In this document: positions 1-64,000 of the stretch, piece after piece | Position numbering within the stretch: the stretch's first letter is position 1 | How the letters are laid out: every line of letters begins with the position of its first letter | Virus record (IMG/VR): IMGVR_UViG_3300046781_000054 | Span: 28,059 to 92,058 of that record | Reading direction: 5' to 3' (one strand) | DNA from: a virus | Length of the DNA stretch: 64,000 nucleotides | Position numbers and translations under genes: made by a program | The notes under the pieces: generated by a model | Seen by the model: only the letters and a program-made list of their open reading frames with translations | The model's database searches: none | What the model was told of the DNA's origin: nothing

Positions 1-66
1 GGTTCGCTGCGGTGTGGCCGGGGTGGTTTTCTTGGCCGGGGTCTTTTTCGCGGTGCGTGTGCTCAC
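1..66 (-). CDS. Partial gene, Lys/Ala/Pro-rich start
   Basis: A GTG codon at 66 opens a frame that runs off the left edge and begins VSTRTAKKTPAKKTTPATP. This basic, low-complexity start resembles the N termini of many actinobacterial nucleoid or phage proteins, but only about 21 codons are visible, so no function can be given. It overlaps, in another frame, the open frame starting at 181, and the two cannot both be fully coding here. Confidence 0.35.
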   Translation of the reverse strand, partial: MSTRTAKKTPAKKTTPATPQRT

Positions 67-181
67 GGTCGAGCTCCGATCGAGGGTGTGGCGGGGTGGT
101 GCTCCGTCGGTTGTGGGGGTGGGTGATGAGGAGTGCTGTGGTGATGCCGAGGGCGAGGGCGATGCCGTCAGGCCACGTCAC
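1..181 (-). CDS. Possible small membrane protein (open to the edge)
   Basis: A GTG at 181 overlaps the stop of the 150-aa gene by 14 bases and encodes VTWPDGIALALGITTALLI, a short Trp-Pro cap followed by one hydrophobic segment, as in many tiny actinophage membrane proteins. The frame has no stop before the edge, and its second half has the Pro/His/Arg-rich look of a shadow of the frame starting at 66. Either the protein is longer than usual or the true end was missed. Confidence 0.3.
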   Translation of the reverse strand, partial: MTWPDGIALALGITTALLITHPHNRRSTTPPHPRSELDREHTHREKDPGQENHPGHTAAN

Positions 182-620
182 TGGCTCGGCCGAGGGCGTC
201 GTCCAGGTCCCACAGGTCGATGCTGTGGTTGCCGTGGTCACGGGCGCGGTCGGCGAGGTCCCGCGCGGCGCTCAGGCGGCTCTCGGCGGCGTCGCGTTCG
301 GCGCGGACCGCAGCCAACTCGGCGAGGAGAGTGGGCACGTCGGTGCGGGCGTGGGCGGTGAACTCGGCGTCGGCCTTGACCTGCTCCCAGTCCTCCTCGG
401 CGGTCCACTCCGTGTGGGTGGGGTCGTTGTCGAGGGGCTCCTCGTCGAAACGGGCGATGCCTCGGCGGGCCTGGTAGCCGTGACCCGTGTCTTTGAGGTC
501 GGCGGCGATCTCGAGGAGGCCTCCCCCGCCGAACTCGTACGTGCCCCACGGGCCCGGCGTTGCTGCGTCGACGCGGGTGGTGATCGCGGTTTCGTGCTGC
601 GGTGAAAGGCGCTCGGTCAT
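168..620 (-). CDS. Conserved phage/plasmid hypothetical protein (150 aa)
   Basis: The protein starts MTERLSPQHETAITTRVDAA, a common opening of small Streptomyces phage and plasmid proteins. It has a Gly-rich hinge near residue 30 and a C-terminal helical segment (about 95-140) rich in Glu, Arg and Ala that could form a coiled coil (LLAELAAVRAERDAAESRL). Its start overlaps the stop of the upstream 79-aa gene by four bases (ATGA), so the two are probably translationally coupled. No catalytic motif is visible and the function is unknown. Confidence 0.8.
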   Translation of the reverse strand: MTERLSPQHETAITTRVDAATPGPWGTYEFGGGGLLEIAADLKDTGHGYQARRGIARFDEEPLDNDPTHTEWTAEEDWEQVKADAEFTAHARTDVPTLLAELAAVRAERDAAESRLSAARDLADRARDHGNHSIDLWDLDDALGRASDVA

Positions 621-856
621 CGCTGGGTCTCCTGCTTCTCGCGGAGGGCGGCGGTGACGCCGATCTGGTGGAGGTAGCCGTCGGCGTAGCCCTGGGCGTA
701 GAGCGGGTCGTGGTCGTCGGCCATGGCGGCGCGGGCCATGGCGCGGCGGGCGGGCAGCTTCTCCAGGGCGGCGTACTCGCCGTCGGTGTAGCCGGTGTTG
801 TACGAGTTGTCGCCGGGCTCGTCGGTCGGGACGGGGGCGATGGTCTGGATGGTCAT
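617..856 (-). CDS. Small hypothetical protein (79 aa)
   Basis: An Asp/Tyr/Gly-rich protein with two similar motifs, NTGYTDGEYAAL and YAQGYADGYLHQ. The repeated GYxDG suggests a small two-fold structure. It lies in an operon between the 93-aa and 150-aa genes, with an ATGA overlap to the latter. No known family recognised. Confidence 0.75.
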   Translation of the reverse strand: MTIQTIAPVPTDEPGDNSYNTGYTDGEYAALEKLPARRAMARAAMADDHDPLYAQGYADGYLHQIGVTAALREKQETQR

Positions 857-877
857 GGCGTCGAGTTCCGTTCCGGG

Positions 878-1159
878 TCAGTGGGTGTGGATGGGGGCGC
901 CGTCGGATTCCAGGGCGAGGGCGTGGACGTGAATGGGGGTGCCGGTAATGAAGTCGGTGCTGGTGTGGAGGGTCCAGAGGCGGACACCGGGGCCTGCGTC
1001 CTGGCTGGTGGTGGTGCCGCCGAGTTCGGTCTGCCAGGCGGTGAGTTCATCGAAGCTGGCGGTGAAGACGTGTACGGCGTCGTCTTGGGCGGTGATGCGG
1101 GCGTGGGGCAGGTTGTGGTGATCGGCGGCGACTTCGACCCTGTCGGCGGTGGTGAGCAT
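878..1159 (-). CDS. Small hypothetical protein (93 aa)
   Basis: Start chosen at the ATG at 1159 because GGGGGAGA lies eight bases upstream; the frame extends 8 codons further but without a better ribosome site. The protein begins MLTTADRVEVAADHHNLP and alternates short strands and helices (VHVFTASFDELTAWQTELGG), a compact alpha/beta layout common in small actinophage proteins. It ends HIHTH-like, rich in His. Function unknown. Confidence 0.75.
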   Translation of the reverse strand: MLTTADRVEVAADHHNLPHARITAQDDAVHVFTASFDELTAWQTELGGTTTSQDAGPGVRLWTLHTSTDFITGTPIHVHALALESDGAPIHTH

Positions 1160-1234
1160 GTGGGTCTCCCCCGGGGTGGGCACCCGGGAGCGGCGGCGTC
1201 GTGGTCCGGCCGCTCCCGGGGAGCTGGTGGTGGG

Positions 1235-1708
1235 TCAGGCGGTCTTGGTCATCGGTCCGAAGTCACGGACGATGAGCGGAGCCGACTCGCAGTGGCGGAC
1301 GATGCTCGACCCGGCCGCCGGGGTGTCCTCGTCGGCGCGCTTGATGTGCTGGAAATCCAAGATCCCGCCGAGGAACCTCCACGTGTCGCCGTACCGGTCC
1401 AGGTACTTGCCGTGGTCCGTGAACTCCTCGCCGTCGACATTCACGTAGACGTTCACCTCAGGCTCCGGCTCGTCGGTGATGTCGGTCCAAGTCCCGCCGC
1501 TGTTCCAGTCGTCGAAGGTGCGCGGGTTCGGCGTCCAGATCCACGCGTCGTCGGCGGTCCGGAGCCTGCCGTGCCAGCCGTAGGCGCGGGGCTCACCGGT
1601 TCGCGGGTCGGTAGTGACCTCGGTGCAGTAGAAGCGGAACCGCTCGTAGCCACCGGGCCAGCCAGCGCGTGCGGCATAGATGCGGCCGGTTTCGAAGAAG
1701 GAAGTCAT
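1235..1708 (-). CDS. phiSA1p31-like hypothetical protein (157 aa)
   Basis: Aromatic-rich protein with many Trp and Tyr residues. The central stretch VNVYVNVDGEEF followed by DRYGDTWRFLGG resembles the conserved core of phiSA1p31-related proteins of Streptomyces phages, as I remember that family; this assignment is tentative. It belongs to the leftward run of small accessory genes. No catalytic residues can be pointed to. Confidence 0.75.
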   Translation of the reverse strand: MTSFFETGRIYAARAGWPGGYERFRFYCTEVTTDPRTGEPRAYGWHGRLRTADDAWIWTPNPRTFDDWNSGGTWTDITDEPEPEVNVYVNVDGEEFTDHGKYLDRYGDTWRFLGGILDFQHIKRADEDTPAAGSSIVRHCESAPLIVRDFGPMTKTA

Positions 1709-1724
1709 CAGGTGGTCCTCTGCC

Positions 1725-2087
1725 TCAGGTGATGGGGCGGGGGTGGTCGTGGCCGCAGGGCGGGCACTGGAGGGCGCTCAGGTTGCAGTCGGGGGCGTTG
1801 GGGGCGGTGACGACGACGCCAGGCTCGTGGGCGTCGAAGATGGCGCCGCAGCCGCAGCCCTCGGTGAGGCAGTCGCAGACGGCGATGTCGTGGGAGTCGG
1901 GGGCGGCCATGCCCGCGGTGTGGGCGGCTTCGTCCATGGCCTCGCGGTACGCCTGGCCGGTGCCGGCGTGGTCGGCGCGGTTCATCCAGTGGTCGAAGGC
2001 GTCGCGCTGGGCCTGCGTCAGCGACGTGTAGTCGGCGGCGATGGGGAGGGTGACGGTCTGGATCGGGGCGTGCGTCATCACGGCCAC
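1725..2087 (-). CDS. Cys-rich small protein under an operator-bearing promoter
   Basis: 120 aa. A helical N-terminal two thirds is followed by CDCLTEGCGCG and CPPCGHDHP, so Cys and His residues could bind a metal ion. Start GTG at 2087 with CGGAG eight bases upstream; an in-frame ATG lies three codons in. Its promoter (2155-2183) shares spacing, sequence and embedded operator with the promoter of the WYL gene at 15629, so the two genes are probably controlled by the same repressor. Function unknown. Confidence 0.75.
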   Translation of the reverse strand: MAVMTHAPIQTVTLPIAADYTSLTQAQRDAFDHWMNRADHAGTGQAYREAMDEAAHTAGMAAPDSHDIAVCDCLTEGCGCGAIFDAHEPGVVVTAPNAPDCNLSALQCPPCGHDHPRPIT

Positions 2088-2154
2088 GGCGGGCTCCGTT
2101 CAGCGCGAACTGGGGGTTGCCGCAGGTCAGTTGTGGTGCGGCGACGATGGAACT

Positions 2155-2183
2155 ACCGTAACCCATAACGCATTGCATAGCAA
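2155..2183 (-). promoter_or_regulatory. Promoter with embedded operator (copy 1)
   Basis: On the minus strand: TTGCTA (2183-2178), a 17-base spacer, then TACGGT (2160-2155). The spacer contains AATGCGTTATGG (2174-2163), also found in the spacer of the plus-strand promoter at 15566-15594 and over the start of the gene at 15485. CATTGC-ATA-GCAATG (2171-2185) adds a perfect 6-bp inverted repeat over the -35 box. Confidence 0.7.
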
Positions 2184-2211
2184 TGGGTGCGCATGATGCG
2201 GGCATGAGAAA

Positions 2212-2242
2212 ACCCCTCACCCGGGGTCCGGGGGTGAAGGGT
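2212..2242 (-). terminator. Intrinsic terminator of the 72-aa HTH gene
   Basis: A hairpin with an ACCCTTCACCCCC arm pairing with GGGTGAGGGGT around a short loop is followed on the minus strand by TTTTCTC. It lies 28 bases after the stop of the gene at 2270-2488. Confidence 0.75.
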
Positions 2243-2269
2243 CACAGGTGATGCGGTCGAGCCGGCCGG

Positions 2270-2488
2270 TCAGTCTCCGAGCATGTGGCGGGCATGCAGC
2301 TCAAGCAGCTCGCTGTCGGAATACCAGCCCTTCACGGACGTCAGCCCTGCCTGCTTCGCCCACCGTCTCATGGTGGACTCCGGCACGTGGTACCCCGTGG
2401 GGACCAGCAGGGCGCAGAACTCCCCGATGGTGACGGAGTCCTGGCGCCCGTCGGGGGTGGCGGTCGGACTGAGTGCGGCTGTGGCCAT
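2270..2488 (-). CDS. Small HTH DNA-binding protein (72 aa)
   Basis: The protein has a winged-helix or MerR/excisionase-like layout: TIGEFCALLVPTGYHVPESTMRRWAKQAGL reads as helix-turn-helix with a recognition helix at about residues 36-47, followed by KGWYSDSELLELHARHML. Proteins of this size act as excisionases or small transcription regulators. It has its own terminator, so it forms the end of a transcript. No recombinase lies directly beside it, so excisionase is only one option. Confidence 0.75.
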   Translation of the reverse strand: MATAALSPTATPDGRQDSVTIGEFCALLVPTGYHVPESTMRRWAKQAGLTSVKGWYSDSELLELHARHMLGD

Positions 2489-2614
2489 GGTGCGGCCTCC
2501 CAGATCGACGGCGTGCAGGTTCGCAGCTGACCGACGCCGATACGGGACCGGACCTGGCTGGCCCGGTGGTGGATTCAGTTGTGGACTTGCTACCTACGAC
2601 TCGTCACACGGGCA

Positions 2615-3166
2615 TCAGGTTGCACGTGCGGCGAGTCTTTCCTGGCGCTCGATGTGCTCGTGGGCCAGGTGTGCGAGCGTCCAGGTGGATGCCCGCCCGT
2701 CGGGGGTGCGGCAGTTGTGGTTGCGGCACACCGCGCGCTGGACGGCGTCGCGCCAGTGGAGGCCGACGGTGCCGCAGCCGGGGCAGCGGTGCCGGCGGAC
2801 GACTTGGGCGTCGCCCGTCATCGTCGCGTGCTCCAGGTACTGCCGGTAGATGATCGTGTCGCGGCGCCGCTTGGCCGTGTCGTCGTCCGTGGCGGTGTTG
2901 CGGACGCACCAGTCGTAGACCGCGGCCGCGGTGTGGGGCAGCGGTTCGAGGGTGCCGGGCGATTCGGCGTGCATGTAGTCGCGGATCTCGCGGACGGACG
3001 CGTCGATGTGGGAGACCGTGTCGATGTTGAGGGGTGCGGTGTTCTCGATGCTGCGGACGGGGGCGGTGCGGCCGGTGCGGCGGCCGGCGGGGAGTTCCAC
3101 GAAGTGCTGGACGAGCTTGGTGAGTTGCGAGGCTGCTTGTGCTGCTGCGCTGTCCGTGTTCTCCAT
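2615..3166 (-). CDS. Zinc-ribbon protein with helical N terminus (183 aa)
   Basis: Start ATG at 3166 with GGGGACAAG just upstream; the frame is open further but the added part is Pro/Arg-rich shadow-like. It begins MENTDSAAAQAASQLTKLV. The C-terminal third has CPGCGTVGLHW and CRNHNC, four Cys in a CxxC/CxxxxC ribbon, with basic residues around it (KRRRDTII). Related proteins with this opening occur in Streptomyces prophages; I infer DNA or RNA binding, perhaps regulatory. No enzyme motif seen. Confidence 0.75.
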   Translation of the reverse strand: MENTDSAAAQAASQLTKLVQHFVELPAGRRTGRTAPVRSIENTAPLNIDTVSHIDASVREIRDYMHAESPGTLEPLPHTAAAVYDWCVRNTATDDDTAKRRRDTIIYRQYLEHATMTGDAQVVRRHRCPGCGTVGLHWRDAVQRAVCRNHNCRTPDGRASTWTLAHLAHEHIERQERLAARAT

Positions 3167-3381
3167 GGGCTTGTCCCCGTCCCCTGGCGGCCGCCCCCGG
3201 GTGCGCGGGGCGTCCGTACTGGGTGCGGGGCGCGCGCCGGGTGGGCCGGATTCTGTTACTCCCGGTGATTCCGGACGCCCCACTATGGCACTTGTGGGGC
3301 GGAAGTTGAACAGAATGTGGTAGATGATCAGCTCTGGGTGGCTGGTCTTCACATCTGACGTCCGGTCAAACGGTAAGAACC

Positions 3382-3397
3382 CCCGGCATATGCCGGG
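3382..3397. terminator. Perfect 16-bp palindrome CCCGGCATATGCCGGG
   Basis: It lies 7 bases after the stop of the 96-aa gene at 3404. On the minus strand it is followed by GGTTCTTACC, a weak U-rich tail. It could be a terminator for that gene or an operator; the perfect symmetry including the TATA-like centre fits either. Confidence 0.45.
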
Positions 3398-3403
3398 CGA
3401 TCT

Positions 3404-3694
3404 TCACTGGTCGGTCACCAATCCTGCCGCGCGCCGCGCCCCCTCCAGCAGTCCTGCCAGCTGTGTCTGCTGCGCCTCGTCGACGATGCCCTGCGCGCCC
3501 GCGCCGGCCGTGACCTTCGCGGCGATCCCCATGGCGACGTCGAACGCGGCCCGCGTCCGCGGGTCGGTCAGGCTCATGTGCTCCGCGTTGTAGGTGAGTT
3601 CGATCATCTCGGCGAGCGGCCGCAGGATCGCTTCGTCACCGCGGCCGGGGTCCGGGCCGGAGTCTGGGTGGTGGGGTTGTGCTGGGCTGGTCAT
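3404..3694 (-). CDS. Small helical hypothetical protein (96 aa)
   Basis: Start ATG at 3694 preceded by GGGGGAC; the frame is open to 4258 but the upstream part is Pro/Arg-rich and has no ribosome site. The protein (MTSPAQPHHPDSGPDPGRGD...) has a disordered start and then helices (LRPLAEMIELTYNAEHM; RAAFDVAMGIAAKVTAG). Function unknown. It stands alone between two non-coding stretches. Confidence 0.7.
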   Translation of the reverse strand: MTSPAQPHHPDSGPDPGRGDEAILRPLAEMIELTYNAEHMSLTDPRTRAAFDVAMGIAAKVTAGAGAQGIVDEAQQTQLAGLLEGARRAAGLVTDQ

Positions 3695-4383
3695 GTCGTG
3701 TCCCCCGCTGCGAAAGGGCCGGCTGACGCGTGGTGTGAGTGGGATGATCCGGGCGCTGGTCGGGGCGCCGGAGTCGTTCCTTCCGTCCATCGGTGGGACG
3801 GGTTCGGCTGAGGGCATGGGGCGTCTCCGCTCCTCTGGCAGGGAGTGGGAAGGGTCCTCGTCACGCCGGTGTCGCAGGTCACCGGCCCCTTTCTCGCGGG
3901 CGCGGCTGCCAGTCCACACGCGCGAGGCTGCCACTGTGGCAGGAGAGGGGCCTGGCTCGGTAGACGCATCGGCGTTTTCACACCGAATCGTTGGCCAAAG
4001 GTGGCGGCTTTCGGCCTTGGCTGCTATCAGCCGGGGTGGTGACGGTGTGTCACACGCGGAAGGGTGCGGCCCGGGTGCGGGCGGCGGGGGCGGGCATGCC
4101 CGTCCGATGACGGGGATTGTAGGCCGGGACGCCGCCACGGGGGAAGGGGTGTGCCGTGGTGCACCAGCCCGGGGTCCGGGGGCTGGTGGGGCGCCGGGCT
4201 GCGAGGCCCGTGGGGGTCCCGGCGCCCCGCACCGCGGGGCCCGCGCGGCCACCCGCACGGCCCGTCTAGGGCATCGTAGATATATGCATGTTGGAAGCCT
4301 TGGGCAACGGATTCACTCCTCTGGGTGACTCATAAACCCTGTCAATAAGCGGGTTTTCGACTGGAGTTGACCGGAAACGAAAA
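3695..4383. other. Structured non-coding region beyond the par terminator
   Basis: I see no convincing gene in these 689 bases. The region holds nested symmetries: GTGAC-N5-GTCAC (4039-4053), CACCAGCCC-N9-GGGCTGGTG (4162-4188), GGCGCCGGG...CCCGGCGCC (4190-4226). An unusually AT-rich patch for this molecule (GTAGATATATGCATG, near 4275-4289) follows. It could carry a promoter for the 96-aa gene, a structured RNA or an origin/transfer site. None of these is proved by the sequence. Confidence 0.4.
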
Positions 4384-4429
4384 GAGGGCCCCGCTCCCCC
4401 ACCGGCTGGTGGTTCAGAGCGGGGCCCTC
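4384..4429 (-). terminator. Terminator of the parAB operon
   Basis: A perfect 13-bp stem, GAGGGCCCCGCTC with GAGCGGGGCCCTC, encloses a 20-base loop that has its own small CCACC/GGTGG hairpin. On the minus strand it is followed by TTTTCG. It begins 17 bases after the parB stop. Confidence 0.85.
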
Positions 4430-4445
4430 GCGTCGGTCAGACGGC

Positions 4446-5546
4446 CTAGGAGACCGTGGTGAGGAGTTCCTTGAGTTGTTCGTCGTTGCGCTCCGCGGCC
4501 TGCTTGAACAGGTAGGAGAGCAGCGTGAAGAACTCCGGGTCGGCAACACGTTCCCGAATCAGCCGTGCCACATACCCGGGCTGATCCCATGGGACGGGCC
4601 GAGCGTTCTGCTCCGCGGTCGTCTGCTCCTCAATCTCTGGAGCAGACGACAGCTCTTGCCCCTCCGCGTCCGGGGCAGGATGCTCGGTCCGCTGCTCGGG
4701 AAGCCCCTCCCCTGCTCCGCCAGCCGCTGCGGCGCCCGCGTTCAAAACGGCGTTTTGAACAGCACCGGCCCCCGCGTCGGGTTCCGACGCAGGCGCGGGG
4801 GACTCGGTCTTCAAAACGGCGTTTTGAGAAGCTGCCTTCTTACGAGGCTTCGGCGTCTTCGCCGCCGCCTTGATCGCCTCAACCTGGGCGCGCTGCTCCT
4901 CAGGCTTCTTGGATGCCAGACCGCGGACCTGACTCGGCTTGACCGCGCCGGCCTCCAGCTCGGCCCTCACCTCGTCGTCGAGCTTGAGGAGAGCGAGCCG
5001 GTGCGAGACGTACATCTGCGTCTTGCCGATGCGTCGTCCGACCTCTTCCTGGCTGCCGTGCTTCTCCACCATCCGCTTCAGGAACTCGGCCTCCTTGATG
5101 GGGTCGATCTGCTTGCGGTGGATGTTCTCGATGATGACGGCGTCGTCGAGCTGGTCGTCTTCGCCGAGCCGGTCCTGGACGCGGATGTCGATGCGGGTCC
5201 AGCCGAGCTGGCGGGCGGCTGCCAGGCGGCGGTTGCCGGTAACGACGATCCAGTCGGCGCCCTCAACAGCCTTGGCGAGCTCGGGCTTGGACATCACGTA
5301 GCGGGCGTGGGAGACGACCGCGAGCGGTTGCAGCTGTCCGACCTCGCGCATGGTGTCCATGAGTTCGGCGAACTCAGGGTCCGCGTCGGTGTAGTCGTCG
5401 GCCAGACGGGGGTTCTCCGGGTTGCCGGTGATGGTGTGCATGAGCACGGTGGTCGGCGGTGCGACCGGCTTGTCGTCCGGTGTAGCGGTGGTTGCCTTGT
5501 CGTCCTTGCCGAGCAGGCTTGTGAAGCTCTTTTGCCTGTTGGACAT
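4446..5546 (-). CDS. parB: ParB partition protein with embedded parS-like sites
   Basis: 366 aa. An N-terminal ParB/Spo0J nuclease-fold (about 40-160) contains ENPR at 45-48 and WIVVTGNRRLAAARQLGW (GNRR type ParB signature). A central HTH (EEVGRRIGKTQMYVSHRLALLKL, about 165-190) should bind parS. A low-complexity linker (220-320) holds two QNAVL segments, which are exactly where the palindrome TTCAAAACGGCGTTTTGAA is read as codons. The C terminus (330-366) is a helical dimer region. The start overlaps the parA stop by one base (TGATG). ParB should load on parS and act with ParA in plasmid segregation. Confidence 0.93.
   Translation of the reverse strand: MSNRQKSFTSLLGKDDKATTATPDDKPVAPPTTVLMHTITGNPENPRLADDYTDADPEFAELMDTMREVGQLQPLAVVSHARYVMSKPELAKAVEGADWIVVTGNRRLAAARQLGWTRIDIRVQDRLGEDDQLDDAVIIENIHRKQIDPIKEAEFLKRMVEKHGSQEEVGRRIGKTQMYVSHRLALLKLDDEVRAELEAGAVKPSQVRGLASKKPEEQRAQVEAIKAAAKTPKPRKKAASQNAVLKTESPAPASEPDAGAGAVQNAVLNAGAAAAGGAGEGLPEQRTEHPAPDAEGQELSSAPEIEEQTTAEQNARPVPWDQPGYVARLIRERVADPEFFTLLSYLFKQAAERNDEQLKELLTTVS
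4741..4759. other. parS-like palindrome 1 (inside parB)
   Basis: TTCAAAACG-G-CGTTTTGAA, a perfect 9-bp inverted repeat with one central base, inside the coding sequence of the ParB linker. It is identical, on the opposite strand, to the copy at 6404-6422. It is far more AT-rich than the surrounding DNA. Confidence 0.8.
4810..4828. other. parS-like palindrome 2 (inside parB)
   Basis: TTCAAAACGGCGTTTTGAG, the same palindrome with one terminal mismatch, 51 bases from the first. It also encodes QNAVL in the same reading frame of the ParB linker. Confidence 0.8.
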
Positions 5547-6277
5547 CAGCGGCCCTTCCTTCCGGCGCCGATCTCCAGGGCGAGCTTGTAGAAGTCCTCG
5601 CGGGCTTCCATCGCTACTCGGTTCTTCTTGTAGCGGGTGACGACGAGACCTTCGACCGCCGCCCTCGTGTGGATCTTGTAGTGTCGGATGACGGTCTTGG
5701 CGAGGTTCCAGCCGTTGCCGAGAACGTACGCTCTGGTGTCTTCAAGGTCTGCCGTGCCGTCGCGGGGGTCCCAGTTGTTGATGACGACCCAGTACTGCTT
5801 GCCGAGGGGGCGGACGACCTGCTCGATGGTGTCGCGGGTGGGGATGAAGCCGAGCGGCTCGGGTTCGATGGGGACGATGATGTCGTCGGCGACTGTGAGC
5901 ACGGCGCGCATGGCGTCGGCGGCGGCGCTCTTGCCGAACGGGTCGCCTGCTTGCTCTTGTTCGTCCTCGGGGAGGTCCATCCACCCGGGGGTGTCGATGA
6001 ACGCGTGCTTGATCTTCTTGGACTTCTTCAGCTCGGGGAAGAAGTCGAGGTCCTTGCGTGTCTTGGTCTGCACGAACGAGAACGGCAGGTCGTCGCCTAC
6101 CTGCTCGGACCACCACGTGGCCGACCCCTGCGGGTCGCTGGATACCGCGACGACGTAGTCGGGGTCGTCGGCGGGGGACTCGCCGAGCACTTCGGCGGTG
6201 GTGGCGGATGTGTTCACGGTGAGGGTCGACTTGCCGACCCCGCCCTTGCGGTTAACGACCGCAGTGATGCGTGCCAT
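5546..6277 (-). CDS. parA: ParA-type partition ATPase
   Basis: 243 aa. Start ATG at 6277 (MARITAVVNRKGGVGKST) with GGAG upstream; the 24 extra codons upstream lack support. The deviant Walker A KGGVGKST is at residues 10-17, a SSDPQGSATWW switch region near 46, and FIDTPGW (Walker B-like) near 91. There is no N-terminal HTH, so this is a short ParA of the type Ib/Soj size class. It should form the ATP-dependent gradient that moves ParB-parS complexes. It is the penultimate gene of the replication/partition operon and is coupled to parB. Confidence 0.93.
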   Translation of the reverse strand: MARITAVVNRKGGVGKSTLTVNTSATTAEVLGESPADDPDYVVAVSSDPQGSATWWSEQVGDDLPFSFVQTKTRKDLDFFPELKKSKKIKHAFIDTPGWMDLPEDEQEQAGDPFGKSAAADAMRAVLTVADDIIVPIEPEPLGFIPTRDTIEQVVRPLGKQYWVVINNWDPRDGTADLEDTRAYVLGNGWNLAKTVIRHYKIHTRAAVEGLVVTRYKKNRVAMEAREDFYKLALEIGAGRKGR

Positions 6278-6403
6278 GGGTTGTTGCTCCGTAGGTTCCG
6301 TATGATTCCCGGCCCTTTGTGAGGCCGGTACTTCGGACCGGGACAGCATGGCACGGCAGGCAGGGGAGGGACTGGACGGGGCACGGTGCGTCGCTCATGC
6401 GGG

Positions 6404-6422
6404 TTCAAAACGCCGTTTTGAA
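6404..6422. other. parS-like palindrome 3 (upstream of parA)
   Basis: TTCAAAACGCCGTTTTGAA lies one base beyond the stop of the 57-aa gene and 127 bases before the parA start. It is the exact reverse complement of the copy at 4741. ParB binding here could also control parAB transcription. Confidence 0.8.
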
Positions 6423-6423
6423 G

Positions 6424-6597
6424 TCAGCCGTCGTCGTCTTCGCCCGCGGGGGCGAGCCGGTCCCACAGTTGCGTGAGCGTCAGGCCGCCCTCGTAGGCCG
6501 GTTCCTGGAACAGGCCCTGGTACGGGATGCGCGGCAGCTGCGGGCGCGGGCGGATGGTGGTGACGGGCCGGCGGGGTGGTGCAGCGGGTGTGGTCAT
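6424..6597 (-). CDS. Tiny protein upstream of parA (57 aa)
   Basis: ATG at 6597 with GGAG eight bases upstream encodes MTTPAAPPRRPVTTIRPRP, then PYQGLFQEPAYEGGLTLTQLWDRLAPAG and an acidic tail EDDDG. The codon pattern is coding-like and the gene sits in line between two operon members. The Pro/Arg start and acidic end suggest a small peptide that binds a partner protein. Unknown function. Confidence 0.65.
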   Translation of the reverse strand: MTTPAAPPRRPVTTIRPRPQLPRIPYQGLFQEPAYEGGLTLTQLWDRLAPAGEDDDG

Positions 6598-6612
6598 CGT
6601 CGGCTCCAGGGA

Positions 6613-6798
6613 TCAGGCGGCGAACGTGTAGGCGGGGCGCAGGGCGCGGATGTGGGTGTCGAGCCAGGCCCGTTCGGATTCCTCCTGGGCACGGTGCCAG
6701 GCTTCGCGTTCCTCGTCGGTGAGGCTGCGCGGGTCGACGTCCAGGTCCTCAAGCACGGTGGTGGCTCCGTCCGGTTGGTGCAGTGGATCGGTGATCAC
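6613..6798 (-). CDS. Small acidic protein (61 aa)
   Basis: The protein MITDPLHQPDGATTVLEDLDVDPRSLTDEEREAWHRAQEESERAWLD is mostly one charged helix preceded by an acidic flexible start. It lies between the DciA-like gene and the 57-aa gene in the replication/partition operon. No known domain. Confidence 0.7.
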   Translation of the reverse strand: MITDPLHQPDGATTVLEDLDVDPRSLTDEEREAWHRAQEESERAWLDTHIRALRPAYTFAA

Positions 6799-6836
6799 AG
6801 TGCCTGAGATTTAGGGAACTGTTCCCTCCGCTCCGC

Positions 6837-7619
6837 TCAGGCGACGTCGAAGGCGCGTCGTGCGGGAGCCGGCCCGTTCTTCTCCTCGCCGCGCTTGAAC
6901 GCGAGGGCGGCCTGGCGGGCGCGTTCGCTCTCCTTGTGGCGTTGGGCCGCCTCGTCGGGTGTCTCCAGCTGGCGGACGGTGGTGTCGCCGGGTAGACGGT
7001 GGGCGCGCAGGGCGGCGTCCTGGCGGGCGATCGCGGCGATGAGGTAGGGGTCGGTGGGTCCGTGTTCGGGCCGGTGGTCGAGGTGGGCCTGGAGGGCGTG
7101 CTGGTAGCCGGGTGAGGCGGTCGCGCGGGTCTTCGGTTCCGGCAGAACCGGTGCCGCTGCCGAGACGTCGGGCCGCTCGTCCGCTGCGGGCGTGGCGCCT
7201 GGCGGGAGGATCCGCAGAGCGCGGACCACGCTCTGCCCGGTCTTCTCCCAGATTCGGGCGAGGATCTGCCGCTGGAACATCCGTAGCTGTGTCGCGTACG
7301 CGGCGGAGAGGGGCTGCAGGTACAGGATGCCGGTGTCGTGGGTGAAGCGGGTCGCGTACACCTTGTCTGCAAGCTCGGGGGCGATCTGCGGCCACTGGTC
7401 GAGGATGCTGCCGCCTTCCTCGGGTGGTTCCCAGCCGCGTTCGTCCATCATCTGTCCGATGACTGCGGACAGGCCTTGCGGGTCGCGGCGGCCGGTGCGC
7501 TGCACGGTCTTCCGGGTGGGCTTCTTCGCCTTGGTGGTCGGCTGGGTTTTTGCGTGGGCGCGGGCGGCGGCGAGTGCGGCGCGGGCCAGGTCGGCGCCGG
7601 AGGGTGTGGGTTCGCTCAT
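6837..7619 (-). CDS. dciA: DciA-like helicase loader (DUF721)
   Basis: 260 aa. Residues 46-140 match the DUF721/DciA pattern of the Streptomyces chromosome as I know it: GRRDPQGLSAVIGQMMDERGW, then DQWPQIAPELADKVYATRF and LYLQPLSAAYATQLRMFQRQILARI. A basic, disordered N terminus (LARAALAAARAHAK) is also typical, and a 120-residue C-terminal extension is not. DciA interacts with the replicative helicase DnaB in bacteria lacking DnaC. Start ATG at 7619 overlaps the stop of the HTH replication gene by four bases, so initiator and loader are made together. I infer recruitment of host DnaB to the plasmid origin. Confidence 0.85.
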   Translation of the reverse strand: MSEPTPSGADLARAALAAARAHAKTQPTTKAKKPTRKTVQRTGRRDPQGLSAVIGQMMDERGWEPPEEGGSILDQWPQIAPELADKVYATRFTHDTGILYLQPLSAAYATQLRMFQRQILARIWEKTGQSVVRALRILPPGATPAADERPDVSAAAPVLPEPKTRATASPGYQHALQAHLDHRPEHGPTDPYLIAAIARQDAALRAHRLPGDTTVRQLETPDEAAQRHKESERARQAALAFKRGEEKNGPAPARRAFDVA

Positions 7620-8848
7620 GCAGGGCTCCCGTTGAGGAAGGCGAGGATGTCGGCCTCGGCGCCCGACTCGCTGCTGGCGGCGTCGGGGGTGTGGTTGAGG
7701 TTGTCCCAGCCTCGCGCCCGGCACGTGGCCTCGTAGGCGGCCTCTCCCTGCCGCAGCGCGGCCATGAGGTCGAGTCGGACACCGACGGGGGCAGTGAACG
7801 CGCCGGCGGCCGGGTTCTCCAGCTCAAACCGTTCGGCAGCAGCGGCCTGCAGGTCGGCGTGCTTCTGCTGGGCCTCGAGGGCGGTGGAGATGTAGGCGGC
7901 AGGGTTGCGGGGCCGCCAGTTGCCGCCGGGGTGCATTCCGTGGAGGTATTCGGCGATGCCGTACGCGTCGAGGCCGCGGTCGATGAGCGGCCGCAGCGCG
8001 AAGGCGAGTCGGCGCAGGCCCTCCGTCTGGGTCCAGTTCACCAGGGGCCTCACCTGCCGGGCGACCGTCACGTCCTTGGCGACCTGGAGGGGGCTGCGCC
8101 TCCCGCTGCTGCGGTTCTTCTTCGACGACTGGGTGGGGGACTGGCTGCTGCGCGCCGCCTGCGGGGTGTAGTTGCTCTTTTCCCCACCCTCTACCTTCAG
8201 CTTTCCCTCTTCTCTAACCAGGGTGAGGGAAGGGGTGACACGGCCCCCATCGGCACCCGAGTTATCCACAGGGGTCGTTTGGGCCGGGATCCGGGGTCGC
8301 TGGTCGACGATGATGCGGGCCTCGTAGCCCTCACCGACGACCTGGTGCCCCATCGCGTGGTCGTACACGGGCGGGGTGACCGCCCCGTACACGGTGGCGG
8401 TGCCTGCGTAGCCGCCCAGGCCGAGCGTGCGGCGGATGTTGGCGCGGGTGCCGTGCTCGACCCACACGAGGGCCCCGAGCTCGCGGAGGTAGGCGATGTG
8501 GCGCTGCAACTGGCGCAGGGACAGGCCGAGTCGGGCGGCGGTGTCGTGCTGGGCGTAGCGGACATGCCCGGTGTCGTAGTCCATGCGGTCGGCGAGGTCG
8601 TGGGCGACGCGTTGCGTGGTGGCGTTCGCGCGGGGGTGCAGGCCGGCTGCGATCAGCCATTCCACCGCGCGACGCCACCGCCGCGGGCCGCTGCGGCGCG
8701 ACTTGGTGGCGTGCACCTCCTGGCAGGCGCCGCGCACGAGAGCGACCTGACCTGCACTGTAATAGATCTTCTGTTCGAATTCGATGTTGGGGGCGTGTGT
8801 GTCGTAAGGGGGTTTGGTGCACTGGGTGTCACCCGGGCGCGGGAACAT
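7616..8848 (-). CDS. HTH replication-initiator candidate (Rep)
   Basis: 410 aa from ATG at 8848; no clear ribosome site, and the frame is open further upstream. Residues about 55-135 form an HTH region (HDTAARLGLSLRQLQRHIAYLRELGALVWVEHG) typical of Streptomyces plasmid proteins annotated as HTH or replication proteins. A Ser/Lys-rich linker (210-250) precedes a C-terminal domain with LRRLAFALRPLIDRGLDAYGIAEYLHGMHP. Its position, coupled to a DciA homologue and followed by parAB, argues for the initiator. No Rep endonuclease or primase motif is visible. The first 30 codons are AT-rich for this molecule. Confidence 0.7.
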   Translation of the reverse strand: MFPRPGDTQCTKPPYDTHAPNIEFEQKIYYSAGQVALVRGACQEVHATKSRRSGPRRWRRAVEWLIAAGLHPRANATTQRVAHDLADRMDYDTGHVRYAQHDTAARLGLSLRQLQRHIAYLRELGALVWVEHGTRANIRRTLGLGGYAGTATVYGAVTPPVYDHAMGHQVVGEGYEARIIVDQRPRIPAQTTPVDNSGADGGRVTPSLTLVREEGKLKVEGGEKSNYTPQAARSSQSPTQSSKKNRSSGRRSPLQVAKDVTVARQVRPLVNWTQTEGLRRLAFALRPLIDRGLDAYGIAEYLHGMHPGGNWRPRNPAAYISTALEAQQKHADLQAAAAERFELENPAAGAFTAPVGVRLDLMAALRQGEAAYEATCRARGWDNLNHTPDAASSESGAEADILAFLNGSPA

Positions 8849-9166
8849 TCGTGAGGAATGGGGCGTGACGGGGCGCTCAAGCTGACAACTGGGGTGCGCG
8901 TACTGCACTATGTACCTGCCTGGTTCCGATGGATCAGGGCATGAAAAGGCCCCGCTTCGGTGGTGCTGGTTCGGTGAGAACCTGAAAGATCGCTCAGCGG
9001 GTTGGCACCCGGTGGGCCTTAGCTCGTCCCTGGCAGGACGGGCCGTGATGTGAAGGCCGTGAGGCCGGACAGTGGGTGACACCACTGAACGGGCGTAAGC
9101 GGCCAGGCGGTTGAGGAAGACGCTCCCCGGCAAGGGAGCGGCAGGACCTCCCGCCGTAGATACGGG
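8849..9166 (-). promoter_or_regulatory. Structured leader upstream of rep (318 bases)
   Basis: No gene seen. It contains several short inverted repeats: GGTTC-GGTGA-GAACC near 8969, CGTCC...GGACG near 9025, GCTCCC-N6-GGGAGC near 9122, CCGTA-GA-TACGG near 9155. GGTGTCACC occurs at about 8826 (start of rep) and inverted near 9075, which could be a paired operator or initiator site. A replication-control leader or the origin itself is possible. Confidence 0.4.
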
Positions 9167-9379
9167 CTACGTCATCTGATCTCCCTCAATGGGCGAGGTC
9201 TGCCCCTGTGCCTGCTTGGCCAGGAAGTTGATGTGCTTGTCGATCGCACCCATCAGAAGGTCGATCTCCCACTGCAAGGCGGGGCTCATCCGGGTGTGGC
9301 AGCAGATGGTTGAGGCCACCGTCTCCCGCAACTCCTCGCGGGTCATCGGCACGTTGGACCCGGGGAGAAGGGCGCTCAT
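9167..9379 (-). CDS. Small hypothetical protein (70 aa)
   Basis: The protein MSALLPGSNVPMTREELRETVASTICCHTRMSPALQWEIDLLMGAIDKHINFL is helical with a CCH triplet. Its ATG overlaps the stop of the upstream J-like gene (ATGA). It is the last gene before the 318-base leader of rep. Function unknown. Confidence 0.75.
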   Translation of the reverse strand: MSALLPGSNVPMTREELRETVASTICCHTRMSPALQWEIDLLMGAIDKHINFLAKQAQGQTSPIEGDQMT

Positions 9380-9813
9380 CGCTCGCCCCCCGACCGCCGT
9401 GCGTTTACCCGGGCCCGCTCGTACCGCTCATGGGCCTCAAGGAACGCCGCCTCCGAGCCACCCATGTCCGGGTGCGCGGCCCGCATAGCCGCCTTCAACT
9501 GGCCCAAGTCCGGCGCGGGCGCGTAGACCTCAAGCACGGGCGGCTGGAGGTACAGACGTGCATCCGCCTCCCACCACCCGGCCGACTTCCGCCAGATCTC
9601 GCCAGCAGCCTCGATCTCGTGCCGATCGATGTAGCCGACGTCGCCACGGCCTTCCGAGCGGATGTAGTAGATGCGCTTCGGCGTCTTCCTGGTGACGCGG
9701 AAGGTAATGACCGTCTTCGGCACGTAGAAGCGACTGTCGTCGCCTTCGTGGTGCTCGGCCTGGATGGCATACAGGTACTCCACGGCGAGGAGGTCCCCGC
9801 CCTGGGTGCTCAT
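9376..9813 (-). CDS. Protein with truncated J-domain-like C terminus
   Basis: 145 aa. The first 100 residues form a beta-rich domain (FYVPKTVITFRVTRKTPKRIYYIRSE). The C terminus (103-137) LGQLKAAMRAAHPDMGGSEAAFLEAHERYERAR has the HPD tripeptide (114-116), followed by GG and the F..A...Y pattern of DnaJ helices II-III. It lacks the longer canonical helix IV. There is no ribosome site, but the ATG overlaps the stop of the leaderless gene upstream, so translation is probably coupled. It might recruit host DnaK to replication or virion assembly; this is inference. Confidence 0.75.
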   Translation of the reverse strand: MSTQGGDLLAVEYLYAIQAEHHEGDDSRFYVPKTVITFRVTRKTPKRIYYIRSEGRGDVGYIDRHEIEAAGEIWRKSAGWWEADARLYLQPPVLEVYAPAPDLGQLKAAMRAAHPDMGGSEAAFLEAHERYERARVNARRSGGER

Positions 9814-10085
9814 GCGACGGTCGGGGTAGTGGTGACAGGGCCCTCGCTCAACGCCGAACATGTGATGTTCACGGCGGAGACTGAGGTCCCACTGTCTGAT
9901 CGCCCGGATGTCCGGGTACGCTTCGCCATAGAGCTGGCACCTTCATTCGTTCGCACGGTGTGGTGTCGGCGGGCCCCGCGTCCAGATGCTTCCAACATCA
10001 GGACTGCCGTTGAATCGGCGAGCGGGGCCTTTTGACTTGTCTGGGAGACCGGCCGACCGCACATCTGAGTAGCCGTCTGGTCCAT
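9810..10085 (-). CDS. Leaderless small gene (91 aa)
   Basis: The ATG at 10085 lies exactly where the promoter at 10091-10121 should start transcription. The protein MDQTATQMCGRPVSQTSQK... is polar, Ser/Thr/Arg-rich and has no recognised domain. Its stop overlaps the start of the J-like gene by four bases (ATGA). Support comes from the promoter register and the coupling rather than from homology. An alternative is that it is only a translated leader that feeds ribosomes to the next gene. Confidence 0.55.
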   Translation of the reverse strand: MDQTATQMCGRPVSQTSQKAPLADSTAVLMLEASGRGARRHHTVRTNEGASSMAKRTRTSGRSDSGTSVSAVNITCSALSEGPVTTTPTVA

Positions 10086-10090
10086 AGCGC

Positions 10091-10121
10091 AGTCTATCGG
10101 TTGGGGCTGACAATGTTCCCC
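10091..10121 (-). promoter_or_regulatory. GGGGAACA-class promoter of the replication/partition operon
   Basis: Minus strand: GGGGAACAT (10121-10113), 16 bases, TAGACT (10096-10091), five bases, then ATG at 10085. This is the best -10 match of the five members of this class. Confidence 0.75.
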
Positions 10122-10164
10122 GTGACTCGCGATCGTGTCGTACGTCCCGCGCGGCACCCTTGAC

Positions 10165-10593
10165 TCACCCCTCATCGTGGCCCCGCCCCTCCGACTCACC
10201 GTCAGCCGGATGCTCCGACAAGGCCGTTGCCATCGACCGGGCCACCATTCCCGCCATCGCCGAATGGCCGGCCGCCGCCAACTCCCCGCGGAGCCGCTCC
10301 AGCTGGTCCCGGTAGAAGTACGGGCGGGCCGCCAGCCTGGCCGTGTACATCCCCACAACGAACGCCCGCTCCCACACCTCCTGCACCACCACCGGATCCG
10401 CCTCCGGGAACAAATCCATCGGCAGCTTCGACGGCCGGCCCGCCGTCTCCAGCTCGGCGGCCGCGATCAGCCCCGCCAGATGCTGGGCCGTCATCACCGC
10501 CCGCCCCGACAGGCTCAGGTCCGTCCGTGACGTCTCGAACGCCGCCAGGTCCTGCTCGGCGGCCGCGGTCTCGGGAGTGTGGAACGTGGTCAC
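10165..10593 (-). CDS. Helical hypothetical protein (142 aa)
   Basis: All-helical protein (MTTFHTPETAAAEQDLAAFETSRTDLSLSG...). It contains VVVQEVWERAFVVGMYTARLAARPYFYRDQLERLRGELAAAG and ends in a charged His/Asp/Glu tail. It overlaps the Wbl gene stop by four bases and is the last gene of that operon. Common in Streptomyces phage-like elements, but I know no function for it. Confidence 0.75.
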   Translation of the reverse strand: MTTFHTPETAAAEQDLAAFETSRTDLSLSGRAVMTAQHLAGLIAAAELETAGRPSKLPMDLFPEADPVVVQEVWERAFVVGMYTARLAARPYFYRDQLERLRGELAAAGHSAMAGMVARSMATALSEHPADGESEGRGHDEG

Positions 10594-11423
10594 GCGGCAG
10601 CCTCCACAGGCGTGGTCGGAACAGACGGAGAGGGGAACACAGTCACCGAACCGCCCGGGCGGGCCTCGGCGTCGAACAGATCCAGCTCAAGCTGGCCGGC
10701 GATCGCAGCGAACTTCGACGGCTTCGGACGCACACCCCGCGTCCGCGACGGGCCGGCCGGACGCGTCGGCTCGTCCTCCCGCACCCGCGACAGCGCGGGC
10801 ACCGTGCCGTCATCCCGGCGCACCACCCACCCCGGCGCCAGCAGCCCCCGCGCGGCCGCCTTGTCGATCAGCTCGTTCCGCGTCGCGGTCTTCGACAGAC
10901 CGAGCTTGTCCAGGAGCCGGGACCGCTGCCAGTTCGTCGTCCGCAGCGTCAAACCGGTCACCCGGGCTATCACCCGCACATCCGCGTACTTCACGACCGC
11001 CCGCAGCACCTTCTGTGTCTGCTCCGTCGCGAAGTACTCATCCGGGGCCTCCCGCGGCACCTGCCTGCTCCGCGCCGCAATGACCTCCCTCGACCGGTCC
11101 AGGGCGCGCATCCCGCCGAGGATGCCCTCCCGCTCGATCAACTGCCCGTCCGCGCCCACCGCCCGGCCGACCGCCAGGCACTGCACCATCACCGGACACG
11201 ACACACAGACGTCGATGGCGGCCTCCTCGCGGGCCCGGCGCACCGCCTGCGGCTCACCTCCGTCCCCGGACTGTGCAGTCCACGCATCCACCGACAGGCC
11301 CGGATTCCCCGCCGCACGCCGCGGATCATCCACATCGGGGGCGCACCCGCGGTACCGGTAGTGCGGATGCCAGGTCAACGCCTCATACGGCGACTTCGGC
11401 AACATCGTCTTGCTCGGGCTCAC
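10590..11423 (-). CDS. Wbl (WhiB-like) protein with C-terminal HTH
   Basis: 277 aa from GTG at 11423, with AGGAAGGGGG just upstream. It carries the four Cys of a Wbl iron-sulfur cluster: C27 (RGCAPD), then CVSCPVMVQC giving C73, C76 and C82. The Wbl turn GILGGMRALDR (about 100-110) follows. A second domain (about 145-180) VIARVTGLTLRTTNWQRSRLLDKLGL reads as a LuxR-type HTH. Wbl proteins bind sigma factor HrdB/SigA and regulate transcription; phage Wbl proteins (WhiB of mycophage TM4) can block host Wbl genes and septation. Here it may direct host RNA polymerase to phage or plasmid promoters. Confidence 0.9.
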   Translation of the reverse strand: MSPSKTMLPKSPYEALTWHPHYRYRGCAPDVDDPRRAAGNPGLSVDAWTAQSGDGGEPQAVRRAREEAAIDVCVSCPVMVQCLAVGRAVGADGQLIEREGILGGMRALDRSREVIAARSRQVPREAPDEYFATEQTQKVLRAVVKYADVRVIARVTGLTLRTTNWQRSRLLDKLGLSKTATRNELIDKAAARGLLAPGWVVRRDDGTVPALSRVREDEPTRPAGPSRTRGVRPKPSKFAAIAGQLELDLFDAEARPGGSVTVFPSPSVPTTPVEAAA

Positions 11424-11665
11424 TGGTGGCCCCCTTCCTGCACAGTGGACTGGCTCGTAGACGGGACCGGCCCGCCCGCCATAGCGGCGGCACGGGCCAG
11501 CTGAAGTTCGCGTTGATGGTCGGCGTGGACAACGTGGTCGACGAGCCGGCGCCCGGCCCGCTCCGCCCTCAGGTCCTGCTCGAGCGCGCCGACACGACGC
11601 ACCAGCCAGACGACAGCCCAGCCCGCGGCGAGGACCGTGAGACTGGCACGTATTCGGTGGGACAC
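11420..11665 (-). CDS. Small single-pass membrane protein (81 aa)
   Basis: One transmembrane segment at about residues 7-24 (ASLTVLAAGWAVVWLVRRV), then a coiled-coil-like charged stretch (GALEQDLRAERAGRRLVDHVVHADHQRELQLARA). Its TGA overlaps the GTG of the Wbl gene. Topology is probably N-out, C-in. Function unknown. Confidence 0.75.
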   Translation of the reverse strand: MSHRIRASLTVLAAGWAVVWLVRRVGALEQDLRAERAGRRLVDHVVHADHQRELQLARAAAMAGGPVPSTSQSTVQEGGHQ

Positions 11666-11707
11666 GGGTCCTCACCACCTCTCTATCTGGGGAAGGGAAT
11701 TCGGGGG

Positions 11708-12037
11708 TCACTGCTGCGGCTTGGACGCCTTCAAGAACTCCTCGAAGGCGATCAGTTCCGCCTCGTGCACGACCGGCTCGCCCGCGTCAGCCGCTGCCTG
11801 CAACTGGGCGCGGTGGGCTGCCTCCCACGCGACCTCGCCCTCGAGAGCCGCCTCGTCGGCGCGCAGTCGGTCGATTGCCTGCTCCACGCTTCCCGGATAC
11901 ACATCCGTCGGGAGTACTCCGCGGGCCCGGGCACGACGCCGGCGCCACGCGGCGAACGCACCGACCAGCCACACCCCGCACAGGATGAAGACGGTGCCGA
12001 GGGCGATGAGCCAGTTGTAGAAGGTGTCTTCGTTCAC
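11708..12037 (-). CDS. Small membrane protein with cytoplasmic coiled coil (109 aa)
   Basis: Start GTG at 12037 with GAGG seven bases upstream. VNEDTFYNWLIALGTVFILCGVWLVGAFAAWRRRRAR contains one transmembrane helix followed by a strongly basic stop-transfer. The rest is a long charged helix (VEQAIDRLRADEAALEGEVAWEAAHRAQL). It lies in line with the other membrane gene before the Wbl gene; such pairs are common in actinophage early regions. Confidence 0.75.
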   Translation of the reverse strand: MNEDTFYNWLIALGTVFILCGVWLVGAFAAWRRRRARARGVLPTDVYPGSVEQAIDRLRADEAALEGEVAWEAAHRAQLQAAADAGEPVVHEAELIAFEEFLKASKPQQ

Positions 12038-12146
12038 GGCGGACCTCGTTTCAGGCAAGGGGGAATCCCCGACTGGCGAACTGGTGAGGTGAAGCGGGTC
12101 CGGTGGGGCGGACGGGCGGGGCACTCAGACGTCCCCGCCAGGGGTG

Positions 12147-13490
12147 TTACGCGGCCGAGGCCAGAGCGTCCTGCAGAAACGGCACCCCGGTGGCGGCGGC
12201 CACGACGTGCGCGGCCAGGAGGGGCGGAACAGCGTTACCGATCTGCTCGTACGCCTTGGTCTTCGTGCCCTGCCACGGATAGTCCTCGGGGAAGGACTGG
12301 AGGATCGACCCCTCCGGGACGGTCAACATGCGGCTCTTGTCGCCGTCCGTGAACACGTACTCGTTACGAGCGTGCCCGAACGCCAAGGTTGCGGCCGGCT
12401 CGGACATCGTGCGTACCGTGGCGTTGGCGCGGGCGTTGTGCTTGAGAACCCACTGCCCACCGGATTTGCTGGTAAGTGCGGGTGCGGGTGCGGTGTGCGG
12501 GTCAATCGTCTGCCGCGAACCGTCAGGCTGCTGATTCCGATTCGTGTGCAACGTCCACGACCGGGCCCTCGCCGTCAAAGCCTGCGACGGCTCATCCACC
12601 GGGAACTCGTTGCCGCCCTGCGTCTTGCGCTCACCGCGAGTGTTCACGATGAGGCTCGGGACCAGGCCGAGCGCGTCGGCCATCGTCACGTACTGCGGAC
12701 GAGCCTCACCGAACAGATCCTCGGCCTCGATCTCCTTGCTGTGCGTCGGCGCCGGCGGGCCCATGGGACGCACGGCCGAAGCCAGGAGCACCGCACGCCT
12801 ACGGGTCTGCGGCACTCCGTAGTCCGCCGCGTTCAAGACGCCCGACCACACGAACCAGCCCAGCCTGCGCAGCTCCTCGCCGTACACCTTCCACAGCGGC
12901 AGCACACCCGGCACCTGCTCGAACGCCGCCCACTCCAACGGGATCCCGGCGGACGTGTCGCCGGTGGTCAGCTCCCACAGGTAACGAGCCGGCTCCAGCA
13001 CCAGCACCGTCACGAACGCGTCCTCCCGCGCCGCCGCCTCCACCTGGGCGACCGTCCAAGGCCGCTTGCCCTTCGCTACACGCTCGGCGTTGTCCGCCTC
13101 CTGCTGCGCCAACGCGACCGGGAAGATCCGCTCCCGCAACTCCTCGCGGCAGTCGTCGCCGCGCAGCATCCGCTGGATCCCGTCGGCGAGCAGGCCCATG
13201 ACCCGCATGCCGAACTGCTTGCCGGCCGTGGAGAACTTCGTGCACGGCGGCGAGAACAGCAGTCCCCACACCTGGCCCACGAGCGGCGTCAGGACGAACG
13301 AGGAGACGTCCACCCGGACCGTCGTGTGCCCGGCAGCCCTACGCGTCTCACAGGCCGCCGCATCCCACTCCAGACCCACATCCGTCAGGCCCAGCCAGCG
13401 GCGTATGCCTTCCGACCAGCCGCCCGGGCCAGCGCACCCGTCGAGGATGAGGCCCTTCTGCTGCGGCGCCCACCCGGCGAACACGGCCAT
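12147..13490 (-). CDS. DNA (cytosine-5) methyltransferase
   Basis: 447 aa. SAM-binding motif I is DGCAGPGGWSEG (17-28). Catalytic motif IV is SPPCTKFSTAGK with Cys83, followed by a long target-recognition region. QTRRRAVLLAS (about motif VIII) and AYEQIGNAVPP (motif X) close the fold. The order I-IV-VIII-TRD-X is that of C5 enzymes. No restriction partner is adjacent, so it looks orphan, which would fit protection from host restriction or an epigenetic role. The start overlaps the upstream Rad52-like gene by one base (TGATG). Confidence 0.93.
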   Translation of the reverse strand: MAVFAGWAPQQKGLILDGCAGPGGWSEGIRRWLGLTDVGLEWDAAACETRRAAGHTTVRVDVSSFVLTPLVGQVWGLLFSPPCTKFSTAGKQFGMRVMGLLADGIQRMLRGDDCREELRERIFPVALAQQEADNAERVAKGKRPWTVAQVEAAAREDAFVTVLVLEPARYLWELTTGDTSAGIPLEWAAFEQVPGVLPLWKVYGEELRRLGWFVWSGVLNAADYGVPQTRRRAVLLASAVRPMGPPAPTHSKEIEAEDLFGEARPQYVTMADALGLVPSLIVNTRGERKTQGGNEFPVDEPSQALTARARSWTLHTNRNQQPDGSRQTIDPHTAPAPALTSKSGGQWVLKHNARANATVRTMSEPAATLAFGHARNEYVFTDGDKSRMLTVPEGSILQSFPEDYPWQGTKTKAYEQIGNAVPPLLAAHVVAAATGVPFLQDALASAA

Positions 13491-14452
13491 CAGGCGGCGC
13501 TCCCCTCGGGTGTCTTGGTGGGCTGCAGTTCGGTGATCCGGGCCTCGAGCAGTGCGTCGAACGTGGTCCAGTTGCTCTCGGGCGGCGGACCCTGCACGCT
13601 CCGTTCGGACACCGCGTTCTTCTTGCCGTCCAAGCGGATCTGCAGCAGCGCCGTCGGGTTGTCCCAGCAGTTCCGGTACTGCGCGATCAGGCGCGCCAGA
13701 GGATCCTCGTCGGGCGCCGAAGTCGGCGGAGCCTGGTGAGCGTGCTCGCGGGCCTGCTCCGGCTCCGTACGGGCCGGTGCCGACTGGCCGCCCTGTTCCG
13801 CTGCCTCTCCGCCTCCGGACTCCAGGATCTCCAGGTCGGATGACGTCCACAGATCCAGGGCCATCCCGAAGCGCATCCCCGCGTTACGGATCGCATCGCC
13901 GATGATCTCCTTCACGGCGTTCGCGCCGTCCTTACCGGTCGCGTCGCCGTACCCGATCCGCGTCATCCCGCACACCGTCATCCGGATCCACAGCCCGCGG
14001 TTCCCGTCGTACTGGGGAAGCCCGCTGCCATCCAACGCCAGCGGCAGCCAGTCCCAGAACGGATCCACGTTCAGCAGCCGGTTCGTGGCCTCGGCGTGCC
14101 CGATGTACTTCAGGCAGATGTGCGCCTCGGTGATTTTCTGGTTGTTGCAGCGCTGGCAGCGGATCTCGTTGTGGTTCTGGCACACCTTGGGCCAGCCCTG
14201 TGTCTGGCTGCACTTCTTGCACCAGGGCTGCGGCCGGTACCGCACTTCGCTGGTCGGGAACGGCTCCCGCAGCCGGTGCAGGGCCTCCATCTGCTCGGCC
14301 CGCGTGTAGCCGTACGTGCCGGAAGCGTTGGCCTTCTGCTCCTCCAGCCGCTCCAGACGGGCGACGAGGGCTTCCAGATCCGGGTTCGGGGTGTGCGAGG
14401 TCAGACCCTCCGCGATGCTGCTCTGTGCGGGGGCCTCAACGGCTTGCGCCAT
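13490..14452 (-). CDS. Rad52-like single-strand annealing protein with Zn motif
   Basis: 320 aa. The N-terminal part has six Cys (C78, C81, C91, C99, C102, C113) in pairs (CKKC, CQRC) that could bind zinc. The core 116-202 (YIGHAEATNRLLNVDPFWDWLPL ... IRMTVCGMTRIGYGD ... GDAIRNAGMRFGMALDLW) follows the pattern of phage Rad52-family annealing proteins. The C-terminal 120 residues are a disordered, acidic tail and a last helix, as in proteins that recruit SSB. It probably anneals complementary ssDNA in recombination or circularisation. Start ATG at 14452 has AGGAGAA upstream. Confidence 0.85.
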   Translation of the reverse strand: MAQAVEAPAQSSIAEGLTSHTPNPDLEALVARLERLEEQKANASGTYGYTRAEQMEALHRLREPFPTSEVRYRPQPWCKKCSQTQGWPKVCQNHNEIRCQRCNNQKITEAHICLKYIGHAEATNRLLNVDPFWDWLPLALDGSGLPQYDGNRGLWIRMTVCGMTRIGYGDATGKDGANAVKEIIGDAIRNAGMRFGMALDLWTSSDLEILESGGGEAAEQGGQSAPARTEPEQAREHAHQAPPTSAPDEDPLARLIAQYRNCWDNPTALLQIRLDGKKNAVSERSVQGPPPESNWTTFDALLEARITELQPTKTPEGSAA

Positions 14453-14525
14453 GAGGGTTTCTCCTATGGGGTTATGCAGGGTGCGGGGCGGCCCACCAAT
14501 CCGGGGGCCGGCATCCCGCCCCCGA

Positions 14526-15485
14526 TCAGTCGGTTCCGGCCGTCAGGCCGTACTCCTCGTCAAACAGCTCTTCCAAGCCCAACTCGTTCGCGAGCCAGCC
14601 CGTACCGATCGTCTGCGGCGACACCCGGTACTTCAGCGTCTGCTGCAACTCGGCCGCCTTCACCCGCACCGACGCGAACAGTTCCGCATCCACATACGGG
14701 CTCAACAGCTTCCGCTCGTACGTCGACCCGGGCGCTGCCTTCGGCACCGGCCACGGCTCCCACTCACCGGCGAGAACCTTCCGCAGACCCTCCTCAACGA
14801 TCCGCCGCAACTCCGAGTCCGTGTTGTCCAGCCCCGCCAGAATCGCAGCATGCAACTGCGGCGGCACCGGCATGTTCATCAGAGCCAGATCACTCTTCGG
14901 CACCTCGTAGGCGACACCGAACTCCTCGCACAGCAGCGCCGTCGCCATCTTCGGCACCGTCGCCTTCGCCTCGTACCCCAGCCGCCGGCCGATCTCCGCG
15001 ACCTGATCCCGCATCCGAGCCAGCAGCTCCATGTCGACGGGCACGTTCAGGTTCACGCGTTCCACGGCGGAATTGCGGGGGCTGCGCGGAATCTCGACCG
15101 GCTCGGCCTCACCGTCCAGGACAGCCCTGAACCGGTCGTTGAGGGCCTTGCCCAGCAACGCGGACACGCTCTTGCCCGGCTGCTTGGCCGCGCTCTGCAG
15201 AGCTGCACGCAGCGGCTCCGGCATCCCGATCGCCAGGTTCTGCGTCGTGTCCTCACTCAGATCGCCGGCGCGCTCGTCGTGCTGCAGCATCCGGAACCCG
15301 AACGGGGAACGCAGCTCCTCCAGCGTCGCGGCAACCTCGGGCAGTTGCCCCTCGACGGCGTCAGCGGCCAGCTTCAGGTGCTCGCGGACGGTCTCAACAC
15401 TCTTGCTGCGGCGGGGCACGGGGCGGGTCCTCTCGGCGGAGCGCCCGGTGCGGCGGTGCGGCGGGCGCGTGGGGGTATTGGCCAC
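14526..15485 (-). CDS. Repressor-like protein built of repeated RHH-like units
   Basis: 319 aa from GTG at 15485 (MANTPTRPPHRRTG), which has GGAGG eight bases upstream; an in-frame ATG at 15500 overlaps the operator. After a basic N terminus there are about four similar units, each a short strand then two helices: NLAIGMPEPLRAALQSAAKQ, VNLNVPVDMELLARMRDQVA, ALMNMPVPPQLHAAILAGLD and KLLSPYVDAELFASVRVKAA. This is the look of ribbon-helix-helix units (MetJ/Arc fold) fused in tandem. CCATAACGCATTG overlaps its start and recurs in two promoters, so I infer autoregulation and control of the divergent WYL gene. Confidence 0.75.
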   Translation of the reverse strand: MANTPTRPPHRRTGRSAERTRPVPRRSKSVETVREHLKLAADAVEGQLPEVAATLEELRSPFGFRMLQHDERAGDLSEDTTQNLAIGMPEPLRAALQSAAKQPGKSVSALLGKALNDRFRAVLDGEAEPVEIPRSPRNSAVERVNLNVPVDMELLARMRDQVAEIGRRLGYEAKATVPKMATALLCEEFGVAYEVPKSDLALMNMPVPPQLHAAILAGLDNTDSELRRIVEEGLRKVLAGEWEPWPVPKAAPGSTYERKLLSPYVDAELFASVRVKAAELQQTLKYRVSPQTIGTGWLANELGLEELFDEEYGLTAGTD

Positions 15486-15496
15486 GCCATCATCCT

Positions 15497-15509
15497 CCAT
15501 AACGCATTG
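15497..15509. promoter_or_regulatory. Operator copy over the repressor start
   Basis: CCATAACGCATTG, identical over 13 bases to 2163-2175, lies 12 bases upstream of the repressor GTG and overlaps the alternative ATG. No -35 box pairs with it here, so binding would act as a roadblock or mask the ribosome site. Confidence 0.7.
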
Positions 15510-15565
15510 GTGGACCAGAGGCGGCTGGTGCCGTCCCGGTGGTCACGACGATACGCACAAACCCC

Positions 15566-15594
15566 TTGCTTGTCCATGCGTTATGGATTACGTT
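15566..15594 (+). promoter_or_regulatory. Promoter of the WYL gene with embedded operator
   Basis: TTGCTT (15566-15571), 17-base spacer, TACGTT (15589-15594). The spacer contains CATGCGTTATGG, matching the spacer of the minus-strand promoter at 2155-2183 base for base over ATGCGTTATGG. A bound repressor would block polymerase. Confidence 0.7.
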
Positions 15595-15628
15595 CTAAGT
15601 ATTCCAACTAGCAAGCGGGGGCACCCAC

Positions 15629-16054
15629 ATGAAGCACACCCACAGCCAGCCGGCCACCAAAACCCTCGCCGACCTGTACCGCGCCATCGACCACCGCCGG
15701 GCAGTCACCATCACCTACCTCAAGCCCGGCGAGACCGAGCCCACCGTCCGCACCATCGAGATCGCCGAACTCCGCACCGCCAGCGTCAAGGTGCGCAAGG
15801 GAGAACTGACCGGCGGCGGCATCGTCATCGTCGCCATGTGCCGGCTCCGCGGAGAGCGCCGCGAGTTCCACCTCTCCGGCCTGATCTCGTACACCGTCCA
15901 CCGCATCGGCTACGTGCTGACCATGCCGCCCAACACCACCTACGAAGCCCCCGTACCCGCGCCCGTCGACGACGTCCAGGCCCTGTTCTTTCACGAGCTG
16001 GCCCGCGACCGCGACGACGCCGACTACCGGCCCCGCGTACGTCTGGCGGCCTGA
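15629..16054 (+). CDS. WYL-domain protein without HTH (141 aa)
   Basis: ATG at 15629 with GCGGGGGC upstream. Residues about 15-95 (LYRAIDHRRAVTITYLKPG...TIEIAELR...FHLSGLISYTVH) follow the WYL fold, which binds ligands or single-stranded nucleic acid in transcription regulators and CRISPR or defence proteins. There is no HTH, so it is probably a sensor or accessory subunit. It is divergent from the repeat-RHH repressor, with the operator-bearing promoter between them, the usual layout of a control switch. Confidence 0.8.
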   Translation: MKHTHSQPATKTLADLYRAIDHRRAVTITYLKPGETEPTVRTIEIAELRTASVKVRKGELTGGGIVIVAMCRLRGERREFHLSGLISYTVHRIGYVLTMPPNTTYEAPVPAPVDDVQALFFHELARDRDDADYRPRVRLAA

Positions 16055-16075
16055 CCAGGGCCCACAACGAAGAAA

Positions 16076-16103
16076 GCCACCGACTCCGCATGGAGTTGGT
16101 GGC
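16076..16103 (+). terminator. Hairpin after the WYL gene
   Basis: GCCACCGACTCC pairs with GGAGTTGGTGGC (one G-T pair) around a four-base loop, 21 bases after the stop. The A-rich stretch GAAGAAA precedes it, so on the minus strand it would also work as a terminator. Confidence 0.6.
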
Positions 16104-16196
16104 CAATCCTGATGGGCGCACGCCCGATTCGACGGAAGTCTAACCCGGGAACGCGCCACCGATCAAGAAACTCTCCAAACTGGGGGAACGCTCAGC

Positions 16197-17129
16197 ATGC
16201 AGCAGTACGCCGTCAGATGCGGATGCGGCCGAACCATGAACCTGTACGGGCGCGCCGGCCGCAATGCCTTCCGCTGCGGATGCGGCACACGCGTACAGGT
16301 GGTGGCGGCGCCCGTCACCACCCGGATCTGCACGTTCGGAGAATGTCGCACCCTGGCGACCACCAAGGAACCGCTGCGTTTCTGTCCCGAGCACGAGGAG
16401 CAAGCATCAACTCTGCTCGCCCACACCGCTGGCGCCGTCAAAGTGCGGGAACTGGAGATAGGCCTGACCCAGGGCGAGACGACATGGGCCCGCAGGTACG
16501 GATCCAGGATCCGGCGAGGCCCGCAGGACACGGCGCACGCCCCGACCGTCTACTTTGCCCGCAAAGAACACCTCATCAAGATCGGGACCACGACAAACCT
16601 GTATGTCCGGATGGCGACTCTATACACACAGGCCCTGGCAACAGAGCCCGGCGGCATCGTCCGTGAACGTCAGCTGCACCGCCGCTTTGGGCACCTGCTA
16701 GCCCCTGGGCGAGGACGCGAATGGTTCCACCCGGAGCCCGAACTGATGGAGTACATCAACGAACTCCGTACCGCATCCGGAATCCCGCCGGTCGGCAGCC
16801 CAGCGCCGCCCATAGGTCAATACGTAGAGATTGACACCTACCTGGCAGAGACCACCGAACAACGCCCTGTCCGGACACTCACGCAGAACGGAGAACCCCT
16901 GGCCGGTCGAATGGTCATGGAGAAGCTTGCCCGATCCCACCCTCGCTCGCAGGTGCACGCCGCCGTTACAGGTACGTGGCAGACCCGCAGACTTGCCGTG
17001 GCAGCCTGCACCCCGTCCAGGGAGATTGGTGCCGGATCAGGAGGTCTGGTTACCGCCTCCACGGTGCCCAGCCGAGACCTGTGTAACCGGCTTCCCTGCC
17101 TTGCCCGCTGGGACACGTTGACCGACTAA
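16197..17129 (+). CDS. GIY-YIG (MUG113-like) protein with N-terminal zinc ribbons
   Basis: 310 aa, ATG at 16197 with GGGGGAAC upstream. Cys pairs CGCG at 8-11 and CGCG near 27-30 and CTFGEC/CPEH (about 45-66) suggest one or two zinc ribbons. Residues about 117-195, VYFARKEHLIKIGTTTNLYVRMATLY ... ERQLHRRFGHLLAPGRGREWFHPEPELMEYI, match the T5orf172/MUG113 branch of the GIY-YIG nuclease superfamily. The C-terminal 100 residues look unstructured and low-complexity. It may be a phage nuclease or a structure-specific DNA-binding protein. Confidence 0.8.
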   Translation: MQQYAVRCGCGRTMNLYGRAGRNAFRCGCGTRVQVVAAPVTTRICTFGECRTLATTKEPLRFCPEHEEQASTLLAHTAGAVKVRELEIGLTQGETTWARRYGSRIRRGPQDTAHAPTVYFARKEHLIKIGTTTNLYVRMATLYTQALATEPGGIVRERQLHRRFGHLLAPGRGREWFHPEPELMEYINELRTASGIPPVGSPAPPIGQYVEIDTYLAETTEQRPVRTLTQNGEPLAGRMVMEKLARSHPRSQVHAAVTGTWQTRRLAVAACTPSREIGAGSGGLVTASTVPSRDLCNRLPCLARWDTLTD

Positions 17130-17185
17130 CCCAGACCGCCGCCACGGGGGAAGCCCCAGTTCAGGATCGCGCGAGAATCGATGCC

Positions 17186-17374
17186 ATGACCCGTCAGGAA
17201 GCCCTCACCGAGCAGCCATCCGGCCCCCGCCGGCGCGTCTGGTGCCGCGGCTGCCGCAAGGAACTGACCGACCCCGACAGCCGAACCCGCGGCTACGGCC
17301 CCGAATGCGATCCCGACACCCGCGCCGGCCACGAACGGCGCGACGCCGACCAAGACCCCATCCCCGGACTGTAG
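17186..17374 (+). CDS. DUF6011-like zinc protein (62 aa)
   Basis: VWCRGCRKELTDPDSRTRGYGPEC contains CxxC ... GxGPxC, the pattern of small DUF6011-type proteins found widely in actinobacteria and their phages. Four Cys could bind zinc. Start ATG at 17186. It follows the GIY-YIG gene on the same strand and may share its transcript. Role unknown. Confidence 0.7.
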   Translation: MTRQEALTEQPSGPRRRVWCRGCRKELTDPDSRTRGYGPECDPDTRAGHERRDADQDPIPGL

Positions 17375-17409
17375 CGCGGGCCTCGGTGTACGTCGGGGCG
17401 CTGCGGATG

Positions 17410-18114
17410 TCAGGTGGTGTCGTCGTCTTCGGATTCGTCGGCGCCCGGGTCGGGGTTCATCTTGTCCCAGGCCCATCCTGCGCCGAGCAGGAGCGGGCTG
17501 ACGACAAGCATGGCACCGCCGGCGTCCTCCAGGAGTTCCTTGGCCATCTCGCTCTCGACCTGGGCCTGTACCAGCACGGTGAAGACGAGGATGGCCCAGA
17601 AGGCGATGAACAGCTTCTTCTGCGCGGCCCAGGACAGGCCGGCGGGCTGGGAGGAGGCGAACGTGCGCGCGGTGTCGGCGAGCGTGTCGAGGAGTTCCTC
17701 ATCCAGGTCGCCGGTGGTGTCGTCGACGTGGGCGGTGGCCTCGTCGACAACCCGTCGGGCCCACTCGCGCTGTTCGGCCGGCAGGGCGTCGAACGGGGAG
17801 GCGAGGACAGCGTCAACGTTCAGGCGGGAGACGTCCAGACGGAAGCCGTCGGTGTATCCGGCTGCCATGGCGCTCGCGGAGAAGGCCCTGGCAGCCTGGA
17901 CGAACTGTTCGTTGCGTGCGGCGATGGCCGGGGCCATGGTGCGGGCGAACTGCTCGGCGTACCGGTTCGCGGTGCGCCGGGAGTGGCTGTGGACCGCGGC
18001 GGCGAACTCCTCGCTCTGGCGGCGCATGCGCTCCAGGGCGGGGCTGTCGATGATGGCGTCGGCCAGGCGGCGGGCCATCTCCTGGACGGGATCGGATCTG
18101 TAGGGCTGGGACAT
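17410..18114 (-). CDS. Membrane protein with long helical N terminus (234 aa)
   Basis: Start ATG at 18114 with GAGG nine bases upstream. The first 170 residues are helical and charged (VQEMARRLADAIIDSPALERMRRQSEEFAAAV...). Two hydrophobic segments follow (LFIAFWAILVFTVLVQAQ and GAMLVVSPLLLGAGWAW), with a short acidic tail. The layout, a cytoplasmic helical part with a C-terminal membrane hairpin, is also seen in abortive-infection and exclusion proteins, but no specific family is recognised. It is convergent with the DUF6011-like gene and isolated from other operons. Confidence 0.7.
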   Translation of the reverse strand: MSQPYRSDPVQEMARRLADAIIDSPALERMRRQSEEFAAAVHSHSRRTANRYAEQFARTMAPAIAARNEQFVQAARAFSASAMAAGYTDGFRLDVSRLNVDAVLASPFDALPAEQREWARRVVDEATAHVDDTTGDLDEELLDTLADTARTFASSQPAGLSWAAQKKLFIAFWAILVFTVLVQAQVESEMAKELLEDAGGAMLVVSPLLLGAGWAWDKMNPDPGADESEDDDTT

Positions 18115-18180
18115 GCGGTACATCCTCACGGAAGGCGGGCCCCGGCCGGAAGCCGATCACTGAATCTCGCGGCTCAACAC

Positions 18181-18382
18181 GGGGTGCCGTTAACGAGCGG
18201 CTCCCCAAGTGACAAGTAGCTCTGCGTGATTGGCGGGAGCGCCAGTGAGCTGCATCGTTCACGGAGCGGAGTCGTAGCTCCGGAGGTCCGGTCCAGACCT
18301 CTCCTCGGATCAAGATCACGAAGCGCTGACCTGGTCTTTTTCGCTACTTGTCACTTCGTTCGCTGTTCGTTAGCGGCACCCC
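18181..18382. repeat. 40-bp imperfect inverted repeat in a gene-free stretch
   Basis: The left arm (18181-18220) and right arm (18343-18382) match at about 32 of 40 positions. GGGGTGCCG and AAGTGACAAGTAGC are exact and the centre of each arm differs. The arms enclose 122 bases with no gene. Possible roles: recombination site arms, origin, or paired operators for the flanking genes (17410-18114 and 18649-19500). Confidence 0.65.
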
Positions 18383-18491
18383 AACACGCAGGGGGATGGC
18401 GCTCCAGCGCACTCGCCACATCCGTCGTAGCGTGCAGTCAGAAGCACCCCGGGGGGCACGGATCCCCTCTTCAGCCCCATGATCACAATTC

Positions 18492-18608
18492 TTACGAACC
18501 CTCACACGCCCCTACCCACCAGGAGAAGCAGCGCGCGCATCGCCCCGCACTCTTCCCCGGACAGAACCCACCACCGCGCCTGGACGGTCGGGCCTTGAGG
18601 GTTCGTAA
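18492..18608. repeat. Perfect 13-bp inverted repeat flanking 91 bases upstream of a recombinase gene
   Basis: TTACGAACCCTCA (18492-18504) and TGAGGGTTCGTAA (18596-18608) are perfect complements. The right arm ends 40 bases before the ATG at 18649 and borders an AT-rich promoter-like stretch (TTGATC ... TATAAG, 18612-18644). It could be an operator pair or recombinase arm sites. Confidence 0.6.
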
Positions 18609-18648
18609 TAATTGATCTCCCGTATGATCACCGGGCACTATAAGAGCC

Positions 18649-19500
18649 ATGAACCCCCGCGACCTGCTCGAAGCCTGGCTCACCGGTGGCACCCTGCGCC
18701 CCTCCACCGTCGGCCGCTACCAGCCGCAGGTCGACTCCTGGCTCACCTGGTGCGAGACCACCGGCACCGACCCCTACAACGTCACCATCCACGATGTCGC
18801 CGCCTGGTCCGCCGAACGCCTCGCCCCCCACCTCGACGGCCGCAGCTTCAACGGACCCGCCGACCTCGCCTGGCTCACCGAGAACGCACCCGACATCGCC
18901 GGCACCCACGACGGCTACATCACCGCCCTCACCGGCTACTACAAAGCCGCCCACGACCGTCGCCTCATCACCGGCCCACCCGACCTCGGCGAACTCCGCT
19001 CCGGCATCGACCGCGACGCGAACACCCCCAAGAAGCTCGACCCACGGGAGAAGGCCGCCCTGATGGCGTGCATCGGCATGTGGGGTCCCGACCAGGCCCG
19101 CCACTACCGCCGCGACCGCCTCCTCGCCTACCTGCTGCTGGAGCGGATGCGCCCCGGCGAGATCGTCCGCCTCGACGCCCGCCACCTCCAGGAGCAGTCC
19201 GACGGCGGCTACGAGGTCCGCGCCCCCGACTACGAGTTCGAGGCCCTCGGCAAGCAGTTCACCCTGGACCCGCTCACCGGCGCCGCCCTGCGCGACTACC
19301 TGCCCCACCGACCCACACCCGCACCCGGCGCCTACGAGCTGATCCTCGGCCAGGGCGGTCGGCCGCTGAACTCCCGCCAGCCCAACGTCATCGTCCGCGG
19401 CATCTGCGACATGCACCCCCTCCTCGCCACCCGCGAACCACCCGTCACCGCCGACACCATCGCCCACACCGGGCTCTGGGACACCCCCGAAGGCAGCTGA
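18649..19500 (+). CDS. Tyrosine-recombinase-like protein, C terminus lacks catalytic Tyr
   Basis: 283 aa. The N-terminal core-binding region (about 1-115; RPSTVGRYQPQVDSWLTWCETTG) and the start of the catalytic domain (LLAYLLLERMRPGEIVRLDARHL, with the first catalytic Arg) fit the XerC/D family. The protein ends TADTIAHTGLWDTPEGS where the HxxR...H/W...Tyr block should follow. Either it is truncated or it is a non-cleaving relative acting as an architectural or regulatory protein. It may be leaderless: TATAAG lies four bases before the ATG. Confidence 0.7.
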   Translation: MNPRDLLEAWLTGGTLRPSTVGRYQPQVDSWLTWCETTGTDPYNVTIHDVAAWSAERLAPHLDGRSFNGPADLAWLTENAPDIAGTHDGYITALTGYYKAAHDRRLITGPPDLGELRSGIDRDANTPKKLDPREKAALMACIGMWGPDQARHYRRDRLLAYLLLERMRPGEIVRLDARHLQEQSDGGYEVRAPDYEFEALGKQFTLDPLTGAALRDYLPHRPTPAPGAYELILGQGGRPLNSRQPNVIVRGICDMHPLLATREPPVTADTIAHTGLWDTPEGS

Positions 19501-19771
19501 CTACAGCACGCGGCGTACTCCCTGACCGATTCACCTCATCGGTGGAGTCCGGTGTTCCGCAGGAACCTTGTTGGCCCGCTTCCATGTTGGTCAGGGTTGC
19601 CCGGGACGGCCCGCAGATACCAAGGTTGCGCGGCTAACAGCCCCTCAGACACTCTCTGAGTCCTGGGCATTCGCCCACCTGCACAGCGGAGCTTCCACCC
19701 GACAGATGCCTGGCCGGGCGTCGGGCGGAGCCCCCTGCGCGGATCTCACACGATGACGAGGGAGACCTGCC
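19501..19771. other. Gene-free stretch (271 bases)
   Basis: I find no convincing gene, strong hairpin or repeat. The promoter of the 55-aa gene at 19772 must lie here. Confidence 0.4.
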
Positions 19772-19939
19772 ATGAACGGTAGCAACGACGAACACCTGGA
19801 CAAGCCCGGAAAGCGGCCCGCCCGCCTGTGGCGGCGCCTGCGGACCTGGCAGTTGCAGCAGCAGCTGGCCCGCGGGCTGGCGTACGGCGTCGGCTCGGGG
19901 GCGGTGAGCCTGCTCCTGCTGTGGGTGCAGTCCCGGTAG
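19772..19939 (+). CDS. Tiny membrane protein (55 aa)
   Basis: ATG at 19772 with GAGGGAGA eight bases upstream. MNGSNDEHLDKPGKRPARLWRRLRTWQLQQQLARGLAYGVGSGAVSLLLLWVQSR has a basic amphipathic start and one C-terminal transmembrane segment (about 38-53). It is too short for the usual gene-finder limit, but codon use and ribosome site are good. Confidence 0.65.
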   Translation: MNGSNDEHLDKPGKRPARLWRRLRTWQLQQQLARGLAYGVGSGAVSLLLLWVQSR

Positions 19940-20085
19940 GCGGCGCGGACAGGGTGGGCGGTGCTGGTCAGTGCTGCGCCAGCACCGCCCACCTGGGCCG
20001 CACGCGGATCGTTAGCCGCCGATCCAACGCACGGTCGGCGTGGCACGGATAGGATCCCGGCCACGCCTACAAGGGGGACACCGCA

Positions 20086-20325
20086 ATGCCGCGCGCCAAG
20101 ACCACCCAGCCCGACGCGTCGGAGACCTCCGCGGTCGATCCGGGCTTGCAGAAGCTCATCGCCGTGTTCGCCATGGGCATCGTCGGAACCGTGGTCGGCA
20201 CCGCCCTGTACGGGTCCGACAAGCACAGTGAGCGGGCGTTCCGTCTCGTGGAGTGGTTGAGGCGGAGGCCGGACCTGGAGGCGGAGCCTGACGGACGCCG
20301 GACGCCGCGGGCGAAGCGCCGCTGA
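20086..20325 (+). CDS. Small membrane protein (79 aa)
   Basis: ATG at 20086 with AAGGGGGA upstream. One transmembrane segment (LIAVFAMGIVGTVVGTALYG, about 24-43) lies between an acidic start and a basic tail (RTPRAKRR). It is convergent with the tyrosine recombinase at 20333, seven bases apart. Function unknown. Confidence 0.7.
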   Translation: MPRAKTTQPDASETSAVDPGLQKLIAVFAMGIVGTVVGTALYGSDKHSERAFRLVEWLRRRPDLEAEPDGRRTPRAKRR

Positions 20326-20332
20326 ACTCGCG

Positions 20333-21424
20333 TCAGACGAACTTGTCGACGAGGTGGTCGTACACCGCGACCGCGGCCGCCGCGTGCGCAGCCTTGCGGG
20401 CCCCAGAGTCGCGCCGGCGGATGTATCGCAGCGTGGTCTCGATCGCGGCATGATCGGCGTACTCCTGAATCTCCTCCACGGGCACCTTCGCGTCGTGCAT
20501 GTGGGTCAGCTTGGAGGCGCGCAGCACGTGCGGAGTCAGGTCGCGGCCGGACAGGACGAGGGCCTGCTTGCCGAGGCGGGTGAGCAGGTAGTCGACATCG
20601 TGGCGGGACATCGCCTTGTCGGCGTCGTTGAGGAGGAGCGGGCCTTCGGTGCGGCCGACGGTGGCGACGTCGATGAGCTGGGCGAGCCGATCCGGGAGCG
20701 TCCAGACGCGGCCCTTGCCGCCCTTCCTGCGCAGGTCCAACAGGCGTACGCCGTCATAGTCCTTGAGCTGGCCGAGGGTGGCGGCGCAGCACTCGGAGAC
20801 GCGGCCGGCGAGCGTGTAGATGAGGACCGGGACGACGGCTTCCCGCGCGGTGGCGGCGGCTTCGATGACGCGTTGCAGTTCGGGGACTTCAAGGATGGGT
20901 GTGGCGGTGGTTTCGTCGTGGGGGTCGACCTTGGGCCGGTCGTGCTTGGTGACCGGGGAGACGACGGTGTGGTCCTTGGTCTTCCACTTGGCGTACTCGG
21001 ACAGTGCGGTGAGGACGGACAGGCGGCGGTTGATGGTGCGCGGCGCTTTACCTTTGGCTTTCTGGACTTTGGTCCAGGTCTCGATGATGCCGGGGGTGAT
21101 GGCGCCGACGAAGAAGCGGTCGTGGCCGCCCAACTCCCGTGCGACGCCTGCCCAGAGGCGGATGTCGTCGGCGTAGGCCTGCTTGCTGGTGGTGGCGGGG
21201 ACGGCTTCGGAGCCGAGCCATGAGGTGATGAGGAGGAAGGTGTCGCGGTCGCAGAGTTCAGCGAGGAGTTCGAGGCGCCAGCGGCGTTCGCCGAGGCGTC
21301 GGGTGCGGGGGTTGCGGGGTGCAACGGTGCCGAGGATGTCGCGGAGGTAGTAGAAGGCTTCCTCGGCGGCGCCAGGCTGGGCAAGTTCGGCGCGGGGTCT
21401 CGCGGAGAGGTCGTGCTCGGTCAC
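20333..21424 (-). CDS. Tyrosine recombinase (integrase/XerD family)
   Basis: 363 aa with the full catalytic set: Arg in LAGRVSECCAATL (about 212), Lys in RRKGGKGRVW (about 239), HVLR (HxxR, about 299-302), a second His in YADHAAIETT (about 325) and the Tyr nucleophile in TLRYIRR (about 334). The N-terminal SAM-like domain (about 60-170) includes APRTINRRLSVLTALSEYAKW. It could integrate the element, resolve multimers or circularise phage DNA; no attP site is evident. It is last in an operon with the four-HTH regulator and a 104-aa protein. Confidence 0.9.
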   Translation of the reverse strand: MTEHDLSARPRAELAQPGAAEEAFYYLRDILGTVAPRNPRTRRLGERRWRLELLAELCDRDTFLLITSWLGSEAVPATTSKQAYADDIRLWAGVARELGGHDRFFVGAITPGIIETWTKVQKAKGKAPRTINRRLSVLTALSEYAKWKTKDHTVVSPVTKHDRPKVDPHDETTATPILEVPELQRVIEAAATAREAVVPVLIYTLAGRVSECCAATLGQLKDYDGVRLLDLRRKGGKGRVWTLPDRLAQLIDVATVGRTEGPLLLNDADKAMSRHDVDYLLTRLGKQALVLSGRDLTPHVLRASKLTHMHDAKVPVEEIQEYADHAAIETTLRYIRRRDSGARKAAHAAAAVAVYDHLVDKFV

Positions 21425-21735
21425 GGACGCCAGCCCGGGTGATAGTTCGGGTGTGTCTCGAACCGGCTGCCCAGCTTCCTGGCGGTGAACAGCAGGCCGT
21501 CGATGTACGCCCGCGCCTTACCCATGAGGACGGCCGCGTCCAACTCGTCGAGGATCTCCTCTTGGACGTCGATGCTCGCAACGGCTTGTTCGGCTTGCTT
21601 CAGGGGAAGCTTGTGGGCTTCGGCCCGCTGTTCGGCGAATCGCTTCCGGAGGAAGGTGGTGAGGTCGTCCACGTTGGATGGCCCGGACGCGGCGATGATG
21701 CCGCTGATGACGCGTGCCTCAAGGTCTGCGTTCAT
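21421..21735 (-). CDS. Helical protein coupled to the recombinase (104 aa)
   Basis: MNADLEARVISGIIAASGPSNVDDLTTFLRKRFAEQRAEAHKLPLKQAEQAVASIDVQEEILDELDAAVLMGKARAYIDGLL... is all helical. Its stop overlaps the recombinase start by four bases, so the two proteins are made together. It may be a recombination directionality or accessory factor. No HTH can be read with confidence. Confidence 0.7.
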   Translation of the reverse strand: MNADLEARVISGIIAASGPSNVDDLTTFLRKRFAEQRAEAHKLPLKQAEQAVASIDVQEEILDELDAAVLMGKARAYIDGLLFTARKLGSRFETHPNYHPGWRP

Positions 21736-21753
21736 GATCCCATCCTAGTCGTT

Positions 21754-21769
21754 CTTAACCCACGTTAAG
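21754..21769. promoter_or_regulatory. CTTAAC-CCAC-GTTAAG inverted repeat
   Basis: A perfect 6-bp inverted repeat with 4-base centre overlaps the TAA stop of the four-HTH gene and lies 18 bases before the start of the 104-aa gene. It may be an operator or a weak processing or attenuation site. Confidence 0.4.
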
Positions 21770-22427
21770 CGGGTGCCGGTGCGGTCTTCTCCCGGATGCG
21801 GCGGACGATGGTCGGACGGGCCACGCCGAACGAAGTGGCGAGGCTGCCGATCGACTCGCCGTCCCGGTGGCGGCGGCGGATCTCCTCGTCGGGCAGGTCC
21901 ATCCTGCGGTGTCCAAGCGGGACCTTGGCGCCGCCCTCGGCCAGGCGGCGGGAGATCAGGGCGGGAGCGACATCGAGGTCTGCCGCGATCTGCTGGATCT
22001 CCTGCCGCTCGTCGCGGTAGCGGCGGACGATCTCCTGTGTAGGGACCGGGAGTTCAATGCGGCGCGTGGTGCGGCGCTTCACGTCGTGGCGCTTCATCAC
22101 GTTGATGATCGTGGTTTTGCTGCACCCGTACCGTTCGCCGATGACACGTGTCGGCTCCCCTGCCCGGTAGCTGGCGATGACCTCTGCTGCGGGCAGGGTG
22201 CGCACGAGGGGTTCGTCGGCCGGAGGCAGTGTGTGGCGTCCTGATGTGGCGCCGCGGGCGACTCGGGAGACCTGGGCACGGCTGAGTCCGGTAGCGCGGA
22301 CGATCTCGGCTTGCCTTACGCCATCTCGGACGGCGGCGCGGATGGCGTCGTGCAGCGCACTGGTGGTTGGACGGTTGGCGGCCCGGCGAACTTCCTTGAG
22401 TGCGTCCGGAGTTGGGGCGTGGGTCAT
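21765..22427 (-). CDS. Regulator with four consecutive HTH motifs
   Basis: 220 aa, leaderless: the promoter at 22434-22464 places the transcript start at the ATG (22427). HTH units can be read at about 38-60 (RQAEIVRATGLSRAQVSRVAR), 82-112 (YRAGEPTRVIGERYGCSKTTIINVM), 132-162 (YRDERQEIQQIAADLDVAPALISRRL) and 182-212 (HRDGESIGSLATSFGVARPTIVRRI). Each resembles the Hin/resolvase HTH. Such tandem HTH proteins can bind long sites or several sites. It heads the recombinase operon and is a candidate master switch. Confidence 0.8.
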   Translation of the reverse strand: MTHAPTPDALKEVRRAANRPTTSALHDAIRAAVRDGVRQAEIVRATGLSRAQVSRVARGATSGRHTLPPADEPLVRTLPAAEVIASYRAGEPTRVIGERYGCSKTTIINVMKRHDVKRRTTRRIELPVPTQEIVRRYRDERQEIQQIAADLDVAPALISRRLAEGGAKVPLGHRRMDLPDEEIRRRHRDGESIGSLATSFGVARPTIVRRIREKTAPAPA

Positions 22428-22433
22428 GCGAAT

Positions 22434-22464
22434 AGCGTGGCACGGTTCCGCAGAAGTGTTCCCC
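22434..22464 (-). promoter_or_regulatory. GGGGAACA-class promoter, leaderless
   Basis: Minus strand: GGGGAACAC (22464-22456), 16 bases, CACGCT (22439-22434), six bases, then ATG at 22427. It has the same register as the promoter at 10091-10121. Confidence 0.7.
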
Positions 22465-22500
22465 CCGCTCCACCCGAGGGAGCACCCCGCGGAAATGACT

Positions 22501-22526
22501 GTGGCCCCTCCGCCAAGAGGGGCCAC
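22501..22526. terminator. Perfect hairpin GTGGCCCCTC/GAGGGGCCAC
   Basis: A 10-bp perfect stem with a 6-base loop lies upstream of the four-HTH gene promoter, with no U-tract on either side. It may insulate the two divergent transcription units. Confidence 0.5.
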
Positions 22527-22704
22527 TACGCAGTCCGACCGTTCCACCGCACCTGGCCAGAACCATCAGTGAGGAGAGAGTAGCAGGGCGCACTGACAGT
22601 CGGCTGCCTCCGGCGCCCCAGTCTTGAAAGGGCGTCAGATTCTTCGTCAGGAGCGATTCTCCGCTCGGACCCGATCAAGCGGACGGACGTTGCCCCACTT
22701 TCCG

Positions 22705-22725
22705 AATCCAAGGATTTCTTGGATT
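22705..22725. promoter_or_regulatory. AATCCAAG-N5-CTTGGATT operator candidate
   Basis: A perfect 8-bp inverted repeat with a 5-base centre, AT-rich for this molecule, 69 bases upstream of the first gene of the plus-strand cluster at 22794. TTGCCC (22690-22695) precedes it at -35 distance. A repressor site is likely. Confidence 0.55.
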
Positions 22726-22793
22726 TCAAGCATTGCCAAGACATTCAAGGATGGCTAAGTTGGGATCCAACGAAGACTGACAGGAGGCCCGCG

Positions 22794-23027
22794 ATGGCCA
22801 CGTACAACGTTCCGCTCACCGGGTGGGCGAATATCACGGTCACCGTCGAGACCGACGAGACCGACCCCGAGAAGATCGTCGAACTCGCCCAGTACGAGGC
22901 CGGGGTGTCGCTCTGCCACCACTGCGCCAGCAGCACCAACAACTCGCTGGACATCGGCGACGAGTGGACGCCGAGCCGCGACGTGAAGACCGGTGCGCCC
23001 GACATCTACAAGGAGACCAGCAAGTGA
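22794..23027 (+). CDS. Small beta-rich protein with CxxC (77 aa)
   Basis: Start ATG at 22794 with AGGAGG seven bases upstream. MATYNVPLTGWANITVTVETDETDPEKIVELAQYEAGVSLCHHCASS reads as two strands, a helix and a CHHC motif. It resembles small plasmid and phage proteins of unknown function. First gene of a four-gene plus-strand operon. Confidence 0.75.
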   Translation: MATYNVPLTGWANITVTVETDETDPEKIVELAQYEAGVSLCHHCASSTNNSLDIGDEWTPSRDVKTGAPDIYKETSK

Positions 23028-23326
23028 GCACCTCGGCTCAGCCCACCGGCCGCTGCTACTGCGGCTGCGGCAAGACCGTCGGCTACGGCCGGTACTTCGC
23101 CGCCGGGCACGACAAGACCGCCGAGGCCGCGTTCCTCGCCATCCACCACGACGCATCCGTCGCGCAGATGCTCCACGCGCACGGCTACGGGCCCGACGAC
23201 GACAAGTCGGTTACCAAGGCGGCCGTGGACAAGGGGCTTTGGCTGGACTGCCCGCTCGGCTGCGGGTACCGGGGCGCGCGGGAGAGCATCAACAACCACG
23301 TCAACCGGCACCACCGCGAGAATTGA
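23024..23326 (+). CDS. Zinc-binding small protein (100 aa)
   Basis: GTG at 23024 overlaps the stop of the previous gene by four bases. Two metal-binding candidates are present: CYCGCGK near the N terminus and CPLGCGYRGARESINNHVNRHH at the C terminus (C..C...H...H, a C2H2-like finger). Function unknown; probably nucleic-acid or protein binding. Confidence 0.75.
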   Translation: MSTSAQPTGRCYCGCGKTVGYGRYFAAGHDKTAEAAFLAIHHDASVAQMLHAHGYGPDDDKSVTKAAVDKGLWLDCPLGCGYRGARESINNHVNRHHREN

Positions 23327-23337
23327 GGACAACGCCC

Positions 23338-23547
23338 ATGCCCAACGAGGACAGCATGTTCGCCGTTTCGAAGATCGCCGATGGTGCCATTGAGTCCGGC
23401 ACCATCGACCCCACCGACCCGATGTACGTCCACACACTGATCGTGTGGGCCCTCAAGAAGATCGGCATGTCACCGGAGGAAGCCGCCAGGTACGCAACCG
23501 CCCACCAAGAGCAGGCCGTCGAAGCCCACCTGACCGCCGAGAAGTGA
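23338..23547 (+). CDS. Small helical protein (69 aa)
   Basis: ATG at 23338 preceded by GAGGACAA. MPNEDSMFAVSKIADGAIESGTIDPTDPMYVHTLIVWALKKIGMSPEEAARYATAHQEQAVEAHLTAEK is mostly helical. Third gene of the operon, 11 bases after the previous stop. Function unknown. Confidence 0.7.
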   Translation: MPNEDSMFAVSKIADGAIESGTIDPTDPMYVHTLIVWALKKIGMSPEEAARYATAHQEQAVEAHLTAEK

Positions 23548-23554
23548 GGACGTC

Positions 23555-24307
23555 TTGCCGTTCTGGAAGAAGAAGCCCACGAAGTCACGGGACGATGAGC
23601 TGCGGGCGGCCCTGTACGCAGCGAACCCGGCGCTAGCCGCCGAGGTCGACCGGGGTCGCGAACGCCGTGCCGCGTCCGACGAGCTGCACGCTCACGAGAT
23701 TAGCCCCGACGATGCCGCGCTCATCCGCATGATGGGCGGCTCCCAGTGGGGCGACGATGCGTCCTTGACGCTGCCGTCTGGGAAGACCATCACCGGTAGC
23801 GAAGCGCGGCGTTGGCTCAACTCGGACACTGCCGCTGCTCCGTCTGGTAAGCGGGAGTTACGCTCGCCCGCATTCCGTAAGGCCACTCTGGACGAGTACG
23901 TCGCATGGCTGCGGCTTTACCTGGATCAGGGCGGTAGGCCCACCCACTACTACGACTACCCGTTCAGGGGTGAACGGTGGCTGATCGCCGAGCAGGACTT
24001 CACCACCGGCGGCGAGTGCGGCACGTTCTCTGCCGAGATCATCGTCCCTGAGGGCGTCGAGTATCTCGGCGGCGGGCGCGGCCACAACGAGCTCTACTTC
24101 ATGGACGGCGCTCGCCACATCGGCCACGTCGTCCCCGTCTTCGACGACCCCGTCTTCCGCGCCCTTTCCAAGGACGTCCCCATTTTCATCGCGGCGAAGA
24201 AGGCCGAGCGTGCGCAATGGGAGCGGGAACACAAAGCAATGGCCGAGGAGTCTGTCCGGCGCTCGCGGCAGAGCGACTTGGGCCGCTACCTTCGGCCGTC
24301 GGACTGA
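23555..24307 (+). CDS. Hypothetical protein, TTG start (250 aa)
   Basis: The frame starts at TTG 23555 with GAGGAC five bases upstream, and the first residues are MPFWKKKPTKSRDDEL. A basic, charged N terminus (1-50) leads into a beta-rich central domain (120-200) with YYDYPFRGERWLIAEQDFTTGGECGTFSAEI and HNELYFMDGARHIGHVVPVFDD. No family recognised. Last gene of the plus-strand cluster, ending against the terminator at 24324. Confidence 0.75.
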   Translation: MPFWKKKPTKSRDDELRAALYAANPALAAEVDRGRERRAASDELHAHEISPDDAALIRMMGGSQWGDDASLTLPSGKTITGSEARRWLNSDTAAAPSGKRELRSPAFRKATLDEYVAWLRLYLDQGGRPTHYYDYPFRGERWLIAEQDFTTGGECGTFSAEIIVPEGVEYLGGGRGHNELYFMDGARHIGHVVPVFDDPVFRALSKDVPIFIAAKKAERAQWEREHKAMAEESVRRSRQSDLGRYLRPSD

Positions 24308-24323
24308 TCCACGCGCATGTAGT

Positions 24324-24357
24324 GGTGCCCCGCCTGAGAGAAGCAGGCGGGGGCACC
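24324..24357. terminator. Bidirectional hairpin between convergent units
   Basis: GGTGCCCCGCCTG pairs with CAGGCGGGGGCACC (one bulged G) around seven bases. It separates the plus-strand cluster from the end of the late phage transcript. Confidence 0.75.
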
Positions 24358-24379
24358 GTCATGCAGCCTACGCGGCCCC

Positions 24380-26035
24380 TCACGCGCCAACGGCGGCCCA
24401 CGGCCCGGCAAAGTCCGTCGCAGTGTTCGACGCCGGGGTGATCGTCGACGGGAGGGACGTCCGGCCCGTCCCGTTGATCGCGAACCGGTACCCGGCCGCC
24501 GACAGGCCCAGACTCGCCGCCACCCCCACCCCCGTCCACCCCGACGCGCGCGTCAACGTCGGCGGCACCGACCCGTTGAACAGCAGCCCCACCCAGTAGA
24601 ACGCCCCGCCCGTCAGCGCCTGTGCCGTGACCGTGGTGGTCTTCAGCCCCGCCGACGTGACGTCCGAGTCCACGGTCGCCGACGCCAGCAGCGTCCCCGC
24701 GCTGTTGTACAGGCCCACGAGGTTCTGCCCCGCCGTCGGCGACGACCCCTGATTGCCCACCCACCAGTACAGCTTCGTCACGTTCACCGCGGCGGCAATG
24801 TTCACCCGCACCAGATACAGGGATCCCGCCGTCACTTGGGTCGAGTTCACGGCCAGGGCCGGGTCGTAGCACCAGGCGGCCGCCCCATGCGAAGCCGGTG
24901 AATCACTGCCGAGCGCGTACCCGCTGACGGCCAGGTTCCCGCTGATGGTGCCGCCCGCCACGGGCAGGGCGCCGATGTCAGCCGCCGTCAGGGCGTCGCC
25001 GCCACCGGTCGCGTGGCTCGTCTTGTGCGTCGTCGGCGTGCGCGAGTTCGTCGTGGACGGGTCGGTGGACCGCAGCGCGATCGTGGCTCCGGCACCGGCA
25101 GCACCCAGCGGGGTCGCGGTCGCCGGGTCCCCGGCCGGCCCCTGCGCTCCGGTGTCACCCTTGTCGCCCTTCGGGCCCTGAGCTCCGGCCGGTCCCGGGT
25201 CGCCTTGCGGGCCGGTCGCCCCGGTGGCGCCAGCCGTGCCGGCCGGGCCCTGAGATCCTGTATCGCCCTTGGGTCCTTGGGCTCCGGTCAGACCGGTGTC
25301 GCCCTTCGGCCCGGTCGCGCCCGTGGCGCCGGTCGCTCCGTCCGCACCAGCCGGGCCCTGGGCGCCAGTGTCGCCCTTCGGGCCTGCGGCTCCTGACGCG
25401 CCGTCCGCGCCTGCGGGTCCCGTCGCGCCGGTGTCACCCTTGGCTCCTGCCGGACCCTCACCACCCGCCGGACCTGCGGCGCCCTGCGGTCCCGCCGGGC
25501 CTGCGGGCCCTTGGGCGCCAGCCGCTCCGGGATCGCCCTTCGGGCCCTTCTGCGCGGCCAGGAACGCCGCCTCGTCCCCCGTGTTGCCCAGGGCCAGCCA
25601 CAGCGCGTACGTCGACTGACCGTCCGTGCCATCGGTCCCGTCAGTCCCGTCGCTGCCTGGGGCGGCCGCCACGTAGACGACAGCCGTCTGCCCCGTCACC
25701 ACGCCCGGGAGTTCGACGCGGATGTCGCCCAGCCAGTACGGGCCACCCGACTCCGGCACCAGGACGTACGTGGTGTTCGGGACGCCCGCGAGGGTGCGGC
25801 CCTCGGTGACCACCCACAGGGTGTCCCCGCCGGGTGAGGCGATGCCCGGGTTCGGCACCAGGTCGCACGTCCAGGCGCCGTCCGTGCCCGGTGTGATGCG
25901 CAGCGGGCGGACAACTTCGCCTTCCACGTCGGCGACGTAACCCACCGCTGGCGTGCCGGTGCCGTCGACCAGAGCCGCGGTCACCTCCACGCGTTCCGGG
26001 TGTGATCCGATCAGCTTGCCAGTCACGGTGGTCAC
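24380..26035 (-). CDS. Collagen-like tail fibre / receptor-binding candidate
   Basis: 551 aa. An N-terminal beta domain (1-125) is followed by GSDGTDGTDGTDG and a collagen-like Gly-X-Y stretch (about 163-305) of repeats such as GPKGDTGAQGPAG. A C-terminal beta-rich knob (about 370-551) includes YWWVGNQGSSP and FYWVGLLFNGSVPP, two similar halves that may form the receptor-binding head. Trimeric collagen shafts occur in many phage fibres. It lies downstream of the lysis genes at the end of the late region, a common place for host-range genes. Confidence 0.8.
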   Translation of the reverse strand: MTTVTGKLIGSHPERVEVTAALVDGTGTPAVGYVADVEGEVVRPLRITPGTDGAWTCDLVPNPGIASPGGDTLWVVTEGRTLAGVPNTTYVLVPESGGPYWLGDIRVELPGVVTGQTAVVYVAAAPGSDGTDGTDGTDGQSTYALWLALGNTGDEAAFLAAQKGPKGDPGAAGAQGPAGPAGPQGAAGPAGGEGPAGAKGDTGATGPAGADGASGAAGPKGDTGAQGPAGADGATGATGATGPKGDTGLTGAQGPKGDTGSQGPAGTAGATGATGPQGDPGPAGAQGPKGDKGDTGAQGPAGDPATATPLGAAGAGATIALRSTDPSTTNSRTPTTHKTSHATGGGDALTAADIGALPVAGGTISGNLAVSGYALGSDSPASHGAAAWCYDPALAVNSTQVTAGSLYLVRVNIAAAVNVTKLYWWVGNQGSSPTAGQNLVGLYNSAGTLLASATVDSDVTSAGLKTTTVTAQALTGGAFYWVGLLFNGSVPPTLTRASGWTGVGVAASLGLSAAGYRFAINGTGRTSLPSTITPASNTATDFAGPWAAVGA

Positions 26036-26062
26036 GGTCGTGCTCCCTAGTGTCAGGCCGGG

Positions 26063-26371
26063 TCAGCCACTGCTGCTGGGGGTTGGAGTGGGGACGGTCG
26101 AGCAGATCTTGTCGGCTGCTGCGCGCACCGAAGCGGTGATCTTGCGGTCAGGTTCGTCGCGCAGTAGCGCCCACAGGGCGCAGGTGAGTTGCTGCTGGTC
26201 GGTGCGCTGAGAGGCGCCGGTGGTCTGTGCGGTGCGCAGTGTCGAGTAACGGTCCTGGGAGGCGGAGTTCTGCCAGACCAGCAGGGCAGCCACGAGGACT
26301 GCGGCGACACCGATGACGGCGATCAGCGGGGTGGTGTCGTGGCGTGGCTTGCGCGGGAAGGAGATGGCCAT
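26063..26371 (-). CDS. Small membrane-anchored protein (102 aa)
   Basis: A basic N terminus (AISFPRKPRHD) leads to one transmembrane segment (PLIAVIGVAAVLVAALLVW, about 15-33) and an extracytoplasmic domain with two Cys (C64, C89), which could form a disulfide. This resembles small Rz-like or spanin-like proteins only in topology. It sits between two collagen-like genes in the lysis region. Confidence 0.7.
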   Translation of the reverse strand: MAISFPRKPRHDTTPLIAVIGVAAVLVAALLVWQNSASQDRYSTLRTAQTTGASQRTDQQQLTCALWALLRDEPDRKITASVRAAADKICSTVPTPTPSSSG

Positions 26372-26382
26372 GGGGCTGCCTT

Positions 26383-27048
26383 TCAGGGAAGGACCAGGCG
26401 CAGCAAGCCCGGGAGTTCAGAGGCGGATTCGGACGGGCTGGACGTCGGGGTGGGGCCGGTCGTCTCTGTGCTGGTGATGCGGCGGCACACGAGTGCGTCC
26501 GGGTCGTTGGGGTCGGGCTCGAGGCGGTAGCCGTCGGGGCAGGTCTGGCCGTCCTTACCGTCGGACCCGTCCTTGCCGTCGCTGCCGTTGCTTCCGTCCT
26601 GGCCGCTCTGGCCGTTCTGCCCCGCCGCGCCGGAGGGCCCGGGAACCGTGGAGTCCGCACCCGGCTGCCCGTCCTCACCGTCCCGTCCCGGCTGCCCGGA
26701 CGCGCCCGGAGACCCCGGGGAGCCGGAGGGGCCGGGCGGTCCCGGCACCGTGGACGTCGGCCCCGGAGAACCGGGGGTGCCGTTCTGCCCGGGCTCCCCC
26801 GTCGCATCCCGGCCCGGCTTTCCCTCCGGCCCGGTCACCGGCGTCCCGCCCAGCTCCCGGACCTGCGCGGCCAACGCGTCCCGCTGCTCGGACGCCTGCG
26901 CCAGATCATGCGAGAGGGTCCGCAGCGTGATCAGCACATAGCCGAGGAGGGCCACGCACGCCAGCACGCCGACCGCCCACACCAGATCGGTGCGGCGCCG
27001 GCGCTGCCGGAACGTGCGCGCCTCCCGCTGCTCCCTCTGCCTACTCAT
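26383..27048 (-). CDS. Membrane-anchored collagen-like protein (221 aa)
   Basis: A basic start (about 1-20) and one transmembrane segment (LVWAVGVLACVALLGYVLITL, 22-42) precede a coiled coil (43-66) and a Gly-X-Y collagen stretch (about 72-170) rich in GQPG, GSPG and GKDG. A C-terminal CPDGYRLEPDPNDPDALVCRR disulfide loop and a Ser/Thr-rich tail follow. It looks like a membrane-tethered trimer displayed outside. The gene overlaps the holin-like gene by four bases. Role in lysis or in exclusion of other phages is unproved. Confidence 0.75.
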   Translation of the reverse strand: MSRQREQREARTFRQRRRRTDLVWAVGVLACVALLGYVLITLRTLSHDLAQASEQRDALAAQVRELGGTPVTGPEGKPGRDATGEPGQNGTPGSPGPTSTVPGPPGPSGSPGSPGASGQPGRDGEDGQPGADSTVPGPSGAAGQNGQSGQDGSNGSDGKDGSDGKDGQTCPDGYRLEPDPNDPDALVCRRITSTETTGPTPTSSPSESASELPGLLRLVLP

Positions 27049-27389
27049 TTCGATCCCTTGCTCGCCAGGTAGACCTGCAGCAGGGTCAGCAGCAGCGGCA
27101 CGACGAGCGCGGTCAAGATGAGACGCTTGTCGGACGCCCTGCGGGTCTCTGCCTCGCGCTGCTCCTGCTGACGCCGCTCGGCCTCTCGGGCCCCGGCCTC
27201 CTCGAGGCTGGTGATCCGCGCCGAGAGGTTCGTGATCCGCTCGTCCCGGGCGTGCATCTGCAGCTCGAGGAGGCTCGTGTCGACCTTCGTGTCCAGACGT
27301 GCCGTGATGGCGCGCATGTCCTCTTTGAGGTCGACGAATCCGGCGTCGAGGCGGCGAGCCAGTTCACCATTGGTCGGCTCGTCGCTCAT
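27045..27389 (-). CDS. Holin-like protein, coiled coil plus C-terminal TM (114 aa)
   Basis: A long charged coiled coil (1-85; LARRLDAGFVDLKEDMRAITARLD...) is followed by one transmembrane segment (LILTALVVPLLLTLLQVYLASKG, 90-112). This resembles the XhlA / phage-associated hemolysin type of lysis accessory protein. It lies directly next to the second holin candidate and the lysin. Confidence 0.75.
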   Translation of the reverse strand: MSDEPTNGELARRLDAGFVDLKEDMRAITARLDTKVDTSLLELQMHARDERITNLSARITSLEEAGAREAERRQQEQREAETRRASDKRLILTALVVPLLLTLLQVYLASKGSK

Positions 27390-27432
27390 GGTGGTGTCCC
27401 CTGTTCAGTCGCAGTACCGAGATAGGCAGCCG

Positions 27433-27804
27433 TCAGGCTGTCTTCTCCAGCGGGCTGGACTGCTCGGTGGACAGGGCCGGAACGGGCGCGGTGACCTCGC
27501 GGTGCAGAATCAGCGCAACCAGGCCCTCAACGGCGAACATCCACAGCGCCTGCGTCTCGGCGGGCATGTCGAGGCCGAACGCGAGGAACAGGGCGAGGAC
27601 GCCCTGGCCCAGGTTCACGATGGCCGCGCCGACGGCGCCGGTCTTCAGAACGATCGCGGTGGCGACGGCGACGATGAGGGACAGGACAGCCATGATGGCG
27701 CCCTGCTGCGCGTCGGAGACCTCGAGGCCGTACGCGGCCGCGAGCTTGAGGACGATGGAGACGAACGCCAGGGTGTAGACGGGCTCTCTACCAAGCAACT
27801 TCAC
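27433..27804 (-). CDS. Holin-like membrane protein (123 aa)
   Basis: Start GTG at 27804 (VKLLGREPVYTL). Up to four hydrophobic segments are visible: YTLAFVSIVLKLAAAYGL, GAIMAVLSLIVAVATAIVL, AAIVNLGQGVLALFLAF and ALWMFAVEGLVALIL. It ends in a short polar tail. The multi-pass layout right after the lysin is that of actinophage holins. The ribosome site is weak. Confidence 0.75.
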   Translation of the reverse strand: MKLLGREPVYTLAFVSIVLKLAAAYGLEVSDAQQGAIMAVLSLIVAVATAIVLKTGAVGAAIVNLGQGVLALFLAFGLDMPAETQALWMFAVEGLVALILHREVTAPVPALSTEQSSPLEKTA

Positions 27805-27857
27805 GGGATTCTCGATTCTCGGAGAGCCGCCGGGCGTATCCCGGCGGTCATGTCGGG

Positions 27858-29243
27858 TCAGACCTTCGGGATCTTCAGAGCGGCCCACGTTTTGGGGCCC
27901 GGGATGCCGTCGGCGTCGCCCTTGAGGTCGGCGCGGGACAGTTGGAACGCGCGGACGGCGGCCTTGTCGGCATTGGTCCAGTTCGGCCCCGGGCCGGTCT
28001 TATAGCTCTGACCGAAGCCGAGCGCGACGAGGCGGCGGCCCATCGCGGTGACGATCGGCGAGTAGCGGCCACCGTGGAAGAACGCGGCACCGGGGAACGG
28101 CTCGTAGGCGGGCGCGGCCGTCGCGGACAGCTTCAGGACCTGCCCGACCTTGATCTCGTCGGCGTCCTTCAGACCGTTCGCGGAGACGAGCTTGGCGACG
28201 GTCGTGCCGTGGGCCTTGGCGATGCTGGTGAGCGTGTCGCCCTTCTTCACCGTGTACGTGCCCGTGCTGCTGCTCGTGCCGCCGCTGGACGCCTGAGTCG
28301 TCAGGTGGGCCAGGCGGCCGAGGACGTCCGCCGCATAGTCCCCGCCTGTGGTCACCGAATCCGGCGACTTCCCCGCCTTGATGGCGTCCTTCACACCGGT
28401 GAGGCCCGCGTTGTACGCGGCGACCGCCGGCCCCCAGCCGCCGAGCGCCTTGTAGTTGGCGGCGAGGAGCGTCGCGGCGTCCTCGGCCTGCTGACGCACG
28501 TTCTGGTCGTAGCCGTCGGGGATCGTCCACCAGCGGTCGTCGCGCTGCCAGACACCGTGCCCGTGGCCGCCGTCACCGACCTTGTTGGTCAGGTTCGTCT
28601 CCCGGGAGCCGACCGCGATCAGCAGGTTCGCGGGCAGGCCGTGGGTCTTCTCCACGGTGGGGATGAACGACCAGGTTTTCAGGGCGACGGTCTGCTGCTT
28701 GAGCATGGTGGCGGCCGTCTCGCGGGACTTCGGAACGATGCTGGAGCCTCCGACGAGCGCCTTGGCGCGCTTCACGATCTCCGGGAGCTGGGCCACGATC
28801 TTCGGGCCGGGGCATGCAGTGTGGCCACCCCAGTCGGCACCGCCCATGGCGTGGTAGCCGAGGCCCTTACCGCTGGGCGACTTGGCGACCTGCAGCGGCA
28901 CGTCGTGCACCTTGTGCGCCCAGGCGAGGACCTGCGCGTTGCGGTCGAGCTGTGCGTCGGTGAGGGTGTCGCCGCCCTTGCCCTCGTTCTCCACCGACAG
29001 CCAGGTCCGATTGCCACTGGACTGCGCCCACGCGCGATCGGCCGTGCTCACCCACTGGTAGAGCAGGCCGGTCTTGCCGGTGCCGAAGTGGGATGACGCC
29101 TGCGCCTTCGGGTTGCGGAACCAGGAGTCCGTGCCTGCCAGCGTGCCCGCCATGATGTGGACGACGACGCCGCGGACTTCCTGCTGGCCGCCCTTGGTGC
29201 AGTTCGGGACGGGACGGTACGTCGCCCCAGACATGAGCGCCAT
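27858..29243 (-). CDS. Endolysin: amidase + lysozyme-like + LysM + PG-binding
   Basis: 461 aa in four parts. (1) An amidase_2-type domain (about 8-165) has zinc-ligand His29 in VVVHIM and HTACPG with His141. (2) A lysozyme-like domain (about 175-290) has Glu215 in VGSRETNLTN as acid candidate and GGHGHGVWQRDDRWW. (3) LysM (329-372), TYTVKKGDTLTSIAKAHG. (4) A C-terminal peptidoglycan-binding domain (about 392-460; FQLSRADLKGDADGIPGPKTWAAL). Two cutting domains on one lysin fit actinophages, whose hosts have thick walls. The start overlaps the previous gene by one base. Confidence 0.92.
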   Translation of the reverse strand: MALMSGATYRPVPNCTKGGQQEVRGVVVHIMAGTLAGTDSWFRNPKAQASSHFGTGKTGLLYQWVSTADRAWAQSSGNRTWLSVENEGKGGDTLTDAQLDRNAQVLAWAHKVHDVPLQVAKSPSGKGLGYHAMGGADWGGHTACPGPKIVAQLPEIVKRAKALVGGSSIVPKSRETAATMLKQQTVALKTWSFIPTVEKTHGLPANLLIAVGSRETNLTNKVGDGGHGHGVWQRDDRWWTIPDGYDQNVRQQAEDAATLLAANYKALGGWGPAVAAYNAGLTGVKDAIKAGKSPDSVTTGGDYAADVLGRLAHLTTQASSGGTSSSTGTYTVKKGDTLTSIAKAHGTTVAKLVSANGLKDADEIKVGQVLKLSATAAPAYEPFPGAAFFHGGRYSPIVTAMGRRLVALGFGQSYKTGPGPNWTNADKAAVRAFQLSRADLKGDADGIPGPKTWAALKIPKV

Positions 29244-29488
29244 CAGACGTCACCGTCCTCGGCGTCGTCGCTGGCGGCCATGCCCTGGACCTGGTCCTCG
29301 GGGGCGGTGTCGGCGACGGGCAGGTTCTGCATGCCTGCCGCGTCTTCGAGGGTGATCTCGCCGACCTTGGCGCCGGTGAGGTCGAAGACCGGCACGACGC
29401 CGTTGTCGTTCTCTGCGACGGTGATGCGCTGTGCGTCACCGGCCTGATCCTGTCCCTCGGTGTCGTCGACGGGACGAGGGTCTCCCAT
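29243..29488 (-). CDS. Small acidic protein upstream of lysin (81 aa)
   Basis: MGDPRPVDDTEGQDQAGDAQRITVAENDNGVVPVFDLTGAKVGEITLEDAAGMQ... is very acidic, with a short beta core and an acidic tail (ASDDAEDGDV). It may be a decoy, chaperone or minor structural protein. It lies between the tail-tip genes and the lysin, and is coupled to the lysin by TGATG. Confidence 0.65.
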   Translation of the reverse strand: MGDPRPVDDTEGQDQAGDAQRITVAENDNGVVPVFDLTGAKVGEITLEDAAGMQNLPVADTAPEDQVQGMAASDDAEDGDV

Positions 29489-29608
29489 GACGTGCTCCTG
29501 CGTTCTCCCCGCGCCCAGAGCTGGCTGTCGTGGCGGGCCACTGCTTGTGGCCGTCCCTCGGGGAGTGGAGCAGGAGGATGGAGGGTCATCCTGTGATCTC
29601 AGAGTACG

Positions 29609-29640
29609 GGCGGCAGGGGCCAGGTGTTGCCCCTGCCGCC
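29609..29640. terminator. Strong hairpin between tail-tip and lysis genes
   Basis: GGCGGCAGGGGC pairs perfectly with GCCCCTGCCGCC around 8 bases, and the arms extend further with GTACG/CGTAC. It follows the 111-aa gene by 10 bases on the minus strand. It may terminate or slow the tail transcript before the lysis genes. Confidence 0.75.
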
Positions 29641-29650
29641 GTACGTGCGG

Positions 29651-29986
29651 CTACTCCTCTTCGGGCTGCGGGTCGAGCTTTGCCGCGGTGAGGATCTTGC
29701 AGTCGTGGTGGCAGACGCTGCAGTTCACCCGGATGTACGCGGGTTTGCCGTTGTTGGAGTAGAAATTGGGCTGGGTGCTGACGATGTTCTGGATCGTGCA
29801 GTCCTCGGTGAGGCACGCGAAGGTGATCGAGTACCAGGTGGCCGGTTCCCAGGTGATGGTGTCGCCCGGGCCGGGCGCCTCCGGGGGCGGTTCGGGCGTT
29901 GTGGGCGGCGGCTCAGTCGGAGAGGGCGGAGGTTCCTCCGGGACGGTCCCCTCACCCGAGCCAGGTTCGAAATCTGATGCACTCAT
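29651..29986 (-). CDS. Proline-rich protein with two Cys pairs (111 aa)
   Basis: Start ATG at 29986 overlaps the end of the large tail gene by four bases. An acidic/Ser start, a Pro-rich linker (EEPPPSPTEPPPTTPEPPPEAPGP) and a small domain with CLTEDC and CSVCHHDC follow. The Cys could bind metal or form disulfides on the virion surface. Many Streptomyces phages carry such a protein after the tail fibre. Function unknown. Confidence 0.7.
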   Translation of the reverse strand: MSASDFEPGSGEGTVPEEPPPSPTEPPPTTPEPPPEAPGPGDTITWEPATWYSITFACLTEDCTIQNIVSTQPNFYSNNGKPAYIRVNCSVCHHDCKILTAAKLDPQPEEE

Positions 29987-32613
29987 GCGCCGGTCACCTG
30001 CCAGTTCACAGTAGTAGCGGTCGTGTTCTCTCGGTTGACCCATACGAGCGCCGACGAGGACGTCGTAGATGACATAGCGACACCAGTGACGCCGGCAGCC
30101 GATGGGGTTGCGTTGACGCGTGAGCCGGGCACGGTGGTCGCGGCGGTGGCGTAGCCGCGGAATGTGGTGCCTGCCAGCGTTGGGAAGGTCACCAGGGCGC
30201 TGGTGGGTGTGTTGGCGGCGCTGGGCGTGATACTCACGGAGCCGAACGCCATATTCCCGGCGGTCAGGATGCCGGTGAAGGCGACGTTGCCGTCCTTGTC
30301 GATGCGGAACTTTTCCACGCCGTTCTGCATGGCTCTCAGCAGGTAGCCGGTATGCGCGGCGAGAGCTTCGATGTAGAGGGCGCTGTTGTTGGAGGCGACG
30401 GGCAGGACTTGCAGGCGGCCGCCGTTGAGGGTGGCGAGGAGGGCTTCCACGATGAAAGACGTGTCCTGCGAGGGCGCGTCGGTGTTCTTGTAGTAGAGGC
30501 CTGCGGTGGTGGGGAAGAGACCTAGACGCCCGCCGATGATGGTGGCGGGGCTTCCGGTACGGAGGCGTTCGATGATGGCGGCGTCCCGGGCCAGATACTG
30601 GCGCCAGGCCATGTCGGTGTAGGAGCCGGATGTGAACTGCCCAGAGATCAATTCGAGGTTGGCGTCACCGATCGAGGGTTCTGTTACCTGCACGAAAGCC
30701 CTGTTGCTCTGGCCGGCATTCGAAAGAGAAATGTTGGGGTAGACGGCGTTCGGGTTCAGGGAGAGGAGCGCGCCGGAGGTTCCCTTGACGATGAAGGCGG
30801 CCCCGGACAGGTCTCCGACCGGGTTGCCGGACGCATCGTAGAAGATGATTCTGTTGGCGTTGCCCTCGTTGACCGTGATGCGCTGCCCGCTGGCTGCGGT
30901 CTGGATGACAGCCCCGGTGATCGTCATGCCGTTGATCGCGGTCGCGGACAGGGCTGCCGCCGTAATCGACCCGGCCATGATCTTGTCGGCGGTGATGGCG
31001 TTCGCTGCGATCTTGTCCGCAGTGACGGCCAGCGCATCGAGTTTCGCGGTCGTCACCGCGCCCGCGGCCAGCTTGTCGGTGTTCACCGCGCCGGACGCGA
31101 TCGTCGCCGTCTGCACCGCGCCCGCGATCAGCTTCGGCGTGCTGATCGCCCCATCAGCGATGTTCACGGTCTGCACGGCGCCAGTCTCGATGACCTCCAC
31201 TGTGACCATGTTGACCTCGGCGGTGCCCGTGCCTCCGTTGTAGTTCGCGTAGAAGAGCGGACTGATGAACCGGGCATTGGCATGCAGCGCACCGGGAGTG
31301 TTCGGGGAGGGGGCCGCGGTGGAGGTTCCGTTGCCGGTCGCGTAGCCCTTCAGGTATCCGGTGAACCGCTGGAACCCGGCGCCCGCGGTCAGGTTCTGGG
31401 AGGCGACGGCCACGTAGTGCTGCGAGCTGGCGGCGGACGCTCCAGTCGTGTTGACGAGGGTCGTCCCGTCCGCTGCGATGCCTGCGACACCGCAGAACAC
31501 GCGCTGCTGGGCGGTATCGCTGCCCGCAACGGTCTGCCGCACCGTGAAGCTGATCCGGTAGAGGACGTTGGGGTCGAACGGAATCAGGATGTCGGGCCGC
31601 CACGCTGCGGTCACGCCGCCGACGGCCCGCATGACGTAGCTGCCGGACTGCGCATCCGTCACCGCCACCGATGTCAGACCGGGTATTGCCACGGCGGTCG
31701 TGGTGCTCGTGCCCAGAGAGCGCCACTTCGCCGCTTCGGCGCCGGTGTCGTACAGCTTCTGCACGACGGATGCCGCGGTCGTGACCGACAACTGGCTGGT
31801 CGTCACCGACCCGGCGACAACCCGGTCGCCATTCAGCGTGCCGACAGCGATCCGGTCGCCCTGGATCGAGTTCGCCACCATTTTCGGAGTGGTGATCGCC
31901 CCGTCTGCGATCTTTGTCGACCCGACCGCACCAGTGGCGATCTTCGCTTGGGTGACGGCGTCGTCGGCGAGGATCAGAGAGTTGACCGCCCCCGCCTGGA
32001 TCTTCAGGTTGGTGACGGCGCCTGCCGCGATTTTCGCCTCGGTGACTGCGTCCGACGCCAGCTTCAGGGCGGTGATGGTGCCGTCCAGGACGTCGTTGGC
32101 GACGACCGGCGCCTTGCTGACAGGGCCGACCTGGTCCGATGGTGTGGACGCGGTGCCGGAGGTGTTGCGGGCCACCAGCCGCACGTACACGGGATCGTCG
32201 GTGGGGACGACAACAGTGGCGCCCTGCGCCGTCTCGATCGTGGACCGCAGCGTCTCCGGGAGCGGCGTGAACCCTGCCGCAGTGGAGGCGTGGACCTCGA
32301 TGCGGGACCAGTCCAGCGGCAGGACCGCCCCGTTCGCGAACAGGCCGTCCCAGGTGGCCTGCACGCCCCCGAGGTACGGCGCGACGGCCGGGGCCGAAGG
32401 CTGCGGCGGCGGGGGCCCGTTGACGGCCTGCACACCGACCGTGCCGTCGCCCTGGGCCCCGACGATCGCCCGCAGGCTTCCGGTGCTGTCGTTCACCTGG
32501 AGGGCGGCGTTCTCGATGCTGCCGCCGTGCGCGTACCGGGACCCCCGCTGTAGCTGTTCCACGGCGCGGCGCAGGCGGGCGACTTCCTCGGCCAGAGCAC
32601 TGTTGGTGGGCAT
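29983..32613 (-). CDS. Minor tail protein / fibre with TTPKL-type repeats (876 aa)
   Basis: Start ATG at 32613 (MPTNSALAEEVARLRRAVEQLQ), with GAGGACG upstream. A coiled coil (5-25) leads to a fibronectin-like domain (about 70-165) and then a long run of about ten-residue repeats (about 175-285, again about 480-550): DGAITTPKMVANSI, AGAVTTAKLDALAV, ANAITADKIMAGSI. These form beta-helical or trimeric fibres. A carbohydrate-binding-like domain (285-460) with VRQTVAGSD sits between the repeat blocks. It is probably the central tail fibre or side fibre. Confidence 0.8.
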   Translation of the reverse strand: MPTNSALAEEVARLRRAVEQLQRGSRYAHGGSIENAALQVNDSTGSLRAIVGAQGDGTVGVQAVNGPPPPQPSAPAVAPYLGGVQATWDGLFANGAVLPLDWSRIEVHASTAAGFTPLPETLRSTIETAQGATVVVPTDDPVYVRLVARNTSGTASTPSDQVGPVSKAPVVANDVLDGTITALKLASDAVTEAKIAAGAVTNLKIQAGAVNSLILADDAVTQAKIATGAVGSTKIADGAITTPKMVANSIQGDRIAVGTLNGDRVVAGSVTTSQLSVTTAASVVQKLYDTGAEAAKWRSLGTSTTTAVAIPGLTSVAVTDAQSGSYVMRAVGGVTAAWRPDILIPFDPNVLYRISFTVRQTVAGSDTAQQRVFCGVAGIAADGTTLVNTTGASAASSQHYVAVASQNLTAGAGFQRFTGYLKGYATGNGTSTAAPSPNTPGALHANARFISPLFYANYNGGTGTAEVNMVTVEVIETGAVQTVNIADGAISTPKLIAGAVQTATIASGAVNTDKLAAGAVTTAKLDALAVTADKIAANAITADKIMAGSITAAALSATAINGMTITGAVIQTAASGQRITVNEGNANRIIFYDASGNPVGDLSGAAFIVKGTSGALLSLNPNAVYPNISLSNAGQSNRAFVQVTEPSIGDANLELISGQFTSGSYTDMAWRQYLARDAAIIERLRTGSPATIIGGRLGLFPTTAGLYYKNTDAPSQDTSFIVEALLATLNGGRLQVLPVASNNSALYIEALAAHTGYLLRAMQNGVEKFRIDKDGNVAFTGILTAGNMAFGSVSITPSAANTPTSALVTFPTLAGTTFRGYATAATTVPGSRVNATPSAAGVTGVAMSSTTSSSALVWVNRENTTATTVNWQVTGA

Positions 32614-33710
32614 CACACGTCCTCGGGGCTGCCGTAGTGGAAGGAGTCGGCGCGACGCAGCGTCAGGACTGCCTGGTCGGGGCTGTCGCCGGGCTTAAAG
32701 GAATCAGCGGTGATCCGAGACCAGCCGGTCCACGACACCCACTCGTTGTTGACGGTGACTGGGACGTCGTCGCCGATCTGCCAGGAACCGAGCGGCGCAG
32801 ACGGGTGGTCGCGGACGGTGATGGTCTGCACATCGCCCATGACCTGCCGGTAGCGGCGCTCCGCGGTCGCGCGGCGGCCGAGGGCGTCATTGCCGTTGAT
32901 GGTGGGCAGCGCCAGCGGCGACTCGATGCGCAGGTGCCCGTCGCGGGCGGGGCTGACGGCGAACCGGCGTGCGGTTCCTTCGCCGTCGCCGGTGGCGACA
33001 ATGACGTTGGCGAAGTCGTCCCCGGAGTACGTGACAGGGGTAGAGGAGACGATGTTGACGCCGGTCGAGAACGAGATGTCCTTGCGGCGGGTACCGAGGC
33101 GGGGGAAGCCGAGCTTGATGCGACGCCGGATGGTGCCGTTGGCCTGCCAGGAGCAAGCGTTGGTGTACTGCGGAGCCCCGTCTTCGGAGACGAGGTCGTC
33201 GACCTGGTCGCCAAGGTTCGGGGATTCGTACCAGAACGACGCCCACGGCTCGGCTGGCGTGCCCGCCTTCGCGGTCGAGTTCGTGGAGTCGACGGTGACG
33301 CCGAGGTTCCCGTCGGGCTGCTCCTGCGCGTACGCCCAGATGTCCCGGATGATGACGCACGGGTCCTGGTAAACGTAGGGGCCGCGGCCGGCGAGGTTGC
33401 CGTGTTCGTCGATCCGCCGGTTTAGGTACGACGACCAGCCCGCGCCTTCCATGCGGAACTCAGAGCCTTCGGGTTCAACGGACCAGATAAGGCCGCCCCA
33501 GCGCAGAATCCCGGCGGCTTCCGCGTAGATGAGGGCGATGCCCGGCATGAGGGAGTCGACGTTGGCTCTCACCCAGCGGGGTGCGAGGGTCGCGGAGAAG
33601 CTGCCGGGCCCGTTGAGTTCGCTGGAGAACTCCACCTGCGACAGGGGCAGCGCAGAGTGGAGTATCTCGCCGGTGAGGGCGTGCTGGGTGAAGTACCGCC
33701 ACCGGGCCAT
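32613..33710 (-). CDS. Siphovirus tail-tip protein (365 aa)
   Basis: MARWRYFTQHALTGEILHSALPLSQVEFSSELNGPGSFSATL has the pattern of the actinophage minor tail proteins that follow Dit (tail-associated hub proteins). Further down are FWYESPNLGDQVDDLVSEDG, RIKLGFPRLGTRRKDISFSTG and WQIGDDVPVTVNN, all typical of that hub family. Its stop overlaps the next start (TGATG). No lysozyme domain is present. Confidence 0.8.
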   Translation of the reverse strand: MARWRYFTQHALTGEILHSALPLSQVEFSSELNGPGSFSATLAPRWVRANVDSLMPGIALIYAEAAGILRWGGLIWSVEPEGSEFRMEGAGWSSYLNRRIDEHGNLAGRGPYVYQDPCVIIRDIWAYAQEQPDGNLGVTVDSTNSTAKAGTPAEPWASFWYESPNLGDQVDDLVSEDGAPQYTNACSWQANGTIRRRIKLGFPRLGTRRKDISFSTGVNIVSSTPVTYSGDDFANVIVATGDGEGTARRFAVSPARDGHLRIESPLALPTINGNDALGRRATAERRYRQVMGDVQTITVRDHPSAPLGSWQIGDDVPVTVNNEWVSWTGWSRITADSFKPGDSPDQAVLTLRRADSFHYGSPEDV

Positions 33711-34655
33711 CTACAGGGCGCCTTCAGTGAACTCGATGTCGATGTTGAACGTGGTGGTCGCGTCGACGCCGATCTTCGCGGCGTTCGAGGAGCGGGTGCG
33801 CATCCTCGATTTGAAGGCCTGCGTGGTGCCGCGCATTGCAGCGCCGGACGTGGTGGTCAGGTCGATCGTCTCGACCATCTGGACGGTGTTGCGTCGGGCG
33901 GCGGTGCCCTGGTTGTCGTCGATGCCGACCCACTGCGCGGCTTCGTAGGTGCCGAGCATGAACCGGAAGTTTCCCCAGGCGTTGCCGTCGACGAGGCGGA
34001 TCCCGCACACGGTGAACACGACCTTCGCGTTGGCCGCCCAGGTGGGGATGGGAATGTTCTGCATGGTCAGGTTGGGGAAGGTCTGCCACGTCTCGGAGGT
34101 GCCGGAGATCTGCACCAGCGGGTCCTGCGCGTAGTACGGGTACAGGGAGCGTTCCTTGCGCGGGTTGGCGACCTTCCGCAGATCCTTGATCATGGCGTTG
34201 GTGATGGTCGCCGTCGATGAGGGGATGTCAATGCGGGCCAGCGGGATCGCCGAGTAGCCGTTCGGCACCGTGGTGGCGCTGGAGGAGACGTTGGAGATGA
34301 CGTCGAAGAAGGCAGCCGTGTCAGGGGTCTTGTTGCCCTCGTAGTTGGGGTCCTGGACACGGGCGACGAGCATGTCAGAGCGTCCGGTGCCGCCCGTCGC
34401 GGCGATGCTGACGGAGTCGGTGCCGACGTTGTAGACGTTGTAGGCGCCCTGCCCGGCCGCGTACACACCATTGATGACCGCCGACCCGGCGCCGATCTGA
34501 ACGCCGGCCCCCGGAGTGGAGAGTGCGGACGGCTTCAGGTAACCGCCCTGGGTAATGCCCTGGTTGCCTTGCGCCAGATCCTGGATCATCAGGCGCATCT
34601 GCTGTGCGGTGTGGGCGCCGCCGGTGACGGCGAACGGCGTCGTGATCAGTGCCAT
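33711..34655 (-). CDS. Tail-tip / receptor-proximal protein (314 aa)
   Basis: MALITTPFAVTGGAHTAQQMRLMIQDLAQGNQGITQGGYLKPSAL... has the Gly/Ser/Thr-rich, beta-heavy composition of phage baseplate proteins. The C-terminal half has a lectin-like run (WQTFPNLTMQNIPIPTWAANAKVVFTVCGIRLVDGNAWGNFRFMLG). It lies between the Dit-like and hub proteins, as in many actinophage tail cassettes. Confidence 0.75.
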   Translation of the reverse strand: MALITTPFAVTGGAHTAQQMRLMIQDLAQGNQGITQGGYLKPSALSTPGAGVQIGAGSAVINGVYAAGQGAYNVYNVGTDSVSIAATGGTGRSDMLVARVQDPNYEGNKTPDTAAFFDVISNVSSSATTVPNGYSAIPLARIDIPSSTATITNAMIKDLRKVANPRKERSLYPYYAQDPLVQISGTSETWQTFPNLTMQNIPIPTWAANAKVVFTVCGIRLVDGNAWGNFRFMLGTYEAAQWVGIDDNQGTAARRNTVQMVETIDLTTTSGAAMRGTTQAFKSRMRTRSSNAAKIGVDATTTFNIDIEFTEGAL

Positions 34656-34667
34656 GCTCGGGGCCTC

Positions 34668-35567
34668 CTACAGGGCCTTGTAGGCGGGCCACCAGGTGAC
34701 GGCCAGCGTGGATGTGAGGGTGTTGTCCGTCGCCGACCAGCGGATCTCGTTCACGCCCGGGGTGAGGACGAACTGGTCGATGCGCGAAGTCGGGGTGAGG
34801 GGGGCGGAGCCGCCGTTCTCGCGGAGCACGGTCCGCCAGCCGGGCCGGGTGTCGATCTCGACCCACTCCCCCGCAACGAGCGTCGTCTGCACCGTCAGGA
34901 CCCGACCCGACGTGACGTGCGTGATCTTCGGGTTGGCGCACGGCCCGTTGACGCGGATCACCGGCCATGTCGGGGCTGTGCCCGTGACGGTGAGGTAGCC
35001 GGGCCGGCCGACGGCGGAGGCGTCACCGGCGATCGTGAACGGCATCTGCAGCGGGAACGTGACGCCGCCCTGGGTGAGGGAGCCGAGCGGCATCGACGTC
35101 GAGTCGGGCAGGTCGGTGTAGTACAGGTGGTCCTGGGCCTGGAACTCGATGTCGACCGGTCCGTAGCCGTGGATGATCGTGGAGGCGTCGGGTTCGAACT
35201 TGCGGAGACGGCCGCGGATCACCCGGCTGGGGCGTCCCGGGAACTTCAGGCGTAGGTCCATGGTCGTGCCGCCCTGTGCCCGGACCTGGGCGGTGTCCGC
35301 CCTGTCCTGCAGCAGCGCCCAGGTGTCGAGGACTGTGGCCGCGCTGGCCGTGGCTGCCTTGACGGCTGCATCGATGCGCAGGGTGCGGCCGGCGTAGTAG
35401 TCGGCGCCCAGCCAGGTGCCGTCCTCTCCGGGAGGCTCGACATCGCTGCTGCGCACCGTCGGCTGGCCCAGACCCTCGATCGTCTTGATGTCGACGGTCG
35501 TGCCGCGGCCAATGAGGACACCGCCGAGTTCGTGCTGGTAGTCGACCAGGTCGACGGGTGTACTCAT
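34668..35567 (-). CDS. Distal tail protein (Dit-like, 299 aa)
   Basis: The N-terminal half (YQHELGGVLIGRGTTVDIKTIEGL ... DYYAGRTLRIDAAVKAATASAATVLDTWALLQ) is the siphovirus tail component pattern. The C-terminal half is a galectin-like domain ending in WSATDNTLTSTLAVTWWPAYKAL. It is coupled to the tape measure gene by a four-base overlap. Dit forms the hexameric hub at the tail end that holds the fibres. Confidence 0.85.
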   Translation of the reverse strand: MSTPVDLVDYQHELGGVLIGRGTTVDIKTIEGLGQPTVRSSDVEPPGEDGTWLGADYYAGRTLRIDAAVKAATASAATVLDTWALLQDRADTAQVRAQGGTTMDLRLKFPGRPSRVIRGRLRKFEPDASTIIHGYGPVDIEFQAQDHLYYTDLPDSTSMPLGSLTQGGVTFPLQMPFTIAGDASAVGRPGYLTVTGTAPTWPVIRVNGPCANPKITHVTSGRVLTVQTTLVAGEWVEIDTRPGWRTVLRENGGSAPLTPTSRIDQFVLTPGVNEIRWSATDNTLTSTLAVTWWPAYKAL

Positions 35568-38500
35568 CGGGCTCCCACTCCCCCGCGGGCCAGCCGGCGC
35601 AGCTGGTAGGCGTTGTCGGCGTCGATACGGCGGGCGGTCGCCGCGGCGTCACCGCCGGAGGTGACGTGCCAGGTCTGGTTGCCGACCATCGGCGCGTCCT
35701 GGCGGATGATGACGACCCGACCGGCGGAGGCGTCGGTGAGGCCGACACCGAACCGGGAGGCGACGTCGGACAGGACGGGCAGGGCGCTGCGGCGCTTGTT
35801 CTGGCCGAGCGGGATGAACGCTTCCCCGCCGGTGGAGGGCTCGGCGAAGGTGACGGCGCCGCCCGCAGTGGAGTAGATCCCAGAACGGATGCCGCCGTTG
35901 GCGTACGCCAAGCCCTTGTTGGCCTTGACGAGGTCGGCGAGGAAGCGGGTCGAGCGACCGCCGAGGGATGCCTTGATCTCCTTGCTGGCCTTGTTGGCGA
36001 CGGCGATGATCTCGTCCTCGCCGAGCCCGGTGGTGCCCGCGACCGCGTGGATGCCAGTCTTCGACGTGGTGATCGCGGCGATGATGGCGACGAGTTCTTC
36101 GACCTGGTCGCCGGTGAGCGCATTGTTCGCGGTCTTCGCCGCGCTGTTGGCGCTCGAGGCTTTCTTGTTGTCCTTCACCGCGGCGGCGGCCAGTTGCTGG
36201 GCGGCTTCGTCGTTCTGCGCGGCCAACTGCTTGGCGAGGTCGCCGTAGCCGCGGGAGGCGAGCGTGGCGAGGTTGTCGGAGAACGTCTTGTTCAGCTTGT
36301 TCGCGGCACCCAACTGCCGCGTGTAGTCGGTGAGGGACGCCTTTGCGGTCGTCTGCAGGTCCCGCAGGGCCTTGGCCATGTCGTTGACGTACTTGGTGCT
36401 GCCCGTGGCCATCTTGTGGGCGAGCTTCTCGCCCTCCTTGCCCATCGAGGCGAGGGCTTCGGCGACGTCCCCGCCGACCCGGTCGGCGACCATTTCCAGG
36501 TCCTTGTTCCAGGCGGTCGTCGCCTTCGCCGCAGACTTGATCTTCTTCTCGACTGCGGTCACATCGAAGTACTCGACTTCCTTCGTGGTGACCTTGCCGT
36601 TCTTCCCCTTGACCTTGACCTTCTTGGTCTTGTTCCCGGCCGCTCCGGCGTCGGAGGCGGAGTACAGGGAGCCGGTCTGCGGGTCGTAGCGCCAGTCGGT
36701 GACGTCGCCGTCGGCGTTCCACTGAATGTCCTTGGGGTCGCCGCCCAGGCGCCGCACGATCTCCTCGGTGATGGCGCGGGAGCGGGGCCGCTTCGAGAGC
36801 GCGAAGGGGACGTAGCCCTCGCCCTGGGTCTCCGGCTCGCCCCACACCCGCCACGATCCGGCGGGAGCAATCTGCGCGATGTGGTTCTCGGCGCCGCCCG
36901 CGAAAGGCTGGACGCCGCCGCGCTGCCGCGTCGTGCCGGATCGAAGGCCGCCGTCGGCGTAGTAGTCGGCGATTCCTCCCTTCGCGTAGGGAAGCTGCCG
37001 CACCCCGGAGCCGGGCTTGCCCACACTCTTGTAGGTGTAGACGGTGGAGATGTTGACCGACCGGTCGCGGAGGCTGTTGATGGCGCCGCGCAGGCCGTCC
37101 ACGCCGGCCCGCTGGGAGCCGGTCGGCACGGAGATGATGACGCTCTTGCCCTTGGTATTGCGGATCTTGAAGCCGAGGTCTTCAAGGCTCTTGCGCGCCG
37201 TGCCGGTCAGGGCGCCCATGGTGATGGTCCTGCCCTTGGTGGTGGCGACCTTCTTCTTGACCTCTTCGAGCTGGCTGATGGCCGACTTCGTCTCGGCGCT
37301 GACCTTGACGTTCTTGCCCTTGACGTTGCTCATCTGGGAGATGAGGCTGTCGAGTTTGCCGCGGGCGTCCTTCGTGGACGCGGTGACCTTGTACTCGCGA
37401 GTGCCGGGAATCAGCTTGATCTTGTAGCCGAGGTCTTCGAGCTTCTTCTTCGCGTCCCCGCTGAGTGCGTCGACCTTGATGGTCGTCTTGTCGGGGTACT
37501 GCTCCAGCTCGGCCTGCACGGCCAGGAGCTCGGCGAGGGTGGAGTCGACGCCCTTGGTCTGCAGGAGGATCGACACCTGGCCTGGTATCAGGCCGAGCGA
37601 GTCGGCAACCTTGGCTGCGTCCTTGGCGCTGATGTCGTACTTGCCCGCCAGATCGATGACCGCGTCACGCGACTTCTGCATTTCGGCTCGCGCGGCGGCT
37701 AGGGAAGTAGGCAGATCCTTGCCCTGCGATTGCGCGAAGTCGTAGGCGGCGATGGCCGCGTTGGATGCGCCGTCGGCGATGGTGTTGAACGTGTTGAAGA
37801 GGGCCTGGCCGTTTTTCGTGCTGGTGTCCAACTGGCCGTTTGCCTTGACCAAAGCGTTCCCGAATCCATCGGTCTTGGCGATGCCGTCCTTGATGGACTC
37901 GTTGGCGTTGGTGATGGCCTCGTTCACGCGGGCCTGCGCGGCCTGCAGGCTGACGGAGCCGCCGGACAGCAGGTCGAGGGCGTCGCGCAGGGCGCGGGTG
38001 CGGGAGTCGGCGTCGGCAGTTTTGTCGGCGAGGGCAGAGACCGCGTCCTTGAGGCGGCCGTAGGCGGTCGCACCGTCACCGGTGCCCTTGGTCGCGGCGT
38101 CGAGTTCCTTAGCGTTCTTCGCCGCGGTCTTCGCATCCCCCGACATGCCCTGCAACGCTTTCGCGGCCTGCTGGTAGGCCATGGCGCGGGCAGCTACGGC
38201 GTCACGGTCTTTGTCCCCGCGGCCCATGCCCTCGAACTGGCTCTGCTGCTCCTTGGCGAGGCCCTGGAGTTTCTTGACGAGGCCGTCGATGCCCTGGCCC
38301 TGGCCGAGGTAGGCGTCGGTGACGTCCGAAAGGCTGTAGCCGACGCCGCCCATGACGTCCATGAGCTTGCCGTTGACGCTCGACAGCTTCGTCGCGGAGA
38401 TCGTCTGTGCGGCCTGCTGGCGTACCGACTCGTCGATGACCCCGTTGGACTGGCGCAGCGCGGTGGTGAGACCGTCGATGTTGGCCTTGTGCTCAGCAGC

Positions 38501-40834
38501 CTTCTGTGCGGCGGCCTGCTGTGAGGAGGCCAGCAGGCCAAGGCCGACGGTCGCACCGGCCAGGGCGACGCCCCAGGGGCCGCCGAGCGCGCCCACGAGG
38601 CCGGAGCCGAGGGAGCGGGTGGCCGATCCGGCGGCCGCACCGATCCCGCGCAGCGTTCCCGCGAAGCCGGTTGCGCCAGTCTGCGCGGTACGGAACGCAT
38701 CCCCCATGCGCGCGATCGCCGGGACGCGCGCCTGGAGTACGGCGAATGCGGCACCGTAGCGGGTCAGGGACTGGCCGGCGGAGGCGGCCAGCGACCGCTG
38801 GACCGCCATCTGGTCGCCGAGGGAGCGGAACGCGCCGGTGACGCGGCCGGACACGGTGGTCGCCAGGTTGCTCATCGGGCCCTGGATGCGGCGGATAAGG
38901 AGCGCGGCGAGGACGAACTGCTGCATCGGGCCGGGAAGCGCACCGAATGCGGAGACGAGGCCGCCGACGACGTGTCCGATGGGGCCGAGGACGCCGGACA
39001 GGATGCTGACGGCGCTGGTGGCCAGGTCGAGGGCCGTGACGACCAGGTCGAGGCTGGAGGCGACGCCGGATCCTCCGCTGGTGAGGTCACCGAGTGCGTC
39101 GACGACGGGTTCGACGCCGTCGGCGAGGTTTCCCAGGACGTCGATGGCCATCTGCCCGGTGGACAGCAGCAGGTGCAGGAACGCGGCGAGCGCGTCACCG
39201 CCGAGGTCTTTGAACCCGGAGGCCATGTCGGAGACGGCGTCACGGATTCCGCCGAACTCCTCGCGGGCTGCTGCGGCCAGGTCGGGGCCGAACAGCGTGG
39301 CGGCGTCGTTGAAGTACTTGAAGAAGTGTTCGATCTTTGGTGTGGCGGAGGCGAGCCCGGAGGTGATGCCGCGGGTGACGTACTCGATGCTGGGCGCCAT
39401 CCCCTGGTAGATCGTCAGGCCGGTCTGCTTGGCCTGGGTCTTGAGTTGCAGGTAGGCGCCGGCGAGGCCCTTGCCCTTTGCGGCGGCGATCTCCGAGGCG
39501 GCGCCGGTTTGAGAGACGGCGCCCATGAGCGCATCGAAGGAGTCGACACCCTGGTGGGCGAGCGCGATCGCACCGGCCATCGCGGGCTTGCCCATGCTCT
39601 TCTTCACCGCGGCGGCGAAGTCTTGCTGTGTCATGTGGTGCTGGGCCTTGGACAGGCCGTCGATGACGTAGCGGAGGCCCTTGAAGTTGCCCTGCGCGTC
39701 GAACGCCTCGATGTTCATGGCCTTGAGGCCTTCGACCATCTGCGGGGTCGGCGAGGCAAGGTTGGCGAGCATGCCGCGCAGCGTCGTACCGGCGGTCTGG
39801 CCGAGGATGCCGGCCTTGCCGAGCATGCCGACCGCGGCCGCCGCCTCCTGCATGTTGACGCCCATGCCGTGCGCGACCGGACCGGCGTACTTCATCGCGT
39901 AGTAGATGTCGATGATGTCGCCGGAGGCGGCGTTCGCGGTCGCGGCGAGGGTGTCGGCCGCGGTGGTCGCCTGGTCGGCGCCCATGCCGAACTGGTCCAT
40001 CATGTCGCCCAGATATTTGGCGCTGTCGGCGGCGTTGACCTGGGCGGCGGAGGCGAGGGTGAGGGACGCGCCGGTCGCGGAGATCGCCTGGTCGGTGCGG
40101 AAGCCTGCCTTCGCCAGTTCGACCATGGCCTCGGCCGCGTCCGCCGCGGTCGCCCCGGGGAGCTTGAGGTCGTTGCCGAGCTGGTTCGCGGTCGCGCCGG
40201 CGCGCAGCATCTGCATCTGGGTGGCGCCGGTCGTCGCCCCGAACGCGTTCATGGCCTGCTGGTACTCGCCGCCCAGCTTCATGACCTCGGCGCCGCCGAT
40301 GGCGAACGCCCCGCCTGTCAGCAGGGTGGCCAGCCCGGCGAGCTGTCGGCGGGCGTTGGAGGACTCGCCGGCGAAGCGCCGCAGTCCGCGGACCCCGTCG
40401 GGGCCGAGGCTGTTCATGCGGGTGCCTGCGCGCTGTGCTGCGGCGGCCAGGCGGAGCAGGTCGCGGACGGCGGTGTCGATCTGCCCGGACATGCGGGCCA
40501 GCTGGCGGCCGGTGGTGCGGGAGTTGTCGCCGAGACTGTTGACGTGCCGGTTCGCGGTGCGGGCGGCGTCGCCGTAGCGGCCGAGCTGGCGGGCGGCGGT
40601 GCGGGCACCGGAGCCGAGGGTGTCCAGGCGGCGGCCGGTGGTGCGCGCTTCGCGTCCGAGTGTGCGGATGTGGCGGGAGGCGGTGTTAGCGGCATTGCCG
40701 AGCTCGCGGACTTCGGTCTTGGCGGTGCGGGCCGCGCTGCCGAGCGTGCGAGCGTGCTTCGCGGAGGCTTTGAGGGCTTGGGCGAGGTCATTGCCGTGCC
40801 CGCGAATGTCGACACTGAGGTTCCAGTTCGCCAC
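35564..40834 (-). CDS. Tape measure protein (1756 aa)
   Basis: GTG start at 40834 with GGGAAGGGCGGG upstream. The N-terminal 25-150 is a run of heptads (LGSAARTAKTEVRELGNAANTAS...) forming coiled coil. Residues about 175-480 are the TP901 tape-measure core (AMGVNMQEAAAAVGMLGKAGILGQTAGTTLRGMLANL near 325). A hydrophobic stretch near 755 (GGPWGVALAGATVGLGLLA) is the predicted membrane segment. Two GEPExxGExxxPxxxx motifs occur, near 1335 (GEPETQGEGYVPF) and 1665 (AEPSTGGEAFIPL). At about 1.5 angstrom per residue the tail would be roughly 260 nm long. Confidence 0.93.
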   Translation of the reverse strand: MANWNLSVDIRGHGNDLAQALKASAKHARTLGSAARTAKTEVRELGNAANTASRHIRTLGREARTTGRRLDTLGSGARTAARQLGRYGDAARTANRHVNSLGDNSRTTGRQLARMSGQIDTAVRDLLRLAAAAQRAGTRMNSLGPDGVRGLRRFAGESSNARRQLAGLATLLTGGAFAIGGAEVMKLGGEYQQAMNAFGATTGATQMQMLRAGATANQLGNDLKLPGATAADAAEAMVELAKAGFRTDQAISATGASLTLASAAQVNAADSAKYLGDMMDQFGMGADQATTAADTLAATANAASGDIIDIYYAMKYAGPVAHGMGVNMQEAAAAVGMLGKAGILGQTAGTTLRGMLANLASPTPQMVEGLKAMNIEAFDAQGNFKGLRYVIDGLSKAQHHMTQQDFAAAVKKSMGKPAMAGAIALAHQGVDSFDALMGAVSQTGAASEIAAAKGKGLAGAYLQLKTQAKQTGLTIYQGMAPSIEYVTRGITSGLASATPKIEHFFKYFNDAATLFGPDLAAAAREEFGGIRDAVSDMASGFKDLGGDALAAFLHLLLSTGQMAIDVLGNLADGVEPVVDALGDLTSGGSGVASSLDLVVTALDLATSAVSILSGVLGPIGHVVGGLVSAFGALPGPMQQFVLAALLIRRIQGPMSNLATTVSGRVTGAFRSLGDQMAVQRSLAASAGQSLTRYGAAFAVLQARVPAIARMGDAFRTAQTGATGFAGTLRGIGAAAGSATRSLGSGLVGALGGPWGVALAGATVGLGLLASSQQAAAQKAAEHKANIDGLTTALRQSNGVIDESVRQQAAQTISATKLSSVNGKLMDVMGGVGYSLSDVTDAYLGQGQGIDGLVKKLQGLAKEQQSQFEGMGRGDKDRDAVAARAMAYQQAAKALQGMSGDAKTAAKNAKELDAATKGTGDGATAYGRLKDAVSALADKTADADSRTRALRDALDLLSGGSVSLQAAQARVNEAITNANESIKDGIAKTDGFGNALVKANGQLDTSTKNGQALFNTFNTIADGASNAAIAAYDFAQSQGKDLPTSLAAARAEMQKSRDAVIDLAGKYDISAKDAAKVADSLGLIPGQVSILLQTKGVDSTLAELLAVQAELEQYPDKTTIKVDALSGDAKKKLEDLGYKIKLIPGTREYKVTASTKDARGKLDSLISQMSNVKGKNVKVSAETKSAISQLEEVKKKVATTKGRTITMGALTGTARKSLEDLGFKIRNTKGKSVIISVPTGSQRAGVDGLRGAINSLRDRSVNISTVYTYKSVGKPGSGVRQLPYAKGGIADYYADGGLRSGTTRQRGGVQPFAGGAENHIAQIAPAGSWRVWGEPETQGEGYVPFALSKRPRSRAITEEIVRRLGGDPKDIQWNADGDVTDWRYDPQTGSLYSASDAGAAGNKTKKVKVKGKNGKVTTKEVEYFDVTAVEKKIKSAAKATTAWNKDLEMVADRVGGDVAEALASMGKEGEKLAHKMATGSTKYVNDMAKALRDLQTTAKASLTDYTRQLGAANKLNKTFSDNLATLASRGYGDLAKQLAAQNDEAAQQLAAAAVKDNKKASSANSAAKTANNALTGDQVEELVAIIAAITTSKTGIHAVAGTTGLGEDEIIAVANKASKEIKASLGGRSTRFLADLVKANKGLAYANGGIRSGIYSTAGGAVTFAEPSTGGEAFIPLGQNKRRSALPVLSDVASRFGVGLTDASAGRVVIIRQDAPMVGNQTWHVTSGGDAAATARRIDADNAYQLRRLARGGVGAR

Positions 40835-40862
40835 GTCCCGCCCTTCCCTTCGTGTCGTTCGT

Positions 40863-41243
40863 CTACGGAGTGCTGGTGCCGAGGTCCTGCATGACCTCCC
40901 GTGCCGCGATCACAGACGGCGGCAGCAGAAGGACTTTCATGCCGGCGCCGGCAGGGCCTTCGGGGATCTCCTTCTGCTTGAGGGCGATCTCCTCGCAGCC
41001 CATGCACTTGTGGCTGACGGCGATGTACGCGTCGACGTACTCGCCGTTGTCGTCCGCCCACTCGGACTCGCGGGTGCCGCACTGCGGGCACACGCCGCGC
41101 ATGTAGTCGGCGTAGGCGAGCGCCTTGTCGCGGTCGAGTGGGGTCCAGCGGCCGTCACCGACGCCCCGGAACCAGCTGTGCGGGATGCGGTACTCGCGGC
41201 ACAGGTCGAGTTCGCGGCGTAGTCGGGCATCGGTGGTCAGCCT
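40863..41243 (-). CDS. Tail assembly chaperone, frameshift extension (GT)
   Basis: This frame has no useful start of its own. It is reached by -1 slippage at GGGAAAA (41249-41243), which joins ...MDLGK to RLTTDARLRRELDLCREYRI. The fused protein would be about 310 aa. The extension has two Cys pairs (CPQCG, CMGC) and a helical middle. The longer GT form binds the tape measure and major tail protein in lambda-like tails. Confidence 0.85.
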   Translation of the reverse strand, partial: RLTTDARLRRELDLCREYRIPHSWFRGVGDGRWTPLDRDKALAYADYMRGVCPQCGTRESEWADDNGEYVDAYIAVSHKCMGCEEIALKQKEIPEGPAGAGMKVLLLPPSVIAAREVMQDLGTSTP

Positions 41244-41794
41244 TTTCCCAGGTCCATGCGGACGTTGGTCTGCACGCTGAACGCGGTGTTGAACAGGGCG
41301 GACGCTTCGCCCTCGGCCCACTCCGACAGGTACGTCTTGGCGTCGTCGACGGTGATGCCGTCCAGGGAGGACTGGGCCACGAGTTCGGGGCCGAGGGCTT
41401 CGACGTTGAAGGCGTAGCCCTCGTCGGCCTGTTCCTCGGTCGGGGGGTGGCGGCGCTGGAGGTCTTCGAAGTCGGCGCGGCGCAGCGCCTGGAAGGTGAG
41501 GCGGATCGCGATGTCATCGAAGGCGGCCTGCGCCGTCTCGAGGTCGCTCTTCGCCGTGTCGAGGTCGGCGGTCAGGGCCTGGCTGCCGGGGTCGGTCTTG
41601 AGGTCGCTCTCCACTCGCCGCACAACAAAGCGGGCCTCGTCGAGGGCCTTCTTGACATCCGGGTCGTCGCAGATCGTCAGGACGGACGTGGGCCGGTTGC
41701 GGTTGCGGAGCTTCTCGCGGGTCGCCGTCCAGTGCGCGTCGGCGGCCACGGCGTCGGCGGGCGGCTCAGGAGTCGTCGTCTGCTTGCTGGTCAT
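41237..41794 (-). CDS. Tail assembly chaperone (G form, 185 aa)
   Basis: Start ATG at 41794 (MTSKQTTTPEPPADAVAADAH), after a GGAGGACCC ribosome site. It is helical and acidic. The last codons read CTG GGA AAA GGC TGA, so the slippery heptamer sits three codons before the stop. A short form followed by a frameshift form, placed between major tail protein and tape measure, is the classic chaperone arrangement. Confidence 0.88.
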   Translation of the reverse strand: MTSKQTTTPEPPADAVAADAHWTATREKLRNRNRPTSVLTICDDPDVKKALDEARFVVRRVESDLKTDPGSQALTADLDTAKSDLETAQAAFDDIAIRLTFQALRRADFEDLQRRHPPTEEQADEGYAFNVEALGPELVAQSSLDGITVDDAKTYLSEWAEGEASALFNTAFSVQTNVRMDLGKG

Positions 41795-41829
41795 CGGTGG
41801 GGTCCTCCGTCAGGGGAAGGGACCCGGCC

Positions 41830-41847
41830 GGGCGCCGCACGGCGCCC
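41830..41847. terminator. Hairpin after the major tail gene
   Basis: GGGCGCCG-CA-CGGCGCCC is a perfect 8-bp stem within longer CCCGGCCGGG symmetry. It lies 59 bases after the major tail stop on the minus strand and could set high major-tail expression against lower chaperone expression. Confidence 0.6.
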
Positions 41848-41906
41848 CTTCCCGAACGCTGTCGGGCCCGGCCGGGAGCTGGGAGAAAGGGGTGAGCGGG
41901 GGTGGG

Positions 41907-42713
41907 TCAGCCGCCGGGCGTGGTCGTGGTGACCGCGACGGCGGGGCTGGTACCGCCGGTGAACGTTCCGGTGGCGGTCATCTGCGGGACGTTCGCACCG
42001 TCGTAGGCGCCGCCGAACGTGACCGTGACCGGCGTGCCGGGCAGCGGGCCGCCCGCGCAGGTGACATCGCCCGGCGCGACGTTCGACAGGGCCTCCAGCG
42101 CCGTCTGAACCGCGGACGCGGTCGCGTTGTACGCGATCGCGCTGGTGGTCTGGCTGTTGAACGTCAGCGTGAACGTGCCACCGGTCGGCGTGCCCGTGAT
42201 GGTGACGGTCTGGACCTCGTCGGTGCCAGCAACCGGGACCGGGGCGCCCTGCAACGGCCGCTCCGTGATGGAGCAGGTCGCCATGAATTTGGCAGCCTCG
42301 TTGTCCGCCGTGTACTGCGGGGACTGCGTCGCGACACGGATCGGGAAGACGTCCATGCTGTTGTTGCCGGGGATGTCGCCCTTGCGGAGGATGACGACGT
42401 AGGCGTTGGTGCCCTTGGCGAACATCTCCTCGAGGTCGGCGTCCTCCTCGTCCTCGTAGAACGTGAACGACGACTGGTCGGCCTTGTCGCTGCCGGGGAT
42501 CGTCGAGTCGTAGGTGTCCGCCATGTCCGGCGTCTCGATCTCGTTGTTCGTGACGGTCCAGCCGTCCATCGCCGCGATGTACGCGGAGAACTCGGTGCCC
42601 GCGGACAGTTCACCGCGGGTGGGCAGCAGCGTGTCGGAGGCGATCGCTGGCACGAAGTAGAACCGCGATGTGCCGCGGCGCATGTACTTCTTCGGCTTGC
42701 TGAGAAGCGGCAT
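41907..42713 (-). CDS. Major tail protein with C-terminal Ig-like domain
   Basis: 268 aa. The first 160 residues (YMRRGTSRFYFVPAIASDTLLPTRGELSAGTEFSAYIAAMDGWT) follow the actinophage tube protein pattern. Residues 165-268 are an Ig-like add-on: EVQTVTITGTPTGGTFTLTF, NATASAVQTALEALSNVAPGDVTCAGG and PQMTATGTFTGGTSPAVAVTTTT. The same domain is inserted in the decoration protein (81-184). Such domains bind cell-surface carbohydrates and decorate virions. It lies directly upstream of the chaperone genes. Confidence 0.9.
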   Translation of the reverse strand: MPLLSKPKKYMRRGTSRFYFVPAIASDTLLPTRGELSAGTEFSAYIAAMDGWTVTNNEIETPDMADTYDSTIPGSDKADQSSFTFYEDEEDADLEEMFAKGTNAYVVILRKGDIPGNNSMDVFPIRVATQSPQYTADNEAAKFMATCSITERPLQGAPVPVAGTDEVQTVTITGTPTGGTFTLTFNSQTTSAIAYNATASAVQTALEALSNVAPGDVTCAGGPLPGTPVTVTFGGAYDGANVPQMTATGTFTGGTSPAVAVTTTTPGG

Positions 42714-42850
42714 TTCTGGGCCCCTTGGTCCCGGGGCCTTCGAGGTCTATGGGACCCGGCCCCTACACGTGTGGTGTGTGGGTGGCGGCCACCGAAGTGG
42801 TGGCGTCCGCGTGGGGTCCCGCCGCGGTGCGGTGATGCCTGACCCGTGGG

Positions 42851-43300
42851 TCAGGCGGATTGCAGGTCGAATGCGAACCTGCTGGCACTGGACATGATTC
42901 CATCTGGTGCGTCTGGTGTTCCCCCTGCTTCGATGTCCGGGCGGCGGGCGAGGATCCGGCCGCCGGGGACCGTGAGCGGGTGCAGCCACTGCCGGGTAAC
43001 CGGGTCGCGGCCGAGGAAGACTTCGCGGGCCGTGTCGGCGAGCCACTCCATCTGGTCCTGCGTTCCGTAGGAGTCCGGGTCGGACAGGTCCCGGCCGGAC
43101 ACGGAGCGGACCTGGTAGATGAGGGTGGCGTCCTCGTTGAGGTCGCTGTAGTAGGCGCCGGACGTCTGCCGGTCGATGTAGTCGAGGATGTAGTAGTGGC
43201 TCGGGCTGCCCTCGGGCATGGCGCCGCGGCCGACTGGTTTCCCGGATGCGGTCTCCAGCAGGGTGGCGAGCGCGTTGGTGACTTCCCGTGTGCTGATCAC
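42851..43300 (-). CDS. Tail terminator-like protein (149 aa)
   Basis: GTG at 43300 (VISTREVTNALATLLETASG) overlaps the previous stop. HYYILDYIDRQTSGAYYSDLNEDATLIYQVRSVSG and DQMEWLADTAREVFLG match the tail-terminator layout of siphoviruses. The position, last gene before the major tail protein, agrees. Confidence 0.75.
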   Translation of the reverse strand: MISTREVTNALATLLETASGKPVGRGAMPEGSPSHYYILDYIDRQTSGAYYSDLNEDATLIYQVRSVSGRDLSDPDSYGTQDQMEWLADTAREVFLGRDPVTRQWLHPLTVPGGRILARRPDIEAGGTPDAPDGIMSSASRFAFDLQSA

Positions 43301-43683
43301 CGCAGGATCTCCGTGAGCGCGAGCCGCATCTGGCTCATCAGCGTGTTCTCGATGAAGCCGAGAGCGGGCTGGACGTGCGGGAACGGCGGCTGGTTGTAAT
43401 TGCGGCCGATGCTGTCCGTGCCCACGAAACCGAACTCCAGGCGCCGCCCGTACGGGAGGTCGGTGCCGAGGGTGCAGATCGCCCCGTGCGGGATGCGGCG
43501 GGTCTGCGTCTGCCAGGAGTTGCGGTAGGCGCCGGTGATGACGTTCGGACCAGGCCGGCCGGAGGCGTTGCCGCGGATGCGGGCCTGGCCGAGCGTTCCG
43601 GTGTGGGCGACTCCGCGTTCGATGGCGGGCCCGATCCGGGTGGCGGCGTGCTCGAGGCGGTCGGCGAGTTCCTCCGGTGTCAC
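43297..43683 (-). CDS. HK97 gp10-like head-tail joining protein (128 aa)
   Basis: GTG at 43683 (VTPEELADRLEHAATRIGPAIERGVAHTGTLGQARIRGNASGRPGPNVITGAYRNSW). The pattern of a helical start and a Gly-rich GRPGP...GAYRNS segment is the gp10-type tail completion family. It overlaps both neighbours by four bases. Confidence 0.8.
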   Translation of the reverse strand: MTPEELADRLEHAATRIGPAIERGVAHTGTLGQARIRGNASGRPGPNVITGAYRNSWQTQTRRIPHGAICTLGTDLPYGRRLEFGFVGTDSIGRNYNQPPFPHVQPALGFIENTLMSQMRLALTEILR

Positions 43684-44129
43684 GGCGTCCCCTCCTCTGC
43701 CTGGTTCTGGTCGAGGGGCGTGATCCGTACGACTTCGGTGGTGGCGGCCCGGCCGGGGTCCTGCACGATCCAGGACCGGCCGAGGAGTGCAGTGTTCGTC
43801 GGGTTGTGGACTTCGAGGACGGTGACGACGGCATCTTTCGGGGCGACGGGCGCCTCGAGCGGCGTCAGCAACCGGTAGCGGGACTTGGTCTCCTGCGTCC
43901 ACGGCTGTAGCACGTTCGGGGTCGCGGAGATCTCCGACTGTGCGGTGCCGCCCTGCACTGCTCCGGGGCCCTCGTAGAGGATGTCGGAGTCGGGTCGGGT
44001 GAGGTTGCCGGTGCCCGGGTCGAGGGTCGGGCGGCCGGTGGCGCGGAGTTCGATGCGGACGGTGTCGACGAGGAGATTCGTGCCGATCCACTGTGTGACT
44101 CCGGCGAGGGCGCCGTCGAGCCCGGTCAT
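43680..44129 (-). CDS. Head-tail stopper candidate, DUF6093-like (149 aa)
   Basis: Start ATG at 44129 (MTGLDGALAGVTQWIGTNLLVDTVRIELRATGRPTLDPGTGNLTRP). The layout, with a DILYEGPGAVQ segment and a beta-rich C terminus (VVTVLEVHNPTNTALLGRSWIVQDPGRAATTEVVRI), fits the small-barrel stopper proteins and, as I recall, the DUF6093 family of Streptomyces phages. Confidence 0.75.
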   Translation of the reverse strand: MTGLDGALAGVTQWIGTNLLVDTVRIELRATGRPTLDPGTGNLTRPDSDILYEGPGAVQGGTAQSEISATPNVLQPWTQETKSRYRLLTPLEAPVAPKDAVVTVLEVHNPTNTALLGRSWIVQDPGRAATTEVVRITPLDQNQAEEGTP

Positions 44130-44512
44130 CGGATGTCCCCTCCCCTGGCCCACTCGGACAGTTGCCGCAGGATCGCCGCGGTCACCTCGTGCTTGCCGCC
44201 GTCCAGGTCGGGCCGGTCGAGGGCGGCGCGCTCGAGGGCGGCGGGGTCGATCCCTGCGAGGAAGTTGGCCATCGTCTCGCCGGGCGGCTCGGTGGTGGCG
44301 ACGGCGACGCGCGCGAGGCCTTCCCACACCACCGTGTCCTGTTCCCGGGTGTGGAGGATCAGGGAGGGCAGGCCGTCGCGGATGTTGTGCTCGAGCTGGT
44401 AGGCGATGACGTGCTCTTCGATGTGTTGGCCGTCGATCGCGATGCGGGCGCCGAAGGGCTGCGCCTCGATACGGACGCCGTGCGCCTGAGGTGTAGTGGG
44501 TTGCTCGGTCAC
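44126..44512 (-). CDS. Hypothetical head-tail region protein (128 aa)
   Basis: MTEQPTTPQAHGVRIEAQPFGARIAIDGQHIEEHVIAYQLEHNIRDGLPSLILHTREQDTVVWEGLARVAV is a beta-rich half, followed by a helical half. ATGA overlaps on both sides place it firmly in the operon. No family recognised. Confidence 0.7.
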   Translation of the reverse strand: MTEQPTTPQAHGVRIEAQPFGARIAIDGQHIEEHVIAYQLEHNIRDGLPSLILHTREQDTVVWEGLARVAVATTEPPGETMANFLAGIDPAALERAALDRPDLDGGKHEVTAAILRQLSEWARGGDIR

Positions 44513-44781
44513 CGCTCCTCCTGGCTGATCTCCGCACGCATGCGGGTGAGCTGGAAGTCGAGGAGCCCCATGATTCGGTGGTGGGGCGTCTGGCCTCCCC
44601 CGTCAGGGAGGAGCATGAGGACCTGGGTGATTCCGTCGCCGTCCCCGTCGTAGCGCTGGACGGTGGCGAGGACAGCCCACTCTGTCAGGACGCCGTCAGA
44701 GCCTTCGAGTCTGCCGACCTCTTTGATCGCCTCTTCGAGGCGCGCATAGGCAGCCTTCTCTTCAGAGCTTTGGTCAGCCAT
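44509..44781 (-). CDS. Small hypothetical protein in head operon (90 aa)
   Basis: Start ATG at 44781 (MADQSSEEKAAYARLEEAIKEVGRLEG) with AGGAGG seven bases upstream. Helical first half, then VLTEWAVLATVQRYDGDGDGITQVLMLLPDGG and GLLDFQLTRMRAEI. Resembles small proteins of actinobacterial prophages; role unknown. A regulatory or adaptor role is as likely as a structural one. Confidence 0.7.
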   Translation of the reverse strand: MADQSSEEKAAYARLEEAIKEVGRLEGSDGVLTEWAVLATVQRYDGDGDGITQVLMLLPDGGGQTPHHRIMGLLDFQLTRMRAEISQEER

Positions 44782-44953
44782 GTCGGTCCTCCTCAGCAAG
44801 TTCACGACCGTCCAGGGAGTTGTGGACACAGATCCAGTTGATGGACCCGTCCTCTGCCTTCTCGGGCCGTTCTTGGGGACCGCAGACGCACTCGGTGCCG
44901 ACCGCTTCGTGTTCGATCAGGTCGTTGATCGGTGTGACGTGCAGGGTCGTCAT
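44774..44953 (-). CDS. Small Cys-containing protein (59 aa)
   Basis: MTTLHVTPINDLIEHEAVGTECVCGPQERPEKAEDGSINWICVHNSLDGRELAEEDRHG. C-x-C and a third Cys followed by His could bind metal. The start overlaps the minor-head gene stop, and its stop overlaps the next start. This short, conserved-looking protein is frequent between head and tail genes of Streptomyces phages. Confidence 0.65.
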   Translation of the reverse strand: MTTLHVTPINDLIEHEAVGTECVCGPQERPEKAEDGSINWICVHNSLDGRELAEEDRHG

Positions 44954-45798
44954 ACCGAGTCTCCTGAGGCGAGGTTGGGGCGGTCGTTCAGGTCGGGGCG
45001 CGGTACCCACTGCCGTACGCAGCCGTGGTGGGCGGTGGGGAAGGCGGCCGCCTCCTCGGCCGAGCGGATGGTGCCGTCCGCGTGGTCGGTGTCCGCGTGA
45101 TTCGTGAATCCACACTCGGGCCCGTCGATGCACTCGAACCACAGCGCATCCAGCTCAAGACGGCCGGTGTTGATCGCGGCGGTGTTCGCGGTGACGACGC
45201 CCTGCCACGAGAGGGCCGACTTCGCCCACGCGTCGACGGGGTGTCGGGCTTGGTTGGAGTAGATGACCGTGCCGAGCGGGTGGTCGGCGATCAGGCGGGC
45301 CGAGTCGATGTGGTCCTCGGTGTAGTTGACGGTGATCTCGCGGGCCGCTGCCTGTGCCGCGCGCGCGAACGCCTGGGCGCGGCGGACGGCTTCCTGGATG
45401 CGCTGCATGAGGTCGCTGTAGAACGTGGCGGTGATGCCGGTGACGGCGGCCTGGTGGTCGGCGGTCCAGGTGAACAGGGCGGCGGCGCGGTGGGCGCGCT
45501 CGAGGGCGCGGATCGCGCCGTCGCGGTAGGCGATCGGCAGGTCGGTGGCCGCCCACCGTTCAGCGAACGCGCGGGCCTGCCGGTCGAACTCGGCGACCTG
45601 CCCGTTGAAAGCGACCGTGGCGGTGCGGATACGCTGCGTGGCGCCGGGCCCGCGGTGGATGCGTTCCAGGGCGCGCACGAGGGTGTCCTGCGCGGTGCTG
45701 AGCCGTCCCCAGGTGCGGGTGAGCTGGTAGACGCCGGTGGCGATGAGCGCGAGGAGTTCTTCACGTCCGTCGACGGTCCGCTGCACGGGGGTGCTCAT
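44950..45798 (-). CDS. Minor head protein candidate (282 aa)
   Basis: A long helical part (1-185), AYRDGAIRALERAHRAAALFTWTADHQAAVTG and VRRAQAFARAAQAAAREITVNYTE, leads to a C-terminal segment with CIDGPECGFTNHADTDHADGTIRSAEEAAAFPTAHHGCVRQWVPRPDL. This Cys/His cluster is the end of the Mu F-like/minor capsid family seen in many siphoviruses and probably binds zinc. It lies downstream of the capsid gene rather than next to the portal. Confidence 0.7.
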   Translation of the reverse strand: MSTPVQRTVDGREELLALIATGVYQLTRTWGRLSTAQDTLVRALERIHRGPGATQRIRTATVAFNGQVAEFDRQARAFAERWAATDLPIAYRDGAIRALERAHRAAALFTWTADHQAAVTGITATFYSDLMQRIQEAVRRAQAFARAAQAAAREITVNYTEDHIDSARLIADHPLGTVIYSNQARHPVDAWAKSALSWQGVVTANTAAINTGRLELDALWFECIDGPECGFTNHADTDHADGTIRSAEEAAAFPTAHHGCVRQWVPRPDLNDRPNLASGDSV

Positions 45799-46139
45799 CG
45801 GCGGGGCCTGGCAACGAGTTGGATGACACCGAGTGTTCCGTCGCTGTCCGAGCTGTCGTCGTCCTGAGGTTCATCCGGAGCGGGCGGCTGCCCCGACTCC
45901 AGGATCGTCAACTGCCGCTCGTAGGCCTTGATGTTCTCCGTGTAGGTGACGCCGACGACGGAGGACACGTTCACGGCTGCGGGTTGGGCGCGCAGGTCAG
46001 CGAGGCGGGAGCGGATGACGGAGATGGCGACGGCCCGCGCGGTACGGAGTCGGGTGTAGCGGGTCTCAAGGTCGGCGACGTCCGTGGAGGCGCCGAGCTC
46101 GTCGAGGAGCCAGGCGCGGGTGGCGCTGTCCATGGCCAT
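45795..46139 (-). CDS. Head-tail connector candidate (114 aa)
   Basis: MAMDSATRAWLLDELGASTDVADLETRYTRLRTARAVAISVIRSRLADLRAQPAAVNVSSVVGVTYTENIKAYERQLTIL reads as a helical adaptor, with an acidic tail (DEPQDDDSSDSDG). Position between capsid and stopper genes fits a gp6-like adaptor. A GGAGGAC ribosome site precedes the ATG at 46139. Confidence 0.65.
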   Translation of the reverse strand: MAMDSATRAWLLDELGASTDVADLETRYTRLRTARAVAISVIRSRLADLRAQPAAVNVSSVVGVTYTENIKAYERQLTILESGQPPAPDEPQDDDSSDSDGTLGVIQLVARPRR

Positions 46140-46231
46140 GGGGGCTGTCCTCCGTCGCAGGGGGTTGGAAGGGTGGCGGGTGCGGGCCCGCCGTGTGGCG
46201 CCCCACCACGGGGGCGGGCCCGCACGCGCTC

Positions 46232-46543
46232 TCAGTCGCCGCCGTTGCCCTCGTCGGCGGCGTCCCGGCCCCGGGCCGGCTTGCTGGCCGCGCTCTTGCG
46301 AGGTGCGGCGGTCTTCTTGGCCGCCGAGGCGGCCTTGCCATCGGTCTTCGCCTCGTCGGCGGCTTCCGTGGTGCTGCCGCTATCGGAGGTGTCGGCGAGC
46401 GTAGGCACCTCGCCGTTCTCCCAGCACGCCGGGTTGGTCACGAGCGCCGCGTATTCGGGTGCGGGCTCTTCTCCGGCGTGCAGGAGGACATCGCGGTGCT
46501 TGACCGGGTCGCGGACGAACACGGATCGCACGAGTCGGGGCAT
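46232..46543 (-). CDS. Small protein after the capsid gene, Lys/Ala-rich tail (103 aa)
   Basis: MPRLVRSVFVRDPVKHRDVLLHAGEEPAPEYAALVTNPACWENGEVPTL is followed by a low-complexity tail of Asp/Glu/Ala then Lys/Ala/Pro (KAASAAKKTAAPRKSAASKPARGRD). Small proteins of this type right after the capsid gene are common in actinophages; the function is not established. Start ATG at 46543, five bases from the capsid stop. Confidence 0.7.
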   Translation of the reverse strand: MPRLVRSVFVRDPVKHRDVLLHAGEEPAPEYAALVTNPACWENGEVPTLADTSDSGSTTEAADEAKTDGKAASAAKKTAAPRKSAASKPARGRDAADEGNGGD

Positions 46544-46548
46544 GGCGA

Positions 46549-47604
46549 TCAGTCCTCGTCCAAGACGGTGGCGCTGATGTGGAAGTTGTTCACGTACAGC
46601 ACCGGCATCGCGACGGCGTTGGCCGTGGTGGAGAACTGCACCGGGTTGGACTTCTTCTCGTAGGAGACGTAGATACCCGGCTCCTGCGCGGCCTCGAGGC
46701 CCGGGTTGTCTCCGGAGTCGAGGTTGTCCTGCTCTGCGGTGATGCCGTACTGGGTCTGCGCCCACTGGTCCGGGCTCGGGGGGATCATGGCCCACAGGCC
46801 CTCGGGGGTGACGCGCTTGAAGACGTCGTCGTCCCACACCTGCTCGTCGTAGAGCTCGACCGGGGGCAGGTTCCAGCGGGCGCGCACGGAGTTGACGTCC
46901 GGCGGGGCCAGCGTGGTGGAGGGGGTGGTCTCCGGGCTGGAGGAGTTCCAGAACGCGGTGCGGTACTCCAGGTTGGAGGCCAGCACGGACAGGGCCCGCT
47001 CGCTGGTGATGACGCGGGCGGGCTTGGGGGCGCCGATGCTCTTGAGGTAGCGGATCCACGCCATCTCGTCGGTGAGCGGCTTCGCGCCGTCCTGGTCCCA
47101 CGGGATCGCGGCGACGGGCTTGTTCTCGGCGGGCACGTTCCAGTCGACGTCGAGGCCGACGCCGGGCAGGTTGACGATGCCGGTGGTGAGGAGTTCACCG
47201 GCCGCCAGCTCCATCGCGATCTTGATGGAGGTGAAGTGGCGGTCGAGGTCGCTGTACAGCTGGTCGATGAAGTCCTGGTCGTCCGCGCCGCGCTTGGCGG
47301 TGTGGAGGATCAGGGAGAGCTCGCCCATTTCGAGGGTCTGGCCGACCGGGGGCAGCATGCCCTCGTTGACGACGCGCTCAGCCTGGCGCTTGGCCAGCGC
47401 GTGCGGCGCGTCGAAGGCCCGGAACTTCGCGGCGTTGACACGCCGCTTGTTCGACTCGATGCGGAACTTCGGGCCGTAGATCTTCCGCTCCGGGATGACG
47501 CTCTGCGTGAGCGCGTACGTGTTCGGAGTGGGCAGACCGTTGATGTAGGCGTTGATGTCTTCCGGCGTGACGTTCCGCAGGAGACGGTCGAGAGTGGAGC
47601 TCAT
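46549..47604 (-). CDS. Major capsid protein (lambda E-like)
   Basis: 351 aa. MSSTLDRLLRNVTPEDINAYINGLPTPNTYALTQSVIPERKIYGPKFRIESNKRRVNAAKFRAFDAPHALAKRQ is the start of the E-type capsid family. E-loop and spine segments follow: GELSLILHTAKRGADDQDFIDQLYSDLDRH. The late part holds RVITSERALSVLASN and EKKSNPVQFSTTANAVAMPVLYVNN. No cleavage delta domain is evident; a separate scaffold gene lies upstream. The neighbours (decoration protein upstream) are those of the lambda-like order. Confidence 0.9.
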   Translation of the reverse strand: MSSTLDRLLRNVTPEDINAYINGLPTPNTYALTQSVIPERKIYGPKFRIESNKRRVNAAKFRAFDAPHALAKRQAERVVNEGMLPPVGQTLEMGELSLILHTAKRGADDQDFIDQLYSDLDRHFTSIKIAMELAAGELLTTGIVNLPGVGLDVDWNVPAENKPVAAIPWDQDGAKPLTDEMAWIRYLKSIGAPKPARVITSERALSVLASNLEYRTAFWNSSSPETTPSTTLAPPDVNSVRARWNLPPVELYDEQVWDDDVFKRVTPEGLWAMIPPSPDQWAQTQYGITAEQDNLDSGDNPGLEAAQEPGIYVSYEKKSNPVQFSTTANAVAMPVLYVNNFHISATVLDED

Positions 47605-47619
47605 GGTCGGTCTCCTGTC

Positions 47620-48366
47620 TTACCGGTAGTGGATGGTGACGCCGGGCGCGACGCTGGTGACGTCGGTCGGGTCGAAGGGGATCGGACACTTGTCGGCGTA
47701 GACCTCGCCGAACCACAGCAGCGCCCCGGACGTCTTGGTGGAGCCGGGCGCGAACATCGACTCGGTGGCGAGGAAGCCCTGAAGGACCTCGGTGCCGTCG
47801 GATGCGGTGGCGGCGCCGCCCGCAGTCGTGGTGGTGACGGTGACGGCGGGGCTGGTGCCGCCGGTCAGGCCGGACGCGGACGCGGTCATCTGCGGCTGGT
47901 CGTCGCCCATGAAGCGGCCCACGAAGGTGACCTGGACGGCGGTGCCGGGGTGCGGGCCGCCGGATACGGACACGTCACCGACGTTGATGTTCGACAGCGC
48001 CTCGAGGGCTGCCTTCACCTGCGCCGCGGTGGCGTTGTAGGGGATGCCGGCGGTGGTCTGCCCGGACCAGGTCAGCGTGTAGGTGCCGCCGGTCGGGGTG
48101 CCGGTCACGGTGACCGTCTGGACCTCGGACGTCGGCCCCGAGTAGGGGGCGAACATGCCGGTCGCGGTGACCTTGCCGAGCGGCAGGCCGGACTTGAGGA
48201 CGTTGCGGGGCTGCAGCAGGTTGCCGGCCTCGTAGTGGACGCCCGCGACGAACTTCGTCAGGTCCAGCCGGATCGTGTTGGTGTCGTTGGTTCCCACGAG
48301 GGAGGCGAGCCACGGCCGTTCGGCGGTGGCTTCCTCGCTCGTACGCATGGGCTGGAAGTCGTTCAC
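47620..48366 (-). CDS. Head decoration protein with inserted Ig-like domain
   Basis: 248 aa. Residues 1-75 and 190-248 read as one decoration-type domain (LVGTNDTNTIRLDLTKFVAGVHYEAGNLLQPRNVLKSGLPLGKVTATGMFAPY ... LQGFLATESMFAPGSTKTSGALLWFGEVYADKCPIPF), like lambda gpD. The insert at 81-184 is nearly the same Ig-like domain as in the major tail protein. The start is GTG at 48366 with AAGGAGAGG upstream. The head would display this domain at many copies. Confidence 0.82.
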   Translation of the reverse strand: MNDFQPMRTSEEATAERPWLASLVGTNDTNTIRLDLTKFVAGVHYEAGNLLQPRNVLKSGLPLGKVTATGMFAPYSGPTSEVQTVTVTGTPTGGTYTLTWSGQTTAGIPYNATAAQVKAALEALSNINVGDVSVSGGPHPGTAVQVTFVGRFMGDDQPQMTASASGLTGGTSPAVTVTTTTAGGAATASDGTEVLQGFLATESMFAPGSTKTSGALLWFGEVYADKCPIPFDPTDVTSVAPGVTIHYR

Positions 48367-48467
48367 GGCCCTCTCCTTGGGGTGATGACGGTGCTGAAAG
48401 GCGGCACCGTTTCCGGCGCGTCCACGTGGGAGAGGTCGTGGTCCCAGGTCGTGCGGATGGTGCAGGG

Positions 48468-49265
48468 TCAGGCGTCGGCGGCGATCTTTCCGCGGCGCTT
48501 GAGCATGGCGAGGCCCCGCTCGCCGGGCTTGGGCTGGTTGGCGCCCGGGCGGGGGATGCCGGTGCCGGGCATCCCGGACGGTGCTGGCGGGACGGCGCCC
48601 GGGGCGGGGCTCTGGGCGCCGCCGAACATCTCGGCGCGGCGGCCCTTGAGTTCCTCGGCCGCGGTGGTGATGTCGTCGTCGGACGCGTCGTCAGTGACCC
48701 GGATCAGGGCGGCGGCGTCATCGAGGTCGGCGCCGGTCGCGCCGAGGGACACCAGGACGGCCCGGACTTTGGTGTCGCGTTCGCGCTGGGCGGCGGCGGC
48801 CTCGCGCTGCTCGGCCTGGGTGACGCGGGCGGCCAGGTCGTTCTCCTGCTGGGCGAGGGCTTCGGCGCGGCGCTCGTCCTCGCTGAGCTTGGCCTTGCGG
48901 GCCTCGTCGGCCTGCTTGAACATCTTGCCGAAGGCGGACGGGTCGAACGTGTCGAGGTTGAAGTCCTGAATGCCGGCGGCTTCGGCTATCTCGCGGATCG
49001 CGGCGTGCCGTCCGGCGCGGCGTTCCTTGGCCATGTTCTGGCCGAACCGCTCCTGGGTGATGATGACGCCGTTCTCGTCGCGGAGGGGTTCGACGGCGGG
49101 CGGGTTCTTCTGCGCCTGCGCGGCCACATCCGCCGGGGACGGCTGGGCAGGCGGCTGCGGGTCGCCGCCGTCGTTGTAGAACACCGGGGAGAAGACACCG
49201 GTGGGGTACGGGTGGGCCCAGCCGGCGTGGCCGGCACGGGCGGAGTGCTGCGCGGGGCGACGCAT
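48468..49265 (-). CDS. Capsid scaffolding protein
   Basis: 265 aa from ATG at 49265 with GGGAGGAC upstream. The middle is a long coiled coil (about 110-205; EARKAKLSEDERRAEALAQQENDLAARVTQAEQREAAAAQ). The C terminus is Pro/Gly-rich with a basic end (GERGLAMLKRRGKIAADA). This helical, low-complexity type just upstream of capsid genes is the usual phage scaffold. Its leader begins with AGGCGCGGGGCC from the promoter at 49322-49352. Confidence 0.85.
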   Translation of the reverse strand: MRRPAQHSARAGHAGWAHPYPTGVFSPVFYNDGGDPQPPAQPSPADVAAQAQKNPPAVEPLRDENGVIITQERFGQNMAKERRAGRHAAIREIAEAAGIQDFNLDTFDPSAFGKMFKQADEARKAKLSEDERRAEALAQQENDLAARVTQAEQREAAAAQRERDTKVRAVLVSLGATGADLDDAAALIRVTDDASDDDITTAAEELKGRRAEMFGGAQSPAPGAVPPAPSGMPGTGIPRPGANQPKPGERGLAMLKRRGKIAADA

Positions 49266-49302
49266 CTGTCCAAGTCCTCCCAGACTCGTAGTGCAACTTC
49301 CA

Positions 49303-49352
49303 GGCCCCGCGCCTAGATCCAAGTTCAGCACAGATCTCACGATGTGTTCCCC
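49303..49352 (-). promoter_or_regulatory. GGGGAACA-class promoter and 12-mer leader before the scaffold gene
   Basis: GGGGAACAC (49352-49344) lies inside the 3' end of the portal gene. It is followed by 16 bases, TGAACT (49327-49322) and AGGCGCGGGGCC at 49314-49303. The leader to the ATG is 49 bases. Confidence 0.65.
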
Positions 49353-51214
49353 CCGCTCCCCTGCGCCGGGTCTTCCTCCGTCGCGGGGGAGGCGGTCGGG
49401 TCGGTTGCGGGCAGGTTCGGGGTGGGCGGTGTCGGGTCGGGGTTGACGTCAATGCCGAGGAAGTCGCCGACCGCACCGGTATCACCGGTGGCGTCGGCGA
49501 GGGCGCGGGCCTGCTCGAACTGGCGGGACTGGATCCGTTCGATCTCTTCGCCGATGTCGTCGACGGGGAACCCGACGGTGGTGAGCATGCGGATGGCGGT
49601 CTCCAGCGACATGACGCCGTCCTTGACGGCGGCGCGCACCATGTCCAGGGTGGCGGCCTTGTCGGTGGGCTTGTAGGTGCCCCACACGAGGTCGACGTCG
49701 ACGACCGGCCCGGTCCAGTCGGGGTGCTGGCCGGCCTGGTAGAGGCGCTGCACCATCTTGAACAGCAGCTGGTACTTGTGGTCGCGGGCCAGGTGCAGGG
49801 AGTCGAGCAGCGGGTCCATCGGCCCGTAGGACAGTTCGATGGAGAACCCGGACGGCGCCTTGGTCGGGTCGAGGGTGCCGAGCGCGACGGCGGGCATCCG
49901 CCCGTTCACGGAGAGCCGGTCGAGGAGTTCGGCGGTCTTGTTGCGGAGCTCGGCGAGCATCGGGGACGTGTCGAGGGGGATGAGGTTGCCGCCCTGGCCG
50001 AGTTCGAGCATCAGTCCCGGTTCGATGTGCATGCGCCGCTCGCCGCGCCGTGTTTTGTTCTCCGGGTTGATGACGCCGATCATCGGTGATCCGGTCGTCG
50101 CGGAGGCGAGGCTGGAGTCGGTGTCCGTTCCGGCGATCTCGTCGAACAGTTGCATCAGCAGCGACAGTGACGACTCGCCCCAGTGCCCGTCCTCCGGGAC
50201 CGTGTTGGGGACGTGGACGACGGGGAGGAAGTCCAGCTGCAGGTCCAGGTGGTCGAGGACTTCGCCGTCGGGCCGGGTGATGAACCGCGCGTACCGGTAG
50301 TCGAGGTTGTAGACGTCCTGATCGGCTTTGATGTCGTCCAGGTCCCACTCGGCGTCGGTGAGGTAGCAGGTGAGGGTGGACGGGGTGTCGTTCCACGGGT
50401 ACTGGCGGCTGATCTGCCAGGTCTCCGGGGTGTAGACGTCACCGCCGGTCAGGAGGGGGGTCTGGCCGTCGTCGGCGAGGGCGGGCACCCGGGCGGGCCG
50501 GTCGCCTGCTTCGGACAGGGTTCGGGTGCCGATGGGGGCGAGCTGGTAGGTGATGCGGCGCAGCTTGCCCTTGGTGCCGGTCTTCGGGTCGGGGTCGATC
50601 TCCCACGCGAAGTGCACGGTGGTCGGGTAGTCCGCGGAGTCGCCTGCAGCGTCGGGCAGGTCGGGGAAGTAGAAGCCGGGGTCGACGACGGACAGGCGGG
50701 GCCGCTGCTTGTCGGCGTCCCAGGCCAGCGTGTACACGCCGTCGCCCTCGCGGACGGTCTTACGTTCGTTTTGCTGCAGGCGCAGCGTGAACAGTTCCTT
50801 GCGGGCCCAGTCCCGTAGCCGTTCCTGGACCGCGGCGGCGTGCACGGCGTCGGCATCCGGGGTGGAGCCGTCGGCGGGTTCGGCGTCCTCGGCTCCCTTG
50901 GCGGTGATGGTCTGCTCGCGGCCGAGCAGGTGGGAGGTGAGGGCGGCGATCCACATGGCGGGGTCGCCGAACTCGCGGCGTTCGTCTGCGGTGGTGCCGT
51001 CCTGCAGAGAGGCGATCTCCCAGGCCTGGTTGTGGGCGTAGGCGGCGCACAGCGTGTAGGAGGCCAGCCTGCGGCGGTCGTGTTCGGGGACCCAGGTGCG
51101 CATGGCGGCGGGGAACGCTTCGCGGTTGGGCTTCTTGTACGCCGGATCGGCGAAGACCCGCTTGTAGTTCAGCGGACTCCACCGGTCGACGATGAGGCGA
51201 GGAAGACCCACCAC
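49337..51214 (-). CDS. Portal protein (625 aa)
   Basis: GTG start at 51214 (MVGLPRLIVDRWSPLNYKRVFADPAYKKPNREAFPAAM). The middle runs through the portal fold with LTSHLLGREQTITAKG, WARKELFTLRLQQNERKTVREGDGVYTLAWDADKQRPRLSVVDPGFYFPDLPD and VVHVPNTVPEDGHWGESSLSLLMQLFDEIAGTDTDSSLASATTGSPMIGV. The C-terminal tail is Pro/Thr-rich. Position between TerL and scaffold fits. The last codons overlap the promoter of the scaffold gene. Confidence 0.88.
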   Translation of the reverse strand: MVGLPRLIVDRWSPLNYKRVFADPAYKKPNREAFPAAMRTWVPEHDRRRLASYTLCAAYAHNQAWEIASLQDGTTADERREFGDPAMWIAALTSHLLGREQTITAKGAEDAEPADGSTPDADAVHAAAVQERLRDWARKELFTLRLQQNERKTVREGDGVYTLAWDADKQRPRLSVVDPGFYFPDLPDAAGDSADYPTTVHFAWEIDPDPKTGTKGKLRRITYQLAPIGTRTLSEAGDRPARVPALADDGQTPLLTGGDVYTPETWQISRQYPWNDTPSTLTCYLTDAEWDLDDIKADQDVYNLDYRYARFITRPDGEVLDHLDLQLDFLPVVHVPNTVPEDGHWGESSLSLLMQLFDEIAGTDTDSSLASATTGSPMIGVINPENKTRRGERRMHIEPGLMLELGQGGNLIPLDTSPMLAELRNKTAELLDRLSVNGRMPAVALGTLDPTKAPSGFSIELSYGPMDPLLDSLHLARDHKYQLLFKMVQRLYQAGQHPDWTGPVVDVDLVWGTYKPTDKAATLDMVRAAVKDGVMSLETAIRMLTTVGFPVDDIGEEIERIQSRQFEQARALADATGDTGAVGDFLGIDVNPDPTPPTPNLPATDPTASPATEEDPAQGSGGNTS

Positions 51215-51237
51215 TGTTCCCTTCTGGAACTCTGTTC

Positions 51238-51286
51238 GGCCCCGCGCCTTTGATCAGGATAGGAGCAGCGGACCCGGGTGTTCCCC
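51238..51286 (-). promoter_or_regulatory. GGGGAACA-class promoter and 12-mer leader before the portal gene
   Basis: GGGGAACAC (51286-51278), 16 bases, TATCCT (51261-51256), six bases, then AGGCGCGGGGCC at 51249-51238. The leader to the GTG is 35 bases. This copy has a near-consensus -10. Confidence 0.75.
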
Positions 51287-51296
51287 GGTGATGGGG

Positions 51297-52877
51297 TTAG
51301 CGGCGGCCGCGGGGGGTGCGGCGTTCGTAGGTGCCGTAGATGCCGTCGTCGCCGTCGAGTTCGGCGAGTTCGGTCAGGGCATGCACGCAGGAGTCCATGC
51401 GGTCCGGGGAGTCCAGGCCCGGCATCCAGGTGACCATCTGCCGTTCCAGGGCGTGGAAGACACCAACGTGGTGGACACGCTGCTGCTCATAGAGTTGGGC
51501 GATCGGCTCGGCCCGCAGCCGTTTTCCCTGCTTGGCGTTGACGGGGATGATCCGCGGCATCAGCCGGCCGTGGGTGACACCGCGGCGTTCGAGTTCCCGC
51601 CACGCCTGGGTGAGGACCTGGCTGGTCATGTCGCCGCCGTAGTTGGACTCCACGACGATCGCGTCGGCCTGCCATTCCAGGGCGAGGAGGCAGGCGGTGG
51701 TGCCCCATTCGTCGGCCCCCATGGCACCGGATTTGTCGTCCAAGACGTAGAACTCGTCCCGGATCTCGGGGTGCGTGTGCTCAGGCCCTGCGCTCTGGAC
51801 GCGGGCGGAGGCGGCGGCGGTGATGCCGACCTCGTCGTGGCCGCTGGTCGAGCCGCCGGCCGGGTCGACGGCGACGACGATGCGGTCCAGGTCGATGCCG
51901 CGCAGGGCCGCCGTGGATAGGCGGTTGGAGTCGATCCACGTCTGTTTCCACACGCCGCCCTCCAAGGGTCTGGGCTGCTGCTGGTAGAGGGACCACCACA
52001 CGCGTTCGCCGACGGACTTGCGGATGCGGGCGTAGTCGTCGGCGTTGTACCGGGACGGCCACAGGGCTTCGCCGGGCTGGCGGCCCAGCGGGTCGTCGGC
52101 GGTCAGTGCGATGGCGGGCAGGTCGATGACGATCCAGTCCTCCGGTTCTTCCTTCAGGAGCCGTCCGGACAGGTCGTCGTCGTCCCAGCGGGTGTTGACG
52201 AGGAGGCAGGATCCCTGCGGTTCGAGGCGGGTGAGGAGGACGGACTGCCACCAGTCCCAGACGCGTTCACGCTGGGTGGGTGATCCGGCGTCCTCGGAGC
52301 CCTTGAAGGGGTCGTCGACGACGGCGACGTGCGCGCCGCGGCCGGTGAGCGCGCCGCCGACACCGGCGGTGACCATGCCTCCTTCGTGGCCGTCGATGTC
52401 GAACCGGTTGGCGGCCTGGGAGCCGTACTTGAGGCTGATGCCGAGGGTTCCCGCGTTCTCGGTGATGGTGTTGCGGACCCAGCGGCCGTGGTCGTCGGCG
52501 AGGTGGGCGGCGTAGGAGGCGAGCATGAACCGGTGTTCGGGCTGTCGGCGCAGGTACCAGGCGGGCCCCCAGCGTGAGGTACGACGTGACTTCCCGGCGC
52601 GGGGCGGCATTGTGACCATCGCTCGGATGCGTTCCCCCGCGGCGATTCGTTGGTAGATCCGGTCGATGATGTCGAGGTGCGGGGCCTGCATCTCCCGCCC
52701 GCCGGTCAGCACGGTGGACAGGGCACCGGGGCTGCGGTCCATGGCCATGACGCGTTCGACGTGGGCCAGGCGCAGCCGCAGGTCGGGGGTGGCCCGGCGT
52801 GCGATGCGGCGGCGTTCCACGAGCGGCAGGGTCCGGTACCGGTCGAGGGCTTCCGCCTCGGGGTCAGTTGCTGTCAT
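51297..52877 (-). CDS. terL: Terminase large subunit
   Basis: 526 aa. ATPase: adenine-binding Gln nearby (EMQAPHLDIIDRIYQRI), Walker A MPPRAGKS (90-97), Walker B VAVVDDP (184-190) and a coupling segment LVNTRWDDDDL (about 226-236). Nuclease: Asp338 (VAVDPAGG), Glu410-Asp416 (VVESNYGGD), then DSPDRMDSCVHA near the C terminus. It packages DNA into the prohead and cuts it. pZL12-type plasmid-phages package largely random ends with a hot end; this cannot be judged here. Confidence 0.93.
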   Translation of the reverse strand: MTATDPEAEALDRYRTLPLVERRRIARRATPDLRLRLAHVERVMAMDRSPGALSTVLTGGREMQAPHLDIIDRIYQRIAAGERIRAMVTMPPRAGKSRRTSRWGPAWYLRRQPEHRFMLASYAAHLADDHGRWVRNTITENAGTLGISLKYGSQAANRFDIDGHEGGMVTAGVGGALTGRGAHVAVVDDPFKGSEDAGSPTQRERVWDWWQSVLLTRLEPQGSCLLVNTRWDDDDLSGRLLKEEPEDWIVIDLPAIALTADDPLGRQPGEALWPSRYNADDYARIRKSVGERVWWSLYQQQPRPLEGGVWKQTWIDSNRLSTAALRGIDLDRIVVAVDPAGGSTSGHDEVGITAAASARVQSAGPEHTHPEIRDEFYVLDDKSGAMGADEWGTTACLLALEWQADAIVVESNYGGDMTSQVLTQAWRELERRGVTHGRLMPRIIPVNAKQGKRLRAEPIAQLYEQQRVHHVGVFHALERQMVTWMPGLDSPDRMDSCVHALTELAELDGDDGIYGTYERRTPRGRR

Positions 52878-53400
52878 CGGGCGTGTGGTCGGTCCTGTCC
52901 GGGAGCCGGAAGTCGGTGGCGGGACCGGGCTCCCCCGCAGTGTTCATGAGGGTGGTGAGTTCGGGGAGGGTGCCGCCGAGCGGGATGATGCCGCCGTCCG
53001 GGCCGGACAGTTCGGCCTTGGTCGGCATGTCGAGGCCGTTCAGTTTCGCCCGGCGGTCCATGAGGCGCAGGACGGTGTCGACGGCCCGCATGTCGAGTTC
53101 CTCGCCGACGACGTTGCCGTCGCGGTCGAGGACGGGGCTGGGTTCGGTGGCGTGCGGCCACGCGGCCCGCAGGAGCGCGTCGAGGCGTTCGTTCTCCTGC
53201 TGCCGGTACACGGACACTTCGGCGGCTTCCTCGTCGCGGTTCAGCTCGAGGGCGCGCAGGAGGTCCTTGGAGGCGTCACCGCGGCTGGAGTAGCCGAGCT
53301 CTTCGGCGATCTTCTCGAACGTGGCGCCGGCGACGCGCATGCGGATCAGCTTGGCGCGGCGTTCGGCGGTGAGGGCTCGTTGGGCTTTGGAGGGTGGCAT
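52864..53400 (-). CDS. Terminase small subunit-like HTH protein (178 aa)
   Basis: MPPSKAQRALTAERRAKLIRMRVAGATFEKIAEELGYSSRGDASKDLLRALEL is an HTH (about 20-50) like the TerS DNA-binding domain. Helical assembly region (60-125), and an acidic tail. The gene overlaps the terminase large gene by 14 bases. TerS recognises the packaging site. Confidence 0.82.
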   Translation of the reverse strand: MPPSKAQRALTAERRAKLIRMRVAGATFEKIAEELGYSSRGDASKDLLRALELNRDEEAAEVSVYRQQENERLDALLRAAWPHATEPSPVLDRDGNVVGEELDMRAVDTVLRLMDRRAKLNGLDMPTKAELSGPDGGIIPLGGTLPELTTLMNTAGEPGPATDFRLPDRTDHTPDDSN

Positions 53401-53435
53401 GGCGGTCGGGGCTCCCGCTGTGTCGTTGTGGTCCA

Positions 53436-53485
53436 GGCCCCGCGCCTGTCACAGATGATCGCCGATTTTCGGTTGGGTGTTCCCC
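53436..53485 (-). promoter_or_regulatory. GGGGAACA-class promoter and 12-mer leader before the terminase genes
   Basis: GGGGAACAC (53485-53477), 16 bases, GATCAT (53460-53455), seven bases, then AGGCGCGGGGCC at 53447-53436. The leader to the ATG is 47 bases. It starts the late region and lies back to back with the plus-strand lipoprotein gene. Confidence 0.7.
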
Positions 53486-53506
53486 TGGTGGCGGGTGGGC
53501 TGCACC

Positions 53507-53941
53507 ATGCGCCGTATGGGACACATGGGCAGGGTTGGGGCCGCTGTGATGTTGGTGGCCGTGTTGGGGCTGGGTGCGGTCGGCTGTGGGGGCGGTGACG
53601 GCGGGGGTTCGGGTGCGAAGCCGTCGGCGACCGTCTCGAAGCGGGTGGTGCCGCGGGATGCGTTGGAGGCGTACGAGCGGGCCACCGTGTCGGGGTGTGA
53701 GGGGGCGGAGAACTGTCAGGCGTTCATGTCGCGGAAGCTTGCGGCGGCGGAGAGGGTGCGGGCGGCGATGAAGGCGAAGGACGCGGACCGGTATGCGGAG
53801 CCGATCGGGTTCGTGGATGAAGCGGACCGGCAGGCCAACCACTACGGGCGGGGGAATCTGGCGGCGAAGGGCAACATGCTGGCGGTCAGTACGCCGTTGC
53901 AGCGGATGGTGGCGTGGTTCCGGGAGCATCCGGAGGGCTGA
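53507..53941 (+). CDS. Lipoprotein, superinfection-exclusion candidate
   Basis: 144 aa from ATG at 53507 (MRRMGHMGRVGAAVMLVAVLGLGAVGC); another ATG at 53519 is possible. A basic start, a hydrophobic core and the lipobox LGAVGC form a type II signal. A Gly/Ser-rich linker follows, then a small helical domain with two Cys (SGCEGAENCQAF). It is the only plus-strand gene in a 30-kb minus-strand region. Prophage lipoproteins of this size often block DNA entry of related phages; that role is inference. Confidence 0.75.
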   Translation: MRRMGHMGRVGAAVMLVAVLGLGAVGCGGGDGGGSGAKPSATVSKRVVPRDALEAYERATVSGCEGAENCQAFMSRKLAAAERVRAAMKAKDADRYAEPIGFVDEADRQANHYGRGNLAAKGNMLAVSTPLQRMVAWFREHPEG

Positions 53942-53958
53942 CCCTTGGCGGGCGTGAA

Positions 53959-53998
53959 GCAGCCCCACGACCCGGGGGGGGTGGGGTCGCGGGGCTGC
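53959..53998 (+). terminator. Hairpin terminator of the lipoprotein gene
   Basis: GCAGCCCC-A-CGACCC pairs with GGGTCG-C-GGGGCTGC, 14 pairs with one mismatch, beginning 18 bases after the stop. No clear U-tract follows, as often in streptomycetes. Confidence 0.65.
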
Positions 53999-54055
53999 GG
54001 GCTCGGGCGCGGGCCCGGGGGTTCGGGGCTTAGCGCCGGTTTTCGTTCCGATGTT

Positions 54056-54116
54056 CCTCAACCCCCGGGTTGGAGCCGGGACCCGAGCGGTCTGTGGCAC
54101 GGCCAGGGGGTTGAGG
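54056..54116. repeat. CCTCAACCCCC/GGGGGTTGAGG inverted repeat
   Basis: Perfect 11-bp arms at 54056-54066 and 54106-54116 enclose 39 bases. The stretch 53999-54209 between the lipoprotein terminator and the nuclease stop has no gene that I can support. The repeat could end the transfer-region transcript arriving from the right. Confidence 0.5.
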
Positions 54117-54209
54117 GGCGCGGGGACGCTGCTCTCCCCCGAGGCCGTGCACGACCATCGTGGGGCACGATCCGCGGTTTGTCTCAGGCGGTATCCCCCT
54201 GCTCCCCGG

Positions 54210-54875
54210 TCACGCCCAGGGCGGGCGGCCGCCGTTCATCCACGCCGCGGTGTCGTTGCCGTCGAAGAGGACGACGCCGAGCGCGCGGGCGGCTTCGTGT
54301 GCCTCCGTGGTGTAGCCGCTCGTGGTGACGATCGCGGCGTTCGTGCATCCGGCCTGGGTCGCGGCGCCCGCGGTGGTGCGGACTGTTTCCCCGCCGACCT
54401 TGTTCTTCGGGCTGTAGCGCTTGCACTGGATCAGCCAGCGGGTGCCGTTGGTGAGGTGGACGAGTCCGTCGCATCCGCGGTCGCGGGTCTGGCCTGTGCG
54501 GGAGGCGTGGGCGACGAGGGGGCTCTGTTGGGCGCGTTCGACGACGGCGTCCTCGAAGCGGTCGTGGTGCATGGTCTGGAGGCGTCCGAGGGTGGCCTGG
54601 CGGGGTATCGCGGACCGCTTGGGGATGCGGGCGGCGATCTGGTCGACGTGGTGGAAGAACGGGGCGAGGCGTCCGGGCCGGAACGAGGTCACGACTGCGA
54701 GGACGGCCAGGACGAAGACGATGATGAGGGCGGCGATGGTCTGGGCGGGCCAGGTGACGTAGGAGAAGTAGCCGATGAGGAGGGTGAGTCCGATACCGCT
54801 CCAGGTGATGCGGGGTAAGACGGCACGCCGTCGGCGGCTGGGGGCGGTGCGGATGTGCTGCTGCTGGATGGTCAT
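54210..54875 (-). CDS. Membrane-anchored Mrr-type restriction nuclease-like protein
   Basis: 221 aa. Two transmembrane segments (IGLTLLIGYFSYVTW and TIAALIIVFVLAVLAVVTSF, 28-64) precede an Mrr-like endonuclease domain: FEDAVVERA (Glu near 108), RDRGCDGLVHL (Asp136) and WLIQCKRYS (Gln150 and Lys152), the E...D...QxK pattern. KNKVGGETVRTTAGAATQAGCTNAAIVTTSGYTTEAHEAARALGVVLFDG completes the fold. GGGGGAAC precedes the ATG. It sits at the end of the conjugation operon. It may cut incoming DNA at the membrane or process transferred DNA. Confidence 0.82.
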   Translation of the reverse strand: MTIQQQHIRTAPSRRRRAVLPRITWSGIGLTLLIGYFSYVTWPAQTIAALIIVFVLAVLAVVTSFRPGRLAPFFHHVDQIAARIPKRSAIPRQATLGRLQTMHHDRFEDAVVERAQQSPLVAHASRTGQTRDRGCDGLVHLTNGTRWLIQCKRYSPKNKVGGETVRTTAGAATQAGCTNAAIVTTSGYTTEAHEAARALGVVLFDGNDTAAWMNGGRPPWA

Positions 54876-54890
54876 GGGTTCCCCCGAGGT

Positions 54891-63750: not shown

Positions 63751-63861
63751 TCAGGCGTCGTGGGCGTCGTCGGTCTGCGTCTGCCGGGTGGGCCAGTGGA
63801 CGGCGAGGAAGGTCGCGGCGATTCCGGCGAAGATGAACGTGATGGTGATGAGCAGTGCCAT
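63751..63861 (-). CDS. Tiny membrane protein (36 aa)
   Basis: MALLITITFIFAGIAATFLAVHWPTRQTQTDDAHDA is one hydrophobic helix (2-21) and a short polar tail. ATG at 63861 with AAAGGAC upstream (spacing long). It is in line with the transfer operon, 35 bases before the DUF2637 gene. Streptomyces tra operons often hold such micro-membrane proteins. Confidence 0.6.
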   Translation of the reverse strand: MALLITITFIFAGIAATFLAVHWPTRQTQTDDAHDA

Positions 63862-63884
63862 GAGGGTCGGTGTCCTTTCGGGGT

Positions 63885-64000
63885 TCAGGCGTTGATCGGG
63901 ATGGCGGGGTGCGGGGCGGTCTTGTTGGTCTCGGGGAGGTTGGCGCGGGCGGCGGTGAGGTAGCGGTCGGCGTCAGCGTCCGTGAGGTCGTAGCGGTGGC
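63885..64000 (-). CDS. Partial gene at the right edge (C terminus)
   Basis: The last 37 codons read HRYDLTDADADRYLTAARANLPETNKTAPHPAIPINA then stop. A polar C-terminal end of a transfer-operon gene whose main part lies beyond the window. Nothing can be said about its function. Confidence 0.6.
   Translation of the reverse strand, partial: HRYDLTDADADRYLTAARANLPETNKTAPHPAIPINA

What the first reader, a model, noticed from the sequence alone, without database searches (positions are those of the whole stretch)
2155..15594. Matched promoter pair with an operator in the spacer, plus a third copy at the repressor start
Minus 2183-2155: TTGCTA-N17-TACGGT. Plus 15566-15594: TTGCTT-N17-TACGTT. Both spacers carry ATGCGTTATGG at the same place. 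The same word inverted (CCATAACGCATTG, 15497-15509) overlaps the start of the gene at 14526-15485. The pair links two distant genes (1725 and 15629) and the repeat-RHH protein in one likely circuit.
Basis: partly seen in the sequence, partly recalled or inferred. Interest (0 to 1): 0.75.

Follow-up and report, generated by a model that had tools for sequence, protein, structure and literature searches.

The report
Dispersed operators of a phage-plasmid repressor
A Streptomyces phage that lives as a plasmid carries the same DNA switch at five places in its genome, and its relatives carry matching sets, most likely all read by one unusual repeat-built DNA-binding protein that keeps the phage's early genes quiet; this fits a known kind of phage control but with a regulator family that has no name yet.

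Summary
The window is part of a 92-kb record related to the Streptomyces phage-plasmid pZL12. The word occurs three times exactly (0.005 expected), and twice more outside the window. It is the strong half of a longer operator: a TTGC-N3/4-GCAA palindrome whose left arm is the -35 box, with the -10 box 17-18 nt on. Across 26 related phage-plasmids I found 113 promoter-embedded sites (1-7 in shuffled genomes). Sites recur at the same places: the divergent WYL/RHH region, upstream of the 1725-2087 gene, just past SSB, and one or two opposite-strand promoters. Outer letters differ between genomes but agree among unlinked sites within a genome (2.7 v 5.4 mismatches, 0/2000 permutations), so a phage-encoded trans-acting protein most likely reads them. 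The best candidate is the 14526-15485 protein: present in all 26, next to two sites, predicted as four tandem ribbon-helix-helix units, and the only sense gene of 41 families that separates two operator classes in nine recombined relatives. Repression and binding are inferred. A WhiB-type protein is the main rival. This is a new variant of a known kind (dispersed-operator repressor regulon).

The parts
2163..2185 (-). Operator at site A: CATTGC-TAT-GCAATGCGTTATGG
   Evidence: Sequence; orthologous operator 0-185 nt from the same gene in every relative where site A was detected
2155..2183 (-). Promoter of site A: -35 TTGCTA (2183-2178), N17, -10 TACGGT (2160-2155)
   Evidence: gap-3 palindromes always have a 17-nt spacer in the distal set (40 of 40)
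1725..2087 (-). First gene behind site A, 120 aa, unknown function; found in all 26 genomes
15565..15586 (+). Operator O1 between divergent promoters: CTTGC-TTGTC-CATGCGTTATGG (degenerate left half)
   Evidence: in relatives a clear TTGC-N3/4-GCAA palindrome here
15566..15594 (+). Rightward promoter to the WYL gene: TTGCTT-N17-TACGTT
15548..15576 (-). Leftward promoter to the RHH gene: TGGACA-N17-TATCGT
   Evidence: in about a dozen relatives both TTGC arms of O1 serve as -35 boxes
15497..15509 (-). Third site O2 (CAATGCGTTATGG), touching the Shine-Dalgarno GGAGG (15498-15494) of the RHH gene
   Evidence: half-site conserved at the RHH ribosome-binding site in relatives
14526..15485 (-). Tandem RHH protein, 319 aa (GTG start); inferred regulator
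15117..15245 (-). RHH unit 1 (residues 81-123, strand NLAIGM)
   Evidence: AlphaFold model, pLDDT about 86-96
14919..15059 (-). RHH unit 2 (residues 143-189, strand VNLNVP)
   Evidence: units 1-2 match F TraY, Z 8.7
14772..14888 (-). RHH unit 3 (residues 200-238)
14583..14711 (-). RHH unit 4 (residues 259-301)
15629..16054 (+). WYL-domain protein, 141 aa, gene behind the rightward O1 promoter
   Evidence: PF13280 E 5.8e-07; no relative found in 5 of 26 genomes
13490..14452 (-). Gene next behind the RHH gene; orthologues annotated as ERF or Rad52-type annealing proteins
   Evidence: Position and order conserved in relatives; own match to Rad52 only weak
10590..11711 (-). WhiB-type protein, conserved in 26 of 26 genomes; rival candidate for the trans-acting factor
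   Evidence: PF02467 E 4.3e-05; Mantel r 0.45 but ANOSIM R 0.28

Best explanation
The sites are operators of one phage-encoded master regulator of a pZL12-type Streptomyces phage-plasmid. The regulator is most likely the tandem ribbon-helix-helix protein of 14526-15485. It binds the TTGC-N3/4-GCAA palindrome and its outer flanks. Because the left arm is the -35 box and the rest fills the -35/-10 spacer, bound protein should keep RNA polymerase off. It would thereby repress its own gene and the recombination genes behind it (annealing protein, methyltransferase), the divergent WYL gene, and the transcription units at site A (gene 1725-2087), past SSB, and on the opposite strand. The extra site at its own ribosome-binding site would tighten autoregulation. 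Shown here: the sites, their promoter frame, their conserved positions, their concerted divergence, the conserved RHH gene, and its association with one operator class. Inferred: that the RHH protein is the binder, that binding represses, and that this keeps the prophage-plasmid state.
For: Sites: 113 in 26 genomes v 1-7 in eight Markov nulls; core palindrome with -10: 62 v 0-1 for eleven permuted palindromes. Spacing: gap 3 gives spacer 17 (40 of 40), gap 4 gives 18 (33 of 38). Positions: site A 0-185 nt from the same gene, site B 63-89 nt past SSB. Concerted change: 2.68 mismatches between loci within a genome v 5.37 for the same locus between genomes, 0/2000 permutations. RHH in 26/26 genomes, WYL 21/26. 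In nine recombined relatives RHH is the only sense gene of 41 families that separates ACCA/TTGT from GCCA/TTGC distal operators (ANOSIM R 1.0; WhiB 0.28, WYL -0.04); those RHHs carry NLNVT instead of NLNVR. Four RHH units predicted; units 1-2 match TraY and single-chain Arc. A search of IMG/VR for the operator alone gave one contig, which carries the RHH gene about 14 kb away with a dual-promoter O1.
Against: No binding or expression data. In a whole-protein Mantel test the WhiB protein correlates better with operators (r 0.45 v 0.34; partial 0.27 v 0.22), and column-level covariation does not single out RHH. CP108377 has an RHH close to CP109172/CP058980 but distal operators like ZL12/CP109524. 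CP107756 has a T-type strand with a G-type core, so strand letters do not fully predict operator letters. The NLNVT/ACCA link rests largely on one clade. No Pfam or PHROGs family recognises the protein at cut-off.
Confidence: 0.66

Rival explanations
1. The same operators are read by the conserved WhiB-type protein (10590-11711), which would bind next to the -35 box and control the early promoters; the RHH protein does something else, for example in segregation or replication.
For: Highest whole-protein correlation with operator distance (r 0.448, partial 0.268) and many covarying columns; present in 26 of 26 genomes; in CP108377 WhiB, not RHH, follows the distal operators.
Against: In nine recombined relatives WhiB does not separate the two operator classes (R 0.28, between-class minimum 0.13). 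Its gene is not next to any detected site. A palindrome over the -35 box plus a site on a ribosome-binding site suits a repressor better than a WhiB-type activator (inference).
Confidence: 0.14
2. The RHH protein binds the sites but acts as an activator or as a switch that is positive at some promoters.
For: Constant distance of the right half-site from the -10 box; -35 boxes (TTGCNN) are only partial matches to TTGACA.
Against: The operator covers -35 and spacer, which is typical for repression; the site at the RHH ribosome-binding site has no promoter around it.
Confidence: 0.09
3. A host regulator or a special host sigma factor reads the sites; the phage only carries host-type promoters.
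For: The core TTGC/GCAA is shared by most genomes.
Against: Outer letters, and in one class the core, change from phage to phage in concert at unlinked sites, although all named hosts are Streptomyces.
Confidence: 0.04
4. The sites are mainly replication or partition sites (iterons, parS) of the plasmid state.
For: Dispersed palindromes on a plasmid; RHH proteins can act in segregation (own knowledge: omega of pSM19035, ParG).
Against: Distal sites have a -10 box at fixed spacing and lie at conserved gene boundaries; ParB does not covary (r 0.05).
Confidence: 0.04
5. Chance: a recurring word without function.
For: None found.
Against: 0.005 expected v 3 in the window; 113 v 1-7 in nulls; fixed positions.
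Confidence: 0.003

Closest known systems
Cluster A mycobacteriophage repressor/stoperator system (L5, Bxb1; PMC6550527, PMC9283540)
   Same: One phage repressor, many dispersed sites in an actinobacterial temperate phage; site motif and repressor both differ between phages.
   Different: Those sites are asymmetric, as many as about 30 per genome, many acting on elongation, and the repressor has an HTH domain. Here there are about 4-7 sites, almost all in promoters with the arm as -35 box, palindromic, and the candidate is a tandem RHH protein.
Phage P1 C1 repressor and its dispersed operators (own knowledge, not tested)
   Same: A phage-plasmid whose repressor controls operators spread over the genome.
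   Different: C1 is unrelated as far as I know; not compared here.
P22 Arc/Mnt and other single RHH repressors
   Same: RHH fold; repressor overlapping a promoter. Units 1-2 of the model align to single-chain Arc 1u9p (Z 6.3, rmsd 3.1, 82 residues).
   Different: Arc is one RHH unit per chain acting at one promoter region (own knowledge); here two or four units in a chain and a genome-wide set of sites.
F plasmid TraY (tandem RHH, relaxosome entries 9f0x, 9f10)
   Same: Two RHH units in one chain; best fold match (Z 8.7, rmsd 3.5, 98 residues).
   Different: TraY acts at oriT; these elements are phage-plasmids typed non-mobilizable.
Plasmid-phage pZL12 (phage ZL12, NC_013420) and pSLE1
   Same: Same gene order, RHH gp030, and the same operator family.
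   Different: No repressor or operator description found; ZL12 gp030 is annotated as hypothetical, the pSLE1 paper does not contain the word repressor; the pZL12 paper itself was not held.
Phage phiC31
   Same: Streptomyces temperate phage with dispersed palindromes.
   Different: Its dominant dispersed palindrome is TACTCACGTGAGTA; its TTGC-GCAA matches lack the promoter frame; its repressor has no relative in these genomes (best E 0.63).

Membership tests
Ribbon-helix-helix (MetJ/Arc) superfamily | Strand-helix-helix units | tested here: met
   Four such units in the model, E81-89 H90-100 H107-123 and three more, pLDDT mostly 85-97
Ribbon-helix-helix (MetJ/Arc) superfamily | Fold match to solved RHH proteins | tested here: met
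   TraY Z 8.7, single-chain Arc Z 6.3; top rows stand above unrelated ones but Z is moderate
Ribbon-helix-helix (MetJ/Arc) superfamily | Match to a curated RHH family model | tested here: inconclusive
   Only sub-threshold Pfam hits: Antitox_RHH E 0.14, Arc E 0.028 in a relative
Ribbon-helix-helix (MetJ/Arc) superfamily | Sequence-specific DNA binding through the strand pair | not testable with these tools
   Needs EMSA or footprint
pZL12-type Streptomyces phage-plasmids | Gene order and size (85-102 kb, tail/terminase block, ParAB, SSB, WYL/RHH/annealing protein) | tested here: met
   Best hits and synteny with ZL12 and plasmids; 92,058-bp record
Dispersed-operator phage repressor regulon | Several copies of one operator in distant promoters of one phage genome | tested here: met
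   Five copies in this record, four in promoter frame; 78 distal sites in 23 genomes
Dispersed-operator phage repressor regulon | Site motif changes in step with the repressor | tested here: inconclusive
   Clear in one nine-genome set; overall correlation significant but not the highest
Dispersed-operator phage repressor regulon | Repressor confers superinfection immunity and holds lytic genes off | not testable with these tools
   Needs lysogens and expression data
phiC31 operator/repressor system | Shared operator or repressor homology | tested here: not met
   Different dominant palindrome, no repressor relative by blastp
WYL transcription factor (DNA-binding) as the binder | Present wherever the sites are | tested here: not met
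   No WYL relative found in 5 of 26 genomes that keep the operator region

The most novel reading that the evidence does not exclude
A previously unnamed family of tandem RHH proteins (two or four RHH units in a chain) is the master immunity repressor of the pZL12-type phage-plasmids. Its operators at about five early promoters diverge in concert with it, splitting these elements into operator classes that should behave as immunity groups, and the single-chain arrangement lets it read long operators with unequal halves.
Probability: 0.45. Interest if true: 0.75.

Novelty: new variant of a known kind. Interest (0 to 1): 0.62.

Why it matters
pZL12-type phage-plasmids are common in Streptomyces (35 PLSDB records carry the RHH gene in one search), yet I found no published description of how they keep lytic genes off. 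This gives a concrete candidate repressor, its operators and its target promoters, all testable in standard Streptomyces hosts. The natural protein/operator pairs of about 27 elements are a ready data set for how RHH proteins change DNA specificity and for predicting which of these elements exclude each other.

Tried and rejected
WYL protein as binder: rejected, no relative in 5 of 26 and no covariation. ParB/parS explanation: ParB r 0.05. phiC31-type repressor: no homology and a different palindrome. SpdA/sps of Streptomyces plasmids: sps is CGTCACGTGACG, a different motif (PMC4170104). Asymmetric operator caused by the four-unit protein: not supported, because ZL12 has four units and largely symmetric sites. 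Column-level covariation in single proteins did not separate RHH from linked backbone genes. Alignment A1 was too diverse for collection scans, and the window protein alone found no viral relatives. A search for the exact own-type operator in IMG/VR found no other record. Two antisense ORFs also reached R 1.0 and were set aside, since they lie inside the RHH gene and inside the replication gene, whose sense frame scores only 0.59.
Full report
WHAT WAS CHECKED. An order-1 model of the window expects 0.005 exact copies. The window is bases 28059-92058 of a 92,058-bp IMG/VR virus record, G000. In the record outside the window there are two further copies, at 9246 (+) and 24143 (-, one mismatch), both again between a -35-like and a -10-like box.

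WHAT THE ELEMENT IS. The relatives of the 319-aa protein lie on Streptomyces plasmids of 85-102 kb (nearly all circular) and on phage ZL12, whose record is the plasmid-phage pZL12. Gene order agrees: terminase and tail block, ParA/ParB, a replication gene with a weak match to O-like initiators (phrog_345), a WhiB-type gene, a methyltransferase, an annealing protein (ERF/Rad52), the RHH gene, and a divergent small gene that is usually a WYL protein. The window is therefore from a pZL12-type phage-plasmid.

THE FULL OPERATOR. In relatives the divergent WYL/RHH region holds a long palindrome with core TTGC-N3/4-GCAA and genome-specific outer letters, for example CCATAACCTATTGCATGCGCAATGGGTTATGG in CP046906. 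The left arm TTGCNN acts as the -35 box and a TANNNT -10 box follows 17-18 nt later. Over 26 genomes, 62 such core palindromes have a -10 box in the 16-19 window, against 0-1 for each of eleven palindromes made from the same four letters. A wider pattern gives 113 sites against 1-7 in eight Markov-shuffled sets. Among 78 distal sites, gap 3 always goes with spacer 17 (40), and gap 4 mostly with 18 (33 of 38), so the right half-site stays 16 nt from the -10 box. In the window, site A (2163-2185) is CATTGC-TAT-GCAATGCGTTATGG. O1 (15565-15586) has a weaker left half.

ONE SITE FOR TWO PROMOTERS. In about a dozen relatives both TTGC arms of O1 are -35 boxes of divergent promoters, for example CP108822 14278+ and 14288-. 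In the window the leftward promoter is TGGACA-N17-TATCGT at 15576-15548. The third copy, O2, touches the Shine-Dalgarno sequence of the RHH gene; a half-site GCAAT stands at the same place in most relatives.

FIXED POSITIONS. Distal sites were found in 23 of 26 genomes by pattern, and in pCQ4 and pCQ3 by similarity to their own O1. Site A lies 0-185 nt from the 5' end of the 1725-2087 orthologue and site B 63-89 nt past the end of SSB wherever site and gene were both detected; one or two more lie on the opposite strand about 32-43 kb away. In this record A is 30221, B is 24143, and the opposite-strand site is 9246.

CONCERTED CHANGE. Outer half-sites differ on average by 2.68 of 11 letters between different loci of one genome, but by 5.37 between genomes at the same locus; no permutation in 2000 came as low (20 genomes). 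Unlinked promoters thus change together, which calls for a trans-acting reader that differs from phage to phage. A prospective check agrees: IMG/VR was searched for an operator-plus-promoter pattern alone. One contig came out (L168). It has the site upstream of a 1725-2087 orthologue, and the RHH gene about 14 kb away behind a dual-promoter O1.

WHICH PROTEIN READS IT. RHH has a relative in 26 of 26 genomes, WYL in 21; WhiB and the replication protein are also universal. A Mantel test of distal-operator distance against protein distance gives WhiB 0.45, RHH 0.34, WYL 0.16, ParB 0.05; partial values given the genome mean are 0.27, 0.22, -0.09 and -0.05. This leaves RHH and WhiB. A sharper test uses nine close, recombined genomes whose distal operators fall into two classes, ACCA with mostly TTGT and GCCA with TTGC. 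Of 41 protein families only one sense gene, RHH, keeps the classes fully apart (R 1.0); WhiB has 0.28 and WYL -0.04. The strand of RHH unit 2 reads NLNVR in most genomes and NLNVT in the ACCA class. Limits: this class is one clade, CP107756 has T with a G-type core, and CP108377 has an RHH from another branch while keeping ZL12-like distal operators.

THE PROTEIN. AlphaFold on an alignment of nine sequences gives four strand-helix-helix units at pLDDT mostly 85-97, with a disordered N-terminus. Units 1-2 align to F TraY (Z 8.7) and single-chain Arc (Z 6.3). Pfam and PHROGs have no family above cut-off. The window protein, ZL12 and the longer relatives (255-297 aa) have a duplicated pair; most relatives have one pair.

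HOW IT LIKELY WORKS. Shown: sites, promoter frame, conserved positions, concerted change, the conserved RHH gene, and its association with an operator class. Inferred: the RHH protein binds; binding over the -35 box and spacer represses; the targets are its own operon with the annealing and methyltransferase genes, the WYL gene and the units at A, B and the opposite-strand site; O2 adds control at the messenger start; the sum keeps the plasmid-prophage state. I put the whole at 0.66.

KNOWN OR NEW. The nearest functional parallel is the repressor/stoperator system of Cluster A mycobacteriophages, where motif and repressor both diverge between phages (PMC6550527) and one repressor reads an asymmetric site (PMC9283540). 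P1 C1 is a phage-plasmid parallel from my own knowledge. phiC31 is different. I found no published repressor for pZL12-type elements in the held library; the original pZL12 paper was not held, so a description there cannot be excluded.

Noticed in passing
CP046906 86628-87043 (L043) and CP108353 44637 (L036): A different palindrome, ATATTGCGACGCAATAT, three times about 1.2-1.6 kb before the ParB gene of CP046906 and once close to ParB in CP108353; looks like a ParB centromere.
   Followed up: partly
window 14526-15485; ZL12 gp030; L044-L063: The RHH family exists with one pair of RHH units (about 155-180 aa) or with a duplicated pair (255-319 aa), in mixed order on the tree.
   Followed up: partly
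N-terminus of the RHH family (e.g. L163, L166): Conserved basic, proline-rich arm RRPPRGPRPVP that resembles an AT-hook; the N-terminus is predicted disordered.
   Followed up: no
CP108377 (L060) O1: The two halves of O1 look like two different sources (left half and RHH like CP109172, right half and WYL side like ZL12), as if recombination broke inside the operator core.
   Followed up: partly
downstream of the -10 box at sites A and B in several relatives (e.g. CP046906 234 and 7052): A shared leader word GCCGACAAC follows these promoters, in genomes with different operators.
   Followed up: no
window 2200-2245: A GC-rich hairpin-like stretch after gcatgagaaaa stands just upstream of site A; similar stretches precede sites A and B in relatives, so the promoters seem to start new units after a terminator.
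   Followed up: no
G000 24770-26005 (L007 9770-11005): A second cysteine-rich, WhiB-looking protein with possible HTH segments besides the one at window 10590-11711 (by eye).
   Followed up: no
G000 22469-23305 (L007 7469-8305): A phosphoadenosine-phosphosulfate-reductase-like gene (phrog_424, E 5e-35) in the unit behind site B.
   Followed up: no

Follow-up and report, generated by a model that had tools for sequence, protein, structure and literature searches.

Introduction

Three characterised Streptomyces partition systems carry a centromere inside the gene of the centromere-binding protein. In SCP2, parS is located within the coding sequence of ParT and is bound by this protein (PMC12260392). 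In SCP1, parB1 and parB2 each possess an internal parS, and binding by the protein was established by ChIP-seq and BLI. The ChIP-seq summits of ParB1 and ParB2 were at inverted repeats around each operon, one of them inside each parB, and spreading extended over 15-20 kb. The SCP1 authors considered that the lost in-gene parS1 site may explain a partial complementation (PMC13245405 for all SCP1 data).

Here we analysed a stretch of 64,000 nucleotides from a viral record (IMG/VR IMGVR_UViG_3300046781_000054, positions 28,059 to 92,058), referred to as the window. By sequence comparison we show the presence and conservation of palindromes at its parAB operon, their confinement to this locus, a constraint which acts at the level of DNA, and a matching type of site inside and outside of parB. 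The palindromes are in all probability (about 0.9) parS centromeres of the element's own ParABS system, carried in the disordered linker of ParB.

Results

Palindromes at the parAB operon

The whole 92-kb record was scanned for the palindrome TTCAAAACG-N-CGTTTTGAA. Three sites were found, two within parB and one upstream of parA. The locus has the following features:

4380..4429, minus strand: putative parAB terminator, a 13-bp perfect inverted repeat followed by TTTT, just past the parB stop
4446..5546, minus strand: parB, 366 aa, with a ParB_N CTPase-type domain, HTH_ParB, a disordered linker and C-terminal helices
4741..4759, no strand: in-gene parS-like palindrome 1, TTCAAAACGGCGTTTTGAA, exact; ParB residues 264-268, QNAVL
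4810..4828, no strand: in-gene parS-like palindrome 2, TTCAAAACGGCGTTTTGAG, outermost (last) base mismatched; ParB residues 241-245, QNAVL
5546..6280, minus strand: parA, 244 aa, Walker-type ATPase without N-terminal HTH
6281..6360, minus strand: putative promoter- or leader-like block between parS and parA, CATGCTGT..GGTCCG..AGTACCGG..GGCCGGGAA..CATACGGA, conserved in the upstream alignment
6404..6422, no strand: upstream parS-like palindrome, TTCAAAACGCCGTTTTGAA, exact; ~124 bp before the parA start

The original prediction of three identical copies was correct with respect to the positions, but not to identity, since the site at 4810-4828 deviates in its last base. It also stated that no other copy was noticed in the window and that the internal copies are QNAVL codons in the ParB linker. 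Both statements held: beyond the three par sites no further copy of the 15-bp core CAAAACNNNGTTTTG was present in the 92,058 bases of the record, and the in-gene reading is TCT/GTT CAA AAC GCC GTT TTG AAG/AAC, i.e. S/V-QNAVL-K/N. By chance, 0.01 palindromes with up to three mismatches are expected in the 64-kb window, and three matches were obtained in none of 100 shuffled sequences. When parB was resampled synonymously with the record's own codon usage, at least one core arose in 10 of 20,000 trials, and two cores in none.

The parB product matched HTH_ParB (2.8e-13) and ParB_N (1.4e-6) in Pfam as well as TIGR00180, all above cut-off; a KorB domain was matched weakly. Its relatives in the PDB are Noc, Spo0J, ParB and KorB. 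Chromosomal ParBs have the CTP motifs GERR and ENLQR; at these positions the window ParB carries GNRR and ENIHR. SCP1 ParBs with diverged pockets remain CTPases (PMC13245405). ParA matched AAA_31 (2.8e-7) and CbiA (3.4e-7), both above cut-off. The genes are adjacent and overlap. The parA start at 6280 was favoured over an ATG at 6349 because the stretch in between constitutes the conserved leader- or promoter-like block. The inverted repeat with its TTTT is likely the terminator of the parAB transcript. Of the features of a type I HTH-ParB ParABS system, the locus has a Walker-type ParA, a ParB with ParB_N and HTH domains, and repeated palindromes at the operon. An AlphaFold2 model, calculated from three sequences and of low overall confidence, gave ParB residues 237-315 a pLDDT below 50 and hardly any secondary structure; helices resumed at residues 310-365. 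Both in-gene sites fall in this predicted disordered linker, an assignment which carries the low confidence of the model.

The virion genes of the window occupy 27045-53400 and code for endolysin, tail fibre, tape measure, major capsid protein, portal and the large terminase subunit. The capsid-terminase block was covered to 93% by ZL12 (pZL12, GQ919031) at 69% identity. At least 44 plasmid records, mostly from Streptomyces, matched this block, the best matches being 85-94 kb in size. ZL12 is cited as an extrachromosomal phage (PMC7157519). The virion genes together with the ZL12 and plasmid matches identify the record, as judged from its gene content, as a ZL12-like Streptomyces phage-plasmid of ~92 kb, with parAB as its probable plasmid-maintenance module. 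A gene for a DciA-like protein (helicase-loader family) is located upstream of parA at 6837-7724. In several related elements, plasmids as well as phage-plasmids, parAB also has such a gene beside it (L005, L006, L007, L208, L210).

Distribution of the sites in close relatives

Relatives of this parB were collected by blastn against plasmids and by a pattern search of 393 Streptomyces genomes. This yielded 24 loci including the window; they are partly redundant, since a few of them represent the same, or nearly the same, strain in both of two collections. At 90% core identity 15 are left. A wider scan of genome contigs was left out of the counts; the matches listed there were mostly unrelated genomes with single chance matches.

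All 24 loci have the palindrome at parAB. Upstream of parA most contain one copy, sometimes several ~48 or 61 bp apart, 100-130 bp before the gene. In an alignment of 11 relatives the upstream palindrome was the only long invariant block in the diverged distal upstream region. The sites were almost exclusively at parAB in 13 plasmids and two genomes. The palindrome occurred in 11 of the 393 Streptomyces genomes, the backwards pattern in none. The copy number is 3-12 in many relatives, and some of these copies are several kb away from parAB. These data support the view that the sites behave like the parS of their own ParB, being confined to parAB, conserved, and placed both within parB and ahead of parA. 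In L191 (71-505) and L194 (8728-8927) the parS-like sites of upstream arrays recur regularly every ~61 bp (and 48 bp), suggesting a preferred helical or structural spacing.

The palindromes might be ParB operators only, i.e. the upstream copy would repress the parA promoter and the internal copies would be roadblocks, none of them a centromere. KorB-type ParBs can act as repressors, and the window ParB has the weak KorB match and an upstream copy just ahead of the conserved promoter-like block. However, operators do not account well for the relatives with 3-12 copies, some of them remote from parAB, and no other repeated palindrome was seen at the locus as a candidate centromere. In addition, the equivalent in-gene sites of SCP1 are ChIP summits of the partition protein (PMC13245405). 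We consider a pure operator function very unlikely; operator and centromere roles are compatible.

Constraints on the in-gene copies

The 15-bp core CAAAAC-NNN-GTTTTG was found within the parB linker in 23 of the 24 loci, altogether in 31 copies. All 31 share a single frame, CAA AAC NNN GTT TTG, which reads QN[P/A/G]VL. The palindrome in parB and the QNAV-type linker peptide, which the original prediction expected to be kept in close relatives, are thus retained with one exception. CAA, GTT and TTG were used in 31 of 31 sites; elsewhere in the same genes they account for 12%, 12% and 5% of their synonymous sets. Linker identity, with the sites excluded, was 34% compared to 73% in the ParB core. 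The exception is L186. Its linker is of the PAPAPA type and lacks QNxVL; a dozen sites are located outside of parB instead. The lack of the peptide in L186, the invariant codons and the diverged linker indicate that the peptide follows the DNA site. QNxVL itself appears dispensable, judging from these comparisons.

The centre of the palindrome is G-N-C at every site, in and outside of parB, in the window and in its nearest relative NBC_01471 (ParB core 79%). The other relatives have C-N-G, except that L186, L194 and L195 each have a single site with a mixed G/G centre outside parB. Apart from these three sites, no replicon mixes centre types. Among the C-N-G loci, all 26 in-gene sites had CCG (Pro) as the free centre codon and none had CGG (Arg), whereas outside of parB 36 sites had CCG and 21 CGG (Fisher p = 1e-4). 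The protein apparently influences only the codon that is not set by the palindrome; common ancestry of the in-gene copies may account for part of the CCG bias. The original proposal that the DNA site fixes the protein sequence applies to the residues dictated by the palindrome; at the free centre codon it has to be qualified by a preference at the protein level. Many ParB columns separate users of G-N-C from users of C-N-G, in a comparison with two closely related G-N-C members only, and no single HTH residue explains the difference. E168 of the window ParB (K or R in the others) was considered as a specificity residue in the HTH and failed in other classes.

Other Streptomyces parB loci

A survey of 91 Streptomyces genomes resulted in 50 plasmid-type and 10 chromosomal parB loci, which are partly interrelated and overlap with the first set. 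A palindrome common to parB and the rest of the locus was detected de novo in 34 of the 50 plasmid-type loci, always at a relative gene position of 0.54-0.88, and class patterns, drawn from the same data and used with one mismatch allowed, had in-gene copies in 39 of 50 with 11 classes; as some of the ParBs behind the survey profile (A3) themselves carry in-gene sites, these figures may overestimate the share among plasmid ParBs. The same de novo search was negative in all of 200 codon-shuffled loci. Control windows elsewhere in the survey loci had shared palindromes in 38 of 188 cases, with upstream parS arrays as the likely source. In 6 of the 10 chromosomal loci this method retrieved the established parS, either GTTTCACGTGAAAC itself or a sequence close to it, at a relative position of 0.05-0.09. 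The original view that centromeres in the gene of their own binding protein are uncommon does not hold for Streptomyces plasmids: they are in the majority there (34-39 of 50), in addition to the published SCP2 ParT, SCP1 ParB1 and SCP1 ParB2.

A further de novo search, in more distant loci, uncovered GATAACGNCGTTATC, NATTACGNCGTAATN, NTTAACCNGGTTAAN and GTATACCGCGGTATAC within parB linkers. TATCACGGCGTGATA and GTTTACCGCGGTAAAC are present in parB of two other ZL12-like phage-plasmids, and GATAACCNGGTTATC is located directly past the parB stop in Pseudonocardia plasmids. Among ZL12-like phage-plasmids, parAB is associated with at least five classes of palindrome: G-N-C in the window, C-N-G in IMG/VR record 2930430511, GATAAC in CP107743, TATCAC in NZ_CP109172 and TTTACCGCGG in ZL12. 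In the parB linker of L264 (G027:C4, 3725-4168) an exact 39-bp (13-codon) unit, read LSRRDSSGSG.., is repeated 12 times in tandem and in frame, every unit with a copy of TATCACGGCGTGATA; three more copies are upstream. A putative centromere array is thereby encoded as repetitive protein sequence. The sister ParBs L242, L252, L259 and L261 have ATTACGNCGTAAT palindromes only outside of parB. They may represent losses that occurred naturally, or else the ancestral state.

The TATCACGNCGTGATA class is read as YHAVI or YHGVI in some parB genes and as LSRRD in others, i.e. in two frames with different peptides, so the constraint acts on the DNA. This bears on the possibility that QNAVL/QNPVL is a functional peptide repeat, e.g. 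a ParA- or self-contact motif, with the palindrome as a by-product of its codons. The single frame in this parB family would conform to it, and the uniform CCG in 26 in-gene C-N-G sites points to some protein-level preference. Yet a peptide motif explains neither the same palindrome in upstream non-coding DNA nor the invariant use of rare synonymous codons, L186 manages without it, and the peptides of the TATCAC class are unrelated. We regard it as very improbable. Least credible is binding of the sites by another phage-plasmid protein, as replication iterons or as operator of a lysogeny repressor: DciA-like and HTH genes do lie beside parA, but the palindrome class goes with ParB even in replicons where the neighbours differ, and where a ZL12-like phage-plasmid has another ParB, the palindrome at parAB is another one as well.

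Discussion

If the palindromes are the parS sites of the element's own ParABS system, a ParB dimer would be expected to bind the 15-bp core CAAAACGNCGTTTTG via its HTH. By analogy with SCP1, ParB would be loaded in the form of a CTP-type clamp that slides along the par region, and ParA would move the loaded ParB, resulting in segregation of the ~92-kb element. ParB may also autoregulate its own gene. The sites can sit in the linker-coding stretch of parB because the linker tolerates almost any peptide. As they lie in the gene, a recombined or transferred parB would always bring along a site which it recognises. Placement in the gene would thus couple specificity and site as one transferable piece, a possible benefit of linkage in cis.

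We also favour, with considerably more reserve, a general reading. In Streptomyces plasmids and phage-plasmids the centromere may well, as a rule, lie in frame within the part of the cognate parB that encodes the disordered linker, with about eleven specificities and up to 12 tandem copies. ParB and site would then be a self-contained unit, the specificity of which can move or switch as a whole, and new incompatibility groups could arise simply in this way. Three isolated published cases would turn into a testable pattern, genes of centromere-binding proteins which carry their own centromere. Matching pairs of ParB and parS can be read from the sequences of these loci, a natural series in which the diversification of partition specificity and plasmid incompatibility can be followed. 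On the practical side, a cloned or ectopic parB from such plasmids would bring active centromeres with it, and these would be lost on codon optimisation. The open papers that were searched contained no report of the site sequence of the window and no statement of a general rule, of co-varying site classes or of a tandem in-frame array.

How does the locus compare with known systems? Chromosomal ParABS systems share the ParB fold and a palindromic parS near parAB. They differ in the parS sequence, GTTTCACGTGAAAC, and the Streptomyces copy near parB is at its 5' end, not in the linker. Bacillus subtilis has a parS in spo0J, which was not used as evidence here. The closest ParAB is that of the 554-kb linear plasmid of Streptomyces sp. 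NBC_01471 (NZ_CP109451), with the same G-N-C palindrome. It has three sites in parB, two upstream of parA and three more 2.4 kb further on. The latter are exact palindromes (L004, 7046-7189), ~400 bp upstream of a second ParA-family gene. Unlike the window, this plasmid is large and linear, and it lacks the window's terminase gene. ZL12 is of the same phage-plasmid type, and its palindrome is present once in parB and once ahead of parA; this palindrome, GTTTACCGCGGTAAAC, is unrelated to that of the window, however, and the ParB is divergent.

SCP2 ParA-ParT-parS is likewise from a Streptomyces plasmid and has an 18-bp inverted repeat parS in the gene of the centromere-binding protein (PMC12260392). 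ParT is CTP-independent and its palindrome of even length, whereas the window protein has ParB_N and HTH_ParB and the site is of odd length. Similar in organisation are ParABS1 and ParABS2 of SCP1 from Streptomyces coelicolor, both type I HTH-ParB systems with several inverted-repeat parS around parAB, one inside parB. In its dimensions, 19 bp for the repeat and 15 bp for the core, SCP1 parS2 agrees with the window site (PMC13245405). In contrast to SCP1, the window has two in-gene copies and is a phage-plasmid. With its predicted sites the window shares parS-like sequences in the gene of the own binding protein with SCP2 ParT and SCP1 ParB1 and ParB2, and it is a probable further case of the in-gene parS known from these three Streptomyces systems.
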